A stretch of 64,000 bases of DNA from assembly GCA_004764695.1 (NCBI GenBank), contig SMSO01000007.1, positions 327,501 through 391,500 on the forward strand, read 5' to 3'. The position numbers were made by a program, and so were the translations under genes. This DNA is from Schizochytrium sp. TIO01. Taxonomy: Eukaryota > Sar > Bigyra > Thraustochytrida > Thraustochytriidae. Under the pieces are notes generated by a model, which worked only from the letters and a program-made list of their open reading frames with translations, had not been told where the DNA came from and searched no databases. Below, in pieces: positions 1 to 64,000 of the stretch. The stretch's first letter is position 1. The number at the start of each line of letters is the position of its first letter.

Positions 1-264
1 CTGCCCGATTATCGACCACGTGCGTTCGAATTCAGGGTTATCAAATATGCTTTCCCGCCGTCTGAAGTCGTCCACGGTCGCTTGGGGGTCCCGCATAGCT
101 GGAGGCACGTAACGAGTGTAGTCAGGGAACCTCTTTGCGGTCAACTCATTCAATTCCTTGAACGTCGCAGTAATTCTTTGGAGGGCCTCACACATCTCAG
201 CATCATCATATTTCCTCTGAGCCTTCGGCACCGGCACCACCTTCCTTGTGGTCATGGGTTTCAT
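1..264 (-). CDS. Small hypothetical protein X, copy A (3' end beyond window)
   Basis: An open frame of 88 codons runs from an ATG at 264 off the left edge without a stop. It is a diverged paralogue of the 121-residue protein at 1992-2357: both share a K-A-Q-R-K-Y-D-D-A-E-M block near residues 14-25, an M-R-D-P-Q block, and an I-F-(D/E)-(N/D)-P-E-F block. Between these blocks most residues differ. The protein is charged and probably helical, with no signal peptide or membrane span. The start codon overlaps the stop of an upstream decayed frame (TGA at 261-263). I do not recognise the family. It is partial here only because the window ends. Confidence 0.6.
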   Translation of the reverse strand, partial: MKPMTTRKVVPVPKAQRKYDDAEMCEALQRITATFKELNELTAKRFPDYTRYVPPAMRDPQATVDDFRRRESIFDNPEFERTWSIIGQ

Positions 265-1427
265 CCTTCTTCTTTACCTGTACTTGCAAAGCTTCTTGAG
301 GTTTCGGGTTTGGAGTTTGCACGTGCTGTATTTTCGGTGTCCTGAGTCTCGCTCCCTGCCAGGCTAGGGTTTTCCTTAGAAAGTGCTTACACCAGTAGAG
401 TACTATCATAGTATTCGTTAGCAGCCCGCATCGTCCCTGATTTCGAGTATCAGTGAGCTGGAGGAGACAGATTCAGTTTGTTGGAGTGTGGTTTCTTCGT
501 TTTACTGATCAGGATCGATTGCAGAAGGAACTGGACATTGCTGCGGTCTGAAAATGAATAGCTTCAATAAGATCACCGATTTCCACTTACCCAAGTCAGT
601 TTTGATGTCTAGAACTTCATCAAGCGACCTTTGAAAATCCTCGAAACATGGCCCGGAAGAAATTTCCGTCGGATCATACGCAAGTATATGTCTTTGCACA
701 AAATCCACAGTCAATGTGAATCTTGTAAAATCGGGAAAAGGACAAGCTTTGCGCCAGGAAGCAATTGATATTGCAAATGAGCAATTAGACGTAGTATTCC
801 GAAAGTTATAGCCACTTCGTGCATTAGGACATCTACACTCCCGTTCAAGTATGAGCTATGTTCTTTCGAAGGAGCTACTTCTCTAGCTTGTTCAGGTTTC
901 ATCCAGGTGTCCTTTTCTACATCAAGATGTGTCTCACAGCGTGGACAATAGATCGTATTTTTCATTGAAGAAAACCTCTTAGTAGGGTACCAAAGTCCGG
1001 CAGCTCTTTCTCAGCACCTACAGGCCATCTGGGCGCAACTTTCGAAATTACCCGTATCAAATCTTTTTCAAGCCTGTGGAGAGTTAGAAATATGCGAAAC
1101 CTCTTTAATGCATTCGACTATAATTTTTTCTTTCATAATCCGTAATGTCTAAAGTCTTTCCTCGCTTCGTTCATCTCCCTCATATTCGTGTTCGGGCTCC
1201 TCGTTAAGATCTCTTTCGATCCCAATTTGATCAAGGAAAGGTTCCAAAATAATTTGATTCTTCAGCATTTGGATTGATGGTTTCATTTCGAGAACGTTTT
1301 GAACCTGCGCCACGAGGTTTGGCTATTAATTATCTTGGTCTTGATGATCTCTTCTACAGTCTTCCTCACTTTGAAGATGTATGGGTTTGAAGCTTTTACC
1401 GTTCAACTCCTCCAATCCAACTCGCAT
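261..1427 (-). pseudogene. Decayed spliced gene Y, copy A
   Basis: Several short coding-like stretches lie on the minus strand in changing frames. One starts at an ATG near 1427. Another begins M-K-N-T-I-Y-C-P-R-C at 965 with a CxxC pair. A further one contains F-V-Q-R-H-I-L-A-Y-D-P near 690. A 43-nt intron at 548-590 has donor GTAAGT and acceptor TTTTCAG and joins D-L to D-R-S-N-V-Q-F. The last stretch (M-R-A-A-N-E-Y-Y-D-S) is stopped by TAA where copy B has AAA (V-stop versus V-K), and an extra T near 1148 shifts frame relative to copy B. Between copies some differences in the last exon are synonymous, which supports past coding use. Family unknown. Confidence 0.45.
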
Positions 1428-1679
1428 GAGTGACTCGGCGTCTAGTTTACAAGCAATATATTAGAAGACTAGATAGCGAACTTTCAGGTCAGTGGAATGC
1501 GAGGCAGTTAAATCACAGTGACGTAAGAGGGAACAGAAAGCTTTTCTTAGACAGAGAATGAAATTCAAAAGAAAGAAGCTTAGACTTTCCAAGTCTCTCT
1601 TTTTGAATTACTATCATTGTGGAATAGAAAATTTCTTCAGAGCGTTAATTCTTCTTCTCAGGATTTCTGTCGGGGAAGG

Positions 1680-1919
1680 ATGACAAGTCAGATCAGCACG
1701 GCGAATGCAGCAACAACGACGCCTGAGAGTGGAGGCGCGGCAGCAAACAAGGGTGAACCCGATGACCCCTTTTACTATTACAACAACCCTTCAGAGCAGC
1801 TTGCACGGTCCGCGGCGATGTTAGGAATTGACTGGGCGGTCCGGCGCCGCATAATCGCTCTTGTTTTAATGTCCCTTTTTTTCATTGTGGTCGGTTTATT
1901 ACTCTCGCGTTATGCTTGA
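1680..1919 (+). CDS. Small single-span (tail-anchored-like) membrane protein, 79 aa
   Basis: The frame starts at the ATG at 1680; in-frame codons extend upstream to a TTG at 1617 but no earlier ATG exists. The N-terminal half is polar and low in complexity (Thr/Ala/Gly-rich), followed by an acidic-aromatic D-D-P-F-Y-Y-Y segment. One strongly hydrophobic segment sits at about residues 56-78, preceded by R-R-R, and the protein ends S-R-Y-A right after it. That is the layout of a tail-anchored protein with a cytosolic N-terminus, by inference an ER or other endomembrane protein. It lies between the two copies of the X/Y duplication and is convergent with X copy B. No second copy is visible after copy B. 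I cannot name the family; it does not match Sec61-beta or RAMP4 convincingly. Confidence 0.6.
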   Translation: MTSQISTANAATTTPESGGAAANKGEPDDPFYYYNNPSEQLARSAAMLGIDWAVRRRIIALVLMSLFFIVVGLLLSRYA

Positions 1920-1991
1920 TTTGTTTTCCTTTTAAGTAGTAGCTTAAAAAATAAGAAATGAATCTAAAATTAAAAAAATGAAATTGACTTT

Positions 1992-2357
1992 TTAAGAGAA
2001 AGAGGAAAGGAACTCCTGTTTGTCCTCGGGGTAAACAGGGCGTGTAATGGTAAGGTCAAAATCGTCCGGGAGTTCGAAGAGGTGATACTTTTTATTGACT
2101 TCCTCCGTAATGCGCACGAACTCAGGGTCTTCAAAGATGCGTTCCCTGTTCTTCATGGCGTTCACGGCCGCTTGGGGGTCCCGCATAATCTCAGGCACGA
2201 CAAGGGGGCGGTTAAGAATTCTCTCCATCTCCCGATTCGATTCTTCGACCTCGTCCGCAATTCTCTTGAGGAGCGCAGCCATCTCCGCATCATCATACTT
2301 CCTCTGAGCCTTCGGCACCAGCTTCACCTCCTCCATGTCAATCTCAATGCGTCTCAT
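1992..2357 (-). CDS. Small hypothetical protein X, copy B (121 aa)
   Basis: A complete 121-codon frame with ATG at 2357 and stop at 1992. The protein is highly charged and predicted mostly helical, with the blocks P-K-A-Q-R-K-Y-D-D-A-E-M (residues 15-26), I-M-R-D-P-Q-A (about 58-64) and I-F-E-D-P-E-F, and a proline-containing acidic C-terminus. It has no signal peptide, cysteine motif or membrane span. The only relative in view is copy A at 1-264. The ATG overlaps the TGA of the upstream gene Y frame in an ATGA arrangement, and an in-frame TAA lies just before it. A good donor-like CAG/GTAAAG 22 bases upstream of the ATG leaves open that the mature message is spliced differently. Function unknown. 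Confidence 0.6.
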   Translation of the reverse strand: MRRIEIDMEEVKLVPKAQRKYDDAEMAALLKRIADEVEESNREMERILNRPLVVPEIMRDPQAAVNAMKNRERIFEDPEFVRITEEVNKKYHLFELPDDFDLTITRPVYPEDKQEFLSSFS

Positions 2358-3625
2358 CCTTCTTCTTTACCTGTACTTGCAAAGCTTCTTGAGGTTTCGG
2401 GTTTGGAGTTTGCACGTGCTGTATTTTCGGGGCCCTGAGTCTCGCTCCCGGCCAAGCTAGGGTTTTCCTTAGAAAGTGCTTTCACCAGTAGAGTACTATC
2501 ATAGTATTCGTTAGCAGCCCGCATCGTCCCTGATTTCGAGTATCAGTGGGCTGGAGAAGACAGATTCAGTTCGTTGGAGTGTAGTTTCTTCGTTTTACTG
2601 ATCAGGATCGATTGCAGAAGGAACTGGACATTGCCGCGGTCTGAAAATGAATAGCTTCAATAAGATCACCGATTTCCACTTACCCAAGTCAGTTTTGATG
2701 TCTAGAACTTCATCAAGCGACCTTTGAAAATCCTCGAAACATGGCCCGGAAGAAATTTCCGTCGGATCATACGCAAGTATATGTCTTTGCACAAAATCCA
2801 CAGTCAATGTGAATCTTGTAAAACCAGGAAAAGGACAAGCTTTGCGCCAGGAAGCAATTGATCTTGTAATGAGCAATTAGACGTGGTATTCCGAAAGTTC
2901 TCCCGTTCAAGTATGAGCTATGTTCTTTCGAAGAAGCTACTTCTCTAGCTTGTTCAGGTTTCATCCAGGTGTCATTTTCTACATCAGGATGTGTCTCACA
3001 GCGTGGACAATAAATCGTATTTTTCATAAAAGGAAACCTTTTAGTAGGGTACCAAAGTCCGGTAGCTCTTTCTCAGCACCTACAGGCCATCTGGGCGCAA
3101 CTTTCGAAATTACCCGTATCAAATCTTTTTCAAGCCTGTGGAGAGTTAGAAATGTGCGAAACCTCTTTAATGCATTCGACTATAAATTTTCTTTCATAAT
3201 CCGTAATGTCAAAGTCTTTCCTCGCTTCGTTCATCTCCCTCATATTCGTGTTCAGGCTCCTCGTTACGATCTCTTTCGATCCCAATTTGATCAAGGAAAG
3301 GTTCCAAAATAATTTAATTCTTCAGCATTTGGATTGATGGTTCCATTTCGAGAACGTTTTGAACCTGCGCCACGAGGTTTGGCTATTAATTACCTTGGTC
3401 TTGATGATCTCTTCTACAGTCTTCCTCACTTTGAAGGTGTATGGGTTTGGAGCTTTTAACGTTCAACTCCTCCAATCCAACTCGCATGAGTGACTCGGCG
3501 TCTAGTTTACAAGCAATATATTAGAAGACTAGATAGCGAACTTTCAGGTCAGTGGAATGCGAGGCAGTTAAATCACAGTGACGTAAGAGGGAACAGAAAG
3601 ATTTTCTTAGACAGAAAATGGAATC
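2040..3625. repeat. Tandem duplication, copy B
   Basis: Second copy of the X/Y unit, direct orientation relative to 1-1575. Sequence similarity ends at about 3625, shortly after a GAACAGAAAG block shared with 1531-1541, and the flanks beyond are unrelated. The spacer 1576-2039 contains the small membrane-protein gene and is not duplicated. Confidence 0.9.
2354..3487 (-). pseudogene. Spliced or decayed gene Y, copy B
   Basis: The same mosaic as copy A but in better condition. A first ATG at 3487 opens a frame with a GTAATT..GCGCAG intron candidate. Later stretches read L-I-K-L-G-S-K-E-I-V-T-R-S, then D-F-D-I-T-D-Y-E-R-K-F. The CxxC stretch M-K-N-T-I-Y-C-P-R-C begins at 3027. A 43-nt intron at 2641-2683 (GTAAGT..TTTTCAG) keeps phase. 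The last exon M-R-A-A-N-E-Y-Y-D-S-T-L-L-V-K stays open to a TGA at 2354-2356 that overlaps the X start. I could not join all exons in one frame: at least one junction (near 2860) needs a frame change, so it may be intron-rich or already broken. Domain identity unknown. Confidence 0.4.
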
Positions 3626-3776
3626 AAAAATTGGAAATGTAATTCAACTTTCTAAATTTATCCTCTAATCTACACCGAGACTTTGAGTGGTTGTGTTACC
3701 TAGAGGCAGAAGTAATTTTATAAGTACTTAATAATAAAATTACCCTTTTAAAAATAAAATTTGACTGGTACACATA

Positions 3777-5132
3777 GAATGTGTCGTCTATGCAGAATCC
3801 ATACAATTTTTTTCCGGGTTTTGCTTGGCAAATAAATTACACAGGCAGCAGGCGACATCCTGCTTCTCCAAGGAAGACGATGCCTTGGCGAGCACCGATT
3901 CTTGCTCCAACTCACACCACTACGTACCTTGCGGGCTTTTCTCTGGTTGTGACGATGCAAATTTCCAGGCAGACCAGCAGGCCTTTTCCCTTGCCTCGAA
4001 TGCGTGTGACAGATCTCCGATGGGGGTGACCAATTTCTGCTTGGCGATGTCTGTGGCCAGTGCGATTTACAATGGGCCCTATCCTGGCTGCTCGGCGCGC
4101 GGGGGGAATGCCTCTCTTTGTCTAGGAGGGCCAAGACTGCTCCAATGTGAATACAAGCTTGCTCGTGCACGGCGGCTTTGGCAATGTGGTCGGCACAGAA
4201 GGTCAGATCACTGTCAACAGCTGCAGCGCCGAAGAACTTACAACGGGCAAGTGCATTGCGAATAAAGATGACTATGAAGCGGCGTACCCCGTGGAGTGTC
4301 TTTCCACGGCGCATCACTTGCGCAAAAAGATGTTGGCAAGTTACTTGCAGGGATGCATCGACGTGGACAGTGTCCAATCCTGCTTCTGTAGTTCTGGAGG
4401 AGAATGCCCTCCGGGATCCTGCGGACTATTTTTGACTGCGACCCGGATACCGAGCTCTGCAACGACACATCTGTGAGTGCGCCGGCGGGCAAGTGCGCCA
4501 ACTCCTTCGAAGACTGTGATGACCCTGACTATCTAGCCGATTTGCACCTTGCTCGGGTACAAATGCTAACGGAGTACGACAACTGGAAAGAAAGCAATGG
4601 TTGGAGCTCTCTCTACTTGACAATTGGCGTGTACATTAAAATCTTGGTCGTGCTGGCGGTCCTGGAGCTGAGATACCAACACGAGCAGCAGCCCTCTCTC
4701 CTGAAGCCTCTCACGGAGGCGCGGTCTCCATTTGGGATCTACCTGGTGGCGAATGTTCTGATTGGCGTGTTGATCGCAGCGGCAGGCCCCCCTTTCGGGA
4801 TCATGGGCATGGCTTATAGCATGTCGCCCTTGTACGGCGGCGACTCGACGCTCAGGGCCAATTACCCCTTCATCGAGGACTTTGGCACGACCAAGGGCAA
4901 GGCAACTGCCTGGTTTATGGTCTCGCTGATGGCTCTTGTTTTCTGGTTGATCTTATTCTTTCAGAACCGCAGCCTGCCTGCCTCGATGACCGCAGCCTGA
5001 CGCAAACAGTCTGCTCAGGAGCAGGATGCGCAGCGGAAAAGGGAGCTGCTCAGTCGTGCTCTAGCTCAGCTCAGGTCTCGAGGGAGTCCCAAGGCGCGGC
5101 AACTTCTCAAGCAAGAAGCAACTCAACAGTGA
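3777..5132 (+). pseudogene. Broken gene for a Cys-rich, multi-pass membrane protein
   Basis: One protein can be followed through three lesions. The frame from about 3777 to 4130 encodes a Cys-rich region (H-Y-V-P-C-G-L-F, N-F-C-L-A-M). It continues after a frameshift near 4130 (N-T-S-L-L-V-H-G-G-F-G, then C-F-C-S-S-G-G-E-C) and shifts again at a T5 run near 4431 into D-C-D-P-D-T-E-L-C-N. Four hydrophobic segments can be seen: Y-L-T-I-G-V-Y-I-K-I at about 4615-4670, two around 4735-4810, and one at 4915-4965. The frame hits TGA at 4998-5000, but the same frame stays open for 43 more codons of charged tail (R-K-Q-S-A-Q-E-Q) to TGA at 5130-5132. No start ATG precedes the first segment. The organisation suggests an extracellular or lumenal Cys-rich domain plus a membrane domain. 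Family not recognised; sequencing error could explain single indels but not easily all three lesions. Confidence 0.65.
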
Positions 5133-5537
5133 GTACACACCAATTGAGTTATTCCGCCTATTCTTTTAAATTAAATTAGTTCCATCTAAAAATAAACAAA
5201 AAACCACTGCAAGAAAGAAAGAAAGAAAGAAACAAAAATGTTTTTGGCCCATTTCCTTCCTCGTAGTAATTGCCTTTTGTTTCATTTCAAAGTTTCTAAA
5301 CCATTTCTTAAGGGTGGAGGTTCACTTCAATACCCCTCAATGGTTGTTCCCCGAACAGCGCGCTCTGCAAAGCTGCTAAAGGTGCAGACAGGAAGGTCTG
5401 TTATGTTAAACTGAAAAAGGAAGCCGCGTTTTGATGTTTCTTTCTTTTAAATGAAAAGGTTCTTGGTCTTAAAAATCTCTTCAGGGCGAACAGAAAACAG
5501 TGAACAGTAAAGGAAAAGGTCACATCTTAAAAGGCAT
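5133..5537. other. Intergenic, AT-rich, GAAA microsatellite
   Basis: The gap lies between two convergent genes. It holds a short (GAAA)n run near 5214-5232 and otherwise AT-rich sequence with no supported frame. Confidence 0.5.
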
Positions 5538-6150
5538 TTACTTACTTGCAGCTTGAGCAGCACTTGGCGCCTGTTTGAGGAGTTTCTTCGACCTCGCGTT
5601 GTCAGTTCCAGTGGCGCGGCCAATCAGAATGAACAGCATAGCCATCCAGAATGGCCATTGCTGCACAATTGGAAAGAAGATGACGGTCACGTCAACAATC
5701 AATCAATCAATCAATCAATCACCTCTTTGATGGAGAAGCACGCAAAACTCTCGAAGAGGGAAAGCGCCATGACAGTGGAGACGCCGCAGGACATAAATGC
5801 GTCTCGAACTTCAAGATTCGCATCGTAGACCTCGCGTCGACGGTGATATCGATGCACTGTAGAAACAAACCAAAACGGAGGTACCATGATGCCGGAATAA
5901 TTGGGTGTGTAAGCAAAGAACTCACGTACAAGTATCAGTTCTTCAGCATTGCCGCCGTCAACTTCGATCGCTCTTCTGGAGCGAGCACGAGGGGCTCCTC
6001 CAGTTCAGAAGACTTGCCAGTTCGTGGAACGAGTCCAATTGCGCTGACGGCCTTCGAGACCGTGATCGCAAAGGTTTGCCCATTGGGCGGGGTTCACAAA
6101 ACCCACGACCGTCTTGGTGTCAAGACAAGACAACGCAAGACAACGCAAGA
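5538..6150 (-). pseudogene. Spliced membrane-protein gene, 3' exons, probably frameshifted upstream
   Basis: Three exons join in phase. An exon ending at 5926 reads N-A-E-E-L-I-L-V. An intron at 5857-5925 (donor GTGAGT, acceptor CTACAG, 69 nt) leads to exon 5723-5856, which encodes a charged stretch then the hydrophobic M-S-C-G-V-S-T-V-M-A-L-S-L-F. An intron at 5661-5722 (donor GTGATT, acceptor GTGCAG, 62 nt) contains a (GATT)6 microsatellite. Exon 5538-5660 encodes Q-W-P-F-W-M-A-M-L-F-I-L-I-G-R then a basic tail ending A-A-S-K-stop. Both junctions keep frame over 134 and 123 nt. Upstream (about 5930-6100) the best coding frame, L-V-P-R-T-G-K-S-S-E-L-E-E-P, meets a TGA one base out of register with the exon, suggesting a frameshift. 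A GTAAGT at the very end could be another donor. The protein would be a membrane protein of unknown family, tail-to-tail with the broken gene at 3.8-5.1 kb. Confidence 0.5.
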
Positions 6151-6165
6151 CAACGCAAGACATCT
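6122..6165. repeat. Decamer tandem repeat CAACGCAAGA (about 3-4 units)
   Basis: Three successive copies of CAACGCAAGA are visible with degenerate units on both sides. Confidence 0.85.
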
Positions 6166-6990
6166 CAAGCAAGGCAAATGTGATCAGGTCGCTTGCGCCG
6201 CCTCAATCGTCCGCGAGCAAGTTCGAGAGCTGCGACTTGGAGAAAGATGACGCAAGATGGAGTTCTTCTGGAGATAGATCTCGATGAAAGATGCATGTGG
6301 GACCAGGTGGCAATAATATTAATTAATTGATTAATTAATTAATTGCATGACGTCGCCCGTGAGCGAGCTCGTAATCAGCGGCACGGGCTGGCTGCTCAGG
6401 TTCATGCTGCGAGCGACGACCTCGAAGAAGTCGAGGCAGCGACAGCATCGTTGTCGCTCGAGGCACCAACTTCTGTAGGGTATGATCCGAGCAGTTTTCG
6501 CAGTTTTCTGTTCGAGAATCGCGTGGGAATTCCGTGGAATTGGCGATTCTGCTAGGAAGGCGGTAGGCACTGCTAGCACCGCGCAGGAGGAGGCTTGCGG
6601 GAACACCGCTCGAGCAGTCCAGCTATAGCTAGCGATGGGCACGCTCGCGCTTAGGGCTGGGGCCATGGGGCGCCACGGCAGAGCTCGAAGATTGGCCGGC
6701 GGGGCCAGTTTGGCGGCGTGGAAGAACCTCTGGCTGGAGTAGAGGCAGGAGAGCTTGTGGATGCATCTGTAGATCAAAGCACTTGGGAAATCAACACTAG
6801 GTACTGTGGCGATACAAAGAAGAACCCAACTCGCAGCAAAACCCGAACTCGCGGAGGCGATCGAAGCAGCGAAGAGAAAGGGAGAGCTAGGTTGCTTGCG
6901 TACATTGTCAAGGCTCTAAGCAGCTGTCTGAGACACGCCGTTGAATTGCAAACCAATTGATCGCTGGCAATATCTGCGCGAGAGAGGAAT
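6166..6990. other. Intergenic, GC-rich, AATT microsatellite
   Basis: A (AATT)n run sits at about 6316-6346. The rest is GC-rich and open in several frames on both strands, so open length is not informative. One minus-strand stretch (G-S-Y-P-T-E-V-G-A-S-S, about 6400-6490) looks mildly coding. It contains the presumed promoter of the PLP enzyme gene at 6991, but I recognise no specific element. Confidence 0.4.
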
Positions 6991-8244
6991 ATGGCAACGC
7001 GAGAGATGACATCCTGGGAAGAGCATACCACACGTGCGCATGAAGCTCGCGAACTGTTCTTCTTTGATGAAGATGACAAAGATGTTGTGTATCTGAATGG
7101 CGCCTTCCTTGGCCCTACTCTTCGAGCTAGCGCAGAAGCTGCGATGAAGGGTATGCTGACACAGAGTAAACCTTGGAATGTAAGCTTTCCCAAAGACTTC
7201 AACGAGCCCGTGGAAAATCTCCGCGAGGTCTTTGGCGAGATCATCAATGCGCCTGCACGCAATATTGCCATTTTGCCCTCCGTGGCATATGCAGTGTCGA
7301 CTGTCGCAGTCCATGTGAGCAAGATTCTAGAACCTGGTGACAAAATCCTGGCGCTTGATGGCCAATACACCAGCAACATTTTGGGTTGGCAGCGCCTTTG
7401 TGAAGAGCGCGGGTCTGAAATGTTGATTGTCCCTGAGCCCGAGGATGGCGACTGGACCAGTGCTGTCATGAAGGCTCTTGAAGCGGACCAACCTCCCAAG
7501 CTAATTGTACTCCCGGCGGCTTGCCACTGGTGTGACGGATCTTTCATTGACACCGTTACTATCACCAATCGTGCGCGGGAGCTTCAAGCGCGCATCTTTC
7601 TTGATGGAACCCAATCTGTCGGTGTTGAGCCCGTTGATGTGGCTGCGCTCAAGCCTGATTATCTTGCTGTTGCAGCATACAAATGGCTCCTTTGTCCTTA
7701 CGGCACCGCCTTCATGTATGTTGCTGATGAACACTGTGATCAAGAGCCTCTCGAAATGCATGGATTCCAGCGTAAGCATGCTGGTATGCGCCCTGATGGT
7801 TCATATGACGTGCAATGGCTTTACAACGAGCGCGCTGGGGATTACAAGGATGGTGCAAGGCGCTACGATGCTGGCGAGCGCGCCAGCTGGGTGGTCATGG
7901 CCATGGCGCTTGAAGGTGCCAAGCAAGTGAGAGACTGGGTCAAGGAGGATGTTGTGGGTAACCACACTCGCCAGCTTCTCCAGTATCTGAGCGATGAAGC
8001 AACAAAACTTGGATTTATCTGCCCTTCTCCGAAGCTATGCAGCTCTCATATTATGGGTGTTCGTGTGCCTGATTCGACTCCAGAGGAGCTTTCCCGTCTT
8101 TTGGGACTCCTGAAAGAAGCGCGGGTGCTTGTGTCTCTCCGGGGTAACGCGATCCGCGTCTCGCCAAATTTGTGGTCCACTAAGGACGACATTGATGCTC
8201 TTCTCAAGGTTCTTGCCGTGTATATGGAGGAGAAAAAAGCATAA
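6991..8244 (+). CDS. Class-V (fold-type I) PLP-dependent enzyme, paralogue 1 (417 aa)
   Basis: A single-exon gene for a PLP enzyme of the cysteine desulfurase / isopenicillin-N-epimerase-like class-V aminotransferase superfamily. The expected active-site order is present: H179 in A-A-C-H-W (ring stacking), D205 in F-L-D-G-T-Q-S-V-G (pyridine nitrogen), and the Schiff-base lysine K231 in A-A-Y-K-W-L-L. A downstream R-R-Y-D-A-G-E-R motif is typical of this subgroup. There is no signal or transit peptide and no membrane span, so a soluble cytosolic enzyme is likely. The substrate cannot be read from sequence; desulfurase, lyase, epimerase or kynureninase-like chemistry are all possible. The ATG at 6991 is first in frame, but the second ATG at 7006 (M-T-S-W) aligns with the start of the paralogue and may be used. 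A tandem copy lies 1.3 kb downstream on the same strand. Confidence 0.93.
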   Translation: MATREMTSWEEHTTRAHEARELFFFDEDDKDVVYLNGAFLGPTLRASAEAAMKGMLTQSKPWNVSFPKDFNEPVENLREVFGEIINAPARNIAILPSVAYAVSTVAVHVSKILEPGDKILALDGQYTSNILGWQRLCEERGSEMLIVPEPEDGDWTSAVMKALEADQPPKLIVLPAACHWCDGSFIDTVTITNRARELQARIFLDGTQSVGVEPVDVAALKPDYLAVAAYKWLLCPYGTAFMYVADEHCDQEPLEMHGFQRKHAGMRPDGSYDVQWLYNERAGDYKDGARRYDAGERASWVVMAMALEGAKQVRDWVKEDVVGNHTRQLLQYLSDEATKLGFICPSPKLCSSHIMGVRVPDSTPEELSRLLGLLKEARVLVSLRGNAIRVSPNLWSTKDDIDALLKVLAVYMEEKKA

Positions 8245-9543
8245 TCATATCGTGTTCTTCATTATAAAGAAGCTTTGTTAAATGATCAACATATTTTCTA
8301 CTTGCACACCATCTTTAAAAACTTAATCCGATGAGCGGGCAAACTAACCTGCAACAATCTTAAAAAAACCTTGTTCTTAGCTCTAAGCAAATTGCGTGCA
8401 TCATAAAATAGTTAACAAATTACCCTAATGAATATTTAAAGCTTCTTGGATTGTGTTCCACACATTCTTTCTTGTTTAGAGTCTCCAACGAGTCTCCGAC
8501 ATCTTTCAACTTTTAAAATTTCATTTTCTAATTCCACTCTTCATAAAGTCTTGCCAGCACAGGGAAACGAGGTCCTCTCGCCTTCTTCCCGTGTAGCATT
8601 TATTTGAAGCCCTAAGTCATGATATTTTGAAGTATTAGGTTGAGGCATTTCACACCATCTCAGCGAAGCGAATTAGTACCCAGGTAGATAGCACCGATTG
8701 ATTTCTTTTTTCAAGCGAATCTCCCCCCGCAAAAAGGACAAGTTATTTTTATTTCTTTTAAATTATAAATTAAAAATTAGTAACAATAAAAGTAGACAAA
8801 ATTATCTTTCAACGTTTGTTTTATAAAGAGCTTTAGGGTATCTCTAGAGGCAGAGGTGCGTACCCACACCGGCAAGGAATGCCTTGTTCGCAGAACTAGC
8901 AAATCTAGAACTTTCGGGTAGACTTGGAAAGCGCATGCTGCTGGAGTGTTGCGCGCTCTGAGATCGACGAGATCGTGCTTCAACTGTTATTTAAGTAGAG
9001 GAACGTGCCATCCGAAGATATTGAATGGGTGCGAACGATACTGTTTCGGGAAGGCTCTCGAACTACCGATTGCTGGGATCACAAATATCCTTTGGTGAAC
9101 CCCTCCTGCAGACAAGCAAAAACAGCCTGGAAAAGAGACGCGCGGGAATGCAGGCTGGGTCGTGACTTTTTATAAGGCTGGTGATAAATAGTTCGTTCTG
9201 CACAGCACAAGAGTGAGTTGAGCGCTCATTGCGCTCGAACGAAAATCGCTTTCATGCCTCAGAGTGCACAGGAAGCTAGCTAGCTACCTGTCTTTGCAAT
9301 AAACAAGCTACACTTTTCGTGGCTTTCTTGCATGCAAAATCTTGTTACCAAGTGCAGCAAATACCAAACTTGAAAACCTAAATTCCTCCATCAAAAACTC
9401 AAGCGCTTTGCTTTCATTGCCTACTGAGTAGGGGCGAGCAAATTTGAACAATTCGGGAGCTAGTCACTTGGCTTCAGTACTTGACCTGCTCGTAGTACCT
9501 GTACCTTACTCTGAAAACATCTCGACATTGACAAGCCTTGAAA
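8245..9543. other. Intergenic between tandem PLP genes
   Basis: 1.3 kb without a supported gene. AT-rich from 8245 to about 8830, then mixed. A TATA-like TTTATAAG lies near 9170. There is no trace of a third copy of the enzyme. Confidence 0.5.
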
Positions 9544-10791
9544 ATGATATCTTGGGACAAGCATACGGCAGACGCACAAAAGGCGCGTGAGCTATTCTTC
9601 TTCGACGAGGAAGGTGACGAAAATGTTGTCTATCTCAATGGCGCTTTCCTTGGACCAACGCTTCGAGCTAGCGCTAAGGCGGCACAAGATGGCATTTTAT
9701 CACAAGGGAAGCCATGGAAGACTTTGTCCCCTACGCATTTTGAAAAGCCTCTGGAGGATCTGCGTGAGGTGTTCGGAGACATTATTAATGCACCAGCGCA
9801 AAATATTACCATCGTCCTCTCAGTAGCCTATGCAGTCGCAACTGCAGCTCGGCACATTGGCCCGCGCCTTGAACCCGGGGACAAGGTTCTTGTCCTTGAC
9901 AGTCAATTCAAAAGCAATATTCTGGGCTGGCAGCGCCTCTGTGACGAACGCAACGCTGAGATAGAAATTATCCCTCAACCTGAAGATGGTGACTGGACCA
10001 ACGCAGTCATGAAGGCACTTGAAGCGGACCAGCCTCCTAAACTTCTTGCTCTTCCCGCGGCTTGTCACTGGTGCGATGGATCTTTCATAGACACTGTGCG
10101 TATCACTCAGCGTGCACATGAACTGCAATCGTTGATTTTTCTTGACGGTACCCAATCCGTCGGCGTCGAGCCCATTGACGTGGCAGTGCTCAAACCAGAC
10201 TACCTCGCAGTTGCAGCATACAAATGGCTCCTTTGTCCCTATGGCACTGCTTTCATGTATATCTCTGATGAGCATTGCAAGCACGAGCCTCTCGAAATGC
10301 ACGGGGGTCAACGCAAAAGTGGTGGCATGCGTCCTGATGGCTCATATGACGTGCAGTGGCTTTACAAGGAGCGTGCCGAGGACTACAAGGATGGTGCAAG
10401 GCGCTATGATGCTGGTGAGCGCTCCAACTGGGTATTGATGGCTATGGCACTTGAAGGTGCTAAACATGCTCGTGCTTGGGCAAAAGGAGATATTGTAGGC
10501 AGTCATACCCGCCAACTTCTCCGCTACCTGAGTGATGAAGCAACGAAATTGGGGTACGTCTGTCCTTCTCCTGAGCTGTGTAGCTCTCACATTATGGGCG
10601 TTCGTGTGCCTGGCTCGACACCAGAGGAACTTTCTAGTCTCGTAAGTCTCTTGAAAGAGGCAAATGTACTCGTATCTCTCCGCGGCGATGCTGTGCGTGT
10701 GTCACCAGGTGTATGGTCCACCAAGGCCGATATCGATGCTCTTCTCAATGTCCTCTCCAAATACTTGGAGGGAAAATCGCGTAAATGCTAG
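9544..10791 (+). CDS. Class-V PLP-dependent enzyme, paralogue 2 (415 aa)
   Basis: A tandem duplicate of the gene at 6991, single exon, same strand. By eye roughly three quarters of residues are identical, including every active-site block: A-A-C-H-W-C-D-G, D201 in F-L-D-G-T-Q-S-V-G, K227 in A-A-Y-K-W-L-L, and R-R-Y-D-A-G-E-R. I start it at the ATG at 9544 (M-I-S-W-D-K-H), which aligns with the internal Met of paralogue 1; the in-frame TTG at 9538 is not a likely eukaryotic start. Differences concentrate in the surface helices around residues 45-65 and 125-140 and in the C-terminal tail, while catalytic segments are unchanged, so both copies look functional. The two may differ in expression or substrate range rather than chemistry. 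The upstream regions are not similar, so regulation has probably diverged. Confidence 0.92.
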   Translation: MISWDKHTADAQKARELFFFDEEGDENVVYLNGAFLGPTLRASAKAAQDGILSQGKPWKTLSPTHFEKPLEDLREVFGDIINAPAQNITIVLSVAYAVATAARHIGPRLEPGDKVLVLDSQFKSNILGWQRLCDERNAEIEIIPQPEDGDWTNAVMKALEADQPPKLLALPAACHWCDGSFIDTVRITQRAHELQSLIFLDGTQSVGVEPIDVAVLKPDYLAVAAYKWLLCPYGTAFMYISDEHCKHEPLEMHGGQRKSGGMRPDGSYDVQWLYKERAEDYKDGARRYDAGERSNWVLMAMALEGAKHARAWAKGDIVGSHTRQLLRYLSDEATKLGYVCPSPELCSSHIMGVRVPGSTPEELSSLVSLLKEANVLVSLRGDAVRVSPGVWSTKADIDALLNVLSKYLEGKSRKC

Positions 10792-11429
10792 ATTGTGATT
10801 TTCTGTTTCCTTCTTTGCAAAGCATCATGGCATCGTGCTACGTCAGTACAAAGAGAATCAGAAATTCTTAAAAGAATAAATGAAAATACTTGTTAATCTT
10901 ACATTTTTTTGAACTCGATATTTGGTAGGGAATTCAACAATCAAGAAGTTAACTGCCCTCATACGACGAGTTTCATTTTCGAGTGAACTGAATTCCTCCA
11001 AGGATTCACCACACTGTGCTATTCTTTTTGTATCTGATCTGATTCGATATAAACAATCACACAAATAAACCTGAGATGTCCCCTGTTTAATCAAGCAAAG
11101 GCAAAAGCAGCGGCCTCCTCATCATCATACTACTTACTACAACATGCTGCAGATGATGCAATAATCAGCAAGGCACCTGCTCAATGTAACGGAATATTAC
11201 CACAGCCTCAAAGCACACTTTATTTATGTATATTCTTATTATTTGCATTTACAAATTTACAAGATCCTTGATTGATGATTAAGCTCGAAAAGCAACTGCA
11301 ACTGCTTTGGAAAATTTGGAACTCAACCAATAAGGAAAAGGGAAAAGGAGTCTGTACATTTGGCATTGGGAGTTTTTATGTAAAGTTTGAGATATTGCTA
11401 AAGTGATTTAATTGTTTACGACAAGGTGC
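10792..11429. other. Intergenic, AT-rich
   Basis: Shared 3' flank of the PLP gene and the convergent XRN gene. AT-rich, no repeat array and no supported frame. Confidence 0.5.
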
Positions 11430-13988
11430 CTAGCGCAACATGCGAAACATCATTCTTGAAAAGGACATGAACTGACGACGGTGCAATGGCTGAATCCAGC
11501 CGTCGTACTTGGGGCTAAAGCTAGCGCGGAGCACCGTCTGCCTGTTCAGAGGCTCAACATTTTTATATGCGCCTTGGTAAGGAAATGCACTGTGTGCGGT
11601 CTCACGGTGCTTGTCTTGTTGCTGAAATGTTTCACCATTGATCTTTGTGAAGATATCAGAATCGTTGATAGTATCGCGCTTCCTTTCAAGATCGGTCCAT
11701 TCGCCGCGAGAAACCTTTACCACATCCTTGACCTTGTCAATATCCATGTGGGGCAGTTGAGCAACCCACTGGTAACGAAAGCGCCTTCCATTCGGGTCAA
11801 GTTCAATGGAGTCAGGATCAGGAAACATCTCGACAACAGGGGAGTCAGGCTCTGTCATGAAAGGGCGCAAATTAGACGGCAATGCCGAGTTTGATTTGTA
11901 CGGAAGGACAGCCATGAGCTGTTCAATCGGTGTTGCTGGAGAGGAGGGTTCCCAAGTATCAAACTTGTTCTTTTCAATCATTTTCGGAATCACTTCCAGC
12001 AAGTCGCGTGCAAACGGTGCATAGTGATTACTGTATTGGTATGTCCAGCTTGGGAGGCGATCAAAGTAGTAGCGTGTCACAAACTGCATACCACGGATAT
12101 AGTCCTCTGCAACCTTGCTAATTAGCTCCCTACCTTCCTCGGTTCTAGGGTCTAACTGGAATTTTTCAGAGTAGTACATGTCCATGTTGTCGGAAGGATC
12201 ATCCGAGCCAAAGATACGGCGATCATTCTCACTGAATTGAGAAATATAATAGCAGTCGCGCTCAGCAACGCAAGAATCAACATCATCCTGGTACGCCAGT
12301 GTCGCAACCTTGCGAACGTGCTCTGCCCAGGTTTTGTCCTTGGCAAGGAGCTGGGCAGGTCTCACTGAACTATTGTGCCTGAAACGGACTTCTACATTGT
12401 TACTGTTCGATTTGCTATAAGCGGACATTTTCAGTGTTCGCGCGAGCTCCTTTACATGACGAATCTGCATGTCATTGAGGCCCTTAAAGATGATTTGAGG
12501 AGCCAGGTTGAGTTTCTTGACATAAGCAATAGAAGCACTGGCTGCACTTGGAGCAGATTGCGCAACGAGCGGTTTGATATTCATGATATCAACCCAAGGC
12601 TTGTTTTTCTCAGCGAGATCAACTGCCTGGAGTGCAAACTCGATAACACCCCCACGGAGCTTCATCAAAGTATGGTTCAAAGGAACTTCCTTGTCATGCA
12701 AGTTCACGCACTGATCTCCGTTTTTGCAAGTGCCTTTCGCGGCAAACTCGATGCATTGTTTCATGTTGCGCATAGGCTTCCACTTCTTACGTTTCTGATC
12801 AATGTAGTTCGTGACTGTGTCACGGCTAGAATCTTCGGACTCCTCGATTCGAATGAATTTGTCCAGATAGAGTGAAAAGTTCTCCAAATCGAGATGATAA
12901 TCCTTATTCACAATAAATTTGGGCTCGTTTTGGTCCTTAATGTTGCTGTCGAGATAGAGAGAGATAATTCGAGTCAGGGCACCGTCGCGAACATCCAAAG
13001 TTGGGAGGTGCGGCAGGAAATCGTTACCGGCCATAAAAAAGAGGACCAATATATCATCAATAGCGCGTTCCTTTTGTTCTTCATTGAGATCAAACCGGTT
13101 CAAGAACTTCATGTTGAGCACGTGACGAAAAATGTCTACATCAATGGCGGAGTAGGAGTCGGATGTCTTCTGCATTGGCCTTCTGATGAAGGCCGGGGGT
13201 GTGTGACGAGAGCGAGAGAAGTTTTTCGCCATTAGGTCCTCCAGACGACTCGTGTTGCGTAGAACAACAGTACGAGGCAAGTGCAGGCCAAGACTGAGCA
13301 TAGCAAGGTCAGCATCATCACCTACAATGCAGTGTTCGTTGACAGCGCGCTGTGTCGGAGTTTCCGAGCCGTCTGCAGCCTTTGCACTTTGATCCTCGTC
13401 CTTCTTTTGTGAGCGAATGAACTCGAGAATCTTGTGCTCACCCTCACCGGGGACCTGGGCATCTGCAACCACCACGTTTAGGCCCTTCCACAACTCGTTC
13501 TCTGCCAAACGCTTAGTGACTGCAATCTTCAGGTAGTTGCTCAACTTCATCATAAAGTCTGTGCCTGGTGTGATTACATTGGAGTCCCACTTATCGGGGC
13601 GAAAGACCTTATGTTCAGGTACAAAGTAGCCCGAGACCTTCTTCGCAGCACGCACTTCGTCCTCAATCTCCATGCGCTCTTCATACTCACGGACAGAACG
13701 GAGACGGCGCTCACGCTGCTGGGACATCTTGGCAGCCGGTGCAACGCCATCAATGCCAAGGTAGAGAAGCTTGCGGGGCTTGGTGAGCTCCACAAGGGCA
13801 TCAATCTCTTCAATAACGGCCGCAAACATCTCCTCCTCAGTGCGCTGCATATTGCCCGAATCAGAGTGGCAGCACGGGTGGATAATGCTATTCATGTCGA
13901 GGTAAACATTCTCACAATCACCGATCTGCTTTCGGAGCACATTTTCATCCAGTTTAAGCAGCCATCCGTAAAATGCGGGCACGCCCAT
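11430..13988 (-). CDS. XRN-family 5'-3' exoribonuclease with embedded CCCH zinc finger (852 aa)
   Basis: A single-exon gene starting M-G-V-P-A-F-Y-G-W-L, the hallmark XRN N-terminus. Conserved acidic residues of the XRN nuclease core are present: D31 (Y-L-D-M-N-S-I-I-H), D80 (G-I-D-G-V-A-P), E182/E184 (P-G-E-G-E-H-K-I), D225/D227 (G-D-D-A-D-L) and D323 (M-A-G-N-D-F-L-P). Basic K87, Q91 and R92 match the 5'-monophosphate pocket. The second conserved region has P-I-E-Q-L-M-A-V-L-P and F-R-Y-Q-W-V-A. The enzyme degrades 5'-monophosphorylated RNA processively; at 852 aa it is closer in size to nuclear Rat1/XRN2 than to cytoplasmic XRN1. Unusually, a C-x8-C-x5-C-x3-H finger occupies residues 412-431 between the two conserved regions. 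I see no clear XRN2-type C-terminal tail or nuclear signal, so the orthologue class is not assigned. Confidence 0.96.
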   Translation of the reverse strand: MGVPAFYGWLLKLDENVLRKQIGDCENVYLDMNSIIHPCCHSDSGNMQRTEEEMFAAVIEEIDALVELTKPRKLLYLGIDGVAPAAKMSQQRERRLRSVREYEERMEIEDEVRAAKKVSGYFVPEHKVFRPDKWDSNVITPGTDFMMKLSNYLKIAVTKRLAENELWKGLNVVVADAQVPGEGEHKILEFIRSQKKDEDQSAKAADGSETPTQRAVNEHCIVGDDADLAMLSLGLHLPRTVVLRNTSRLEDLMAKNFSRSRHTPPAFIRRPMQKTSDSYSAIDVDIFRHVLNMKFLNRFDLNEEQKERAIDDILVLFFMAGNDFLPHLPTLDVRDGALTRIISLYLDSNIKDQNEPKFIVNKDYHLDLENFSLYLDKFIRIEESEDSSRDTVTNYIDQKRKKWKPMRNMKQCIEFAAKGTCKNGDQCVNLHDKEVPLNHTLMKLRGGVIEFALQAVDLAEKNKPWVDIMNIKPLVAQSAPSAASASIAYVKKLNLAPQIIFKGLNDMQIRHVKELARTLKMSAYSKSNSNNVEVRFRHNSSVRPAQLLAKDKTWAEHVRKVATLAYQDDVDSCVAERDCYYISQFSENDRRIFGSDDPSDNMDMYYSEKFQLDPRTEEGRELISKVAEDYIRGMQFVTRYYFDRLPSWTYQYSNHYAPFARDLLEVIPKMIEKNKFDTWEPSSPATPIEQLMAVLPYKSNSALPSNLRPFMTEPDSPVVEMFPDPDSIELDPNGRRFRYQWVAQLPHMDIDKVKDVVKVSRGEWTDLERKRDTINDSDIFTKINGETFQQQDKHRETAHSAFPYQGAYKNVEPLNRQTVLRASFSPKYDGWIQPLHRRQFMSFSRMMFRMLR

Positions 13989-15237
13989 CCTGATATATGC
14001 CTAATTCCCCTGCTTTTCAGAAAACTGAGGTTTCGCCTTTTCTGTATAGATATTCGAACACTTGAATGTCGATCGATAGTTAGTTGATTAATCCGAAGCC
14101 CCAGCCTCAAACAGAACTCTCCCGCAACAAACGCAGCAAACAATTGCCACGTTCGTACGAGAGCACCGAGACTTTGCGACGTTCCGGGTCGATCCACCTG
14201 AAGCAGAGTCCAACTTCACGCTGATTCGCTCGCTTCACCTTCAGAGATCCTGGTGGGTACTCAGCACACAGCTCAAACACCACCGAGTCGAAGCCCTCTT
14301 GCTGGCACCAGCAAGCTCTGATCTCTCGCCTCGAGCCACTCAAACGAACTCCACGCTGAGTTCGTTCTCGCATTGCTCGCACAAGGCAGGCAGGCACTCA
14401 CTCATTCGCCCATTTTCATTCATTCGCTTATTCTCATTCAGTCATTTCTTCATAATTAACCCAATTAATTTCTTCAGTCCCAATTAAAAAATACAGCAGT
14501 CTCGCCAGTCTCAGCCAGCCATTCTGTGCGCGCACCCCTCCATTCGCACACCCATATCCCCGCAAGGCGCACACCCATGTCCACACGCCCCCCCCTCAGT
14601 TCCTGGACCGTTCCGCACACACCTCACTGAGCCGGAAATTTCTTTTCTTTCACCTCTACTTTTCCCCAGCCTGCCTGCTGCCTCTACTATTAGGCAAAAG
14701 GTTAAGAGGGCTTAGCACCCGCGGGTGCCGTCATCTGATGATGATGGATTTCTTTGTTTTACAAACTAATAATCGTTTTAATTTTAGTATAAAATTAGAA
14801 AAATTAATCATAGTTTTCAGAATACATGATAAAATACAGAGTGATTGCCCTTCAAGTTGTTATAAATCTGTCGAGCAGCGCGAGCGAATGAGTGAACGGC
14901 CCTCAGCTCTGGGGATAGATCCTCTGTACGCGATAATGGAGACAGCTGGAGCTGGCCACCTAGTTATTTTGAAGCGATCAGTGATCGTGGTGACTTGAGG
15001 AGCGAATTAATTACACATAGGCACATGAACATTCATGATGACCTATAACTAAAAACAGGGCCTTCTACTGCTACTACTACTGCTACCTATTTCACTAATT
15101 GGTTAGCTAGTCTACTGAGGTGGTTACGAGCGCGTAACAGGCGGTCTAGGGGCCATATAGCGTTTACATTAGCTCTGTCGCATTCCATTCTGTTTAATTA
15201 AAAAAAGAAAAGAAGAGGAATCAAATATCATAAGTTT

Positions 15238-15290
15238 CGATTGATTTCGATTGATTTCGATTGATTTCGATTGATTTCGATTGATTTCGG
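15238..15290. repeat. Decamer tandem repeat TTCGATTGAT x5
   Basis: Five near-perfect head-to-tail copies of TTCGATTGAT are visible. Confidence 0.92.
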
Positions 15291-15507
15291 TCGTTGATCA
15301 ATCTATACGAAGGAAACAGCGTCGATGAAGGTGAAATTGGACGCTGAAGGTGAGGAAAAGCTCGTGTAAATAGGCAGTGCTGAGATGTGAGGCAGGTATT
15401 GAGAGAAAGGTAGACGAGGGCCTCGCTCAACGAAGGGCTCGAGGAACTCCAAGATTGTCGGAAAAGAAAAGCTGAGAATCTCGCTATTGCGCTTAGTTAA
15501 CTTTGGG

Positions 15508-15575
15508 GTCTTTTTCTTTTTCTTTTTCTTTTTCTTTTTCTTTTCCTTTTCTTTCTTTCTTTCTTTCTTTCATTC
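15508..15575. repeat. Pyrimidine array (TTTTTC)n then (CTTT)n
   Basis: All-pyrimidine + strand, about 65 bases of TTTTTC units grading into CTTT units. Confidence 0.92.
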
Positions 15576-15605
15576 GAGTTTTTTCTTCTTTTGGTCACTA
15601 TAATG

Positions 15606-15617
15606 GATATATATATG

Positions 15618-15650
<33 letters not shown>

Positions 15651-15657
15651 GTATATA
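15606..15657. repeat. TA-rich microsatellite with inverted symmetry
   Basis: TATATATG / CATATATA runs that are largely self-complementary. A second TA array lies at about 15920-15952. Confidence 0.9.
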
Positions 15658-16622
15658 ATGAGATGAGGAAAAAGAAGCAGAGAAAGGGATGAAATGAGGA
15701 GTGAAATCGCGCAAGCATATGCAGAACTGGGGTGCAGCTGGCCTGCCTCCGCCACGATTGTGGACGGACTCAACGACGCGGTGGTAACCGAAGGCTCGAA
15801 GGTCCTCCCCCCCCCTGGAGACCGCCAAGGTCTGATCCCTGCAGCGAGCTGGAGAGAGAAAGTCAGTCTCGGGTTGCTGCGGTGGTTTACTGACGCATTC
15901 AGGTTCTTCGTTTTCTCATCTATATATATAAATATATATATATTTATATATACGTGTAGGTACTTAGGTATACCTGCTTATTGTAGAGAGCTGTTGTTGC
16001 TCTGTATTGAGGTTTAGAGGTTTGCGTCACTCGAGGTTGATTGGGCTGGGTGCATGCGCTGCATCGAGCACGCTCGCCGTCGTTGACGAGCTGCGGGTGC
16101 CTAGGGCTTACTGGAGTCTGGCAATTCAGGTCGCACAGAAGTTTTCATCGTCCCGTCGAATTCTTTCGAGGTAGGGCTCGATCTTTTGTGAAATTGTAAC
16201 CATTCTCGGTTCTTGGACTTCTTCGTATCACGGTCGCTCTTCGCTTTGCTTGATTTGAAGGACAACAGCATTGTAAGAAAAGGTCTCTGTACGTTCCGAA
16301 AAAGTGTGACTGAGTAGGCAGTATTGAGCTAAGTCATACAACAGTAGTTCGTGGGTATTGACGCACGATACGGCAAAGTTTACAAGATCTGACCCAGTCT
16401 TATAGCTCTAGCACTGTCAAAAGATACGCCACGACTCTAACGACCGCTCTGAACTCAGATCGAACAAGCTGATCAGGTTCCAGGCTCGATCTTTCCCTGG
16501 CACGTCAAAGTGAATCTGTGGATCCTGCTCGGAACGTGCTTATCACACTTAGGAAAGCATCGGTCTAACGCAGCAAAACTTATACTTGTAGACGATTCGC
16601 ACATCAAGCGACACGTCTGCAA

Positions 16623-17480
16623 ATGGTCCTAAAGGCAGGTCGTGGACGTCTAAGCCGCAACGGCGGCAAGGCCGACAGGTTCATGAAGTTCCACCTTGAC
16701 ACGGACTTCCACGGACCAAGCGATACCTGGATTGCTCGCCAGGGTGCTGTGTTTGCCCATGCGGGTGGAGCTGGGACAGGCGCCTCCAGACAAGCTGGAC
16801 CATCTGGTCAGGAGCCGCGCCTGCAGAAATCTGATAAGGCTAATTCTTCTGCAATGGTGTGGGCCTCGCTGGTCCGCGAGGCACAGGCAGCATCGGAAAA
16901 TGCAAAGCAAGGTATGATGGACTTGTCCAGGGTTTCTTTGGATGATCCGTGCCACTGGCCTGCTCTCAGTAGCAGTGCTCATTCTGTACTTAGCAGTGAT
17001 GACGACGAACCTAGCTTAGGTACTTCAACTTCTTCCATGGTCTTCGAGACCCAAATGGAAGGAGATCTTAAGGATAAGCACGAATGGATCTGCTTATCCA
17101 ACAAGCGCTATGTAGAGGCTCTTCAGGACGAGGATGAGCCTAATACGCTTGCAGCAGCTTGTCGCCATGTCTTGCACAGGTCGTCCGCGTCGATTTCTTC
17201 TGCAGCTTCGGTTGGTACCGCTAGCATTTGCAGCACTAATCTGACCTTTGATACGGCCTTTTACGAGGACGATGGCGCTATATTCTCTAGCAAGTCGTCT
17301 TCTTCAGCTGCCGCTGACCCCTACGCTGAAGGAAACGAATGGCTCGTTGTGGATCTTTGCACCGAATCTGGGGTTGAGACCTTCAGCAGTTCTTCCGAGG
17401 CTTCGCTTCTTGTTGAGGAAGAGGAAGTAGCTGAGGATGACATGCTTTCGGAGCCCAGTGAGCACATGCTTGCCTTGTAA
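16623..17480 (+). CDS. Acidic serine-rich protein with three W-x-x-[LV] motifs (285 aa)
   Basis: An intact single-exon frame from ATG 16623. The N-terminal 60 residues are basic and Gly-rich. The remainder is acidic and serine-rich, with long runs of Ser and Glu, and appears largely disordered. There are no membrane spans or known catalytic motifs. Three tryptophans sit in the pattern acidic-x-W-x-x-(L/V): W112 in C-H-W-P-A-L, W155 in H-E-W-I-C-L, and W240 in N-E-W-L-V-V. This is the core of Atg8-interacting (LIR/AIM) motifs as well as of some other short linear motifs, so a role as an autophagy adaptor is possible but is inference. The second and third sites lie in similar contexts, suggesting an internal duplication. 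Family not recognised. Confidence 0.7.
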   Translation: MVLKAGRGRLSRNGGKADRFMKFHLDTDFHGPSDTWIARQGAVFAHAGGAGTGASRQAGPSGQEPRLQKSDKANSSAMVWASLVREAQAASENAKQGMMDLSRVSLDDPCHWPALSSSAHSVLSSDDDEPSLGTSTSSMVFETQMEGDLKDKHEWICLSNKRYVEALQDEDEPNTLAAACRHVLHRSSASISSAASVGTASICSTNLTFDTAFYEDDGAIFSSKSSSSAAADPYAEGNEWLVVDLCTESGVETFSSSSEASLLVEEEEVAEDDMLSEPSEHMLAL

Positions 17481-18660
17481 AAAAAGAAAAGAAAAAGAAG
17501 AAAATGAAGAAGGGATCTCTGAGCTCTTCGTAGCTGTAGCTCTCCCTTTCGCTTGTATAGCACGGGTAATGGAAAATCAGGATGAAATGATTCTTCTTGA
17601 ACTTGCCGATATCTTATGCTTCAATGAACAAACTGATTAAAGAAAACAAAAAACAAGAGAAGGAGCAATCAGTCGCGTCGACCCTACATGGCGACGCCAT
17701 AAGAATTTGCAATTTCGCCCCACAAAAAACAAAAACATTTTTCTTGCTTCCACTTCCATACTTTCCAAAGGAAGCATTTTCCGTGAACAGTGTAAAAATC
17801 CTTCTGTCACGTTTTACTTATACATAATTCAAGTTTTATCGTCTCCAAAGCAGCATATAGCCTCTTGCGTTGCACATGTAAGTTTTGCGCGCGCCACTAG
17901 GCAATACAGCTGTCTGTTTTCGCATTTGTGACTTACTAATCGAGGTCATTGGTCTCCAACCTACACTGGTGACACTGTTCTACGTTTTGGTCACACGTAG
18001 CGCCAGTGTTACGCAAATCCTTTCAAGTCAAATTTGCCACTTTTCCCCTATATTTGTGCCTGCTACTATTTCCTTAAATGCTTGTAGCAACGCCCCTTTG
18101 AGCGTTTTTACGAATCTTGTTCTTTCTGAGTACCCTGCCTGGCGTATTACATTTGATATGTTTTGCAATTCCATATTGAATGCCGTTGTTAGATTTAATT
18201 AGATTTGCTGAGGTGCGCTGCCTCCAACTGCATATTACATGAGATCCACTTCCCTTCTTTCCTTAAAGGTTAACTTTGAAACTGGATAGTAACTCTAGGC
18301 ATGTATATATGTACTTTCTTTTGTTATTTTGCTACGCGTTTGTTTTATGATTTTCAGGAGCTAGAGAACCATTAGCACATCAATTGCATTCTATGTCCTA
18401 GTGATAAGTTGGATAAAATCAAGAGAATTGTGAATATGAAAAATTGCAAGCATTCCAGCAAGCTACAGCGGTGATTCAAGTTGCATAAATTTTCAAAGAA
18501 ATCTAGACAGTTTTTTTGGGGTTTTTAAACGTATCAAATGCAGTAGATTCTCATTCATTATTAGATAAAACAAAGGGTATTGTGAAAAGTCAGAAATCAG
18601 CGTTCATAAATCGCTGTAATTAAGTATGTACTTGGAAGTAGGAGTTCAAACTGGCCAGAA
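17481..18660. other. Intergenic, AT-rich
   Basis: 1.2 kb between convergent genes, with an A-rich run directly after the stop at 17480. Several open stretches exist but none looks coding. Confidence 0.5.
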
Positions 18661-19959
18661 TCACAGCGACTTGAAGTCAATGTCCAACTCTGTCCAGTTT
18701 GTGCGGTCTTGCGCCAAGGGGGGCACGCGAGGGGGCGAAGCCGGGTCGGTTGGAGCAATGCTTGGGTTAGCATGTTCCCAGAACTCACAAGTTGCTTGCG
18801 TGTTGCGCACAGTGTCAAAGAGAGTTTCCGTACGCGCATCTGGAAAGGCCAAGCGAGCAGTATCACGGATAAGCTGCTGCTTGATACGTAGTTGATCCTT
18901 GGTGTAGCAAGTCATGTCTGGGAAACGGTTAATTTCCAAGAGATAAGGGCGAAGATCCGCATCAAGAAGCACGTCAAAACCTAAGATCATGAGGTGGCGT
19001 TCGTACGTGTAATTGATTGTCGGGCGCGAGGGGTCAGTCACACTGGTTTCGATGAAACGAAATGCGGCACGCAAAACGTCCCGAATGAGTTCGTCAATGT
19101 TTTCTTCTGCCTTTTCCAGCTGGTTCGCAGAGTAATCAGACCCCAAACGCTGCCACGCCTCAGTCAGGGTCATCGTCACAGGAAGTTTTTCCTCAGTCGA
19201 CGGTCCGTTTTCAGCTTCCTCAGCAGCTTCAGCAGCCTCCTGCAGAGCAAGCTTTTGCATGGCCTCCTGTAACTCCTCTTCGTCCATCAAAAGACTCGGG
19301 TACAGGGCTTGCTGAGTCTCGTCCATGTCACGCAGGGTCTCCATGAGGGAGTTTGCGTATTTCAAGAGCTCACGGTCACCATCAGCATTGTTCACAGACG
19401 TGTTCGTCAGGTGGGTCCGGCGGTCAACCGCGCTAGATTCATTCTCGTATTTGTTGCTGCAGCGGCGAGCAAAGCCTTCATGATAGCGAAATGCACGAGG
19501 CTCGCGCGAAGCACCTGCAACTGTAACCATCACATAGACACGCATGTCCCATTTATGGCCTTGCATTAGGCATGGGCGTGAAATGTACGGTTGGCCTACG
19601 CATCCACTCTGGCTGAGTTTGTAGCGGAGCTGCGGGGTGAGATCTTCGCGACGAGAGACAATGTGAACCCCGCGGCCTCGAGATGTATTATCAATTTTAA
19701 CCACGAACTTTTCCTTGCCACCTGCGGCTTCAACTTTCGCCCAAAACTTGTCCCATTCCTCCTTGGACGCTGCTTCGGTCATTTCTGAGGTCACTGGGTT
19801 CCACACGAAGGTCTCAGGAAGGTGTCTCGCCAGCATTGGGTCACTGCGTCCAAGCATGGCAAGGCCCGTTTTCGTGCCAATCCGCTTCGAAACTGCGCTC
19901 GGTAGACTGTAAATTTCAATGTGACGCAAGGTCTTCGAGTACACTGAAGGCATGTCCAT
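18661..19959 (-). CDS. Tubulin-tyrosine-ligase-like (TTLL) protein (432 aa)
   Basis: A single-exon member of the TTL family, an ATP-grasp fold that adds amino acids to tubulin or other protein side chains. Family blocks in order: F-V-V-K-I-D-N-T-S-R-G-R-G (residues 85-97, ATP-grasp loop), Q-P-Y-I-S-R-P-C-L with W-D-M-R-V-Y-V-M-V-T (substrate and ATP site), H-L-T-N-T-S-V-N, and L-G-F-D-V-L-L-D then P-Y-L-L-E-I-N-R (metal-binding E-x-N). An acidic, Ala-rich insertion (E-E-A-E-N-G-P-S) lies mid-protein, and the last 60 residues are Pro-rich. The usual Pro of the V-K-P loop is Ile here, but the Lys, Gly and acidic residues are intact. An in-frame TAG lies just upstream of ATG 19959, fixing the start region; a second Met is two codons later. 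Tyrosination, glutamylation or glycylation cannot be distinguished. Confidence 0.93.
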   Translation of the reverse strand: MDMPSVYSKTLRHIEIYSLPSAVSKRIGTKTGLAMLGRSDPMLARHLPETFVWNPVTSEMTEAASKEEWDKFWAKVEAAGGKEKFVVKIDNTSRGRGVHIVSRREDLTPQLRYKLSQSGCVGQPYISRPCLMQGHKWDMRVYVMVTVAGASREPRAFRYHEGFARRCSNKYENESSAVDRRTHLTNTSVNNADGDRELLKYANSLMETLRDMDETQQALYPSLLMDEEELQEAMQKLALQEAAEAAEEAENGPSTEEKLPVTMTLTEAWQRLGSDYSANQLEKAEENIDELIRDVLRAAFRFIETSVTDPSRPTINYTYERHLMILGFDVLLDADLRPYLLEINRFPDMTCYTKDQLRIKQQLIRDTARLAFPDARTETLFDTVRNTQATCEFWEHANPSIAPTDPASPPRVPPLAQDRTNWTELDIDFKSL

Positions 19960-22036
19960 TGTGTCAATTCGTTTGCACTTCGCCTAATGCCGTTCCTCCC
20001 GAGAGTCCTTTCTCAAGCTTTCCTAGCCTTCCTGCTCGTCCCCGCGGTCCTGGATGGATACAAATTGGTTTGTCCGCTGTCCGGTCTCGAGTTTCGACTT
20101 CTCCGCCAAAGGTCTGTTCTGGTTTACGCAATCTCTCAGTTGCACTACAGGTCTGCCGGTCAAGTCTCACGCAGCGAACCCAAAACACTTATGCCACCGC
20201 GGCAAGTTCTGGATTTGCTGCATAGGCTTCCTGCACTACAGCAAGTGCTCCTGCTTCTCAAAGAAGCCGCTCGCTTGCTACGTGTTCACATGCAAACGTT
20301 ATTAAGTAGTACCGCGTGCCCCCTCCGGCTTGTTATACCAAGCCAGTGCACTGCAGGAAATTCCCATAATTGCGTGGTCAGAGTTATGACGCGCAAACCT
20401 AACCTAACCTAACCCAGACCTGTCGAGCTAGCGGAAACCCTAGCAAGGGCTATGTTGGCGCTTTTCATAAAACTGTAAATTTGCAAATGAAGAAAAATGA
20501 GAAAGAGAAAATTGAAAGAGTGAATGAATGAACAGATGATTCAAAGTGCCGGGGATCGGGATCAGTCGATTGTGGCCGAGACATATTCACATGTTTATAA
20601 AATGTAGATAGGATTTTGTGGACAAGTCCGGCGTCGAGAGCTGGGGTTCGTGTCGTCGAGAAGCGTTGAAGAAGTGGTCGGCTTGCTGCTTGATGGGTAG
20701 ATTCGATAAAATGTACTGTGTTTGGGAGAACGCCGTAGCATGATGGCCCAATTCTTTGTTTTACTGCAGTGCATGGTGATTCTTGAAGTGCCGTTGGAGG
20801 GGTCATCATTCTGGTGTGACTCTGAATTGCTTGCGCCGTTGAGATAAACGAGCCGCAAAGGACAGTGAGTAGGAGGTGTCTGTCTAGAGAGGCATATGTC
20901 ATGCAATACTTGTATCCAGTGGAGTGCTCTGAGACTCCTGAGGTACATGTTTGTTTACATGGTCCATGACGCAATTCAGACGCAATTCAGACGAGTAGTT
21001 TTATAACCCAAGGGGCAATAATATCTGATGAAATTGATTCTTTTCAATAGGTGTAGGGAACGTTTTAGAGTTTGATGCTGCTTGGGCTTTCATTTGTTCC
21101 CCTTTTGATTATAATTAGAATATTTGGAATAGTATGAACCTATAAAACTGAAGCCTTTGATAGGAAGAATATAGATTTTAGGAATGTTTTGCCAAAGCTC
21201 ACACACAATATCAGGGGGGGGAAAGAATGCCCTCTCAATTTCTATTTTAGCAATCTTTCTGGCGATATTCATCAAGGTGAGAAAATAGATATTGCGAGAT
21301 GCTGCCCTTTTATGGAAACAGAATCATGTGTATTGTGTATTAATTAATGTACACATTAAATGCTTCGAAATCATTCAACCTTTAACTCTTTAAACCTTTG
21401 AACTGGCACAATAAGCAGCTAGTAATGTCTCTTTTTATTGCTTCCAAGAGATCTTGTGGCTTTCTGTAGGGCAAATGGAGGCACAAGCAAGAAAGGCAAG
21501 AACCCGCTTCCCAATATGATCAATTGAATGGAGCAAAACATCGCCACCACCTAATACTAGTCTTTTATTAAAAAATGTAGCAAGTAGCTCACTGTTGGAA
21601 AACTTTGTACTGCCTGATGTGATTGGAAATTCTTGTTATTCGTGGGAGAGAATACTTATTAAAAAATGAGAAACCAATAAAGTAAGAACACAATCATGAC
21701 AAAGAGGTTGCAGATTTTGAAAATTCTCCAAACAACAATTGATAACGCAATCCTCAGATGGTTGGTTCCTGAGCAATCAATACCTTGAAAACTCCTCATC
21801 ATTCACCCTGTAAACGTCTTTGCATTATTTGGAGTCTTCTGTCATTTCTGAGGAGACTTTGAAGGCAAGCATGCTTGCACAGTTTAGGAAAGCTAAAGTT
21901 GTGTTATTGAGTAAGAAACAAAATATCTTTGTATAAAGTGAAGTGAGTATTCAAGGTGTTGCTTTAAAGGGTTTGAGGGCCTGTGTTGTTTGTTTGTTTG
22001 TTTGTTTGTTGTTTGTCTGTCTATCTGCTAAGTAGG
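19960..22036. other. Intergenic
   Basis: 2.1 kb without a supported gene. It contains a short A-A-C-C-T repeat (three units, about 20397-20416) and a (TTTG)n array at about 21988-22016 just downstream of the WDR74-like gene. Open stretches on both strands at 20.0-20.4 and 20.5-21.0 kb overlap one another and show no domain. Confidence 0.5.
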
Positions 22037-23425
22037 TTACTGCTTGCGCTTCTTTTGCGGTGGTTTAGTTTGCTTGCTCGAAGCGGGAGCAGCAGCCTTT
22101 TTTGAAGACTTCGCACGGCGAGGGGCCTTGACAACTTCCTCCTCCTCTTCCTCCTCTTCTTCTTCCTCTTCTTCGTCTTCATTTTCATCATCATCGAACA
22201 AGTCCAACTCGCCAACCACATCGTTTTCATCAGGGATGGGTCCAAGAGGACGTTTCTTGGGCACGCCGTACTCGTCAAGCTCGACCTTTGGCTCGTTACG
22301 GACAGCCGGTGCGCTTGTACTGAACAAGATACTCGTGAGTTGCTGGCGGGCATAGAGACGCACAATAGTTGCTCGTGTATCAACATTGCCTACAAGAAGG
22401 TGCCGATCAAGGCCACCGGCTACAATGAGTGGTAAACTAGAGTGCTTCTTGACTGAGCGGATAGACCCGTTGAGACCCTTGAATGCGCGCACAACGCGCT
22501 GTTGCCTCAAGTCAACACAGCGAATTCCACCAACAGCATCTCCCACTGCAACAGTGTAATCGTTAAGGGCTTCAATGCAGTTCAGGTGTCTAGACTCCGC
22601 TGAAATGTTCTTCTGGTACAACTCTGTGGCGGTCTTCATGTCAACATCCGCCACAGGGCGACGTTGGGCCCGGGTGTCATACAGGCGCACTTGGCCATAG
22701 CCTGTGCATGTTGCAATGCGTTCTGGAAGTCCTCCTCCTATAGCCTGCTTTTGACCTTTATCAGGGTTTTCCACACCACCCAAGAAGCACATATCTGTGA
22801 CCCACACCGGTACACGAAGCTCAATTTTATCCAGAGGCACATTCTTTGCCTGGAAGCACCGAGTCCACTTTTCCATATCCCACATTGAAAGAAGATTCTC
22901 CTTGCCACCCGTAGCTAACAAACCACTTGTAGAGCTCACGCGAGACTTCGAGAGCGGTCCGTTCACAGTGTGCTTCGCAAGAAGCTCAGTGCCAAAGACT
23001 TTGCTATCATCATTATGAGAAGGGTCGAAAGAAACCACTTGGACGTTTCCTTTCGCAGACGAAACTACGATACGGTCTCCAAGAATATCAAGTCCTGTCC
23101 AAGCATTGTCCACATCGATTTCGACAGCCTTACATGCCAAGGGTTCCGGCACCTCGAGCACAACGTGCTGCTTTTCGGCATTTTGCTCAATATGGTCAAC
23201 AGCAGGAATTCGCAGGAGACGAAGACCTGAGCTTCTTGAAAGCGAAACTACGCCGAGGTTTTCGTCATCGGGGCTTGCCCAAGCAAGGGCCTCGACACGG
23301 TCTTCGCGACTGGTTTGGCCGCACTTGGCAAGGGTCTTGCCGCTTGTAGGCTCCCAGAGCTTGACAAGACCAAGAGCATCTCCGGTCACTACGCGGAGAG
23401 AGTCGCCGACACTTGACTTCGACAT
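22037..23425 (-). CDS. WDR74: WD40 ribosome-biogenesis protein, WDR74/Nsa1-like (462 aa)
   Basis: A single-exon WD40 propeller protein. I start it at ATG 23425 (M-S-K-S-S-V-G-D); the frame is open 13 codons further but without an ATG. Propeller-like repeats include V-T-G-D-A-L-G-L-V-K-L-W, L-L-A-T-G-G-K-E-N-L-L-S-M-W-D, R-I-A-T-C-T-G-Y-G-Q-V-R-L-Y-D-T-R and V-A-G-G-L-D-R-H-L-L. The Y-G-Q-V-R-L-Y-D-T-R-A-Q-R-R-P block is typical of WDR74/Nsa1, which acts in nucleolar pre-60S assembly with the AAA-ATPase NVL/Rix7. The C-terminal 80 residues are a long acidic tract (12 Glu in a row) followed by a Lys-rich tail that would serve as a nucleolar/nuclear signal. The symbol is by family resemblance; orthology was not tested. 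Confidence 0.85.
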   Translation of the reverse strand: MSKSSVGDSLRVVTGDALGLVKLWEPTSGKTLAKCGQTSREDRVEALAWASPDDENLGVVSLSRSSGLRLLRIPAVDHIEQNAEKQHVVLEVPEPLACKAVEIDVDNAWTGLDILGDRIVVSSAKGNVQVVSFDPSHNDDSKVFGTELLAKHTVNGPLSKSRVSSTSGLLATGGKENLLSMWDMEKWTRCFQAKNVPLDKIELRVPVWVTDMCFLGGVENPDKGQKQAIGGGLPERIATCTGYGQVRLYDTRAQRRPVADVDMKTATELYQKNISAESRHLNCIEALNDYTVAVGDAVGGIRCVDLRQQRVVRAFKGLNGSIRSVKKHSSLPLIVAGGLDRHLLVGNVDTRATIVRLYARQQLTSILFSTSAPAVRNEPKVELDEYGVPKKRPLGPIPDENDVVGELDLFDDDENEDEEEEEEEEEEEEEVVKAPRRAKSSKKAAAPASSKQTKPPQKKRKQ

Positions 23426-24363
23426 TGCGCTAGCGAAAAAGCCTAACGTGGAAACCTCACGCAAAAGCCTGCCTAAAAATCGCAGCCCGTTCGCACGGCC
23501 TCGCGAGTTTTGTTGCTGCTGCCTTGAGCGCTGCGACGCTTTCGTCCACCAATCAATAAGCGCTCTATATCAACCAATGGTCGGCGATGACTTGGTGCGA
23601 GCTACTTAGAATTATCCTTAGTACCCCATAGGATTCAATGTATAAATTGAAATGCAAGTGAGATGCAATCAATAACAAGGGTTATAGCAGCCTGAATATA
23701 CCTATAGAGAAAATAGAAAATAATTCTGCTAGTTCATCTTTCCAATATTTTCGGTAATTTATCATCTCGAGAGTGATAGCTAAGTGATGGTAAAACGTAT
23801 CGAAAGTTTTGGGAGATTAACTCTTAAGATTTGACTTTGTAAAAGGTCAAGAGAGAAAGTTAGAGGCACAGTAAGACTCTATAAGCATCAATTAACGTAT
23901 GAGAGAGATGCCCAAGTCATTTGGCTTGGCCAATGTTGTTACCCGAAGCAGTTACATTCAGAAAAGTGGAGCACACAGAGAAATGTAAAGTATGTCCTTC
24001 ACAACCTTGGCGCTAACCAAGAATGCTTATAGTCTCTCTGGTCTCGAGACTTGATAGCTTTTGATTGTTCATATGAGTTTGGGTATTAGTGTTTGCCCAA
24101 AGACTGAATACTTAGAGTTCCTGTATTATCGTACCTACTTTTATAGAGATGGAGACATCTTGCAAGTTCTATCTGGTAGATGTAGCAGTGTAAAGTTTAT
24201 TTATTCGTGAACATTTAGTCGAGACAATCTCGAATGCTCTTAAATCTTGAAGTAGGTAATGCAGCGCGATGAGAGAAGAGAGCGGCTAACACCCCTGGAG
24301 AATAGTTAAACTTGACAAGTGGAGTTGTCTCTTTCGAAAAAATAAAAGCCACAGACAAAAAAA
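23426..24363. other. Intergenic, AT-rich
   Basis: About 0.9 kb upstream of the WDR74-like gene. The first 200 bases are GC-rich (promoter side) and the rest AT-rich. No supported frame or long repeat. Confidence 0.45.
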
Positions 24364-25268
24364 AATGGCAAACTTGAGTTTTCTAATCCCTTTTCATATA
24401 ATTGGAAAGCTCCAGATGAAACAGAGCGGTGGCTAGGAAAAGGCAATGCTCCTTAAACTCTAAGTTTCGCACAAACCAGATCATTACATATTTTCAAAGC
24501 TTGTAGATGAAGGTTTTTTAAAAAACAGAACCGACTTCGAAGATATATGCCAAGCGTCTCAGTTAAACGCATCTCTAGAAATACAATCAGCAAGTTTGGG
24601 GACGGTCCCGAGCCACCTAATTGTCTCTGTAGAATATATTGGAGTGGAGATTTGACCCCTCATGGGCTGGCCTGCGCAACCAAATTTAATTTCAGGACAA
24701 AGTATTCAAATGCATCCTAGAGAAGCTCAGACGAACAGAAAAGGAAAATCGCGCAATACACGACACTTTATTTACTCTATCAAGATATGCATAGCAGAGT
24801 TCAGAAGCACATCTACTCAGCACTGACCTCCTTTTGCGAAGATGCTAAGCCCGAGCAGTCTTCAACTAGGTGCTATGCGTCCTGAGACAGCGTCTCTTTT
24901 GAAAGAGCTTGGAGTGAGTGGGAAAACGAATCTTTGTCGAATGAGCCCGCTACTGAAAACTTCACCAACGAGTTCAACATAACTATACGTCCAGAATACT
25001 CTGAGTTCCTAAAATATAAAACTTCACCAACGAGTTCAACATACCCATACGTCCAGAATGCTCTGAGATCCTAAATTATGCACCCATCTCCATTGCAATA
25101 GATACGTGCCAGCTTTTGCTTTTCCAAAGAGAACACTTGTCCAGAGCCTTCAAGCAAAAGCTTTACCATGCATGCGTATATTTCTTAAGCATTCACATAC
25201 CTTTACTGCCACCCAGGTCAGAGGTACCAACTTTCGGCGTGTCGATCTCGCTGGCTCAACCTTCTAGC
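24364..25268 (+). pseudogene. Spliced, probably eroding gene of unknown family
   Basis: Two exons join cleanly: 24464-24643 (60 codons, contains Y-I-F-S-K-L-V-D-E-G-F-L-K-N) and 24696-24791 (D-K-V-F-K-C-I-L-E-K-L-R-R-T-E-K, coiled-coil-like). The 52-nt intron has donor GTGGAG and acceptor AATTTCAG, phase 0. The next coding-like stretch (about 24795-24880, H-I-Y-S-A-L-T-S-F-C-E-D-A-K-P-E-Q) is in another frame and meets TGA at 24883. It resumes as F-E-R-A-W-S-E-W-E-N-E-S, then runs into a 62-bp tandem duplication that shifts the frame. The second duplicate continues open for some 80 codons to 25268. A preceding stretch at 24376-24456 (N-W-K-A-P-D-E-T-E-R-W-L) may be an earlier exon. The helical, charged content hints at a coiled-coil protein; no family assigned. 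Confidence 0.45.
24956..25079. repeat. 62-bp tandem duplication
   Basis: Two head-to-tail copies (24956-25017 and 25018-25079) beginning AAAACTTCACCAACGAGTTC, with a handful of substitutions. The length is not a multiple of three. Confidence 0.93.
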
Positions 25269-27417
25269 TAGGGATCTCTTAGCTAACCTTGGCATCTTCA
25301 GATGACACCCCTTCCCGTAACGAGCGCAGCTGCAGATCCCTGCGCAACCCATTTTCGTTTCCTCATAGTCTTTACATGGGCACGGCACTCTTACCGCTGG
25401 GCTTAGACCGCCTACCATAATATGAGAACTGGTGGCAACGGCGCGACAGCTCGTATGGTCAGCTTGGAGCTTTTGTGACGAGCTGCAGGGACTTGGAACG
25501 AGACGGACTTCCAAGTCTGCACTGCCGAGGATCTCGAGTTTCACGAGCGAGCGCTTGGCTTCCTGCTGCTGTTGGCGTACCGGTCGATCATTGCTCGCTG
25601 CCTCGACTCCTCAGCCTCTTCCGCAACAACTTGCAGCCGCTGCCGCCTGCCTGGTCTTGCAAGCAAGCAAGCAAGCAAGCAAGCAACTCCAATGCATTTC
25701 CACATCTCGCGATCTCGCGATCTCGCGATAAGCAGCCGCGTTCAATATGGCGGCAGACCTGAGCTTGGAGCAGCAGCCTAAGGATCCGTTCTTTCTTCCT
25801 TCTGCGAATAACGCCGATCTTGTCGTCTCGTGCATACTCGTACAGCGAGGTCTCTCAAAGCTGCCTCGAAGACCTTGGCATCTGCAGATTCCTGCTCCAT
25901 TTAGCTAGCTATAGCTAGCTAGCTATCAAGCAATGACCTTCAGCGCGCTAGTACAGTGTTCTGCAAAAGCTAATCGGTGTCCCGCCTTTACCGTTCAGGA
26001 TGTCATCTCCAAGGTCGTCACTTCCCACCTCCAAGTAGTAATGTAAAGTGCCAGGCCAGGGTTCCATGCCCCTCAACTTCGAACTTCGCAGCGACGAGGT
26101 CTGCAAACACCAATTAATCCATCGATCAATCCATCGACCACTCCATCGATTAATCAATCCATCGACTGACCAATCAACGCCTCTGCCGGCAACTTTCTTC
26201 TTCTTGATAGCAGCAGGGTCCACGCGAAGTTTCGGACCCCGATTCGCACCAGCAAAGCGCTCCGCCCATCGGCCTTCAGGCGAACCCAGCATCGATCTTA
26301 GGACTGCCTGCAGTCTTTGCCCTTCTTCGCAAACATCGGCGCCTTCAAGTGCAAGCACGCAATCAGCACGCAAGTAATCAAGCAAGCGAGCTCCAAGCCG
26401 TGGCAGAGCTGCACCAGCAGCCTTCGTCCTGCCTTCGTCCTGGGCACCTTCGCCCACACGTCTCACTCCCTCCACCTCTGCGAGTCTGGCCTCCTCGAGG
26501 ACTCTACTCTTCTCTTCTCTTCACGTTCTCTCTCCACGCCCGAGCCGAACTGAGTGCGAGTGTTTGTTCGTATCTCTTGTTCTGCTTCTGCTTCTCCAAG
26601 GATCTCGTTGGCGGCGGCCAGCTAGCTAGCTTTGACTCGAGTCAGTCAATTCGCGTTTCACGGCAGGCAAGCGATCCGCTGTCCTTAGGTGCGACCTTTC
26701 GCGCCGAGTTCTGCTCCGCGGCCTTGCCTCCCTGGCCCTCCTCGCACGAGCCTCTGCGTGCCTTCAGCGCCGCGCAAGCGAGGCCCGGAGCCCCGCGGGT
26801 CCCTCTCGCACGCGTCGCCGCGAGTCCCTCGTTTCGGTCTTTCCGGCGCTGCTGCCGGAAAGAGCGCAGTAAGTAAGCAAGCACGCACGCACATCACAAA
26901 CACATAAACAAACACACACGCAGAGGCAGAGAGAGCGACGGGAGTCCGTCCAAGGATTCTGCGAGGCGCGCCTGGCTAGCTAGCTAGCTAGTTCCCTCGC
27001 GCTCGTGCAAGCGCGTGCTGCCGTCGCCGCATCTTACAACTCGCGAGACCCGCAGCCTTCCGCCCGGAAGCCCGCCCTTCTCAGGCCAGCTCTCGAGATC
27101 GTCTCGCCTCGCCTCGCCTCGCGTCGCCTCGCCCGTCCGAGGCGCCGGGCCTGGCACGGAGGAGCTCGAGGTCGAGGGCGTCGAGAGCTTTTCAGGTTTG
27201 GAGACTCGAACGAACTTTGGTTTGAGAGCGAAAGAAAGAAAGAAAGAAAAGAAAAGAAAAGAAAAGAAAAGAAAAAAGAAGGAAGCTGGCGATTGACCGG
27301 TAGGGCTCGTTTAGGGTATACGGTAGGCCTCTGGATTTGGTTTGGATTTCTTGAACGAAGGAAGAACTCGCCAGGAAGCGGAAGAAGGCCGGTACAGTAG
27401 GGTATAGGTTCTGCGAA
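25269..27417. other. GC-rich, microsatellite-dense intergenic block
   Basis: Contains (GCAA)n at about 25660-25685, three CTCGCGAT octamers at about 25704-25727, (TAGC)n at about 25904-25925 and again at 26973-26990, (CGCCT)n at about 27100-27130, and GAAA/GAAAA runs at 27228-27272. Many frames are open because the DNA is GC-rich; none carries a recognisable domain. Confidence 0.55.
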
Positions 27418-27480
27418 TAGGTTATAGAGAGGGTAAAGTAGGTTATAGGGCGCGGCGAAGTAGGTTATAGGGGGTATAGT
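27418..27480. repeat. Minisatellite TAGGTTATAG x3
   Basis: Three copies of TAGGTTATAG at about 21-22 bp spacing, with a related GGGTATAG on each side. It lies about 80 bases upstream of the first CDF-like gene, in its presumed promoter or leader. Confidence 0.8.
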
Positions 27481-27561
27481 CTACTTGGTGGCGGAAGAGA
27501 CGCGGAAAAAAAGAAAAAAAGAAAAAGAAGGGCGGCGTCGTCTTCCTTGGCGACGCAGTTC

Positions 27562-28764
27562 ATGGCGCTGCAAACCTTCAACTCGGACACGTCGGCGTCG
27601 GCGAGTGCGAGTGCTTCAGAGCGCTGGACATCGGGAAGCGTGTGGAGCGGGTGCCGTCGGCTTGGGTTCGTTGCGTGTGGCGCCGAAGTCGCTCTCGGAA
27701 GCCCCGAGGAGTTGACCGAGCTCAAGGTCAAGGCGACAAGTACGGGCGAAAAGGCCTTTGGAGGCGAAAGGTTCAAGCGCTTCCTGTACGACAGCGTCGA
27801 ATATCCCCAAGAAAACAAAATGTCTTCCGACGATGCTGATCAAATTCGCAATGACGCCCTGCGCTCGCATCATGCTGGAAATGTGATGCTCCTCGCGGTC
27901 GTCTTCGTGCTCTTTGGAGGCTTTGCTCTCGCTGAGATCTTTGCTGCCATTGCCAGTTCCAGTCTATCCCTTCTCGGTGATGCTGCCAGCATGGTCGTAG
28001 ATGCCAGCACCTATGGCCTCAACATGATCGCAGAACGCCGCAAGGGCCTCGGAATTTCTGAGATGACTCGCGTCAAGCTCGAGCTCTTCATCCCTCTCGC
28101 CAGTATGTTGGCGCTCTTTGCTACTAGCGTCTACGTCATGAACGAGGCTATGGACACTATCCGTAACCCTCCTGAACACGGCGAGACCGGCGACACTATT
28201 ATGCTCATCTTTGCCAGTGTTAACCTTGCCATTGACGTGGTCTCCGTCTTCTGCTTCGCTCGCGTGAACCGTCTCCTTGGCTACGCTGTTAAGGATGCTG
28301 TCGAAGGCATCACCGAGGATGAGTATGACGCGGAGTTTGGCCATGGCAACCAGAATTCTGCTCGTGTTGGTCATGGTGACGTTGACGACGGTGATGCTGG
28401 CCTTATCACCAATGGCGTTCCCGCTTCGGAGACGACCGCGACGCAAACCAACACCTTTGAGCAGCACTTGCTTCACACCCGGGACATTGAGGCTGATCTC
28501 CACAGCAAGTCCAACACGAACATGTGCAGTGCTTACACTCATGTCATTGCAGATACGCTCCGAAGCATTGCTGTCATGGCCGCAGCTATTCTCTCTCTTG
28601 CTGACGATGACGTGAACTCGAACATTGCTGATGCATGGGCTGCGATTGCTGTTTCAGTTATTATCTTTGGATCGCTTTACCCGCTCAGTAAGGGTTTGAT
28701 GCAGAAGTACCGCCAGCTTAGGTACCTCAGGCAGAAGCAGCAGATAGAGCAACAGCAACAGTAA
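27562..28764 (+). CDS. CDF-like six-span cation transporter, paralogue 1 (400 aa)
   Basis: A single-exon gene for a membrane protein with six hydrophobic spans arranged as in cation diffusion facilitators, which export Zn, Mn or other divalent metals from the cytosol in exchange for protons. TM2 has G-D140-A-A-S143-M-V-V-D147 and TM5 has N-M-C-S-A-Y-T-H327-V-I-A-D331, followed by A-D-A-W-A-A-I in TM6. In typical CDFs the TM2 position S143 is His or Asp. The protein ends about 20 residues after TM6, so the cytoplasmic C-terminal domain is missing. This copy alone has a 70-residue acidic TM4-TM5 loop with some His. The start is uncertain: ATG 27562 gives an 86-residue Ser-rich N-terminal extension, while ATG 27820 (M-S-S-D-D-A-D) gives 314 aa. 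It lacks the N-terminal peptide shared by the other three copies. Confidence 0.82.
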   Translation: MALQTFNSDTSASASASASERWTSGSVWSGCRRLGFVACGAEVALGSPEELTELKVKATSTGEKAFGGERFKRFLYDSVEYPQENKMSSDDADQIRNDALRSHHAGNVMLLAVVFVLFGGFALAEIFAAIASSSLSLLGDAASMVVDASTYGLNMIAERRKGLGISEMTRVKLELFIPLASMLALFATSVYVMNEAMDTIRNPPEHGETGDTIMLIFASVNLAIDVVSVFCFARVNRLLGYAVKDAVEGITEDEYDAEFGHGNQNSARVGHGDVDDGDAGLITNGVPASETTATQTNTFEQHLLHTRDIEADLHSKSNTNMCSAYTHVIADTLRSIAVMAAAILSLADDDVNSNIADAWAAIAVSVIIFGSLYPLSKGLMQKYRQLRYLRQKQQIEQQQQ

Positions 28765-28918
28765 ATTATATCTTTTGTGAACTACGATGAAGTATTAAAA
28801 ATGGCAGCTGACGACTTTCCCGACTTCGTTTTCATCCCCCTGCTTTCAACCATTTCTTCCATACCTGCTTTCACAAAGACCATGATAGTAGAATATTATT
28901 AGTAGTGCAGTAGTACTT

Positions 28919-28981
28919 CTCTTCTTCTTCTTCTTCTTCTTCTTCTTCTTCTTCTTCTTCTTCTTCTTCTTCTTCTTCTTG
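28919..28981. repeat. (TTC)n trinucleotide array, about 20 units
   Basis: Uninterrupted CTT/TTC repeats of about 62 bases, 155 bases after the stop of CDF-like paralogue 1. Confidence 0.95.
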
Positions 28982-29507
28982 GCTAGCTAAGACTTCAGTT
29001 TATGGAAATAGATGCCAATGCGCGAAGGTTGAGGCCTCTGATAAAATCATAGTTTTTCTAAAAATGAAGTATCATGAACACTTTAAAGCATCTGAACCTT
29101 GGTCGAAAGCAAGAACTGTTATTGTACATTAGAGGTGGACTTGCTTGAACGGGAGTAAACGAAGCGGTCGGAATTATTACTGTTTAATACTCATTTTTCT
29201 CCCGAGTGCTTTAAAAGAAACCTCGCATGGCAAAAATTAGGGGTAAAACCAGGTTTCATATTGAAATTGAGGAAGGGGGCATCTCTGAGATCATATCTGT
29301 ACTTGGCAGGTCCCTATAAAACGATACCTTAGCCTGTAGGTAGCCTAACAGAATAATATTAGTCTTTTTTAAAAACACTGCACAAGGTGGCAGAAAATAA
29401 TTTTACAGGTCATGAGTTGAGCGCCATCCTTATAAAGCTATTTTCGTTCACAATTAATTAGTAAGTGTTCTCCATGCTACAAGTTGGACCAGGCAGTGTT
29501 GTTATTC

Positions 29508-29535
29508 AGGAGTAGGTAGGTACCTACCTACTCCT
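29508..29535. repeat. Perfect 28-bp palindrome
   Basis: The half-site AGGAGTAGGTAGGT is followed immediately by its exact reverse complement, with no spacer. Confidence 0.93.
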
Positions 29536-29988
29536 CAGGAGACATGAAGTCACAGTTCTCCAAATTCTTGCAATTCAGTCCAACAAGGCAGACCTAAACA
29601 GAACAGAACATGCTACCCTCATGTACCTAGGTAGCACCAAGATAGGTAGGTAGCATTGGTAGTATACTTTCTTCCTGAGACGATGATGCAGGGTATAAAT
29701 GATTCTTCTGACCCGAGGTATTACCCGAGCCGAACGATTGGCAATCGCGGTCTGCGAGTCTGACTCCTGAGAGTGGCGGTGATGCTTCACGAGACACGAA
29801 ATCGTCAGTAGGTACCACCTTGGTAGCTACATCAACTCATCAACATCTCACCCCAGATGGCCAAGGTAACGCTATCGAGTAACCTACCAGCTCGAACTCA
29901 CTTTCCTAGGCGAGCGATCATTGCTCTGAAGTCCGTTTATATCGCAAGCTCTACTGCAACTGGCCAGAGCCACCAATTCTGCGGCTGG

Positions 29989-30033
29989 CTGGCTGGCTGG
30001 CTGGCTAGCTCGCTGGCTGGCTGGCTGGCTGCT
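29989..30033. repeat. (GGCT)n tetranucleotide array
   Basis: About 10 units of CTGG/GGCT with one TAGCTC interruption. Confidence 0.93.
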
Positions 30034-32239
30034 GGTGGTTTTCACAGCATCATACACGCTCAGGCCGTCATCCTCAGCGCGCGACAACCCGATTTCGTAA
30101 GCTATTGGTTGTGCAAGTTGCCCAAGTTCCTCAATCTTGAGCTCAAGCATAACCCTTGGTGAGCCCGAACATCTGCACTGCAACCTGCACAACTCCAAGG
30201 GGCGGAAGACGGCGACGCCCTGGTGGGTTCTGTTACTTATGCGTCCTCATCATCGCCGCTGCAATTGTCCTTCTCCGCGTCGATGCTGAGCTTGACGCGG
30301 GTTTCCCTCGTTCACCAGCTTAAGGTATAGAAAAAATCAACCTCTGTGGAAAACGCCAATGTCCTCGCGGCCTGAAAACCAGGAGTCTGAGGCTACCCGA
30401 AGACAAGTTTGTTGCGCTGATCCGCACTCTTTCGTCAAAGCCCATCGTCGAGCTCAGCGCAGCCTTCGTCACCATGACGGTCCTGGTCTTCTCCACCTCA
30501 AAGCGTCGAGGCGCACGAGATTTGGTTCACGATCTGGCCTTCGTTTGTGAGCGAAGATAACTTGAAGGAGTCCACAACCGCAGTTGATCATAATCTAGTT
30601 GGCAAGCAGGCACGTGCCGAACATTTCTGCACGTGTCCATCATGATGGTCTCTGCCTTCGACTTCTTCGAGCTCCTGTGGAATCGCATCGCATAAATCTC
30701 GCCCAAGATCCTCGCATGCGTGGACCACACAAGCTGGCATCTCTAGAGCCTTGAAGCCAGGGCCTCACAGAGCTGCAGCGCAATGAGCCACGCCTTTGCT
30801 TGCTTGGCGTCAACGACGTCCACGTTCTCGTCCTTGAGCTCGAGTTCCTCCAAGTTCTCAGTTCCCGGATCCTCAGAAGATCATAAGTAGATCGATAAAT
30901 AGATAGGTCCTGCGAGCAATTCTTGGAACGCCCCACTGCTACCGTTTTGTCTATTTATCCCTACATCCTGCCGCCACCCTATCTATTTTGATGTCTCAGA
31001 AGGATTCAACCTCACGCTCCCGTTCAACTTGCAGGCCCAAGACGGACCGTTGCGAGGGCGAAGTTCTCAGCGTGTTGCCGGGCCCGAGGCTGGCCAAGAC
31101 CTCTTGGTTTGCGAGCTTGTCGTCCCGTCTTCGAGGCGAGCCCATGTTTTTTTGGGCGAGTTTATGACGTCAAGATCTCGCGAAATCCATTATTTTCCTC
31201 TTTTTCTTTTCTTTTTGATTTTGTTCACAATCATGTTTGTTTATTCTCATTCTTTCTTTCTCTATTTCTTTCTTTCAGTTGTGATACAAAATTTTCTTTG
31301 GAAAAAGCATTTCGGACAGACGTGTGTAAACACACAAAGCTCTGCTCGCAAACCCAAACTGCCGAAGCCGAGTTGCTCGAGATGATACAACAGGCAGGCG
31401 TGCAGGAGGCCTCCCGGGGCGCCTCCCGAGAGCGAGCGCGATCCCCACGACGGTTTCAAGCGCAGGGGCGCATGATTGATTGATTCCTTCGATTCCAAGT
31501 CCGATCTGAGTAAGAAATGATTACTCTTTATCATTTGAGGAAATCAATCAATCAATCATTCAATCATAAGTGAGTAAGAAAGAGTAGAAATAAGATGCCT
31601 CGCTGCTCCAAGTGACTGACAGCAATGCGTGTGCTTTGTAGCAACACGTGTTTCACGAACACGCTTTTCACACAAAACGCAGAGGCTGCTCTTGGCTAGC
31701 GCAGGGGACCGATCGAGAAAGATTTGGAGAGCGATGTCGCTCGTGGGTTGTTTCTGCGTTGTCTTACATTCTGAGCCAAAAAGAAGAATTATTTCGATTT
31801 CCTAATTCTTCTTCGTTTCTTTTTATATTGATTAATTATTTAGCGGTACTTATTCCTGTTTCCTCTTCGAAGTTCCTCTCCGACGATTCAATAAACAGCT
31901 CAGCTCTCTTTTAATGACATATAGAAAAATAAAGAAAGAGGTGCCGTCCTTTCGAAGAATTTGGGCGGAATAAGATCATCCAAGAACCGTCAATGGAACT
32001 TTCTGTAAATAAAACAAAACCAACTTGAAAGAACATAATACCAAATGAATGAATGAATGAATGAAGGAATGAATAAAACTGAGGCTCCTTCCTTCTAAAT
32101 TCGTACGTTCCCTCGAATAGAAGATACCTGCACAATCATGATCAGCGTCTCAGCGATCACGATGGTCCAAGTCCAGGTTGAGCTTGGGAGCGAGTGTCAG
32201 CTTATCGATTTACATTTGGGAATAAATGTGCTGCAGTTC

Positions 32240-32293
32240 CATGCAATGCAATGCAATGCAATGCAATGCAATGCAATGCAATGCAATGCAGCG
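32240..32293. repeat. (AATGC)n pentanucleotide array
   Basis: About ten uninterrupted AATGC units on the + strand. Confidence 0.95.
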
Positions 32294-32667
32294 CAACAAT
32301 CGACGAAAGAAAGCATCAGAGGGCATAAATCTTCGAGTCCGAGTCTAAGTGTGATGCAGATCTTCATCGCAAACATGTGCGCTGAAAACCAAGGACTGCC
32401 GGCGCGCTTCGGATCGTTTGCCGTCGAAGGGGTGGCACGAGCGGGTATCTTTGTGCACGGCCGCCGTGGTCGCCCTCCAAGAAAGAAGCTTTCCGGAGAG
32501 CGCCGCGGTCTGCGTCTCTAGCGAGGAGCGAGTCCTTCCCCCCTTCGCGAGGCAGCGATTCACCCGCCGCGGACCGGAGAAGATGGATGGGAGTGCGTGC
32601 GTGCGTGCGTGCATGCTTTCCTTTGAGGCAGGCAGACGAGATTGTGGAGCTTGGCCATGCTCGCTTG

Positions 32668-32792
32668 CATTGTTGCGTTGCATTGCTTTGCATTGCGTTG
32701 CATTGCTTTGCATTGCGTTGCATTGCATTGCATTGCATTGGGTTGGGTTGGGTTCGATTGCACAGGATTGCATTGCGTTGCGTTGCATTTGA
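32668..32792. repeat. (GCATT)n / (GCGTT)n / (GGGTT)n array, inverse of the AATGC array
   Basis: Long run of TTGCA-type pentamers with variant units GCGTT, GCTTT and GGGTT. Most units are the reverse complement of the array 375 bases upstream. Confidence 0.92.
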
Positions 32793-33341
32793 TCGCACAG
32801 AGCGAGCGCAGCGATCGTGATGGAACGTTGGAACTGACGACAGAGGCAGTGGCGGCGTCGGCAGGAAGAGACTGACTGACCTGGTTCTTGAGGGCTTTGA
32901 GAGAAATTGGTAGGTACTCAGGTACCTACAAGTCTCGAGGAAGAACTCGAAAGCTACCACTTCCGTTTCCCAAGGGCTTTTACTGCCCGCTACCTTAGCC
33001 GCTACAGCGAACTGGCGCAACTCGCACGATCCTAGCTAGCCAGAGGCCGCTTATCATCCATCGATGGGGATGGTGAGGTAGGTTTGCTGTGATTGAGTTC
33101 TCGCTCGCACTAAGGGCTTGACTAGAGAGAGGCTAACGTAAACCGTAGGACCCCTGGAATCCCCGTCCGCTCTTGGTGTCACAGGGAGATTTGGCCCGCT
33201 GGCGTGCAACAAAACCCAAACAAGCTCAAGCTGAGCTCTAGGTCAAGCGAGGCGAGGGCAAGACAACTTTTGCGAGGACGTAGAGAACGCTGGCATTGTT
33301 GGGGAGAGTGAAACTCAGAGAGAAATTTTACGCTTGGCGTC

Positions 33342-34217
33342 ATGTTGAACGAAGCGCCGCATGAGACCTCCACTTTTGACCGGACGGCGCCGGTGACAGA
33401 ACCCAGCATTAAAATTGAGGAGCCCGCAAGCAAAGATTATGGGCCAGCAAATGAGGACACAGACTTGGAAATTCAACATACCTCGTCTGTGGTCGTCCCG
33501 CCACTTGACCCAGAACGCTTCAAGGCACATATGTATCTTTTGACGCTGGTATGTGCGTGGTTTGGTCTCTTTGCTATCGCAGAAATCATTGCCGCAGAGG
33601 TCAGTAACAGTCTGTCTCTGCTTGGTGATGCTGCGTGCATGCTTGTAGACTCAGGCACCTACGGCATGAACATGGTTGCTGAAGCTTGCAAGCGTAAGGG
33701 TATCTCTGAGCGTAGACGCCTGATGCTAGAGCTTTTTATTCCTTTAGTTAGTATGTGCGCATTGATTGCCACAAGTTGTTATATCCTTCACGATGCCAGT
33801 ATCACTATCAGAGAAGGTGGCACCACTGGCGATGAATCTACAAACGCGAGTATGATGCTTATTTTCAGTTGTGTTGGACTTGGCATGGATGCCATCAGTG
33901 TTTTCTCATTTACCTATGTACAAGGGTTTCTTGGCTTCGAGACTGTTGACCATCCCGAAGGACGTCACATCAAGGTTGCTAGTAACACGAACATGTGCTC
34001 GGCATATTCTCATGTCTTGGCAGACACAGGACGCAGTATTGCTGCTATCGTGGCTGCCATCGTGGCTCTGAAGGTCGCTGGGGTCAATGCTGGCCTCGCC
34101 GACGCTTGGGCAGCGGTATCTATTACGATCATTATCTTCATTACGCTTATCCCTCTTGGCCGCGGTCTGATTGCAAAAACGCAGCAGCTTCGGCATCTTG
34201 AATCTGCAGACAAGTAA
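33342..34217 (+). CDS. CDF-like six-span cation transporter, paralogue 2 (291 aa)
   Basis: Single-exon CDF-like transporter starting at ATG 33342 with M-L-N-E-A-P-H-E-T-S-T-F-D-R, a leader peptide closely matched in paralogues 3 and 4. After about 65 polar residues come six spans. TM2 is G-D96-A-A-C99-M-L-V-D103, with Cys where Zn-type CDFs have His. TM5 is N-T-N-M-C-S-A-Y-S-H224-V-L-A-D228. TM6 is A-D-A-W-A-A-V followed by a long Ile-rich stretch and P-L-G-R-G. The chain ends 18 residues after TM6 with no metal-binding cytoplasmic domain. The TM2-TM3 loop R-K-G-I-S-E-R-R-R is basic, consistent with cytosolic placement. Transport of a divalent metal is inferred from the fold and the retained half-site; the ion is unknown. 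Confidence 0.85.
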   Translation: MLNEAPHETSTFDRTAPVTEPSIKIEEPASKDYGPANEDTDLEIQHTSSVVVPPLDPERFKAHMYLLTLVCAWFGLFAIAEIIAAEVSNSLSLLGDAACMLVDSGTYGMNMVAEACKRKGISERRRLMLELFIPLVSMCALIATSCYILHDASITIREGGTTGDESTNASMMLIFSCVGLGMDAISVFSFTYVQGFLGFETVDHPEGRHIKVASNTNMCSAYSHVLADTGRSIAAIVAAIVALKVAGVNAGLADAWAAVSITIIIFITLIPLGRGLIAKTQQLRHLESADK

Positions 34218-34539
34218 GCAAGTATTGAAGCAGGCTTTCTTTACTCCTGGGAACCATTGAGTGCTTAGTCTAAATGACTCTGTCTGCCTGCATCGCAAGG
34301 TCTTTTGAAAGGCATACACGCCATTGACGATCCCTCCTTTAATGAGCACTTATTTATAATAAACTCAGCTACATACACGTGCAGGCATCTTCTGGTGCAG
34401 AACCATCAAGAGTGCACTCAATCTGCGCTTGTAAATTTCACATAGTATACTTATAGGGCATTTTTCCAAGTAGTACCAATGGTATGCAAGAATATATCAT
34501 TTAATAAAAACATCATACCCATTTGTCATCTTTCATATT
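34218..34539. other. Short AT-rich gap
   Basis: The 3' flank of CDF-like paralogue 2. No supported feature. Confidence 0.4.
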
Positions 34540-36233
34540 ATTCCGAACATGAGAGGATACAAGTTCTCTTTAAATGCACTCCAAGTGATATGGGGTACTG
34601 GTTTTCTAGTGAAGTCATCGGGCGAGCTTTAAAGAGGAGCCACCAAGGCCTAGCATATATATATACATATATTTGTAGAGCAACTAATTTAGGACTGCTC
34701 AGGATAGCAACGTCCGTGTCTCTTAAATGGTAGGGATCAAAGTTCAAGGGGGCGAGGACCTACCATCTCGAAATTATACTATCCGCAAAAATCTTTTGGC
34801 GAAATGGATTCCAACATCTGGACCACGACCTCATATCAACCAATATGAATAACTCGTCCTTAGCGACCCCTTCTGCCCATGGTACGGACTGGATAGCGTG
34901 TTTGTCTGTCTCAACAACCTCTTGTGATTTTCAATCATCACCCTTTTGTTTACGAAGGCTACATACAAGAGGAAGATGCAGACGTGCGACGAATCGTAAA
35001 ATACCGTAGAAGTAGGTAGCTTCATGGTATTTTTTCCCCCCAAGATTTCTCATAAGAGCTTCGCCCAAAACAGAGCTCCAAGTCCAGAACCCAGCAATGA
35101 CTCTTTTTGCGAAGAACTTATGCAGAGATCTTGTCGAACATGCGCATACGATAGCGTTCAGCAAACATGGTCTTATATTGACCGAGCCAGTACATTAGAT
35201 ATGAATACATTTCGTGGCTGTTGTAATCAAATCATCAACAGAATGATCTGAAAGAGGTTTTTGTAGTCGTGCGTTTCCAGGAGGCCGCTTTACAAAGTCA
35301 TGTTGCGGATTTCGAACCACACAGCGTTTCACTTATCTAGTGTCCATATGTTGGTCTTGCTCTCTACCACGAAAGTCCCTCATTGATTATGCGTTTTAGC
35401 GCTGCTCACTGTTATTACGTCAATCTCCAGTTCTAGAACTCTGACTATACTCATGTGTTATAAGAAAATGAAGCCTCCGCCATAGATGTAAACGGTGATA
35501 TTATCTCTGCGAAACACATAAGATTTACCCAGCCTTTCGATAAGTTCTACTGAGCCTAACGATGCATACCTTTGGCTGGCACAAGAGAGATAATGTTGGA
35601 AAAGGTAGATGACACTTTCATAGCAAATTTAATTAAAATCGTTACACGTGCTTTAGTCTGTGGGATAGAATTTTATTAGTGAATCTCGTACACTATATGG
35701 TTTCGTTAGAATGAGTCCAAAGGACATATCGAAAGAAGGGATCCCAAGTAATAACAAAATGCTAGTCCACTGCAAAATTCTTAAGATAAACATAGAAAGT
35801 GAGACGACCATACCTTCCTCGAACATCTTATCTCTGTCCCGGAGATGTGCAGTGAATGTGAAAAATGAAACTCTAATGCCGACAAAACTTCCAAGCAATC
35901 TAAACAAGTCCCTTCGATTATACAAATACTAGCTTTGCTATTTGGGTTGGCAAGGCAAATATTTTCATATGCCGTTACAAGGTTTGTGTTTTGTCGCAGC
36001 CTAACAAAGTAACGAAGCACATTGTTTGCCTCCAAAAAGTGTACAAATGTGGTATGCCCTTCTGAGGATGGGGAACTTTGCTAGATCTGCTCTGCTGATG
36101 ATTATACCAGAACTAGTGAAAATTCGGTTCCTAGAGACTGTACAACGATATACTTCTGTTCTACAGTGCTCCCGATGCTGGGATCACTAATCGCAAAATA
36201 TTCTTGACTAGACATTGCTAGAGTTCTGGGCAT
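34540..36233 (-). pseudogene. Intron-rich or decayed gene of unknown family
   Basis: A chain of minus-strand coding-like stretches in differing frames. Exon 36108-36233 starts with ATG and reads E-Y-F-A-I-S-D-P-S-I-G-S-T-V-E-Q, ending at a GTATAA donor in phase 0. Next is a region open in two frames (H-F-L-E-A-N-N-V-L-R-Y-F or G-I-P-H-L-Y-T-F-W). An intron GTATGG..TTTTGCAG near 35770-35820 keeps one frame open into W-T-S-I-L-L-L-L-G-I-P-S-F and a stop near 35674. Further stretches lie at about 35450-35550 (V-E-L-I-E-R-L-G-K-S-Y-V-F-R-R), 35230-35360, 34790-34920 (D-E-L-F-I-L-V-D-M-R-S-W) and 34540-34745. I cannot connect them into one frame, so several lesions or many small introns are implied. 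They may be one gene or two. The G-I-P-H fragment faintly recalls casein-kinase-1 proteins, but this is not claimed. Confidence 0.35.
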
Positions 36234-36589
36234 TTCAGTTGTAAGACCTCAAGAGTTTAGGACTTTCACAGGAATAAAAATTAGAATAAGACAACCAGAC
36301 TTGCGTGGTTGAGTAACCATTAATCATAAGTGTGCATGCATACTCGATAGAATCAATTATAGGCGAATCAAGGTTGAAGGCTAGAAACAGAACCTTGTCA
36401 AGTATGCCTATTTAGCACATCTTAAGTACGTGCTAGTCTCTTAATTACAACATCAATCAGTCTACCTTGGAATCCAAGTCCAAGAACGGCAGATCGTTAA
36501 CTCTTAAATTAAAGTCTATCAAGTCTTCTTAAAAAACTTAATCAAACCTCTTGTCTTCATCTTCATAGTTATCCTTTGGCTGACTAGAT

Positions 36590-37560
36590 TCATTTTTCAG
36601 CAAGTACGTCTTCAAACACTTTCGCTGCTTCGTCGGACTTTTGATCTTGGCTCCTTTGTAAGCAAATGAGATTTATGCTTTCTAGGTCAACAATCAAACA
36701 AGAAGTGATTGCTCAAACGTTGTTTGTACTTTGTGCTCTTGCAAAAAGGCGACCAACATTTCAGAACTAAATCAGATAACCTTCAATTAAATAATAGCTC
36801 AATTTATTCATTGTAGATTTGTCAAAAGCATGGATCAAGCTACTACTACACATAGAATTGTTATGCCCGGGACTTACGCTATCAGTACTTTATCGATGTC
36901 GTCCCGAACAGCAACTTAGAGCTTACTACGCTTACTTTGCTTCTAACTATGAAGTATATTTTCTTTGTCAGTGTGGCTGTTTTGACAACTATTCTTATTG
37001 TTCGCCTCGACTTCTTTTATTTCAAAACATGGGCAATGAAGGCAACGCCGATAGAAAGAACAACGAGAGTAGAGCTTCCTTCATCAGAGTAGGAACAACC
37101 TTCTAAACCCAAGCCTGCGCCATCGAAAACTGCTAAAGCAAAGTCAATTCAAGTAGTGAAAAGAAATAGAAGCTTCTAGAAGTAGCTAAAGTAATAGTTT
37201 TCGTCAATTGCTGTCTTGATCCGTTGCATAGTTTGCTTTCTCGTGGCTGGTGTGCTTTTCTTCTTCTTACTGTTCCCTAGAAAAGCTGGGTGCAAGTTTT
37301 CATCTGAGGAGTAATGAGAGCTAGAATTTTTCTTAGTCTTGCTCTTCTTCTGAATTGTTATCGTCATCATCTTTATCATCGAAATCGCTTTTAAACATCA
37401 GATTCGTGTGAATCTTTTTTTTTTTTTTTTTAATCATTCATTTTGATTGCCAGAATTATAGTAATCTTCATCAGATCATACCCGTCGTTCGAAAAAGATA
37501 TTTCTTCATCGGAGTCAAAATTCCACTTTGTTTTGCTTCGAAATTCGTTTTGCTAATAGA
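36590..37560 (-). pseudogene. Acidic/basic-tail coding fragments, probably decayed gene
   Basis: Minus-strand fragments include K-T-K-W-N-F-D-S-D-E-E-I-S-F near 37515, D-E-D-Y-Y-N-S-G-N-Q after a frame change, F-D-D-K-D-D-D-D-N-N-S near 37370, S-S-D-E-N-L-H-P-A-F-L-G with a Lys-rich run near 37280, and a terminal stretch D-E-A-A-K-V-F-E-D-V-L-A-E-K ending at 36590. Alternating acidic and Lys-rich segments resemble the disordered tails of chromatin or nucleolar proteins. The frame changes several times and a poly-A/T run at 37417-37432 separates two fragments. No catalytic domain is seen. Confidence 0.3.
36949..37179 (+). pseudogene. Signal-anchor peptide fragment interrupted by TAG
   Basis: From ATG 36949 a 47-codon frame encodes M-K-Y-I-F-F-V-S-V-A-V-L-T-T-I-L-I-V-R then a charged stretch ending L-P-S-S-E and TAG at 37090. 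The same frame stays open for 28 more Lys/Pro-rich codons to a TAG at 37177. The N-terminus looks like a signal anchor of a type II membrane protein such as a Golgi enzyme. It overlaps minus-strand fragments, so only one of the two can be real over 36949-37179. Confidence 0.3.
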
Positions 37561-39138
37561 GATAAGGAACATATGGTTTCCTGACCACCCAAAAGAGGAT
37601 TTGAACCTTTCCTCTCTCTGAAGTGAATATGGCATTATTGACGGGTGAACTCGTCAAATACTTCAAAGATTTGGACTGATACTAACGAATACTTCACATT
37701 CAATTTGGACGTTTCAGGGAAAATGAGACAATCTGTTTTGGTAGCAATTCCTTAACATTATGATAATATTAAAGAGTATAACATTATTTTGTTTTATGAC
37801 TGTTCATACTAGAAGTCATATCTTTGAGTGACCAGGAGTTCTTCAGGACGAAGTGAATCAAAAACTTCCACAAACAATTTCAACATTTAGGATTATGTCC
37901 ACATAGCGATACGCTTGGCGCTTACCCACGTTTCCAATCTCAGGTCTAGTTTTGCTAGTCATCTGACAGAATGTAAAGAACCTCACTTTTATAGAGGTCT
38001 GTTATGTACATTTGCATGTACGGTTAGTCTCCCTCCAAGAATGAGAAGCTAGATAAAATAAGAGAGGAGAATGTTTTGCTTGCTCATCTTAGTATGGGAA
38101 AAAGGATCAGACCGCAACCACCACTGTCCTTTGAACAAACAGCTTGCTTACTCTATCATTCGGATGACTTAGTCGTGCTGTTAGCAGGGCCAATGAATCT
38201 TATTCGTGCTTGTTTGCTTTTTGAAGCAAAGACAGATGCCTAGCCAATTAAAATTATTTGTCTTTTAAAGAGGCTATTGGTAATAGTCTTTCACTTGAGG
38301 TTTTGCCCTGCAGCCTCTAACTAACGAGAGTATTTCGTAAGAGTTGCGACCTTTTTGCGTACTAATTAGTCCTTAGAAACTACCAAGACTGGGTCGAATT
38401 GTCCCCTTCAGATACGAACTACTTTCTGATCGTTTTCGTCTGTGTCTAAGGAATCAATTATAGATCAAGTCCAAAATACTTCGCTATACACATGAGAAGC
38501 AAAACGTTTAGCGCGCTCATCGGGCTTTATTTTGAAAGTAGTTTAGGATTCAGCCGTTGATGTGTGAGAAACTTTTAGAAAAGAAATGAAAAAGAAAATC
38601 ATTCAGATTAATTAAAAAAGAAGAAGATAAAACAACTGCATTTAGCAATTTAAAATCTCGGGCCTTTGGATTAAATACGAAGCTTAATACATTCACGAGT
38701 GATTTAAACCTAAAGAAGTTGCTCACGAGATGAAAATTAATTCGAAGACTCTCGCCGAATATGTTTTCAAGTTAAAAAGAAATCAACAGTTAATTCGGAG
38801 AACTGGGACGCTGAATGCCTTGGTAGCGACCTTTGGCGAATTCGGTGGGCTGATTGCTGAGCTTATTCGAGTGGCAAAGGCAAGCATGCAGGACATTTTA
38901 CATATACTTTCATAGTAGGCGTATTCTAGTTGGTCATAAGTTACATGGTTTGACCTAGAGTTTGTTCTTATCCCTTAAAATTAAGTTATCCCTTGGAAAA
39001 GCAAACCGCAAATGCCGGCAAGCAAAACCCAATCAATCAACAAATCGCAATCTCGAAAGAGAACACTATTGCAGCTACATTCTCGAGGGAGGAGGTACAG
39101 GGGAGATTGAAGGAGAGTAACAAAGACAGGACTATAGA
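37561..39138. other. AT-rich intergenic
   Basis: No firm gene. A 61-codon open frame at 38730-38915 (+) encodes an amphipathic peptide (T-L-N-A-L-V-A-T-F-G-E-F-G-G) and ends 223 bases before the start of CDF-like paralogue 3; it could be an exon or chance. Confidence 0.4.
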
Positions 39139-40005
39139 ATGATGCTGGACGAGGCTCCCCAAGAAGCAACAACCTTTGACCGAGCGGGGTCGTCAGGTTG
39201 CAAAGGCGAATCACCCCCCTGCGAGACTAACGATGTTGAGCAGGGTGGTCAAGATGTGAAAGATGGTCAAGAGGCTGAGATGATAGACGTGAAGGTGTAC
39301 AAGAACCACATGTATCTGCTGATTCTGGTCTTCATTTGGTTTGGCTTGTTTGCCATTGCAGAGATTGTGGCTTCATCGATTGCCAACAGTCTTTCTCTGA
39401 TGGGTGACGCAGCATGTATGATTGTCGATTCTGCAACCTATGGCATGAACATGGGTGCAGAAACTTGCAAGCGCAAGGGCGTATCCGAGAAGCGCCGTCT
39501 CAAGCTTGAGCTCTTTATTCCTCTGGTGAGTATGCTTGCGCTCATGGGTACGAGCTGCTATGTCCTGGATGATGCAACTCAAACGATCAGAGCCGGTGGA
39601 ACCTTTGGTACAAGCTCTACCAACGCTAACATCATGCTGATCTTTAGCTGTGTAGGTCTTGCGATGGACTTCATCAGTGTCTTCTCCTTCACATTTATAC
39701 AGGGGTTTATGGGCTTTGAACTGAAGGACAAACACGGGGATAACCAAGGAATTGAAGTTGCGAGCAACACTAACATGTGCTCCGCTTACTCACACGTTCT
39801 GGCGGATACAGGTCGCAGCATTGCAGCGATTGTCGCAGCAGTAGTTGCAATGACATGTCCTAACGTTAATGCAGGACTTTCAGATGCCTGGGGCTCTGTG
39901 GTTATCACCATCATCATCTTCTTATCTCTCATTCCGCTTGCTGTCGGACTTGTCCAAAAGGTGCAACAGCTTCATGCCCTCAACCAACGCGCGGACAACC
40001 GGTAA
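39139..40005 (+). CDS. CDF-like six-span cation transporter, paralogue 3 (288 aa)
   Basis: Single exon from ATG 39139 (M-M-L-D-E-A-P-Q-E-A-T-T-F-D-R; the second Met may be used). Six spans with TM2 G-D90-A-A-C93-M-I-V-D97 and TM5 S-N-T-N-M-C-S-A-Y-S-H219-V-L-A-D223. The TM2 Cys is shared with paralogue 2, to which it is closest: both have G-M-N-M, C-K-R-K-G and F-S-F-T-(Y/F) in TM4. In TM6 the usual A-W-A-A is A-W-G-S. It ends 20 residues after TM6. The N-terminal tail is acidic and Gly/Gln-rich. As with its relatives the transported ion is unknown, and the short TM4-TM5 loop (about 20 residues, K-D-K-H-G-D) has no His-rich segment. Confidence 0.85.
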   Translation: MMLDEAPQEATTFDRAGSSGCKGESPPCETNDVEQGGQDVKDGQEAEMIDVKVYKNHMYLLILVFIWFGLFAIAEIVASSIANSLSLMGDAACMIVDSATYGMNMGAETCKRKGVSEKRRLKLELFIPLVSMLALMGTSCYVLDDATQTIRAGGTFGTSSTNANIMLIFSCVGLAMDFISVFSFTFIQGFMGFELKDKHGDNQGIEVASNTNMCSAYSHVLADTGRSIAAIVAAVVAMTCPNVNAGLSDAWGSVVITIIIFLSLIPLAVGLVQKVQQLHALNQRADNR

Positions 40006-43000
40006 AGCAAGCGTAGAGTTTCACCTTGGCTGATGCGAATTCTGCTGTATACTTGGTAAATAAGCAGTTCTTTTCATTTGAGAGCAGCCAAGAATAAGTG
40101 TTCTCTGGAGAACATCTATTGGTGTGCACCTCTAATTGATTTTGCACAACACAATATCTTTCGAATAACCAGAAAAGACATCTTTCATATTATAATGAAA
40201 CACAGTATTTTAAAGGAATCTGACCAACATGTGGTGCAGGATTACCAGAGGCGGTGTTAGGCACGGCTCATGTCGACCAAATCGCGGTGCCTCTTGATCC
40301 CCTAGTTAACTAGAGTGAGTCAGAAGAGAACCAAGGTTCCCCTCGGGCCACTAATCTGTAGTCCTCTTTTAAATTTACTAAGCAAAACTAATGAGATAAT
40401 CAAACAAGTGGAAGAATTACAATTCACAGCCAAGTGAATAAGGAAGTGGGATGGTGGAGTGGCTTATTTTCGTCGGCCTCCTTAAGAAAAATTAATTTGC
40501 GCATACATTATAAAAAAAGTTCTCAACGCAGAGAATGGAGGCTAATTCAGGTCAAGATTGTCAGTTGAAGCAAGTTGGTGGCTAGGAATTTTACTCCTAT
40601 CGTGTATAGAAGCTAGCCAGTACGGCGCTCAAGATCGTATATCTATTTCTCCTTCATGCACTTATTCATTGAAAATAGAACTAAAAATTAGGGCTCGCTT
40701 CTTCATGGATATTATCAATAATTAAGAATCATGAAACGAGTAAGCCTGCCGAAATATCAACGAGAGAGGGGGTTGAGAGTCAATGCTTGATATATATACT
40801 TTATAGACTCTTTTCTCTGAATTTGCAACGATTTCGCAAGGAAGACGTTACTTGTTTATTTACCCTCTAAGAAGGCTTATAAGCTCTTCTTGTCTTTTCT
40901 TTTTCAGACAACCAACATACTTAACCTTTGTAGAGAATAGTTATCACTCATATTTTGAAGCTATTATTTTATTTGCTTGGGATACAGTAAAGCTAGACAT
41001 TGCACGGATGCCTTCTTAACCAGTTCCCACGCTGGTGCGGGTAAGTGTAAGAATGTGTATAGTAAAGAAAATGTCTTAGGTAGTTCTTTTTGTAGGCTTT
41101 TTAGGCACGACAACCATGAGAAGCCGGGATTCAAGCCAATGAATTGCAACGCTTGCAACTCCTTCCTGTCATTATTCATCTAGAGCGCCCTGTTGAGCGA
41201 TAATACATTAAGCCTTGCGTGAGATTTCCCCCAGAGGGACTTAGAATGAGATTGAGAACTTTTAAAACCAAACAACCAAAGTAATGTACTACCTAATAAG
41301 AACATTAATAGTTGACAGTCTTTGGGCGCAAAGTCAACAGTTGGAGTCTGATAACAGGGGAACTTCCATGATCGTGACCAGCTAGTCATTTTAAGCTGTT
41401 TGCAAAGCTTCCATTGGTCGCCAAATAACTGATTGACTGGTGTAAGAACCTGTGTCTCTCTTCCTAACTGACCTGCCACTCTGCATGCCTCCAATTGAAG
41501 CTTGCTCTGAAGTGGACTATCGAGTGCATAATTGAAGATATTTTATTAGAGACAAGTAGGTGGAGATTTGTTTATTTGTGGCTGCCATTCCTTTATTTAG
41601 AAACAGAATAAAATAGAACAAAACACCAAATGATCATACCATTTTGTGTAACTTGAATCTACATGCTTCTCTCATCTCTCATCTCACGAAAGAGCAAAGG
41701 GCCTACTTCAGCTGCCTTGTAGGAAGCTTCACATGAGGTCTCCAGCCTAACTTTATCTCTATCTCCGTCTTGCATGATAGGAATTCTCAAGATGCGCCGA
41801 AAACCATTTTTACCTTTCAATCCAAGCACATGAGTTGACTTTGCTCCACGTTTTTATAAAATTAAGTAGGGAATCATCGTCAATAAGAATCATTTTAGGT
41901 TGATTGGTTCATGATAATACTTTTTAAGTTGGCGATAGCTGCATGGTATCGCTATTCACCAAGGGCCTGTAACTCGACAGCGGTACCATATTGATCCATC
42001 CAACCACAGAGCAACGCTTGGGTCTTTCTCTTCTTGTGCTTATTTATTCATTTAACTATTACCATTATTCTTATTCTTGTCAGAGTATTTTTAAATGAAT
42101 AAAATAATAAAATAATAAAATAAATAATAATAGGATATTTTATTATATATATAGCTTTAGACTTGAAAAATAATGTTAGTTGAAAAATAATGTTAAAAAA
42201 TTCTGCAACGAGGAGCTTTCATTAAAAAGGTTTTTGTTTTATTTTATTTTAAATCAACTCTTAAAAAAGAAAAGAAAAGCAAAGAAAAGAGAGCAACTAG
42301 GCAAATAAAAGAAATAAAAGAAACTTGTAACTTGAAAACAAAAGAAAACAATTACAAGATAAGCAAGGAGAAAAGAGCTTGTCTAGTACTATACATGCAA
42401 ATGGATTGTGATACATAATCTACTTCATGTAAGTCTCAAGCAGAAACTTTTCACGCTCGTTTGCTCAGAGGCAGCTTCATCAATAAGAAAACGTGCTTAA
42501 ACTATCTCCTCTTCCAGCTGAGCAATGCCCGATTATCAAGAAAGGAGGTTTTGATTTTAGTTTTAAAAAAAGTGGTGTCAGTGAAAAAAAGGTAGGTAGG
42601 TAGGTAGGTACCTATTACCTATTACCTATACCTATACTAACCCGTCTACTTAATAAACCCACGAAGGGGAAAGATCGCAGAATAAGAAACGACGACCATG
42701 ACAAGTTGAGAAATCGCCGGTATAAATGACGAGAATCGCAGCCACCCTAAGCAACATTCCGAGAGGGTAAAGTGATGCCAGGTTTGGAGTGGGAAATATT
42801 GCGATCGCCCTTTGCAGCCAGCAAGCTTGAGGAAGGCGAGGTGTTTTTGCCATAGAGGCAGTAATGTTTTAGAAGGAACCACGGCGGTCCTTAAAAAGTT
42901 GACTCCATCTTGACAAGAACGAGTAAGCGACGTATAGTATTAATGATTGTCAGGAAAGACAACTTTGGTGTGCTCTCTTTTGAATGACAATTCTAAGACC

Positions 43001-44436
43001 AGGGAAACCTGCTTTGTGTACCCTGGTGATCCGGTCTACAAGGTTAGTGAGTATGCAGCGTCGCAACCTCACGCGACAGCGTAGCGTTTGGCAGCGTGGC
43101 GTTTGGCAGCGTGGAGAAGCTAACTATTTCGCCCTCGATTCTTCTGGCTTGCTTGAGGTCGCTTCGATCTATTTACTGGCTGCGAATTCGGTGCGGCAAT
43201 CTTCAAGTTAGCAAGTAACAACCATAATTCAGATGTCTAGCACCGTCTAACTGCCCGTCGCGAGTTTGACGAGCCTTGTAATTTGCCTGGCGTGCTGTTA
43301 AATTATGGATTATTCGCACGCCACTTCACGACGTGTTTGTGCCAGCACCCCGGCACTATGGCGAAATGGACGAGTGGATTTCTTGTGCATTATTCTGTGG
43401 ACTGCGACCCTTTCGCAGCGCAATGCGGTCTGCCAGCTTCAAATGATCTTCTTGTCACTTCAAGCGAACTTGGGTCACATGAATATTCTCTTCCTCTCTC
43501 TTTGTGCAAGGTTCCTCATGAATGGGTAGTATACACATAGTAAACTGACAGGGAAGGACTTGGCTTGTCAGGAGACATTTAGTGCAAGCAAAAGCCAAGC
43601 TATTGCGCACGGAATTCAGAAGACATTGGGATGTGGCAAGCGAAGCTCGCGTCGCTGAAAAGTGGCTCCATAAGCGTGCGAGCACACGCCCAAACGAGAC
43701 TTTGAGGGGGCAGGTGTGGCAGATTCTGCCTTGAGGCTTGTGCTCGCCAAACTTGCATCGAAATTCTGAGAATGTAAGGCATGACCATATCTTCAGTTTG
43801 GCTGTTACAGCGTATTATTAGCGCGCCAAGACAAAAAAAGCTCTAGTTCATCACCTCTTCTGATCGATGGGTGGTATCTGAAGATGATTTTGTCAAACTA
43901 GTTTCAGTTGTGGTGATTTCACGCCAAGGCTCATCAAACTGTTGACGACGGAGTTGTTTTGTTTTCCTCGAAGCCAGGTGAGTTTGCCAATACTTATCGA
44001 ATATCATCAGCGGTGAGCTGAGTGAACTACATTGACAAGTTGTATCTCTGATCCAATAGCCACTAATAGATGCCAGTGGCCTTTAGTGTGACTTAGTACC
44101 TAGTAGGTGAAAAAAATAAATAAATTCATTCCAAACTAAAACAGAATACTTTATTTTACTTAGGCCTATTCGCCTATTCTAGAGCGGAAAAAAAGTTTTT
44201 AAAGAAAAAATGAAGAGAAGAAATCATAAAGGAGGAACAAGTTGGAGAAAAAAAGAACGTTGAAAACAAACGAAAAAAGCAAAGCACCAAAAAACATAAA
44301 AATAAAGGCGGAAAAACTGATAGATATATACATATATACATATATATTCTATATTAATTTATTAAAAAATACACGCTACCAACTTTGTTAACTAGAACAC
44401 TAGAACATATCTGGGCTTACAAAAGCTCAGAAATAC
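40006..44436. other. Long AT-rich intergenic region
   Basis: 4.4 kb with no firm gene. Minus-strand stretches at 40964-41179 (F-I-G-L-N-P-G-F-S-W-L-S) and 41180-41494 are adjacent, open and mildly coding-like, but have no recognisable domain. A (GGTA)n / (CCTAT)n tract lies at about 42590-42640. A 17-bp imperfect tandem duplication with core GCGTTTGGCAGCGTGG spans about 43080-43116. A/T-only stretches occur at about 42090-42260. Confidence 0.4.
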
Positions 44437-44750
44437 TCAGGCTGTCCAGCGCAACATGATCCTTGTATTTGTTTGAAGTTTACACAGCTGAAGTTCTGGC
44501 TGCATTTGGTGATGCACGTGTTCTATCAAGAAGTGCTGTGCACCTTGTCTCCTCACCTGCTCTGCAAGACAATCAACCAACGCAATGAGTTCTTCCCTGG
44601 TAGGGCAGGCCTCCTGCTTTGTAATTTCGCCCAAACATTTGATGCCATTCTTCTTCAGGCACTTCGTTTCCCAAAGTGAGTGTCCTCATCACCACTAAAA
44701 AGAGAGATTGATTACCTTCCGCCTCCGTTGCGACGCCGTGATGACGCCAT
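44437..44750 (-). CDS. Possible small spliced gene
   Basis: Minus-strand ATG at 44750 in a good context (AACATGGCG) opens an Arg/Gly-rich start (M-A-S-S-R-R-R-N-G-G-G). This reaches a GTAATC donor at 44715. Acceptor candidates follow within 21-31 nt, which is short for an intron. Downstream the best frame encodes T-R-E-E-L-I-A-L-V-D-C-L-A-E-Q-V-R-R, a helical stretch, ending with TGA at 44437. The phases of the two parts do not match with the obvious splice sites, so the structure is unresolved. No family recognised. Confidence 0.25.
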
Positions 44751-47588
44751 GTTGGCCTTTTCACTCCGCCATTCCCGCATGAATCCCACGGCGGTTCTCA
44801 CTTTCCCTTATTCTCGCCTTCGCACCACAGAACTTCGGCCAAAGCCGGCTTATGCGAGTGCGTACGTACGTACGCTTACTCTCGCTCGCAGAGGCGATGG
44901 CCGTGATTGCAGTCATCGTCATCGTCATCGACTTCGTCTTCGCCGGAACTCGCTTCTTCGTATACGCATATTTATTTCTGCCTTCGGTTCTGTGCTCCTC
45001 TGGTGCACTTGCTTTTGGGGCTCCATCATCGTTTTTACCTCAGAAGTACGACTCCTCCCTCCCGAAACAAGTGGGATCTGCGTGAGAAAAGTGCGACGTT
45101 AGTGCGATCTAATCAATCGGCCGAGGGACTTTCTTCGAACTCGGGCCCGAGATGGATTCCAGGATGTGGACGGACAGCGTCCATGCGAGTGACAACGATC
45201 TAGCGATGCATTCAACCAATCAATCAATCAATTAATCAATCAGTCAATCAACAATTAAGCAAGCAAGCAAGCAAGCACGGGCTCACGGCAGCTTGGGCGA
45301 GTTTGTTTAGATGAAATTGCCATGCTTTGGTCGCTTTCGAGATTTTGTGGAATCACTGATCTGCACTGGGTCTGTAAGACCTTGGAGCGCCGGATGGTTG
45401 GCTGCTACTTGAACAAGCCATCAGCTTCCGCAAACGATTCGGCGGCGAGCACTCTTCTTCAGAAATGTGTAAATTAGTAAGGATGTAAGTAAGCAAACAT
45501 ACAATTTGATCGATGAGTAAGTAAATGAGATAGATGTGTCATCCGGATATACAGCTAGCTATTCTGAGCGATCAAATCGGCCAGGCACCCAGCTGCTATT
45601 TACTTATGAATTAGTTCTTCATGTACGTGCGTATGTCTGTATTTGTATTGACTTGTTTTATGTATCGAGCCAACTCAAGTTTCGTCGTCCATCTAACTAT
45701 GCAATTGATTATCCTCAGGGCACCAGGTTCCTCAGGAATGGAAGAACCTTGCGGCAGTATGTCTATCTATCCATCTACATTAGTCTGTAAAACCCAGCGA
45801 CACTCGAGCCATTAATCCTGTATTTTTCAGAGCTCATCCCGAGCGCGCGAGGCCACCGAATCCCAAACGGAGCACGCCAGAAACCTCAAACAAAGCAAGC
45901 AAAAGCGAGCGTCTCCAACTAATTCTTTTGATCTTCTTCTTCTTCTTCTTCTCCAAGTTGTCTCCATCGCCTGCGAACCGCCAGTCCTACCCTTTCCACT
46001 ATATAAAGCGCTAGTCGTGAAAGAGAGAAGAAGAAAAAAGAAGAAGAAGAAGAAGAAGAAGAAGTCGGCTTGGCCCTCCAAGCCTCTGAGCAGGAAGGAG
46101 GGCCGTTTCTTTGGAGGCGAGGGGTTCGAGGAAGCTCGTTCCTGTAGTCTCGAGGTGTTTTGGAATACGGTCAATACACCCTCTTCCCTGGCACAGCCAA
46201 GCTCCTAAATAAGGGCACGTCCAGGAGCCCGGCCCTCTTCGGCTTCGTTCGACCAATGGCCATCGATCGCAATAAAAACAAACATAATTATTAAAAATTA
46301 AAGGAAAAAAAAAAAATTGATACCGGCTAAAGTGAACCGGGTGGAAAGAGGGGCGCCTGTGGTGCGGATTCCCCCTCTGAACCCCGCTGTTGTGGCAGCT
46401 GTTGGCGAGCGTCCACGCGCCTGGAAGCTAATTCATCGCTCAAATAGCTTCTCCACAAGTACCAGGTCTCCCCGCAGCCACCTGGAGCACGTGCTCGAGC
46501 GTGCCCTGCAGGTGTGGGGGGACCCGCGCAGAGCCCTGCCGAGTGACCGCAATCGTGGCGAACCAGCAGCTTTCATCCTCTCTCTGTCTTCGCGATCTCA
46601 CTTGGGTGTAGACCAGTGGTCGCCAGCTCCAACGGGGCGCTCGGAGCAGCATCGTAAAGGCAGGTTCTCTTCAAAAACAGAGCTGATGAGAACTTCTATT
46701 TCACGGCCAGAAGCACAGGTTCCTTTTGGTGGTCTCGAGTGCTCCGTTTTGTTATGTTGCTGAATAGGTCTTTACTTATAACATGAAACATAGAATCTTA
46801 CAATTAACTAGAGAGGTAGGTTTATGATCAATAAAAATTAAGTAGAAATAAAAATACGATGTCGTGGATAAGCGTTGTTTCGCAATTCAGAATGTTTGGA
46901 GCTCACGCCTGATTACTCAGAACTATGTATCTATGTATCTATGTATCTATCGTGAAGGAGGCAGGCTGCGGCTAAGGGTTTAGGTAGAAGTAGCCTGTTC
47001 AGCTTGTTTGTTGCTCCTCCACCCGTCCTTCGTTTCTTTTTCAATTATTAATTATATATGTATATATTTAAAGGGTTTATTTTTAATATAAAGTATTTTT
47101 CTTCTTCTTTGAGAATCTTTATGATGGCGTCTAATGATTTTGACGGACTGAGTTGAAGCCACCTCGAGGATGCATGAGAAGAGGTTCGCGGGGCAATTCA
47201 GCCGCACAAAGAGCGAGCGGGGGAGGAGCAGCGCCGTCTACAGGTCCTTCCGGGTGGGCTAAGCGTGAGATCTTTGAGGCGACACGGACTAAAACTGGAG
47301 GAGAATAAGAAGGACGAAGCTTCAGGACTGCTACTGGCAACCCTCTCTTTTTCTTTATTCCATGTTTTAATTCTCATGATTTTTATTTAAGCAACAACAA
47401 AGAAGAGAAGAAGAAATGAAATACATTAATACATTTGTATTGGATTAATAAAATTAATTATATAACACTATTTTAAAATAAAACAAAATTAAAGATAGAT
47501 TGTATGAAATAAATCGGGCACCAATATGGGGAAAAGGGGTGGAAACGTTGTCGTTCATTCTTCCACTTGAGAAAGTGAGAAAAGAAAG

Positions 47589-47619
<31 letters not shown>

Positions 47620-47975
47620 AGAATTAGTGAATAGTAAGAAAAGAGAAAAAATAAAATAAAAATACTGATGATGAGAAATGGTTTTATATAAGCAGAGATA
47701 CCACGAAAAAGTAGAAAATTGATCTTGGACGCTTTGAACGTGCGTGCGGAGATCAACAAAAACCTGTATGGCAAAATCTCGGCGCCCGAGGACAGGGCAA
47801 ACAAGGGCCGTTTCTCTTTGGGGAATACTCGAGGAGGGCATATAATAAGGCTTAGGATCAGCTGTTCACATTGGTGATCGCAAGTGAGTCTTGGCGATCA
47901 CAAGGTGTTGGGTACTATAAAGACTAAATTACCCCCTTCCTCATTCATTCTTAAGCCATTTTCAAGTTTTGTAGA
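44751..47975. other. GC-mixed intergenic block with opposed CTT/AAG arrays
   Basis: No supported gene. (AATC)n near 45217-45242, (AGCA)n near 45262-45280, (CTT)n at about 45933-45955 facing (AAG)n at 46030-46065, (ATGTATCT)n near 46924-46952, and (AAG)n at about 47593-47620. The GC-rich part 46320-46760 is open on both strands but has no domain. Confidence 0.45.
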
Positions 47976-48412
47976 ATGGATTACGAGGTATGGAGAAAGA
48001 AGAATAGTCAGAGTTTTTCAGTGTTGGAAGATGGAGCCAAAGGACAAAATGTGAGCGGCTCCAATTTGTTTAGACTTTGCTTTTTTGATGTTCAACATTA
48101 AAGAACGGAGTGCTCGCTATCTATTGCAAACGTTTCGTTGAAGAACGAGAAAGACGGGCAAGATCATCGAGTGTAGCCACGGGTTATCCTGCGAATAAGC
48201 GGATGGCTACCGTCAATCGAGGCGCTGAAAATAACAGAAACCAGTCGAGAGATGTTGTTGCTCTGAGGCAAATCTCTTTGTCCAGCGTTGAGTTGTCTGT
48301 AACAGAGCAGGTTGAAAAAGAATTCAAGTTGACTTTCTTTGCAGACAAACAAACTTCCGGAGGTGTACGTGACATTTTGTCATCTTGGAATAAAAACACC
48401 ATAACCATTTGA
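47976..48412 (+). CDS. Possible two-exon small gene
   Basis: ATG 47976 opens a 41-codon frame (M-D-Y-E-V-W-R-K-K-N-S-Q) to TAA. A second frame, open from 48101 or earlier to a TGA at 48410, encodes a charged protein with V-E-E-R-E-R-R-A-R and E-Q-V-E-K-E-F-K-L-T-F-F. Joining them needs a short intron between about 48030 and 48105; I found no convincing donor-acceptor pair. Function unknown. Confidence 0.25.
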
Positions 48413-51400
48413 GGAAAACGCAAATTTTAGTCAGTCAATCATCCAAAAGGATACTAGTCTGCTGTATGTCTCACTTCTTTTTTTATTTTTGTTTTATAGG
48501 GTGTCTTGAAAGAAGTGCAAAGGGAATGTAATTGCTATACGGACAAATTGGCATAGCCGCTGCTATCGACTTAGTTGTCATGGGAATTACTGCTGTCCTC
48601 TTATCTAGCTAATTAAATTCACGGACTCAATTAACACTTTTTTTTTTTCTAATTTCTCTAATTCCGAAAAAGTTGTAGGACTTGAAGGGCCGTCATTCGA
48701 CATTTTTTCTCGTCAATCGGCCTCAAGGGGTCTTATTATAAAAATTCAAAAGCTCAGCTATCCATCATTTAAAAATTCTAAACAATTCTGATCATAGCCT
48801 CTCCGCGATTCTTGAAACTATATTGATCAAAGGCATACCTCGCAAACAATTTCACATTTAGAATCAGCGTCTCGGCGAGATCTAATTCCTGCTATATTTC
48901 AATATTCACGCAAATTCATTTTTTGCCACCAGGCTGTGAGGGTGATATGAATGTCACTCATTTTCAGTTTTTCATATCAAATACCACATAACAGCATAAT
49001 TGGCGCTGCAAATTTTAAGTTCCCTAAAATGTCTCGTACGCATATACATCAGAACCCCCTGCAATTTTCTTCAAAATTCTCAAACCCAGCCTTGCCATTC
49101 GAGGACCTCACGTCAAAGGAAACTAATTCTATACAGCTAGCTAACTGATAGCTCGCCCATAGAGGCGGGCTCCTGTGGTGCTTACTAACTAACTAACTAG
49201 CTCGCTACCAACTCAAAGTTCAATACACAAGACCATAAAAGAACATGATAAAAAATTGAAAAGAAAAGAAAAAAACATTGAAACGAGGGGTTCTACAATG
49301 AAATCAAATCAATCGAACAAAAACCGTCGCCAAGTCTTCAGAATTTGTTGGGCTTCCTTCCTCCTTGCTCTTGCCAGGCCCGTAGGAGATTCCACTGTGT
49401 GCCTGCTAACGCCAAGTTCACGAGTCGCTTGACGATTTGATATTATTCCCCATCGTGCGAGAAAACAGAAGGAAACCAAGGGTCCCTGCTGCGGGCAAAA
49501 GAGTACAACAAATAAACAAATCAATAAACTAATAAATCAATAAACTAATAAATAAACTAATTAATAAACAAATCAATAGGCGGTCGTCTCGTGTCTTGTT
49601 CTGTCGCATTGCTTTCTTCGCCAGGCCGCGCGGACAGTCTTTCGTTCGTTCCCTGTTCTGTGACACCTCGCTGTCGTCAAGGTCATCGTAAAACTGGCGC
49701 CGACTAGCGGCTGCAGCCGCCGAATGCGTGCATGCGTGCCTCGGTGACAAGCCTTCTGTCTGTACTTGATGCCTTCAGATGCATGCAATCAATGCTGTTG
49801 CATATTGCGGCGCTTTGGGACGTCGATGAGGGAAAGAGCATTGCTTCGCGCTTGCTAAGACGAGAATTGGAAACTCCTTCCACGAACTAAGGACTCGAAT
49901 TACATTACACGCAGCGCAGAGAATTGATTGAATTACACTTAGATTGTGCAGAATCAGCTCTTGCTCCATTCTCGCCCAATCTGAGCCGCTCTGCTTTGCA
50001 CGGAGTGGATTTGCGTTTGGCCTGGCGTGACCTCGCTTGAGCTTTGCGTGTTCACGAAATCGACCAGAAAGTCCATCCGCAATTCATGGCCATCACAGCG
50101 CGGACGCGGGCGAGGAAGGCCAGGGAGATCCCCAAAGAAGCGGAACAGCCAGCTCAACTCAACTCCGCTCAACTAAACTCAACTCAACTCAGCACGTGCT
50201 CCGTTGTGCTGGTCTGCCTCTGTCAGTGCTTGTTCTCATTGCCGTCGTTGTCGTTGCTGTCATTGCTGTTATTGTTGTTGGTTCACAGGTGTGCCGCTGT
50301 CGAGGATGCTGGCGAAGACCACGATGAACAAAGCATCCCGTTTGGCGATGGTTGTTGCGGAGGAAGTCGCTCAGGTCGGCTCGTTTCAGCTAGCGGCACA
50401 GTGCGCTCTTTGTGCTTTGGGCGATCTCGGTGGCGTGTCCTGAGCGCTTCTTCGATGGCCTCTTCGCGAGAGAACTTCACCAAGACTTCCTTCGTCTTTG
50501 CAGTCCTCGTTTCGTCACCAGTATGGACCGTAACGAACGAACGAGCGAGTCAGCTCCTTCCTGGGACGCCACGCAAGCACGACGCCGGGGTCGGTCTCGA
50601 GGAGGCGCCGACCAGCCCCTTTTCGAGATCGTGTCGGGCAAGCTCTGGGACGCCGGTCTTCTGCTGGGGCTTAGAGAGGAGCACGGCATTCATCTCCAAA
50701 AGCTTTTGTTTTGCCACTCTATGCAAATGCAATGCAATGCAATGGCCTCAGGGGACCCGCACCGCGGCAGGATCCCCAAAGGTTCCGCGCGGGTTCCGCA
50801 GTTTACAGCAGCGGCATTGCATTGCTTTGCTTTCCTTTACTTTGCTTTGCTTTTTAGGTTTCTGAAAGAGATAGATATCAGGGCCTTGAGGATTGGTTGT
50901 TGGGTGCATAGGATGGTTGGGTCTCAGGAGCACGTGGCGATGACTGCCTCTCTCTGGGCTGTTGGAGCCCCTTCGCCGCTGCCAGCGAGTGCGTCCGCGG
51001 AGCGATCGATCGTTGAAGTGGTCTGTTTATGTATGTATGTATGTATCTATCTATCTATATATTTGTTCAACCTATCTGTGCGAGATTTTGTAGGAATGGA
51101 AGGCGTTTGCAAAAATTGAAGAAGTTGAGTGCGCAAACCTAAACAAGAATAAGAGAACGGCTGGAGAAGCTGAGCGGCTGTGAGCTGTCTTGTGCAGCGG
51201 CGTCTACGAAGCGGTTCTTCCACGGCTTCTGTGCAATGTCAACGTCTTCTGGCGTCCATTTTATCTGAGATAGATGAAGAAACCACATTTACATTCTTAA
51301 TCCTCCAAAAGAAGAAGAAAAGGAAGATTTTATATATATATTTTTAAATAAAAAAATTAAAGTTAACTTTGTAACTCATTCTCAAAGTAAGTAACTGAGT

Positions 51401-51896
51401 AAGTAAGTAGCAATAATCATTTTACATAAAACAAACAGAAAACTTGCAAGTAAAGAAAAGAGAAAGAAAAGGTTTTTTGAGGGCAAAGTGAGATAATAAA
51501 GCAAACTATAGAATATTTAGTCGCTCGTTGATTGATTGTTTGATTGTTTCTTTTTGTTTCTTTTTTGTCCAAAAGAAGAAGAAGAAGAAGTGTCGCCAAT
51601 TTCTCATGGCCGGGGGCCGCGGCTTGAGCAAAACGAAGGCAGAGATGGACAAATGGCCTTTCGACGCCCTCCAAGATAGGCCCAGACACGTCTTTCTGCT
51701 GAGGCGGCGGCTTATTTGGCGGACCTCAGCTGGCTCCCGCAACGGCGATTACGTTGTTGTCGTTAATTTGAAAGAAATCAGCCCAAAGGCTGCTTCTGCG
51801 AAGGCGAGAGCTGAATTCGTGTTGAAACTTTATGTATGAGGACTATCATTTTCTGTCGCATTATTGTTAGGAACCTATCGCAATTGCTTAGTGAGT
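48413..51896. other. Intergenic, AT-rich then GC-rich
   Basis: No supported gene. At 49390-49450 (minus) a short open stretch encodes a helix-turn-helix-like peptide (see findings). From 49570 to 51000 the DNA is GC-rich with several overlapping open frames but no domain. (AACTC)n at about 50155-50190, AATGC and GCATT/GCTTT arrays at about 50722-50745 and 50813-50853, and (ATGT)n/(ATCT)n at 51030-51060. Confidence 0.4.
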
Positions 51897-52052
51897 GTGT
51901 TGTTTGTTTGTTTGTTTGTTTGTTTGTTTGTTTGTTTGTTTGTTTGTTTGTTTGTTTGTTTGTTTGTTTATTTGTTTGTTTGTTTGTTTGTTTGTTTGTT
52001 TGTTTGTTTGTTTGTTTGTTTGTTTGTTTGTTTGTTTGTTTGTTTGTTTGTT
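51897..52052. repeat. (TTTG)39 tetranucleotide array
   Basis: About 156 bases of GTTT repeats with one G-to-A interruption at 51970. Longest pure microsatellite of the window. Confidence 0.97.
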
Positions 52053-55000
52053 CGAGGTAGTCATGCATGTCAGTTATGTGATGCCTTCATTTACGTCCCT
52101 CCTCCTTTAAATCTTTCTTTACCTCTATTCTACTTATAGTTTTTAAGGAAAGCAATTAATAAACTTATCTTATTATTATTATTTTAATTTAAAAAAAAAA
52201 AAAAAAGGCTGGGATAGAAGGGGTTGAAGAAGAGCGAATACCCATTCCACAAATCGAGCATTATGTATTTATGTACCTACGCAGGTATTTTCGCGTTGGA
52301 CTTAAACTTGGAGCCAACGCGAATGCAAGTGATCAGGTCGAGGATAGCTTGAACGTACCTGGACACTCATGACCGCAAGAGCGACCATGAGCGTGCTCAA
52401 AATAAATTCCTCGTTGTTTCAAGTCTCACTGTCTGTTGTTGTTGACAAGATGGCGCAGGTGTGCGCATGCATATATAGCATATCATATCATCATCATCAT
52501 CATCATACACACCGGTTTGCACAGCACGTTCATCGTGTTCTTCGCCAGCCATCCAGAGAAAGAACCGAGGCTTGTGCAATCTATTTCTTAGTCAATCCCA
52601 TTCGCCACTCAGCTCGGAAACACCTGCGTGCGGCTTGAGCGAGTTGGGTTTGTTCGCATGCTTGGAGATGGACCTTCTTCAAGGCTCGAGCCGTCTTTGT
52701 CGATGAATGTGCCGCAACTTCGAACTGCAATTCCTGACGAAACGACATCCATGATAGATATCCACGAACCTCGGCACGTACTCGGCCTCGAGGAAAACGG
52801 TTTGTTTGTCAAAGGCGGCCTGGGCTCGATTCGGCCTCGAAGCGATCCCAATGATCTGAATTGCGCCTCGTGGCCACGTCTTTTGCAGCGGTCCTAAACG
52901 CTTGCAAAGAAAGAAGCCAACTTCTCGTTGGGTTATCTTGGGTTCTTTAGAGAATGCTTCGAGTTTGTTTTGCAGCGAATTCATTCATTCATTCATTCAT
53001 TCATTCGCAGACAACGAACTCGGAAGAACTCGAAGATCGATGGGTTCATCGATTGATTGATTGAGCGGCAGAAGAGCATCATCTTCTTCGCAGAGAGAAA
53101 CTCGAGCTCTTTAAAGGATTTCTGGGCAGAGTTGCCGATTGCGAAGAAAGACAACAGAGTGCATACGGGTCAGCTCAATGTCGCTCTCAATGCTTTTGAT
53201 GTTGATTCTTCTTTGTAAACAGATTGAGAGCCTTTGCTCATCGAGGATGTCGGTTGAGAATAGACGCTTATTTTCAAGGTTTAGATCTTCTTCATTCGAT
53301 GCTCTAAGGACCTCATGGTAGTAAAGTGTTCGAAATACCCTTTTACAAATACTTTAATTAAAAAAATAAAAAAATAAAAAGATTGAAAAAACTCTGGTCT
53401 TGACCAATTGGGAAAAAGGTTCTTTAGAGCATTTTTCAGGCTGAAGAACCTTTTTCTGGTGGACCAATCTTTGGCGGTAGGCAGCGATCGATCTGCATTG
53501 AATGAATCGAGGCTACACGTAGCAGAAGCAGCAACGATCGCCACGCAGGTTGGTTATCCTTCCAAAACCTTTCTTTCTTGCTTGCTTGCTTGCTTTTCTT
53601 CTCGTTGTCCATTCACGGGGGATGAGTGGTGCGGTACAGCACTAAAACAATGAAGCAATAAAAAAAGAAAGTAATTGAAATGAAAGTATAATTCCTATGA
53701 TGTCCAAAAACAATTGTTTATCTGCCTATTGATTTTTATAAATTTGACATGATGAGTGGGAGTTGTTACTTTCGTAGGGGTTCAGCGGGAGTGAAAGGGC
53801 GATTCAGCTGTGACCAGAAATCAGTTGGATCTCTGTAAAAGGTGGCCAGGAAAATGCCTATGGTGCGAGGATTGGTAGCAAAAAGCGGAATCGCATGGGG
53901 AGTGGAAACGGAGAAGAGAACCGTCATCTGTCGTAGACAGACCAACTTAATTAAGTTCAAGGCCATCTCCGTCCAGAAGCGTACTTATGCCAGAGACAAC
54001 TTGCTTGCTTGCTTGTCTGCTTCTTAGTATCGCCATCGCAATCATTATAGTGATCATTGCCATGGTATCTCCATCATGATCGAGACTATCGCTGGTATTG
54101 ATTGATATCGTCGCCGTGGTCGTCTTTATGGTGGTTTACGATAGTCACAATTCCTGCGCCACTCAGTCAGTCGCATACATATATTATATATACTTATCTA
54201 CATACTAGCTCGCTCGAGGTGACTGTGTATGATTTGCTCCACCTTTCGTTTGCTTTTGGTTGGTTTGCGTTTAAGGAAATGGGTGCAAACCTATCTACGC
54301 AGCGGTAGATAGATAGATACCTTTAGATTGTCAAGTTTGGTTTGGTTTTGGTGCTCTTGATCTCGTGTCTGCTTGTTTGTTGAGCGAGGGTTTCGAGGCT
54401 TCCCAGGCTGATCTTGGAACGCCTCTGAGCGAGCACGATGGGTGCTGCAGCACAGCCGGTTTCTTCAGGCGTTGATTATTTGTCGGTGCGTAGCTTCGAG
54501 CCTGCAATGCATCGATCGACTACGTTCAAGGTGCACAATTTCTACGCCGCGGTCGTGTTCATGCATAAGATCGGCAAAAGGTGAAGGCACCTTCATATTC
54601 GTACTCGAGGAGTAGAAAGAAGAAAACCAAGAAAGTCTCATGGCATGGCCACCCTACTAGCTAGAACTGCGCTATAATGTGTTATTGCTGTTGCGTTCAA
54701 GATCACTGAAGAGGCCACTAAATGCCTACGTGCTACCTACTCGAAACCAAGAAGCAAAAGGCAGAGTTTTCCAGCTCCAGGGAAGAATCGTTTCACGATT
54801 GAAGGATCAACGTGTTTTTTAAAAAGCGGATTATGGCTTGAGCAGGCAAAACGGCGCCCGTTCTCTTGCTTTCGCTAACGCTACGCTCAAAATCATCGAC
54901 CTGGATTTTCTACCAACTCACAAGCGAGTTTAGAAACTGAGATGATGGAATGGTAAGAGGGAGTTTTTACTCAAAAGGCGGCCTAGAAAACAAACTATGA

Positions 55001-55214
55001 GACACACCTGCACACACTCACGTTCTTGAAGGCAGCTGTAGATATCAAGCTAAACCGACAATAGGAGACGTTGGCCCTGAGCTAGCTGATTACGGAAGTC
55101 CAATTGGCGGTCCAGAGATATCTGCTTCTCTGATTTACAGGTTATCAGGCTAAGTCGAAGCCATAAGAAGAGGGCGATCGATCACTTGTCGTCCGCAAGC
55201 CAAAAAAGCTTATT
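52053..55214. other. Intergenic with scattered microsatellites
   Basis: No supported gene. (ATC)n near 52485-52506, (ATTC)n at 52979-53007, (CTTG)n near 53576-53594, and (TAGA)n near 54305-54320. Overlapping open frames on both strands at 52.6-53.0 kb show no domain. Confidence 0.4.
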
Positions 55215-55448
55215 ATGGTGGCAGGTTTCAAAAGCTTTAATCCCCGTTTTCAGCAAAAGTTCAAGTCCGCCCTGTCATATCTGGTTGGTGCTGTAGACAA
55301 TAATGATCAGAATAATCATATAAGTATTCTTCGAGGCGCAAACAACGTGGACTGGCAGGGCGAGCGTATAGCCAACTTTCCTGTAAAGACTGCATATCTA
55401 CGTGCGTCCAAGCTCGAAGAAATCGTGGCTTTCGAAAGCCGTCGAAAA
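55215..55448 (+). CDS. Possible first exon of a spliced gene
   Basis: ATG 55215 opens a coding-like frame of 78 codons (M-V-A-G-F-K-S-F-N-P-R-F-Q-Q, later N-V-D-W-Q-G-E-R-I-A-N-F) up to a consensus GTATGT donor at 55449 in phase 0. The frame stays open a further 25 codons to a TGA at 55524 if not spliced. No downstream exon could be identified with confidence, and the protein is not recognised. Confidence 0.3.
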
Positions 55449-57765
55449 GTATGTACTGCTATTAGTACCGAGGTACTTTTTTCACCTTCCCTTTTCTCTG
55501 AGTGCACATTCTCGTTACTGGTTTGATTGATAGTTTTATTTTTTTATTTATTTTTAAGTTTTTTCGAATTAGAAAAAATAAAAAATAAAAATGTAAATGT
55601 TAGAAAAGAAAGAGAAAGAGAGAAAGAGGACGCTTCGAAAATAAATGCACGCTATTCTTTCTTCTAGTAGGAAAGCGAATTCTGAAGTTGGTACTACTAC
55701 CACTTTGTGTAAGGGTTCATTACGGTAAGGTTGCGCCAAGCCCAAACTGCCATTTAAAGTGGCACGGACTAATGAATCAGCGCTTGGTTGAGATGAATTA
55801 AGTTCTTGAAAACCAAAAAAATGCTTGAACTATGCTTAAGAACGAGCACGATAGCGTCTTCAGCTTCATTTAATCAGAATTCACCTCAGGGCGTGCTGCC
55901 AAATCCAAAGTTTTAAGTCGAAACTTGCAAAACGATTGAATGAATCAGCAATATTAAAAAACAATCTCATTGTACAGTGATTGATTGCAATACATCCATC
56001 GAACTGTTAACTGCATAGGGGCTTTTATATCATGGTGTAAGATTCGTTTCGAAATGAAAACAGGAAATCATTATGCTGATCTCGGATTTTACGAGCTAGA
56101 TAGATTTTATAAATGACAGACGTATATTGCGTGAACTTCTTTCCATCCTACAGTCATTCATTCATTTGTTTGGTTTTCCATTTCGCTGAAAAAATAAATT
56201 AGATTCTTAACTTGAGGTAGCTGGCTTCCTCAAATTCATTCCACGACGCCCAAAGAAAAAACTTTCTTGATTGAAGCTATAGGTGGGGGTGTACCTACTT
56301 GCAAGTACAGCTTGAGCTCTTTTGTCAGTGACTGAGCCAGTTTTTTTTTTTAACAAAGGACAATCAGAAAGAAGTCGAGGCGGCCAAATTTAATTTTTAA
56401 TTTAATTAAAAAAAAAGGAAAAGTTTACATTAAAAAAAAAAATTATGTTTGGCGACAGCGACAACTTCTCAATGTTTGTTTATTCATAATTCATGCGAGG
56501 CTTCGGTTCAGAGCATGGTGTTTAGTTTCTTCTCTCTAACTTTAGAATATCAAAGCAAAATTCAAGCTAAAGTAAACAAAATCAACCTATAGACTTCGCC
56601 TTGAAGTTGGAAAGAAAGACTTGCCAACCTTTAGAGTTTTGTAGGTCGTCATGGAGATTAAAAAGTAAATATGGAAAAATTAATCAACTATAAAGCATGT
56701 TTTAACTAAGCTTGGCTCCGGGAAGCAAAATCTATGCGCTGACCTGACCAGGTCTGACGGGGCCGAAGCCAATCCTACTCGAGACTCATAATTTTAAAAG
56801 TCAGAAGCAGCTCGAGCGCACGCCACTCAATATTCCAGAGTACGTTTTATTCTCTTGAACCTCATGAAAAAAACAACCGATTCTTCCTCTTGTGCGTGCG
56901 GCCTTTCCCATCGCTGATCTATCTGTCCACTTGAGCACAGTAGGTAGTAGTACAAAATACAAGTGTCAATCGTTGAAGTAATTTTTATTTAAAGTGAAAA
57001 AATTGGATATATATATAATATGAATAGATAAAGAAAAACTTTTTTGTTGAAGGGTTGAAGTTCTACTACATATAAGTAAAGAGTGGCTTTTAAAAAAGGA
57101 AAAAAATAAGGATTCATCTCGGAATGAAAGGAGCGCGTCTGGGACTGTTGTGATGGTTCTGATGACGATTGAAGCAGACCAGAGTTGGCTGGAAATTCCA
57201 ACATTTCGCCAAAGGACTTTATGATTAAGTTTGAATTAGACTTTTCCACGAATCTCAAAGAAGTGCTACTACAGGCAATTGGCTAGGAAGGAAGGAAAGT
57301 ATTGCTTTTAAAGATTTAAATTTTAATAGAGAAAGAAAGAGAAATGAATCACCTGATATAATGAATAAAAAAAGGAGAAAGAGAGAAATTCTAACTAATT
57401 TGAAAGAATAATTGTAAGTAGACCAGGACGCCTCAGCTGCGAATTATAGTACAGATCACTGGGAGATCCTACTGGCCACTAGAAGTGACTCGGAGCAGGC
57501 CGCAGCGCAGGCATTGCAAGCTCAGCAAATCCAAAACGTGGATCACAGAAAAAAACAAAACCAACAACACGACCACCAAGACAAGGCAAGCATCTATTGC
57601 TTAGATACTTGCTGCTTTGGAAATAGTCTGTGGACAGTATATCGATCGATATTATCTGGCTGCTGCGTTGAGCCGTGGAGACCTGAAAGCAAAACCATAA
57701 ATCCCCGCAACCTGTAGACAGACATCAAAGTCACCTTTGAAGTTTTGAGAAACTAATTTAGCAAA
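55449..57765. other. AT-rich intergenic
   Basis: 2.3 kb, AT-rich, with A- and T-homopolymers near 55540-55600 and 56340-56445. No supported frame. The last 350 bases are less AT-rich and probably include the promoter of CDF-like paralogue 4. Confidence 0.45.
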
Positions 57766-58671
57766 ATGCTTCAACAACAGCCCGAAGCACCGCAGGAAAG
57801 CACGACCTTCGACCGCTCGGAGACACCGACCACTTTCCCGGACTACAAGAATGCCGACGTAGAGGACCCTGTTGACAACAAGGTTACAGATGATCAAATT
57901 AGTCGTACTGACAGTGCTAGGGAGCACCGCCAGAACATGTTCCTTCTCGCAATGGTCTGCATTCTTTTTGGACTCTTTGCCATTGCTCAGATTATTGCTG
58001 CTGTCATCGGTAACAGTCTCTCGCTTCTCGGTGACTCCTCCAGTATGATTATCGATGCCGCTACCTACGGTCTTAACATGGTTGCTGAAGTGTGCAAACG
58101 GCGTGGTATCACCAAATCTACTCGCGTGAAGCTCGAGCTGTTTATTCCCCTCTTCAGTATGGTTGCATTGATTGCCACCAGTATTTACATTATTGAGGAT
58201 GCCGCCGTCACCGTGGCCTCAATCGAAGAAATCAGTGCCGACGAGCAGAACGTAACCAACGATAAGCTTATGCTTATCTTTAGCTGCATCAACCTTGGTA
58301 TTGATGTCTTCAGCGTCTTCTTCTTTGCTCGCGCCAAGGCGTGCTTCGGCTTCAACACTGTGGACATTCTCCTTGACCCCAACAACCTTGATTCTGGAGT
58401 GAAGAAGGAGGGTAACACTAACATGTGCTCTGCATACACGCATGTTATGGCTGATACCATGCGCAGTTCTGCTGTCGTCATTGCAGCTATTGTTTCCATC
58501 AAGGGCAAGGGCGTGAACCCCAACCTTGCGGATGCTTGGGCTGCTATTGCTGTGTCTATTATTATCTTCATTTCAATGATTCCGCTCGGCCGTGGCCTCG
58601 TGCGTAAGTGCTTTGAGCTCCACAAGATCAACGAAGAGAAGAAGGCTGCCGAGGCGATGGACCGTGCCTAA
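57766..58671 (+). CDS. CDF-like six-span cation transporter, paralogue 4 (301 aa)
   Basis: Single exon from ATG 57766 with M-L-Q-Q-Q-P-E-A-P-Q-E-S-T-T-F-D-R, again the shared leader peptide. TM2 is G-D90-S-S-S93-M-I-I-D97 (Ser at the variable metal position, as in paralogue 1) and TM5 is G-N-T-N-M-C-S-A-Y-T-H226-V-M-A-D230. TM6 is A-D-A-W-A-A-I-A-V-S-I-I-I-F and P-L-G-R-G. The lumenal TM3-TM4 loop is longer and more acidic than in paralogues 2 and 3 (E-E-I-S-A-D-E-Q-N). The C-terminal tail is about 25 residues, Glu/Lys-rich, helical, with no folded domain. Coding sequence is C/T-rich at third positions, unlike the AT-rich flanks. Confidence 0.85.
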   Translation: MLQQQPEAPQESTTFDRSETPTTFPDYKNADVEDPVDNKVTDDQISRTDSAREHRQNMFLLAMVCILFGLFAIAQIIAAVIGNSLSLLGDSSSMIIDAATYGLNMVAEVCKRRGITKSTRVKLELFIPLFSMVALIATSIYIIEDAAVTVASIEEISADEQNVTNDKLMLIFSCINLGIDVFSVFFFARAKACFGFNTVDILLDPNNLDSGVKKEGNTNMCSAYTHVMADTMRSSAVVIAAIVSIKGKGVNPNLADAWAAIAVSIIIFISMIPLGRGLVRKCFELHKINEEKKAAEAMDRA

Positions 58672-59155
58672 GAACCAAGTAAATTTAGTCAACCCTAAGC
58701 CAAGAGCGCGCCTGCAGCAGAATGGCGTGCCTATGATGTCCAAGATAATCACTGAGATGAAAATGAATTCTGCCAAACTTCAGTCCCCTTCTTTTCAAGT
58801 TGTACATGTGTGCGCCCCAAGCATTTTAGCGGGAGGTGTTCCCATCCCTTCCCGTTGGCGTATAACGCAAGGTTGTTTACTCAAGGTTTAATTATGGCAG
58901 CCACTTGTTTTTCTTTTCCGTGAATATGACCACACTCCCTCCAACTCACGGATAGTTTTCATAGGTTGAGTGAAACAGACAAAGCTGGTTCTATAATTTG
59001 GTTTATTCTGTCCAGGTCTGAGCTATCGGAATTTGGTTGTGATGAGGACTAAGCGGGGCTTCTTTCTTGAGGTTTTCAGTGTCAGTTTATTATAATTATT
59101 AATGAAGACACGGGGACACATTCTCGCTGGATTTTGGGACATTCAACAAAACGCA
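58672..59155. other. 3' flank of CDF-like paralogue 4
   Basis: Intergenic; no repeat and no supported frame. Confidence 0.4.
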
Positions 59156-59560
59156 TTAGTCATCTACAACTGAAGCAAAATATCTAGCCAGGTAAGCTTT
59201 TTTGCACTGATGAAAGATTATAGGAGCCGTCGTAGCATTTTGTGGAGCTCTACCATGCGGGGAATTCCGGTATAACCTTACTTGAAGAAAAACTCTAAGG
59301 GTGAAGGAGATCATTCTTGATGAAAGTTTGCACATGAGATGTATAGCATATATTGGTCGCAAGGAAATGTGCCTCGTTGCATAAACAGAAACAATCAATT
59401 GGGGAGATCTCATTCGAAACATCAGATCAATCATGAGCAACTTTCTCTCACTTATAATACAGCAAGCATCGCGGTTGCTCTCGAATGACTGGGCGGGCCC
59501 CTTGAAGCTGTTAACATACTTGATGATTGATCCAAATGAGTTTCGGCATCGTACCACCAA
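59156..59560 (-). CDS. Open frame of unknown coding status (up to 134 codons)
   Basis: A minus-strand frame open from about 59560 to TAA at 59156, encoding a basic, Ser/Ile-rich chain ending A-R-Y-F-A-S-V-V-D-D. No ATG lies at its 5' end; the first Met is at about residue 44 (M-I-D-L-M-F-R-M-R). The overlapping frame upstream (D-W-W-Y-D-A-E-T-H) is also coding-like, so a splice or frameshift may occur near 59480. It is convergent with CDF-like paralogue 4. Not recognised. Confidence 0.25.
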   Translation of the reverse strand: MVVRCRNSFGSIIKYVNSFKGPAQSFESNRDACCIISERKLLMIDLMFRMRSPQLIVSVYATRHISLRPIYAIHLMCKLSSRMISFTLRVFLQVRLYRNSPHGRAPQNATTAPIIFHQCKKAYLARYFASVVDD

Positions 59561-60587
59561 TCGGTGCCACCAAACAAATCAAATCACATTAGACATAGGG
59601 CTGCACATTATCATTGCGCGTTCGGGAACTGCTTACTCCATGGCATAGCTTAAGTCCGGGGTGTTTTCTCCCAGCTAATCTGCATATCTCGAAACGTTGA
59701 TTCAGATCTCCTGCTGCTCCTCATCCCCACTCGGGTACCTTATTATCTCCTCGTAGCAGCAGGTAGCGCCCATTATCCACACGTAAGAGTCCAAGTCTTT
59801 GTTTTGGGTACCACTCCTCTACCAAGGTCTTAGGGTCACCATTAGTTCTACTGCTACCTCATGGATAAATGGATAAGAGGTGGCCTCTTTGGATATCAAT
59901 CTGAATTCTTTGACTGAGTGAGTGAGTCTGAAAACAAACCATGGTTTGTTTCCCTCGTTCGTTGTCAACGCAGAGTCTTGACTGGCGATGGCAACGCAGT
60001 TCAGGAAAGCCGCCTTTCTTGTGACGAACTCCAACTCAGCGTGTAGGTAGTAGCGCTTTGACAATAAGCGGCCTCAAAAGGTACGTTGTGCGTATGAACT
60101 GCCAAGTCACTCTGTTAATTCCTGGGACTGAGTATCAGCAGCAGCAGGAGAAGAAGAGGTCGATTGGATTTGTTGTTGCTGTCATCCCATTCCAAACATT
60201 CTGCAGGATCTACAACGTCTCTGCAAATCAATCTTGGTCTCTTGCGCTAGCGAGTGAAGGTTTGGCTTTCTTTGCTTGCCCAACAAATGAGCAGAAGTCA
60301 TACATTCCTCGAGATGATCGACACAGAGAGAGAGAGATCATGGCCGATCGTGAGATCATCGTTCATGGGGTCCAATTGCGCTGTATCCCTCTTCTTCTTC
60401 GTCGTCGTCGTCTTCGTCGTCTTCGCCGCCGCCATGACTAGTTCTTGAAACCGTGGCTAGCGAGACGGGCTGAGTCGTCGCCCCGCGTGCTGAGTGATAG
60501 GATGGACTTTGCAGCGATTGAGTGATGGATTGCAAATAGTCAATGCTCGAGTGGAGCCGTGCGTGTGCAATCTCGCTCTTCGAAAAG

Positions 60588-60632
60588 ATTGATCGATCGA
60601 TCGATCGATCGATCGATTGATTGATTGATTGA
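60588..60632. repeat. (GATC)n-(GATT)n array
   Basis: About seven GATC units followed by four GATT units; the GATC part is self-complementary. Confidence 0.93.
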
Positions 60633-61617
60633 ATGCCCATTTGCGCAATCCCAGGCCAAGTCTTCCCAGAAGCTTGGCTTCGATGGCGCACATAGACTCG
60701 AAGCGTCTTCTAAACAGCGCCACTGCGCTCGCAATGATGCCGTCGTGGAACTCGATCTAAAGCAAATTCGCGAACCGGTTCGCGCAATGGAAAGCGGCGC
60801 TCTCGATTGAGCTTGGCGGTGCCGTGTTCCTTTCGTGCATGTCTTCTTCGCACGTCCTTCAGCCTCGGCTGAAGCAGCAGCAATTACAATTTCGATGGCG
60901 ATGGCGCTTGGCAAATTAATTGGCGCCGTCGAGACGACCGTCAGCTGCAGCAACCAAGAGTGAGTGAGTGAGTGAGTGAGTGAATCATCGAACGAACCAT
61001 CGAACGAACTCGTTCTCTCAGCAGCTGCCAATGCTTGCTTCCTCGACCTCCAAACTAATCGATGAGTTCATTCCACGTTGAGCACGGTCGCGATCTTTGC
61101 TTGCTCCAGACTTCACGGCTCTCCAACCGATATTGGTTTCGTACGCGCAAATGAATGTATGCGTGTCTGTAATTAATCATCCATGCATGCATGCATGGAT
61201 GTACGTATGTATGTGTCTATATGTATCTGTGTATGCATCGACGTCTTCTTCGCCAATTCGCACATCACATCACATCCTTTAGACGTGTCATTGCGCATTT
61301 CGAGCGTTGGTAATCGATCGCTTCAATTCACATCACATCACTCATTGAGAGACCTAAATCTCAGAAGAACTACCAAACCACCTCAGAGATCATGAATGGG
61401 GCTTTCTTTCGTAAGGCCGCCTGCCCTCAGGTTCTTTTTCTTTCTCTTCGCCTCGAGTCGGCTCTGTCTTCCTGCCTGTCTGTCGAGGCCCGCGACGCTG
61501 CTGCCGCCGCCGTCGATGGCAACAACGGCCTCGATCGCGTTTTGTCCATCTCCGCCGTCGATGATCCCAGAAATCTGTATCGATCGATCATCGCTCAATC
61601 CTCTTTTCTCAAGTTCT

Positions 61618-61648
<31 letters not shown>

Positions 61649-62579
61649 TTAAAAATTAAAAAAGAAAAAGAGTATTTTTTACATCCATTCAATCAGCCGT
61701 CGGGTGCCTATGGTTTACAGTAGGTGGGGCTAGCAGAGGCGCAATCTAAAGCGCACTAAAGAGGGCGAAGAGGAAACTGAAAAGAGAATTGGAAGGAATA
61801 AAGTGCGACGTCGTTATGGAATGTGCCTTTTTTTTTCTCTTTTTTTCCCCTCCTTTCTCTCAGATTTGGGTCGATTGATTGATTGATTGATTGATTGTTG
61901 ACTCATTTAATATCACCTGTTTTCAGAAATGAATGATGTCTGCGCGGATTGGGACTTACTTCTCAAGCGTAGCTCCATCCGTCGGTGTCCTCTCCTTTCC
62001 TTTGCGGCGTCTCGAGTCCTCCTTCGAGGAGAGGGCTCTCTCTCTCTCTCTCTCTTTCTGTCGCACGGATCGAGAGGAAAGAAGCTAGTTAGTTAGTTGG
62101 CGCCAATGATGTTCTTTCTCCGCAGAGAAAAGGGGAGTTTATAAGAAGAAAGGAACAATATATGTGCACAGTTTAATAAACTTATTAAACAGTACTCTGC
62201 GAAGAACCAAAAACAAAGAAAGAAAGAGAGAACATCGTTTCTTCGTCGAACACGAACGAAGCAAGTCAGTCGCCAATCGAAAACAGGCCGCGGCCGCGTC
62301 CCTGCCCTCGCATCGCATCGCATCGCAGCGAGTGCTGGCCTTATGCGATGGTGTTCAACCAGTCAACCAAAGAAACACAAAGCAGTCATCGAATGAACAA
62401 ATAGACGTACTTAGGGTGGGCTGCTGCTGCTGCTGGGGCGCCACGTTGGTTGGTGCCTCTTAATCTGTCGCGCCTCCTCTCAGTTCGATTGTTTGTTTAT
62501 TGATTCACTGATTTATTGGTTTTACTTTTTTGTTCATTCGGACGATCGATTTGTTTCTTTGATTTGTTTCTTAAATTGA

Positions 62580-62650
62580 TTGATTGAATGAATGAATGAA
62601 TGAATGAATGAATGAATGAATGAATGAATAAATAAATAAATAAATAAATG
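62580..62650. repeat. (AATG)n-(AATA)n compound microsatellite
   Basis: About eleven AATG units followed by about five AATA units. Confidence 0.95.
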
Positions 62651-64000
62651 CACGAAGAGGAGCGGCATCGACTTTACTTCAAGCAAGCACTTGCTGCAAA
62701 GCTCACACGCCCAAAGCAGGCGGCCGCTCGCCGGGAGGAGGGGCCGCAGGGCCAGCAGAGGGGAGCGGTGTGTGCCTCTCGATCGACCCATCAATTGATC
62801 TGTCCTCGATCTATCCATCTATCTATCTATTTGCAAACCAACCTGACCGACTGACTGACTGATCGAAGAAGGTACTCAGATGCGGTGCACACCCGGTCCG
62901 GTACGCGCGTGCCACCCCGAGATTGCTCATGCAAATGAACGCGGGTAGGCGTGGCTATGATATACTGTAGGGGTCACCCTGGGCCATTTTAGGCCAGTAG
63001 GAGGTAGGCGGCGCTATGAGGTGGTTAGTAGGAACTGTAAAGCAGTGCCTTCGTTCGTTCATAGTGCAAATGTATGTATGTATGTCACTCAGGTTTTGCA
63101 GAAGGTGAATGATTGCACAGCGAGCTTGAGATGAAACAAAGCTGCTGCAGACGCAACGATGCTCCGGGAGCGCAGAATCTGCAGCAGCAGCAGCAGCAGA
63201 CGTGTGCGTGTGTGCAGAGATCAACGGGTGATCGAGAAGCACATGAGGCGAGCCCGGAATGGGTCCTGGAGGCGGGTTCTTGCAGTGCGTCGATCGAAGG
63301 ATTGATTGATTGCCTTGTTCTTGTCCTCGTGTGACAGGGATCTGGAGTTTAATCTTGACCACCAAACGACTTGGAGTCAGAAACCTTGCACATAAATATG
63401 GGCTCGGATATTCGTTCATTTACTTTGCTTGCCTGAGCACATTCCTCGCTCGCAGCATCGCAAGGCTCGAAAGCTGGCAATCTAGGCCTCTTCGAGGTAT
63501 CATCTGCTCCGGTTGGGGCCTTTTTTCGATCGTAATCAGCGATCGCTTCGCGAGAGATGGCGATGATGGCTTACACGCACGTACATATATTAATATATAT
63601 GTTATCCCCAAATCGAACTCGGGCCACGAGTTCCAAACAGTTCCAAACAGCTCCAAAAGCTCAAGAAAGAGCACAAATATCTTATCTACCTGCTGCGTCT
63701 CCGAATCTTTCCCCATCCGCTTGCCAATTTCCCAGCTCCTCAACTTCTTCTGAGCTGAGCTCAGCTCAGCTGACCCTCAACGATACTCATCGATTGCTTC
63801 AACCGCCTCAATCCATTCATTCATACATACATCACATATATCACATATGTGCGGAAAGAACAGAACCGCGGAGACCCTCCTGAGCTGCGTCCCTGGGCAC
63901 CTCCCAGAGGCGACAGAGCGTTATAGTCCCTCCGCTCACGAGTGCGCCGGAGAGTCCTATTTGCAGCGGTAGTGGGTCCTATGACTGGTACAGTGGCGGG

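What the first reader, a model, noticed from the sequence alone, without database searches (positions are those of the whole stretch)
27562..58671. Four dispersed CDF-like transporters with an altered metal site and no C-terminal domain
All four keep TM5 N-M-C-S-A-Y-(S/T)-H-x3-D and the TM2 D-x2-(S/C)-x3-D, but the TM2 residue that is His or Asp in known Zn/Mn CDFs is Ser (copies 1 and 4) or Cys (copies 2 and 3). None has the cytoplasmic C-terminal domain. All are intronless and on the + strand, spread over 31 kb with unrelated spacers. An undescribed CDF subfamily, possibly thiol-coordinating in copies 2 and 3, is the best reading.
Basis: partly seen in the sequence, partly recalled or inferred. 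Interest (0 to 1): 0.7.

Follow-up and report, generated by a model that had tools for sequence, protein, structure and literature searches.

The report
Metal pumps with a rearranged site
A marine-protist-like genome carries a cluster of shortened metal-export proteins whose metal-gripping residues differ from those of known relatives, which suggests, but does not show, that they move a different metal.

Summary
The four intronless ORFs are CDF (cation efflux) proteins: PF01545 E 1e-19 to 6e-15, all over cut-off. An AlphaFold model of copy 4 has six helices, and the first 36 rows of the structure comparison are all CDFs. A fifth copy starts 0.8 kb beyond the window, and C35, C7 and C13 each hold one more. 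None shows the C-terminal domain; its profile hits nothing on this contig. The TM2 His/Asp is Ser in four, Cys in three and Thr in C13.

New here: the seven single-frame copies also carry Asp in TM4 where 75 of 75 canonical prokaryotic CDFs have Asn. This is Asn127 of the manganese exporter SLC30A10. Its reported inner Mn site, D40/N127/D248/S252, is D/D/D/S in 7 of 7, while a review calls its residue at the lost-His position (N43) dispensable. I read the family as CDF antiporters whose cation site has moved inward and become more acidic, so probably for hard ions such as Mn2+ or Ca2+. A thiol site is not excluded, but Ser and Cys interchange within the family. Metal choice is inferred; no transport was measured.

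The parts
27562..28764 (+). CDF copy 1 (400 aa, Ser type; long TM4-TM5 loop)
   Evidence: PF01545 E 1e-19; TIGR01297 86.4 bits, over its cut-off of 82.35
27979..28002 (+). copy 1 TM2 D140-x2-S143-x3-D147
28234..28236 (+). copy 1 TM4 Asp225 (Asn in canonical CDFs)
28540..28566 (+). copy 1 TM5 H327-x3-D331-x3-S335
33342..34217 (+). CDF copy 2 (291 aa, Cys type)
   Evidence: PF01545 E 4.3e-15; TIGR01297 64.5 bits, below cut-off
33627..33650 (+). copy 2 TM2 D96-x2-C99-x3-D103
33888..33890 (+). copy 2 TM4 Asp183
34011..34037 (+). copy 2 TM5 H224-x3-D228-x3-S232
39139..40005 (+). CDF copy 3 (288 aa, Cys type)
   Evidence: PF01545 E 6.4e-15; TIGR01297 67.1 bits, below cut-off
39406..39429 (+). copy 3 TM2 D90-x2-C93-x3-D97
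39667..39669 (+). copy 3 TM4 Asp177
39793..39819 (+). copy 3 TM5 H219-x3-D223-x3-S227
57766..58671 (+). CDF copy 4 (301 aa, Ser type; the modelled protein)
   Evidence: PF01545 E 4.8e-19; TIGR01297 77.1 bits, below cut-off; AlphaFold mean pLDDT 80.8, six helices
58033..58056 (+). copy 4 TM2 D90-x2-S93-x3-D97
58303..58305 (+). copy 4 TM4 Asp180 (aligned with SLC30A10 Asn127)
58441..58467 (+). copy 4 TM5 H226-x3-D230-x3-S234 (aligned with SLC30A10 H244, D248, S252)

Best explanation
[quoted passage not shown] The usual outer tetrahedral site has lost its first TM2 ligand (His/Asp to Ser/Cys/Thr). The remaining TM2 Asp and TM5 His-x3-Asp are kept. An inner, cytosol-facing site built from TM2 Asp90, TM4 Asp180, TM5 Asp230 and Ser234 (copy 4 numbers) has become more acidic through the TM4 Asn-to-Asp change. 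By analogy with SLC30A10, whose reported Mn site uses the four homologous positions, I think hard cations (Mn2+, possibly exchanged with Ca2+) are the likeliest cargo. Shown here: family, fold by prediction, no detectable C-terminal domain, both substitutions and their invariance. Inferred: transport, direction, metal and mechanism.
For: Family and predicted fold are CDF. The profile of 7 copies aligns SLC30A10 D40, N43, N127, H244, D248 and S252 with copy 4 positions 90, 93, 180, 226, 230 and 234 (residue numbers counted by me from the printed alignment). D90, D97, D180, H226, D230, S234 and D256 are invariant in 7 of 7, while residue 93 varies. At the TM4 position 75 of 75 usable prokaryotic canonical CDFs (of 80 fetched) have Asn and the 7 copies have Asp; at TM2 it is His 75 of 75 against S/C 7 of 7. 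A review (passages, PMC13272668) reports the SLC30A10 Mn site as D40/N127/D248/S252 and says that N43 has no significant effect on Mn transport. The homologous ZitB residues D50, N135 and S167 are listed as having no function when changed to Ala (PMC1868760 table). In the structural comparison the Mn-bound SLC30A10 chains align at rmsd 2.3-2.5 over 178-179 residues with 26% identity, the highest identity among the 36 CDF rows.
Against: By sequence profile ZnT8, a Zn transporter, scores higher than SLC30A10 (49.9 against 42.0 bits), and by Z ZnT3, ZnT7 and one YiiP chain rank above it. The inner-site residues are also needed in the Zn exporter ZitB, so they do not mark Mn by themselves. One bacterial CDF (L154, of 47 loci) has TM4 Asp together with an ordinary HD-HD site, so TM4 Asp does not by itself mark a new metal. 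The Thr copy on C13 keeps TM4 Asn. Residue 25 of SLC30A10, printed as Glu in one paper and Gly in another, is reported to be needed there; the aligned TM1 Glu is Gln in three of seven copies. The genome already has a Mn-type DD-DD CDF (L021). The review also cites studies in which N43 did matter, and another paper finds only limited correlation between the site and the metal.
Confidence: 0.42

Rival explanations
1. Ordinary Zn-type CDFs with a relaxed outer site: three ligands (TM2 Asp, TM5 His and Asp) plus water or the small Ser/Cys side chain still carry Zn2+ or several metals.
For: TM2 Asp97 and TM5 H-x3-D are invariant in 7 of 7. The best profile match is ZnT8. FieF D45C is listed as wild type. 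A study of A-sites finds only limited correlation of site and metal.
Against: His-to-Ala at this position is listed as no function in RmCzcD and PtdMTP1. It does not explain the invariant TM4 Asp.
Confidence: 0.27
2. One reading: in the Cys copies (2, 3 and 5) the TM2 Cys ligates a soft metal (Zn, Cd, Cu) and the Ser copies differ in cargo.
For: Cys sits at the ligand position and an engineered Cys there works in FieF. Copies 2 and 3 pair at 100/99.
Against: Ser and Cys alternate in one clade and the split needs two changes on the best tree; 21% of 200 bootstrap trees need only one. The Thr copy shows a third residue. All seven share the acidic inner site.
Confidence: 0.13
3. Non-transporting or regulatory partners that act as heteromer subunits of the canonical CDFs, like yeast Zrg17 or ZnT6 (their partner role is recalled).
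For: The A-site is incomplete; Zrg17-like proteins also depart from the motif (PMC1868760 passages).
Against: TM5 H-x3-D, TM2 Asp, TM6 Asp and the inner-site residues are invariant in 7 of 7, unlike Zrg17-like proteins, where TM5 is T-x3-S/T. Per site, replacement change is less than silent change in all 21 pairs.
Confidence: 0.12

Closest known systems
SLC30A10 (ZnT10), Ca/Mn antiporter of the CDF family
   Same: Same fold (rmsd 2.3-2.5, 26% identity); non-His residue at the first TM2 ligand; D40, D248 and S252 conserved.
   Different: N43 is S/C here; N127 is Asp here; the TM1 Glu is Gln in 3 of 7; no C-terminal domain detected here; whole-profile score is below that of ZnT8.
ZnT8/ZnT2-like and ZitB/CzcD-like Zn-CDFs (HD-HD site)
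   Same: Best profile match (ZnT8, 2e-12); TM2 Asp, TM5 H-x3-D, TM6 Asp.
   Different: TM2 His lost, TM4 Asn to Asp, no ZT_dimer domain, no His-rich TM4-TM5 loop.
CTD-lacking CDFs of bacteria (review passage, PMC6465983; MmCDF3 is named in PMC4995437, its lack of the domain being recalled)
   Same: No cytoplasmic C-terminal domain.
   Different: I had no sequence of MmCDF3 to compare. No bacterial relative with Ser/Cys was seen in the scans made or among the 47 loci looked at.
L013, another CDF of the same genome (C13:2441519)
   Same: Places as sister of the 7 copies (99/97) and has only 44 residues after the TM6 reference column.
   Different: Keeps His-x3-Asp in TM2, has Ser at the aligned TM4 position and a long His-rich loop. 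Long branches make the sister placement unsure.
TMEM163 (proposed ZnT11)
   Same: An atypical CDF-like zinc transporter (PMC7926707 passages).
   Different: TM2 is D-x3-D there; L011 and L012 in this genome look closer to it by recalled resemblance only.

Membership tests
CDF superfamily | Cation_efflux profile PF01545 over its cut-off | tested here: met
   4 of 4 window copies, plus copy 5, C35 and C7; both C13 pieces also pass
CDF superfamily | NCBIfam TIGR01297 over its cut-off of 82.35 bits | tested here: inconclusive
   Copy 1 passes (86.4); copies 2-4 are below (64.5, 67.1, 77.1) with E 9e-18 to 1e-21
CDF superfamily | Six-helix CDF fold | tested here: met
CDF superfamily | Published TM2 signature (Montanini 2007, with [HDNEL] at position 10) | tested here: not met
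   0 of 7 copies match; position 10 is S or C. The test is not diagnostic: of 9 other own-genome CDF frames only L017, L020 and L021 match; ZitB and FieF match
CDF superfamily | Cytoplasmic C-terminal dimerisation domain (usual, not universal) | tested here: not met
   No ZT_dimer hit in 7 of 7 and 9-71 residues after the TM6 reference column; the profile also misses 3 of 8 other CDFs
Zn-CDF with HD-HD site | His-x3-Asp in TM2 | tested here: not met
   S in 4, C in 3 of 7
Zn-CDF with HD-HD site | His-x3-Asp in TM5 | tested here: met
   7 of 7
SLC30A10-type Mn exporter | Inner site D40/N127/D248/S252 | tested here: inconclusive
   D, D and S conserved in 7 of 7; N127 is Asp in 7 of 7
SLC30A10-type Mn exporter | Mn2+ transport | not testable with these tools
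   needs an assay
Mn-CDF (DD-DD, MTP8-11 type) | Asp-x3-Asp in TM2 and TM5 | tested here: not met
   TM5 is His-x3-Asp in 7 of 7, TM2 S/C-x3-Asp

The most novel reading that the evidence does not exclude
A CDF class in which the selective site has moved from the TM2/TM5 tetrahedral A-site to an acidic TM2-TM4-TM5 site facing the cytosol, set for a hard divalent ion (Mn2+ or Ca2+), which works without any C-terminal sensor domain and has been kept in at least seven old, diverged copies in one protist.
Probability: 0.3. Interest if true: 0.6.

Novelty: new variant of a known kind. Interest (0 to 1): 0.4.

Why it matters
How CDF transporters choose their metal is unsettled: the passages read here disagree on whether the first TM2 residue matters. 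This family is a natural experiment that removes that residue and changes the TM4 residue instead, in a protein without a detectable C-terminal domain. A few yeast tests could say whether the inner TM2-TM4-TM5 site sets metal choice.

Tried and rejected
Non-CDF six-span family: rejected; for the four copies no other Pfam family reached its cut-off, and the first 36 structure rows are CDFs.

Pseudogenes: rejected for the seven copies (open frames; codon usage like genes for the five on C6; per-site silent change above replacement change in 21 of 21 pairs). dS is saturated in most pairs, so no dN/dS value is claimed. The C13 locus is split over two overlapping frames (L014:1759-2268 and 2175-2879); whether that is an intron, an error or a broken gene I cannot tell.

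Hidden C-terminal domain in another exon: no ZT_dimer match on C6, with the caveat that the profile also misses three own-genome CDFs that have long tails.

Relatives elsewhere: the 7-copy alignment gave no confirmed relative in genome contigs (155 stretches matched, none confirmed) or viral contigs (68 matched, none confirmed); a mixed alignment gave none in viral contigs; copy 4 gave none in plasmids at 1e-3. A canonical alignment found one viral contig with a CDF, L104. With the 7-copy profile, 154 of 398 genomes of the phylum of L094 (a Halomonas record) and 68 of 392 of the phylum of L024 (a planctomycete record) had matches at E<=0.001. Only the loci handed out were looked at: 47 (one of them, L107, in a virus record). 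At the TM2 position 46 have His and 1 Asp; none has Ser/Cys. The other matches were not read. Eukaryote genomes could not be searched, so how widely the family occurs is unknown.

Metal from tree placement: not resolved; long branches. Ser/Cys ancestry: not resolved.

Literature: no paper held both 'cation diffusion facilitator' and 'thraustochytrid', and none held two of the six terms (the family name and five motif spellings); searches listed nothing on such a subfamily in the rows shown (20 of 33, 15 of 1,934 and 20 of 905). PMC4965547 (SLC30A10 mutants) is not held; the primary cryo-EM paper was not in the rows, so its site is taken from a review.
Full report
OBSERVATION. The four ORFs exist as described, on the + strand and without introns: 27562-28764, 33342-34217, 39139-40005 and 57766-58671. 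All four hit PF01545 over its cut-off, E 1e-19, 4.3e-15, 6.4e-15 and 4.8e-19, and TIGR01297, where only copy 1 passes the curated cut-off.

EXTENT. The window is C6:327501-391500 of a 64.06 Mb, 37-contig eukaryote genome. PF01545 gives 18 matches there, two of them pieces of the C13 locus. Copy 4 used as a query finds eleven places: the four window copies (copy 1 in two pieces), a fifth at C6:392638-393333 (its open frame starts at C6:392296, about 0.8 kb past the window), one on C35 (71% identical), one on C7, a two-piece one on C13, and one canonical CDF on C31. So there are five copies in about 38 kb and eight loci in all. The first-ligand residue is Ser (copies 1, 4, C35, C7), Cys (copies 2, 3, 5) or Thr (C13). 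The genome also carries a PfaA-type PUFA-synthase gene over that family's cut-off, which with genome size and the intronless genes suggests a thraustochytrid. That is an inference that leans on recalled knowledge; I did not identify the species.

SURROUNDINGS. From 24 to 71 kb (window plus 7 kb beyond) the only strong coding signals are the five CDFs. They score 40.1-73.7; the best other stretch that does not overlap them scores 19.4. The spacers share matches of at most 32 nt. ORFs of 250 aa or more cover 12% of 24-64 kb against 38% of the first 24 kb; the 10-kb stretches before the window and after L009 have 21% and 18%, so low density is not confined to the cluster. No tRNA and no Rfam family at gathering threshold is in the window. 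Genes with introns in the spacers are not excluded.

NO C-TERMINAL DOMAIN. ZT_dimer is not reported for any of the seven copies. They have 20, 14, 16, 22, 9, 23 and 71 residues after the TM6 reference column, against 85-309 in L017, L020, L016 and ZitB. The control is imperfect: ZT_dimer was found in L017, L018, L021, ZitB and FieF but not in L016, L019 or L020. Genome-wide it has three places, none on C6. The model of copy 4 ends in one long helix, residues 252-300.

THE SITE. I aligned the seven copies with own-genome CDFs, E. coli ZitB and FieF, and with 75 of the 80 prokaryotic loci (five dropped by length). In the 75, TM2 is His 75 and TM4 is Asn 75; TM5 is His 55 and Glu 20. In the seven copies TM2 is S/C and TM4 is Asp in 7 of 7. 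The 75 came from a canonical query, and one of its two patterns includes the TM2 His, so the His count is biased; the TM4 count is not selected by pattern, but it is limited to that class. The 47 loci handed out by searches with the seven-copy profile are 46 His and 1 Asp at TM2, and 46 Asn and 1 Asp at TM4. The one TM4 Asp (L154) has an ordinary HD-HD site. So TM4 Asp exists elsewhere, but I saw both changes together only in this family. The C13 copy has Thr in TM2 and Asn in TM4. In total 22 polar or charged positions are invariant in the seven copies, among them D90, D97, E124, D180, H226, D230, R233, S234 and D256.

LINK TO SLC30A10. In the profile alignment with SLC30A10 (9kvx) the residues D40, N43, N127, H244, D248 and S252 face copy-4 positions 90, 93, 180, 226, 230 and 234 (residue numbers counted by me from the printed alignment). 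A 2026 review (passages only, PMC13272668) says the cryo-EM structure shows a Mn-specific site of D40, N127, D248 and S252, that D40 is critical, and that N43 has no significant effect; it also cites studies that found N43 important. The older CDF mutant table (PMC1868760, passage) lists ZitB D50A, N135A and S167A as no function. So the inner-site residues are needed in a Zn transporter too and do not mark Mn by themselves. What is special here is an extra acid at the N127 position together with the missing His. Mn-bound SLC30A10 has the highest sequence identity (26%) among the CDF rows of the structural comparison, but ZnT3, ZnT7 and one YiiP chain have higher Z, and ZnT8 has the higher profile score. 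The Mn reading is therefore a lead, not a result.

THE THIOL IDEA. FieF D45C is listed as wild type, so Cys at this place is workable. But Ser and Cys alternate inside one clade, and the label needs two changes on the best tree, with 21% of 200 bootstrap trees needing only one. The other residues named above are shared by the Ser and Cys copies. I give it 0.13.

AGE AND CONSTRAINT. Silent sites are saturated or nearly so in all 21 pairs (pS 0.67-0.87), while replacement divergence is pN 0.23-0.54. Together with codon usage this says old, retained genes, not a recent array.

ORIGIN. On a tree of 23 rows (7 of the 80 prokaryotic loci included) the seven copies form one clade (98/96). L013, a CDF with a His-rich loop, ordinary TM2 His and a short tail, is its sister at 99/97, which would put loss of the C-terminal domain before the change of site. 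Several rows, L013 and C7 among them, have long branches, and the program warns against trusting such joins; the C13 Thr copy was left out of the tree.

LITERATURE. CTD-less CDFs are known in bacteria (review passage). First-site residues named in the passages read are H, D, N and E, and the 2007 signature also allows L. I found no description of S/C/T first-site CDFs in the rows shown by the searches made, in a library that lacks most subscription papers. Papers were seen as passages (PMC6465983, PMC4995437, PMC5703985, PMC1868760, PMC7926707, PMC13272668, PMC12221091) or as listings; none was read in full.

VERDICT. A real CDF variant: ordinary in fold and family, unusual in its site and in having no detectable C-terminal domain. 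I did not find it described. It is of moderate interest because it offers a clean test of what sets metal choice.

Noticed in passing
window 6994-8238 and 9544-10785, + strand: Two adjacent class-V aminotransferase genes (PF00266 E 4.1e-21 and 4e-24), a tandem pair.
   Followed up: no
window 24000-64000: A gene-poor stretch: ORFs of 250 aa or more cover 12% against 38% in the first 24 kb (18-21% in two further flanking stretches), and the only strong coding ORFs are the CDF copies.
   Followed up: partly
L014:1759-2879 (C13): A Thr-type relative whose CDF domain lies in two overlapping frames, with TM4 Asn; intron, error or broken gene not decided.
   Followed up: partly
L013:2358-3971 (C13:2441519): A CDF with ordinary TM2 His-x3-Asp, a long His-rich loop and a short tail after TM6; possible sister of the family.
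   Followed up: partly
L016:2588-3796 (C31:1267749): A CDF with His-x3-Asn in TM2, where the second ligand Asp is Asn.
   Followed up: no
L011 and L012 (C30, C24): Two CDF-like frames with Glu-x3-Asp in TM2 and no His-x3-Asp in TM5, also short after TM6 (L012 is just below the PF01545 cut-off); TMEM163-like by recalled resemblance.
   Followed up: no
L135, L136, L137, L139, L143 and 12 others of the 47 loci: 17 of 47 loci have His in place of the second TM2 Asp (HH-HD quartet).
   Followed up: no
L154: A bacterial HD-HD CDF with Asp at the TM4 Asn position.
   Followed up: partly
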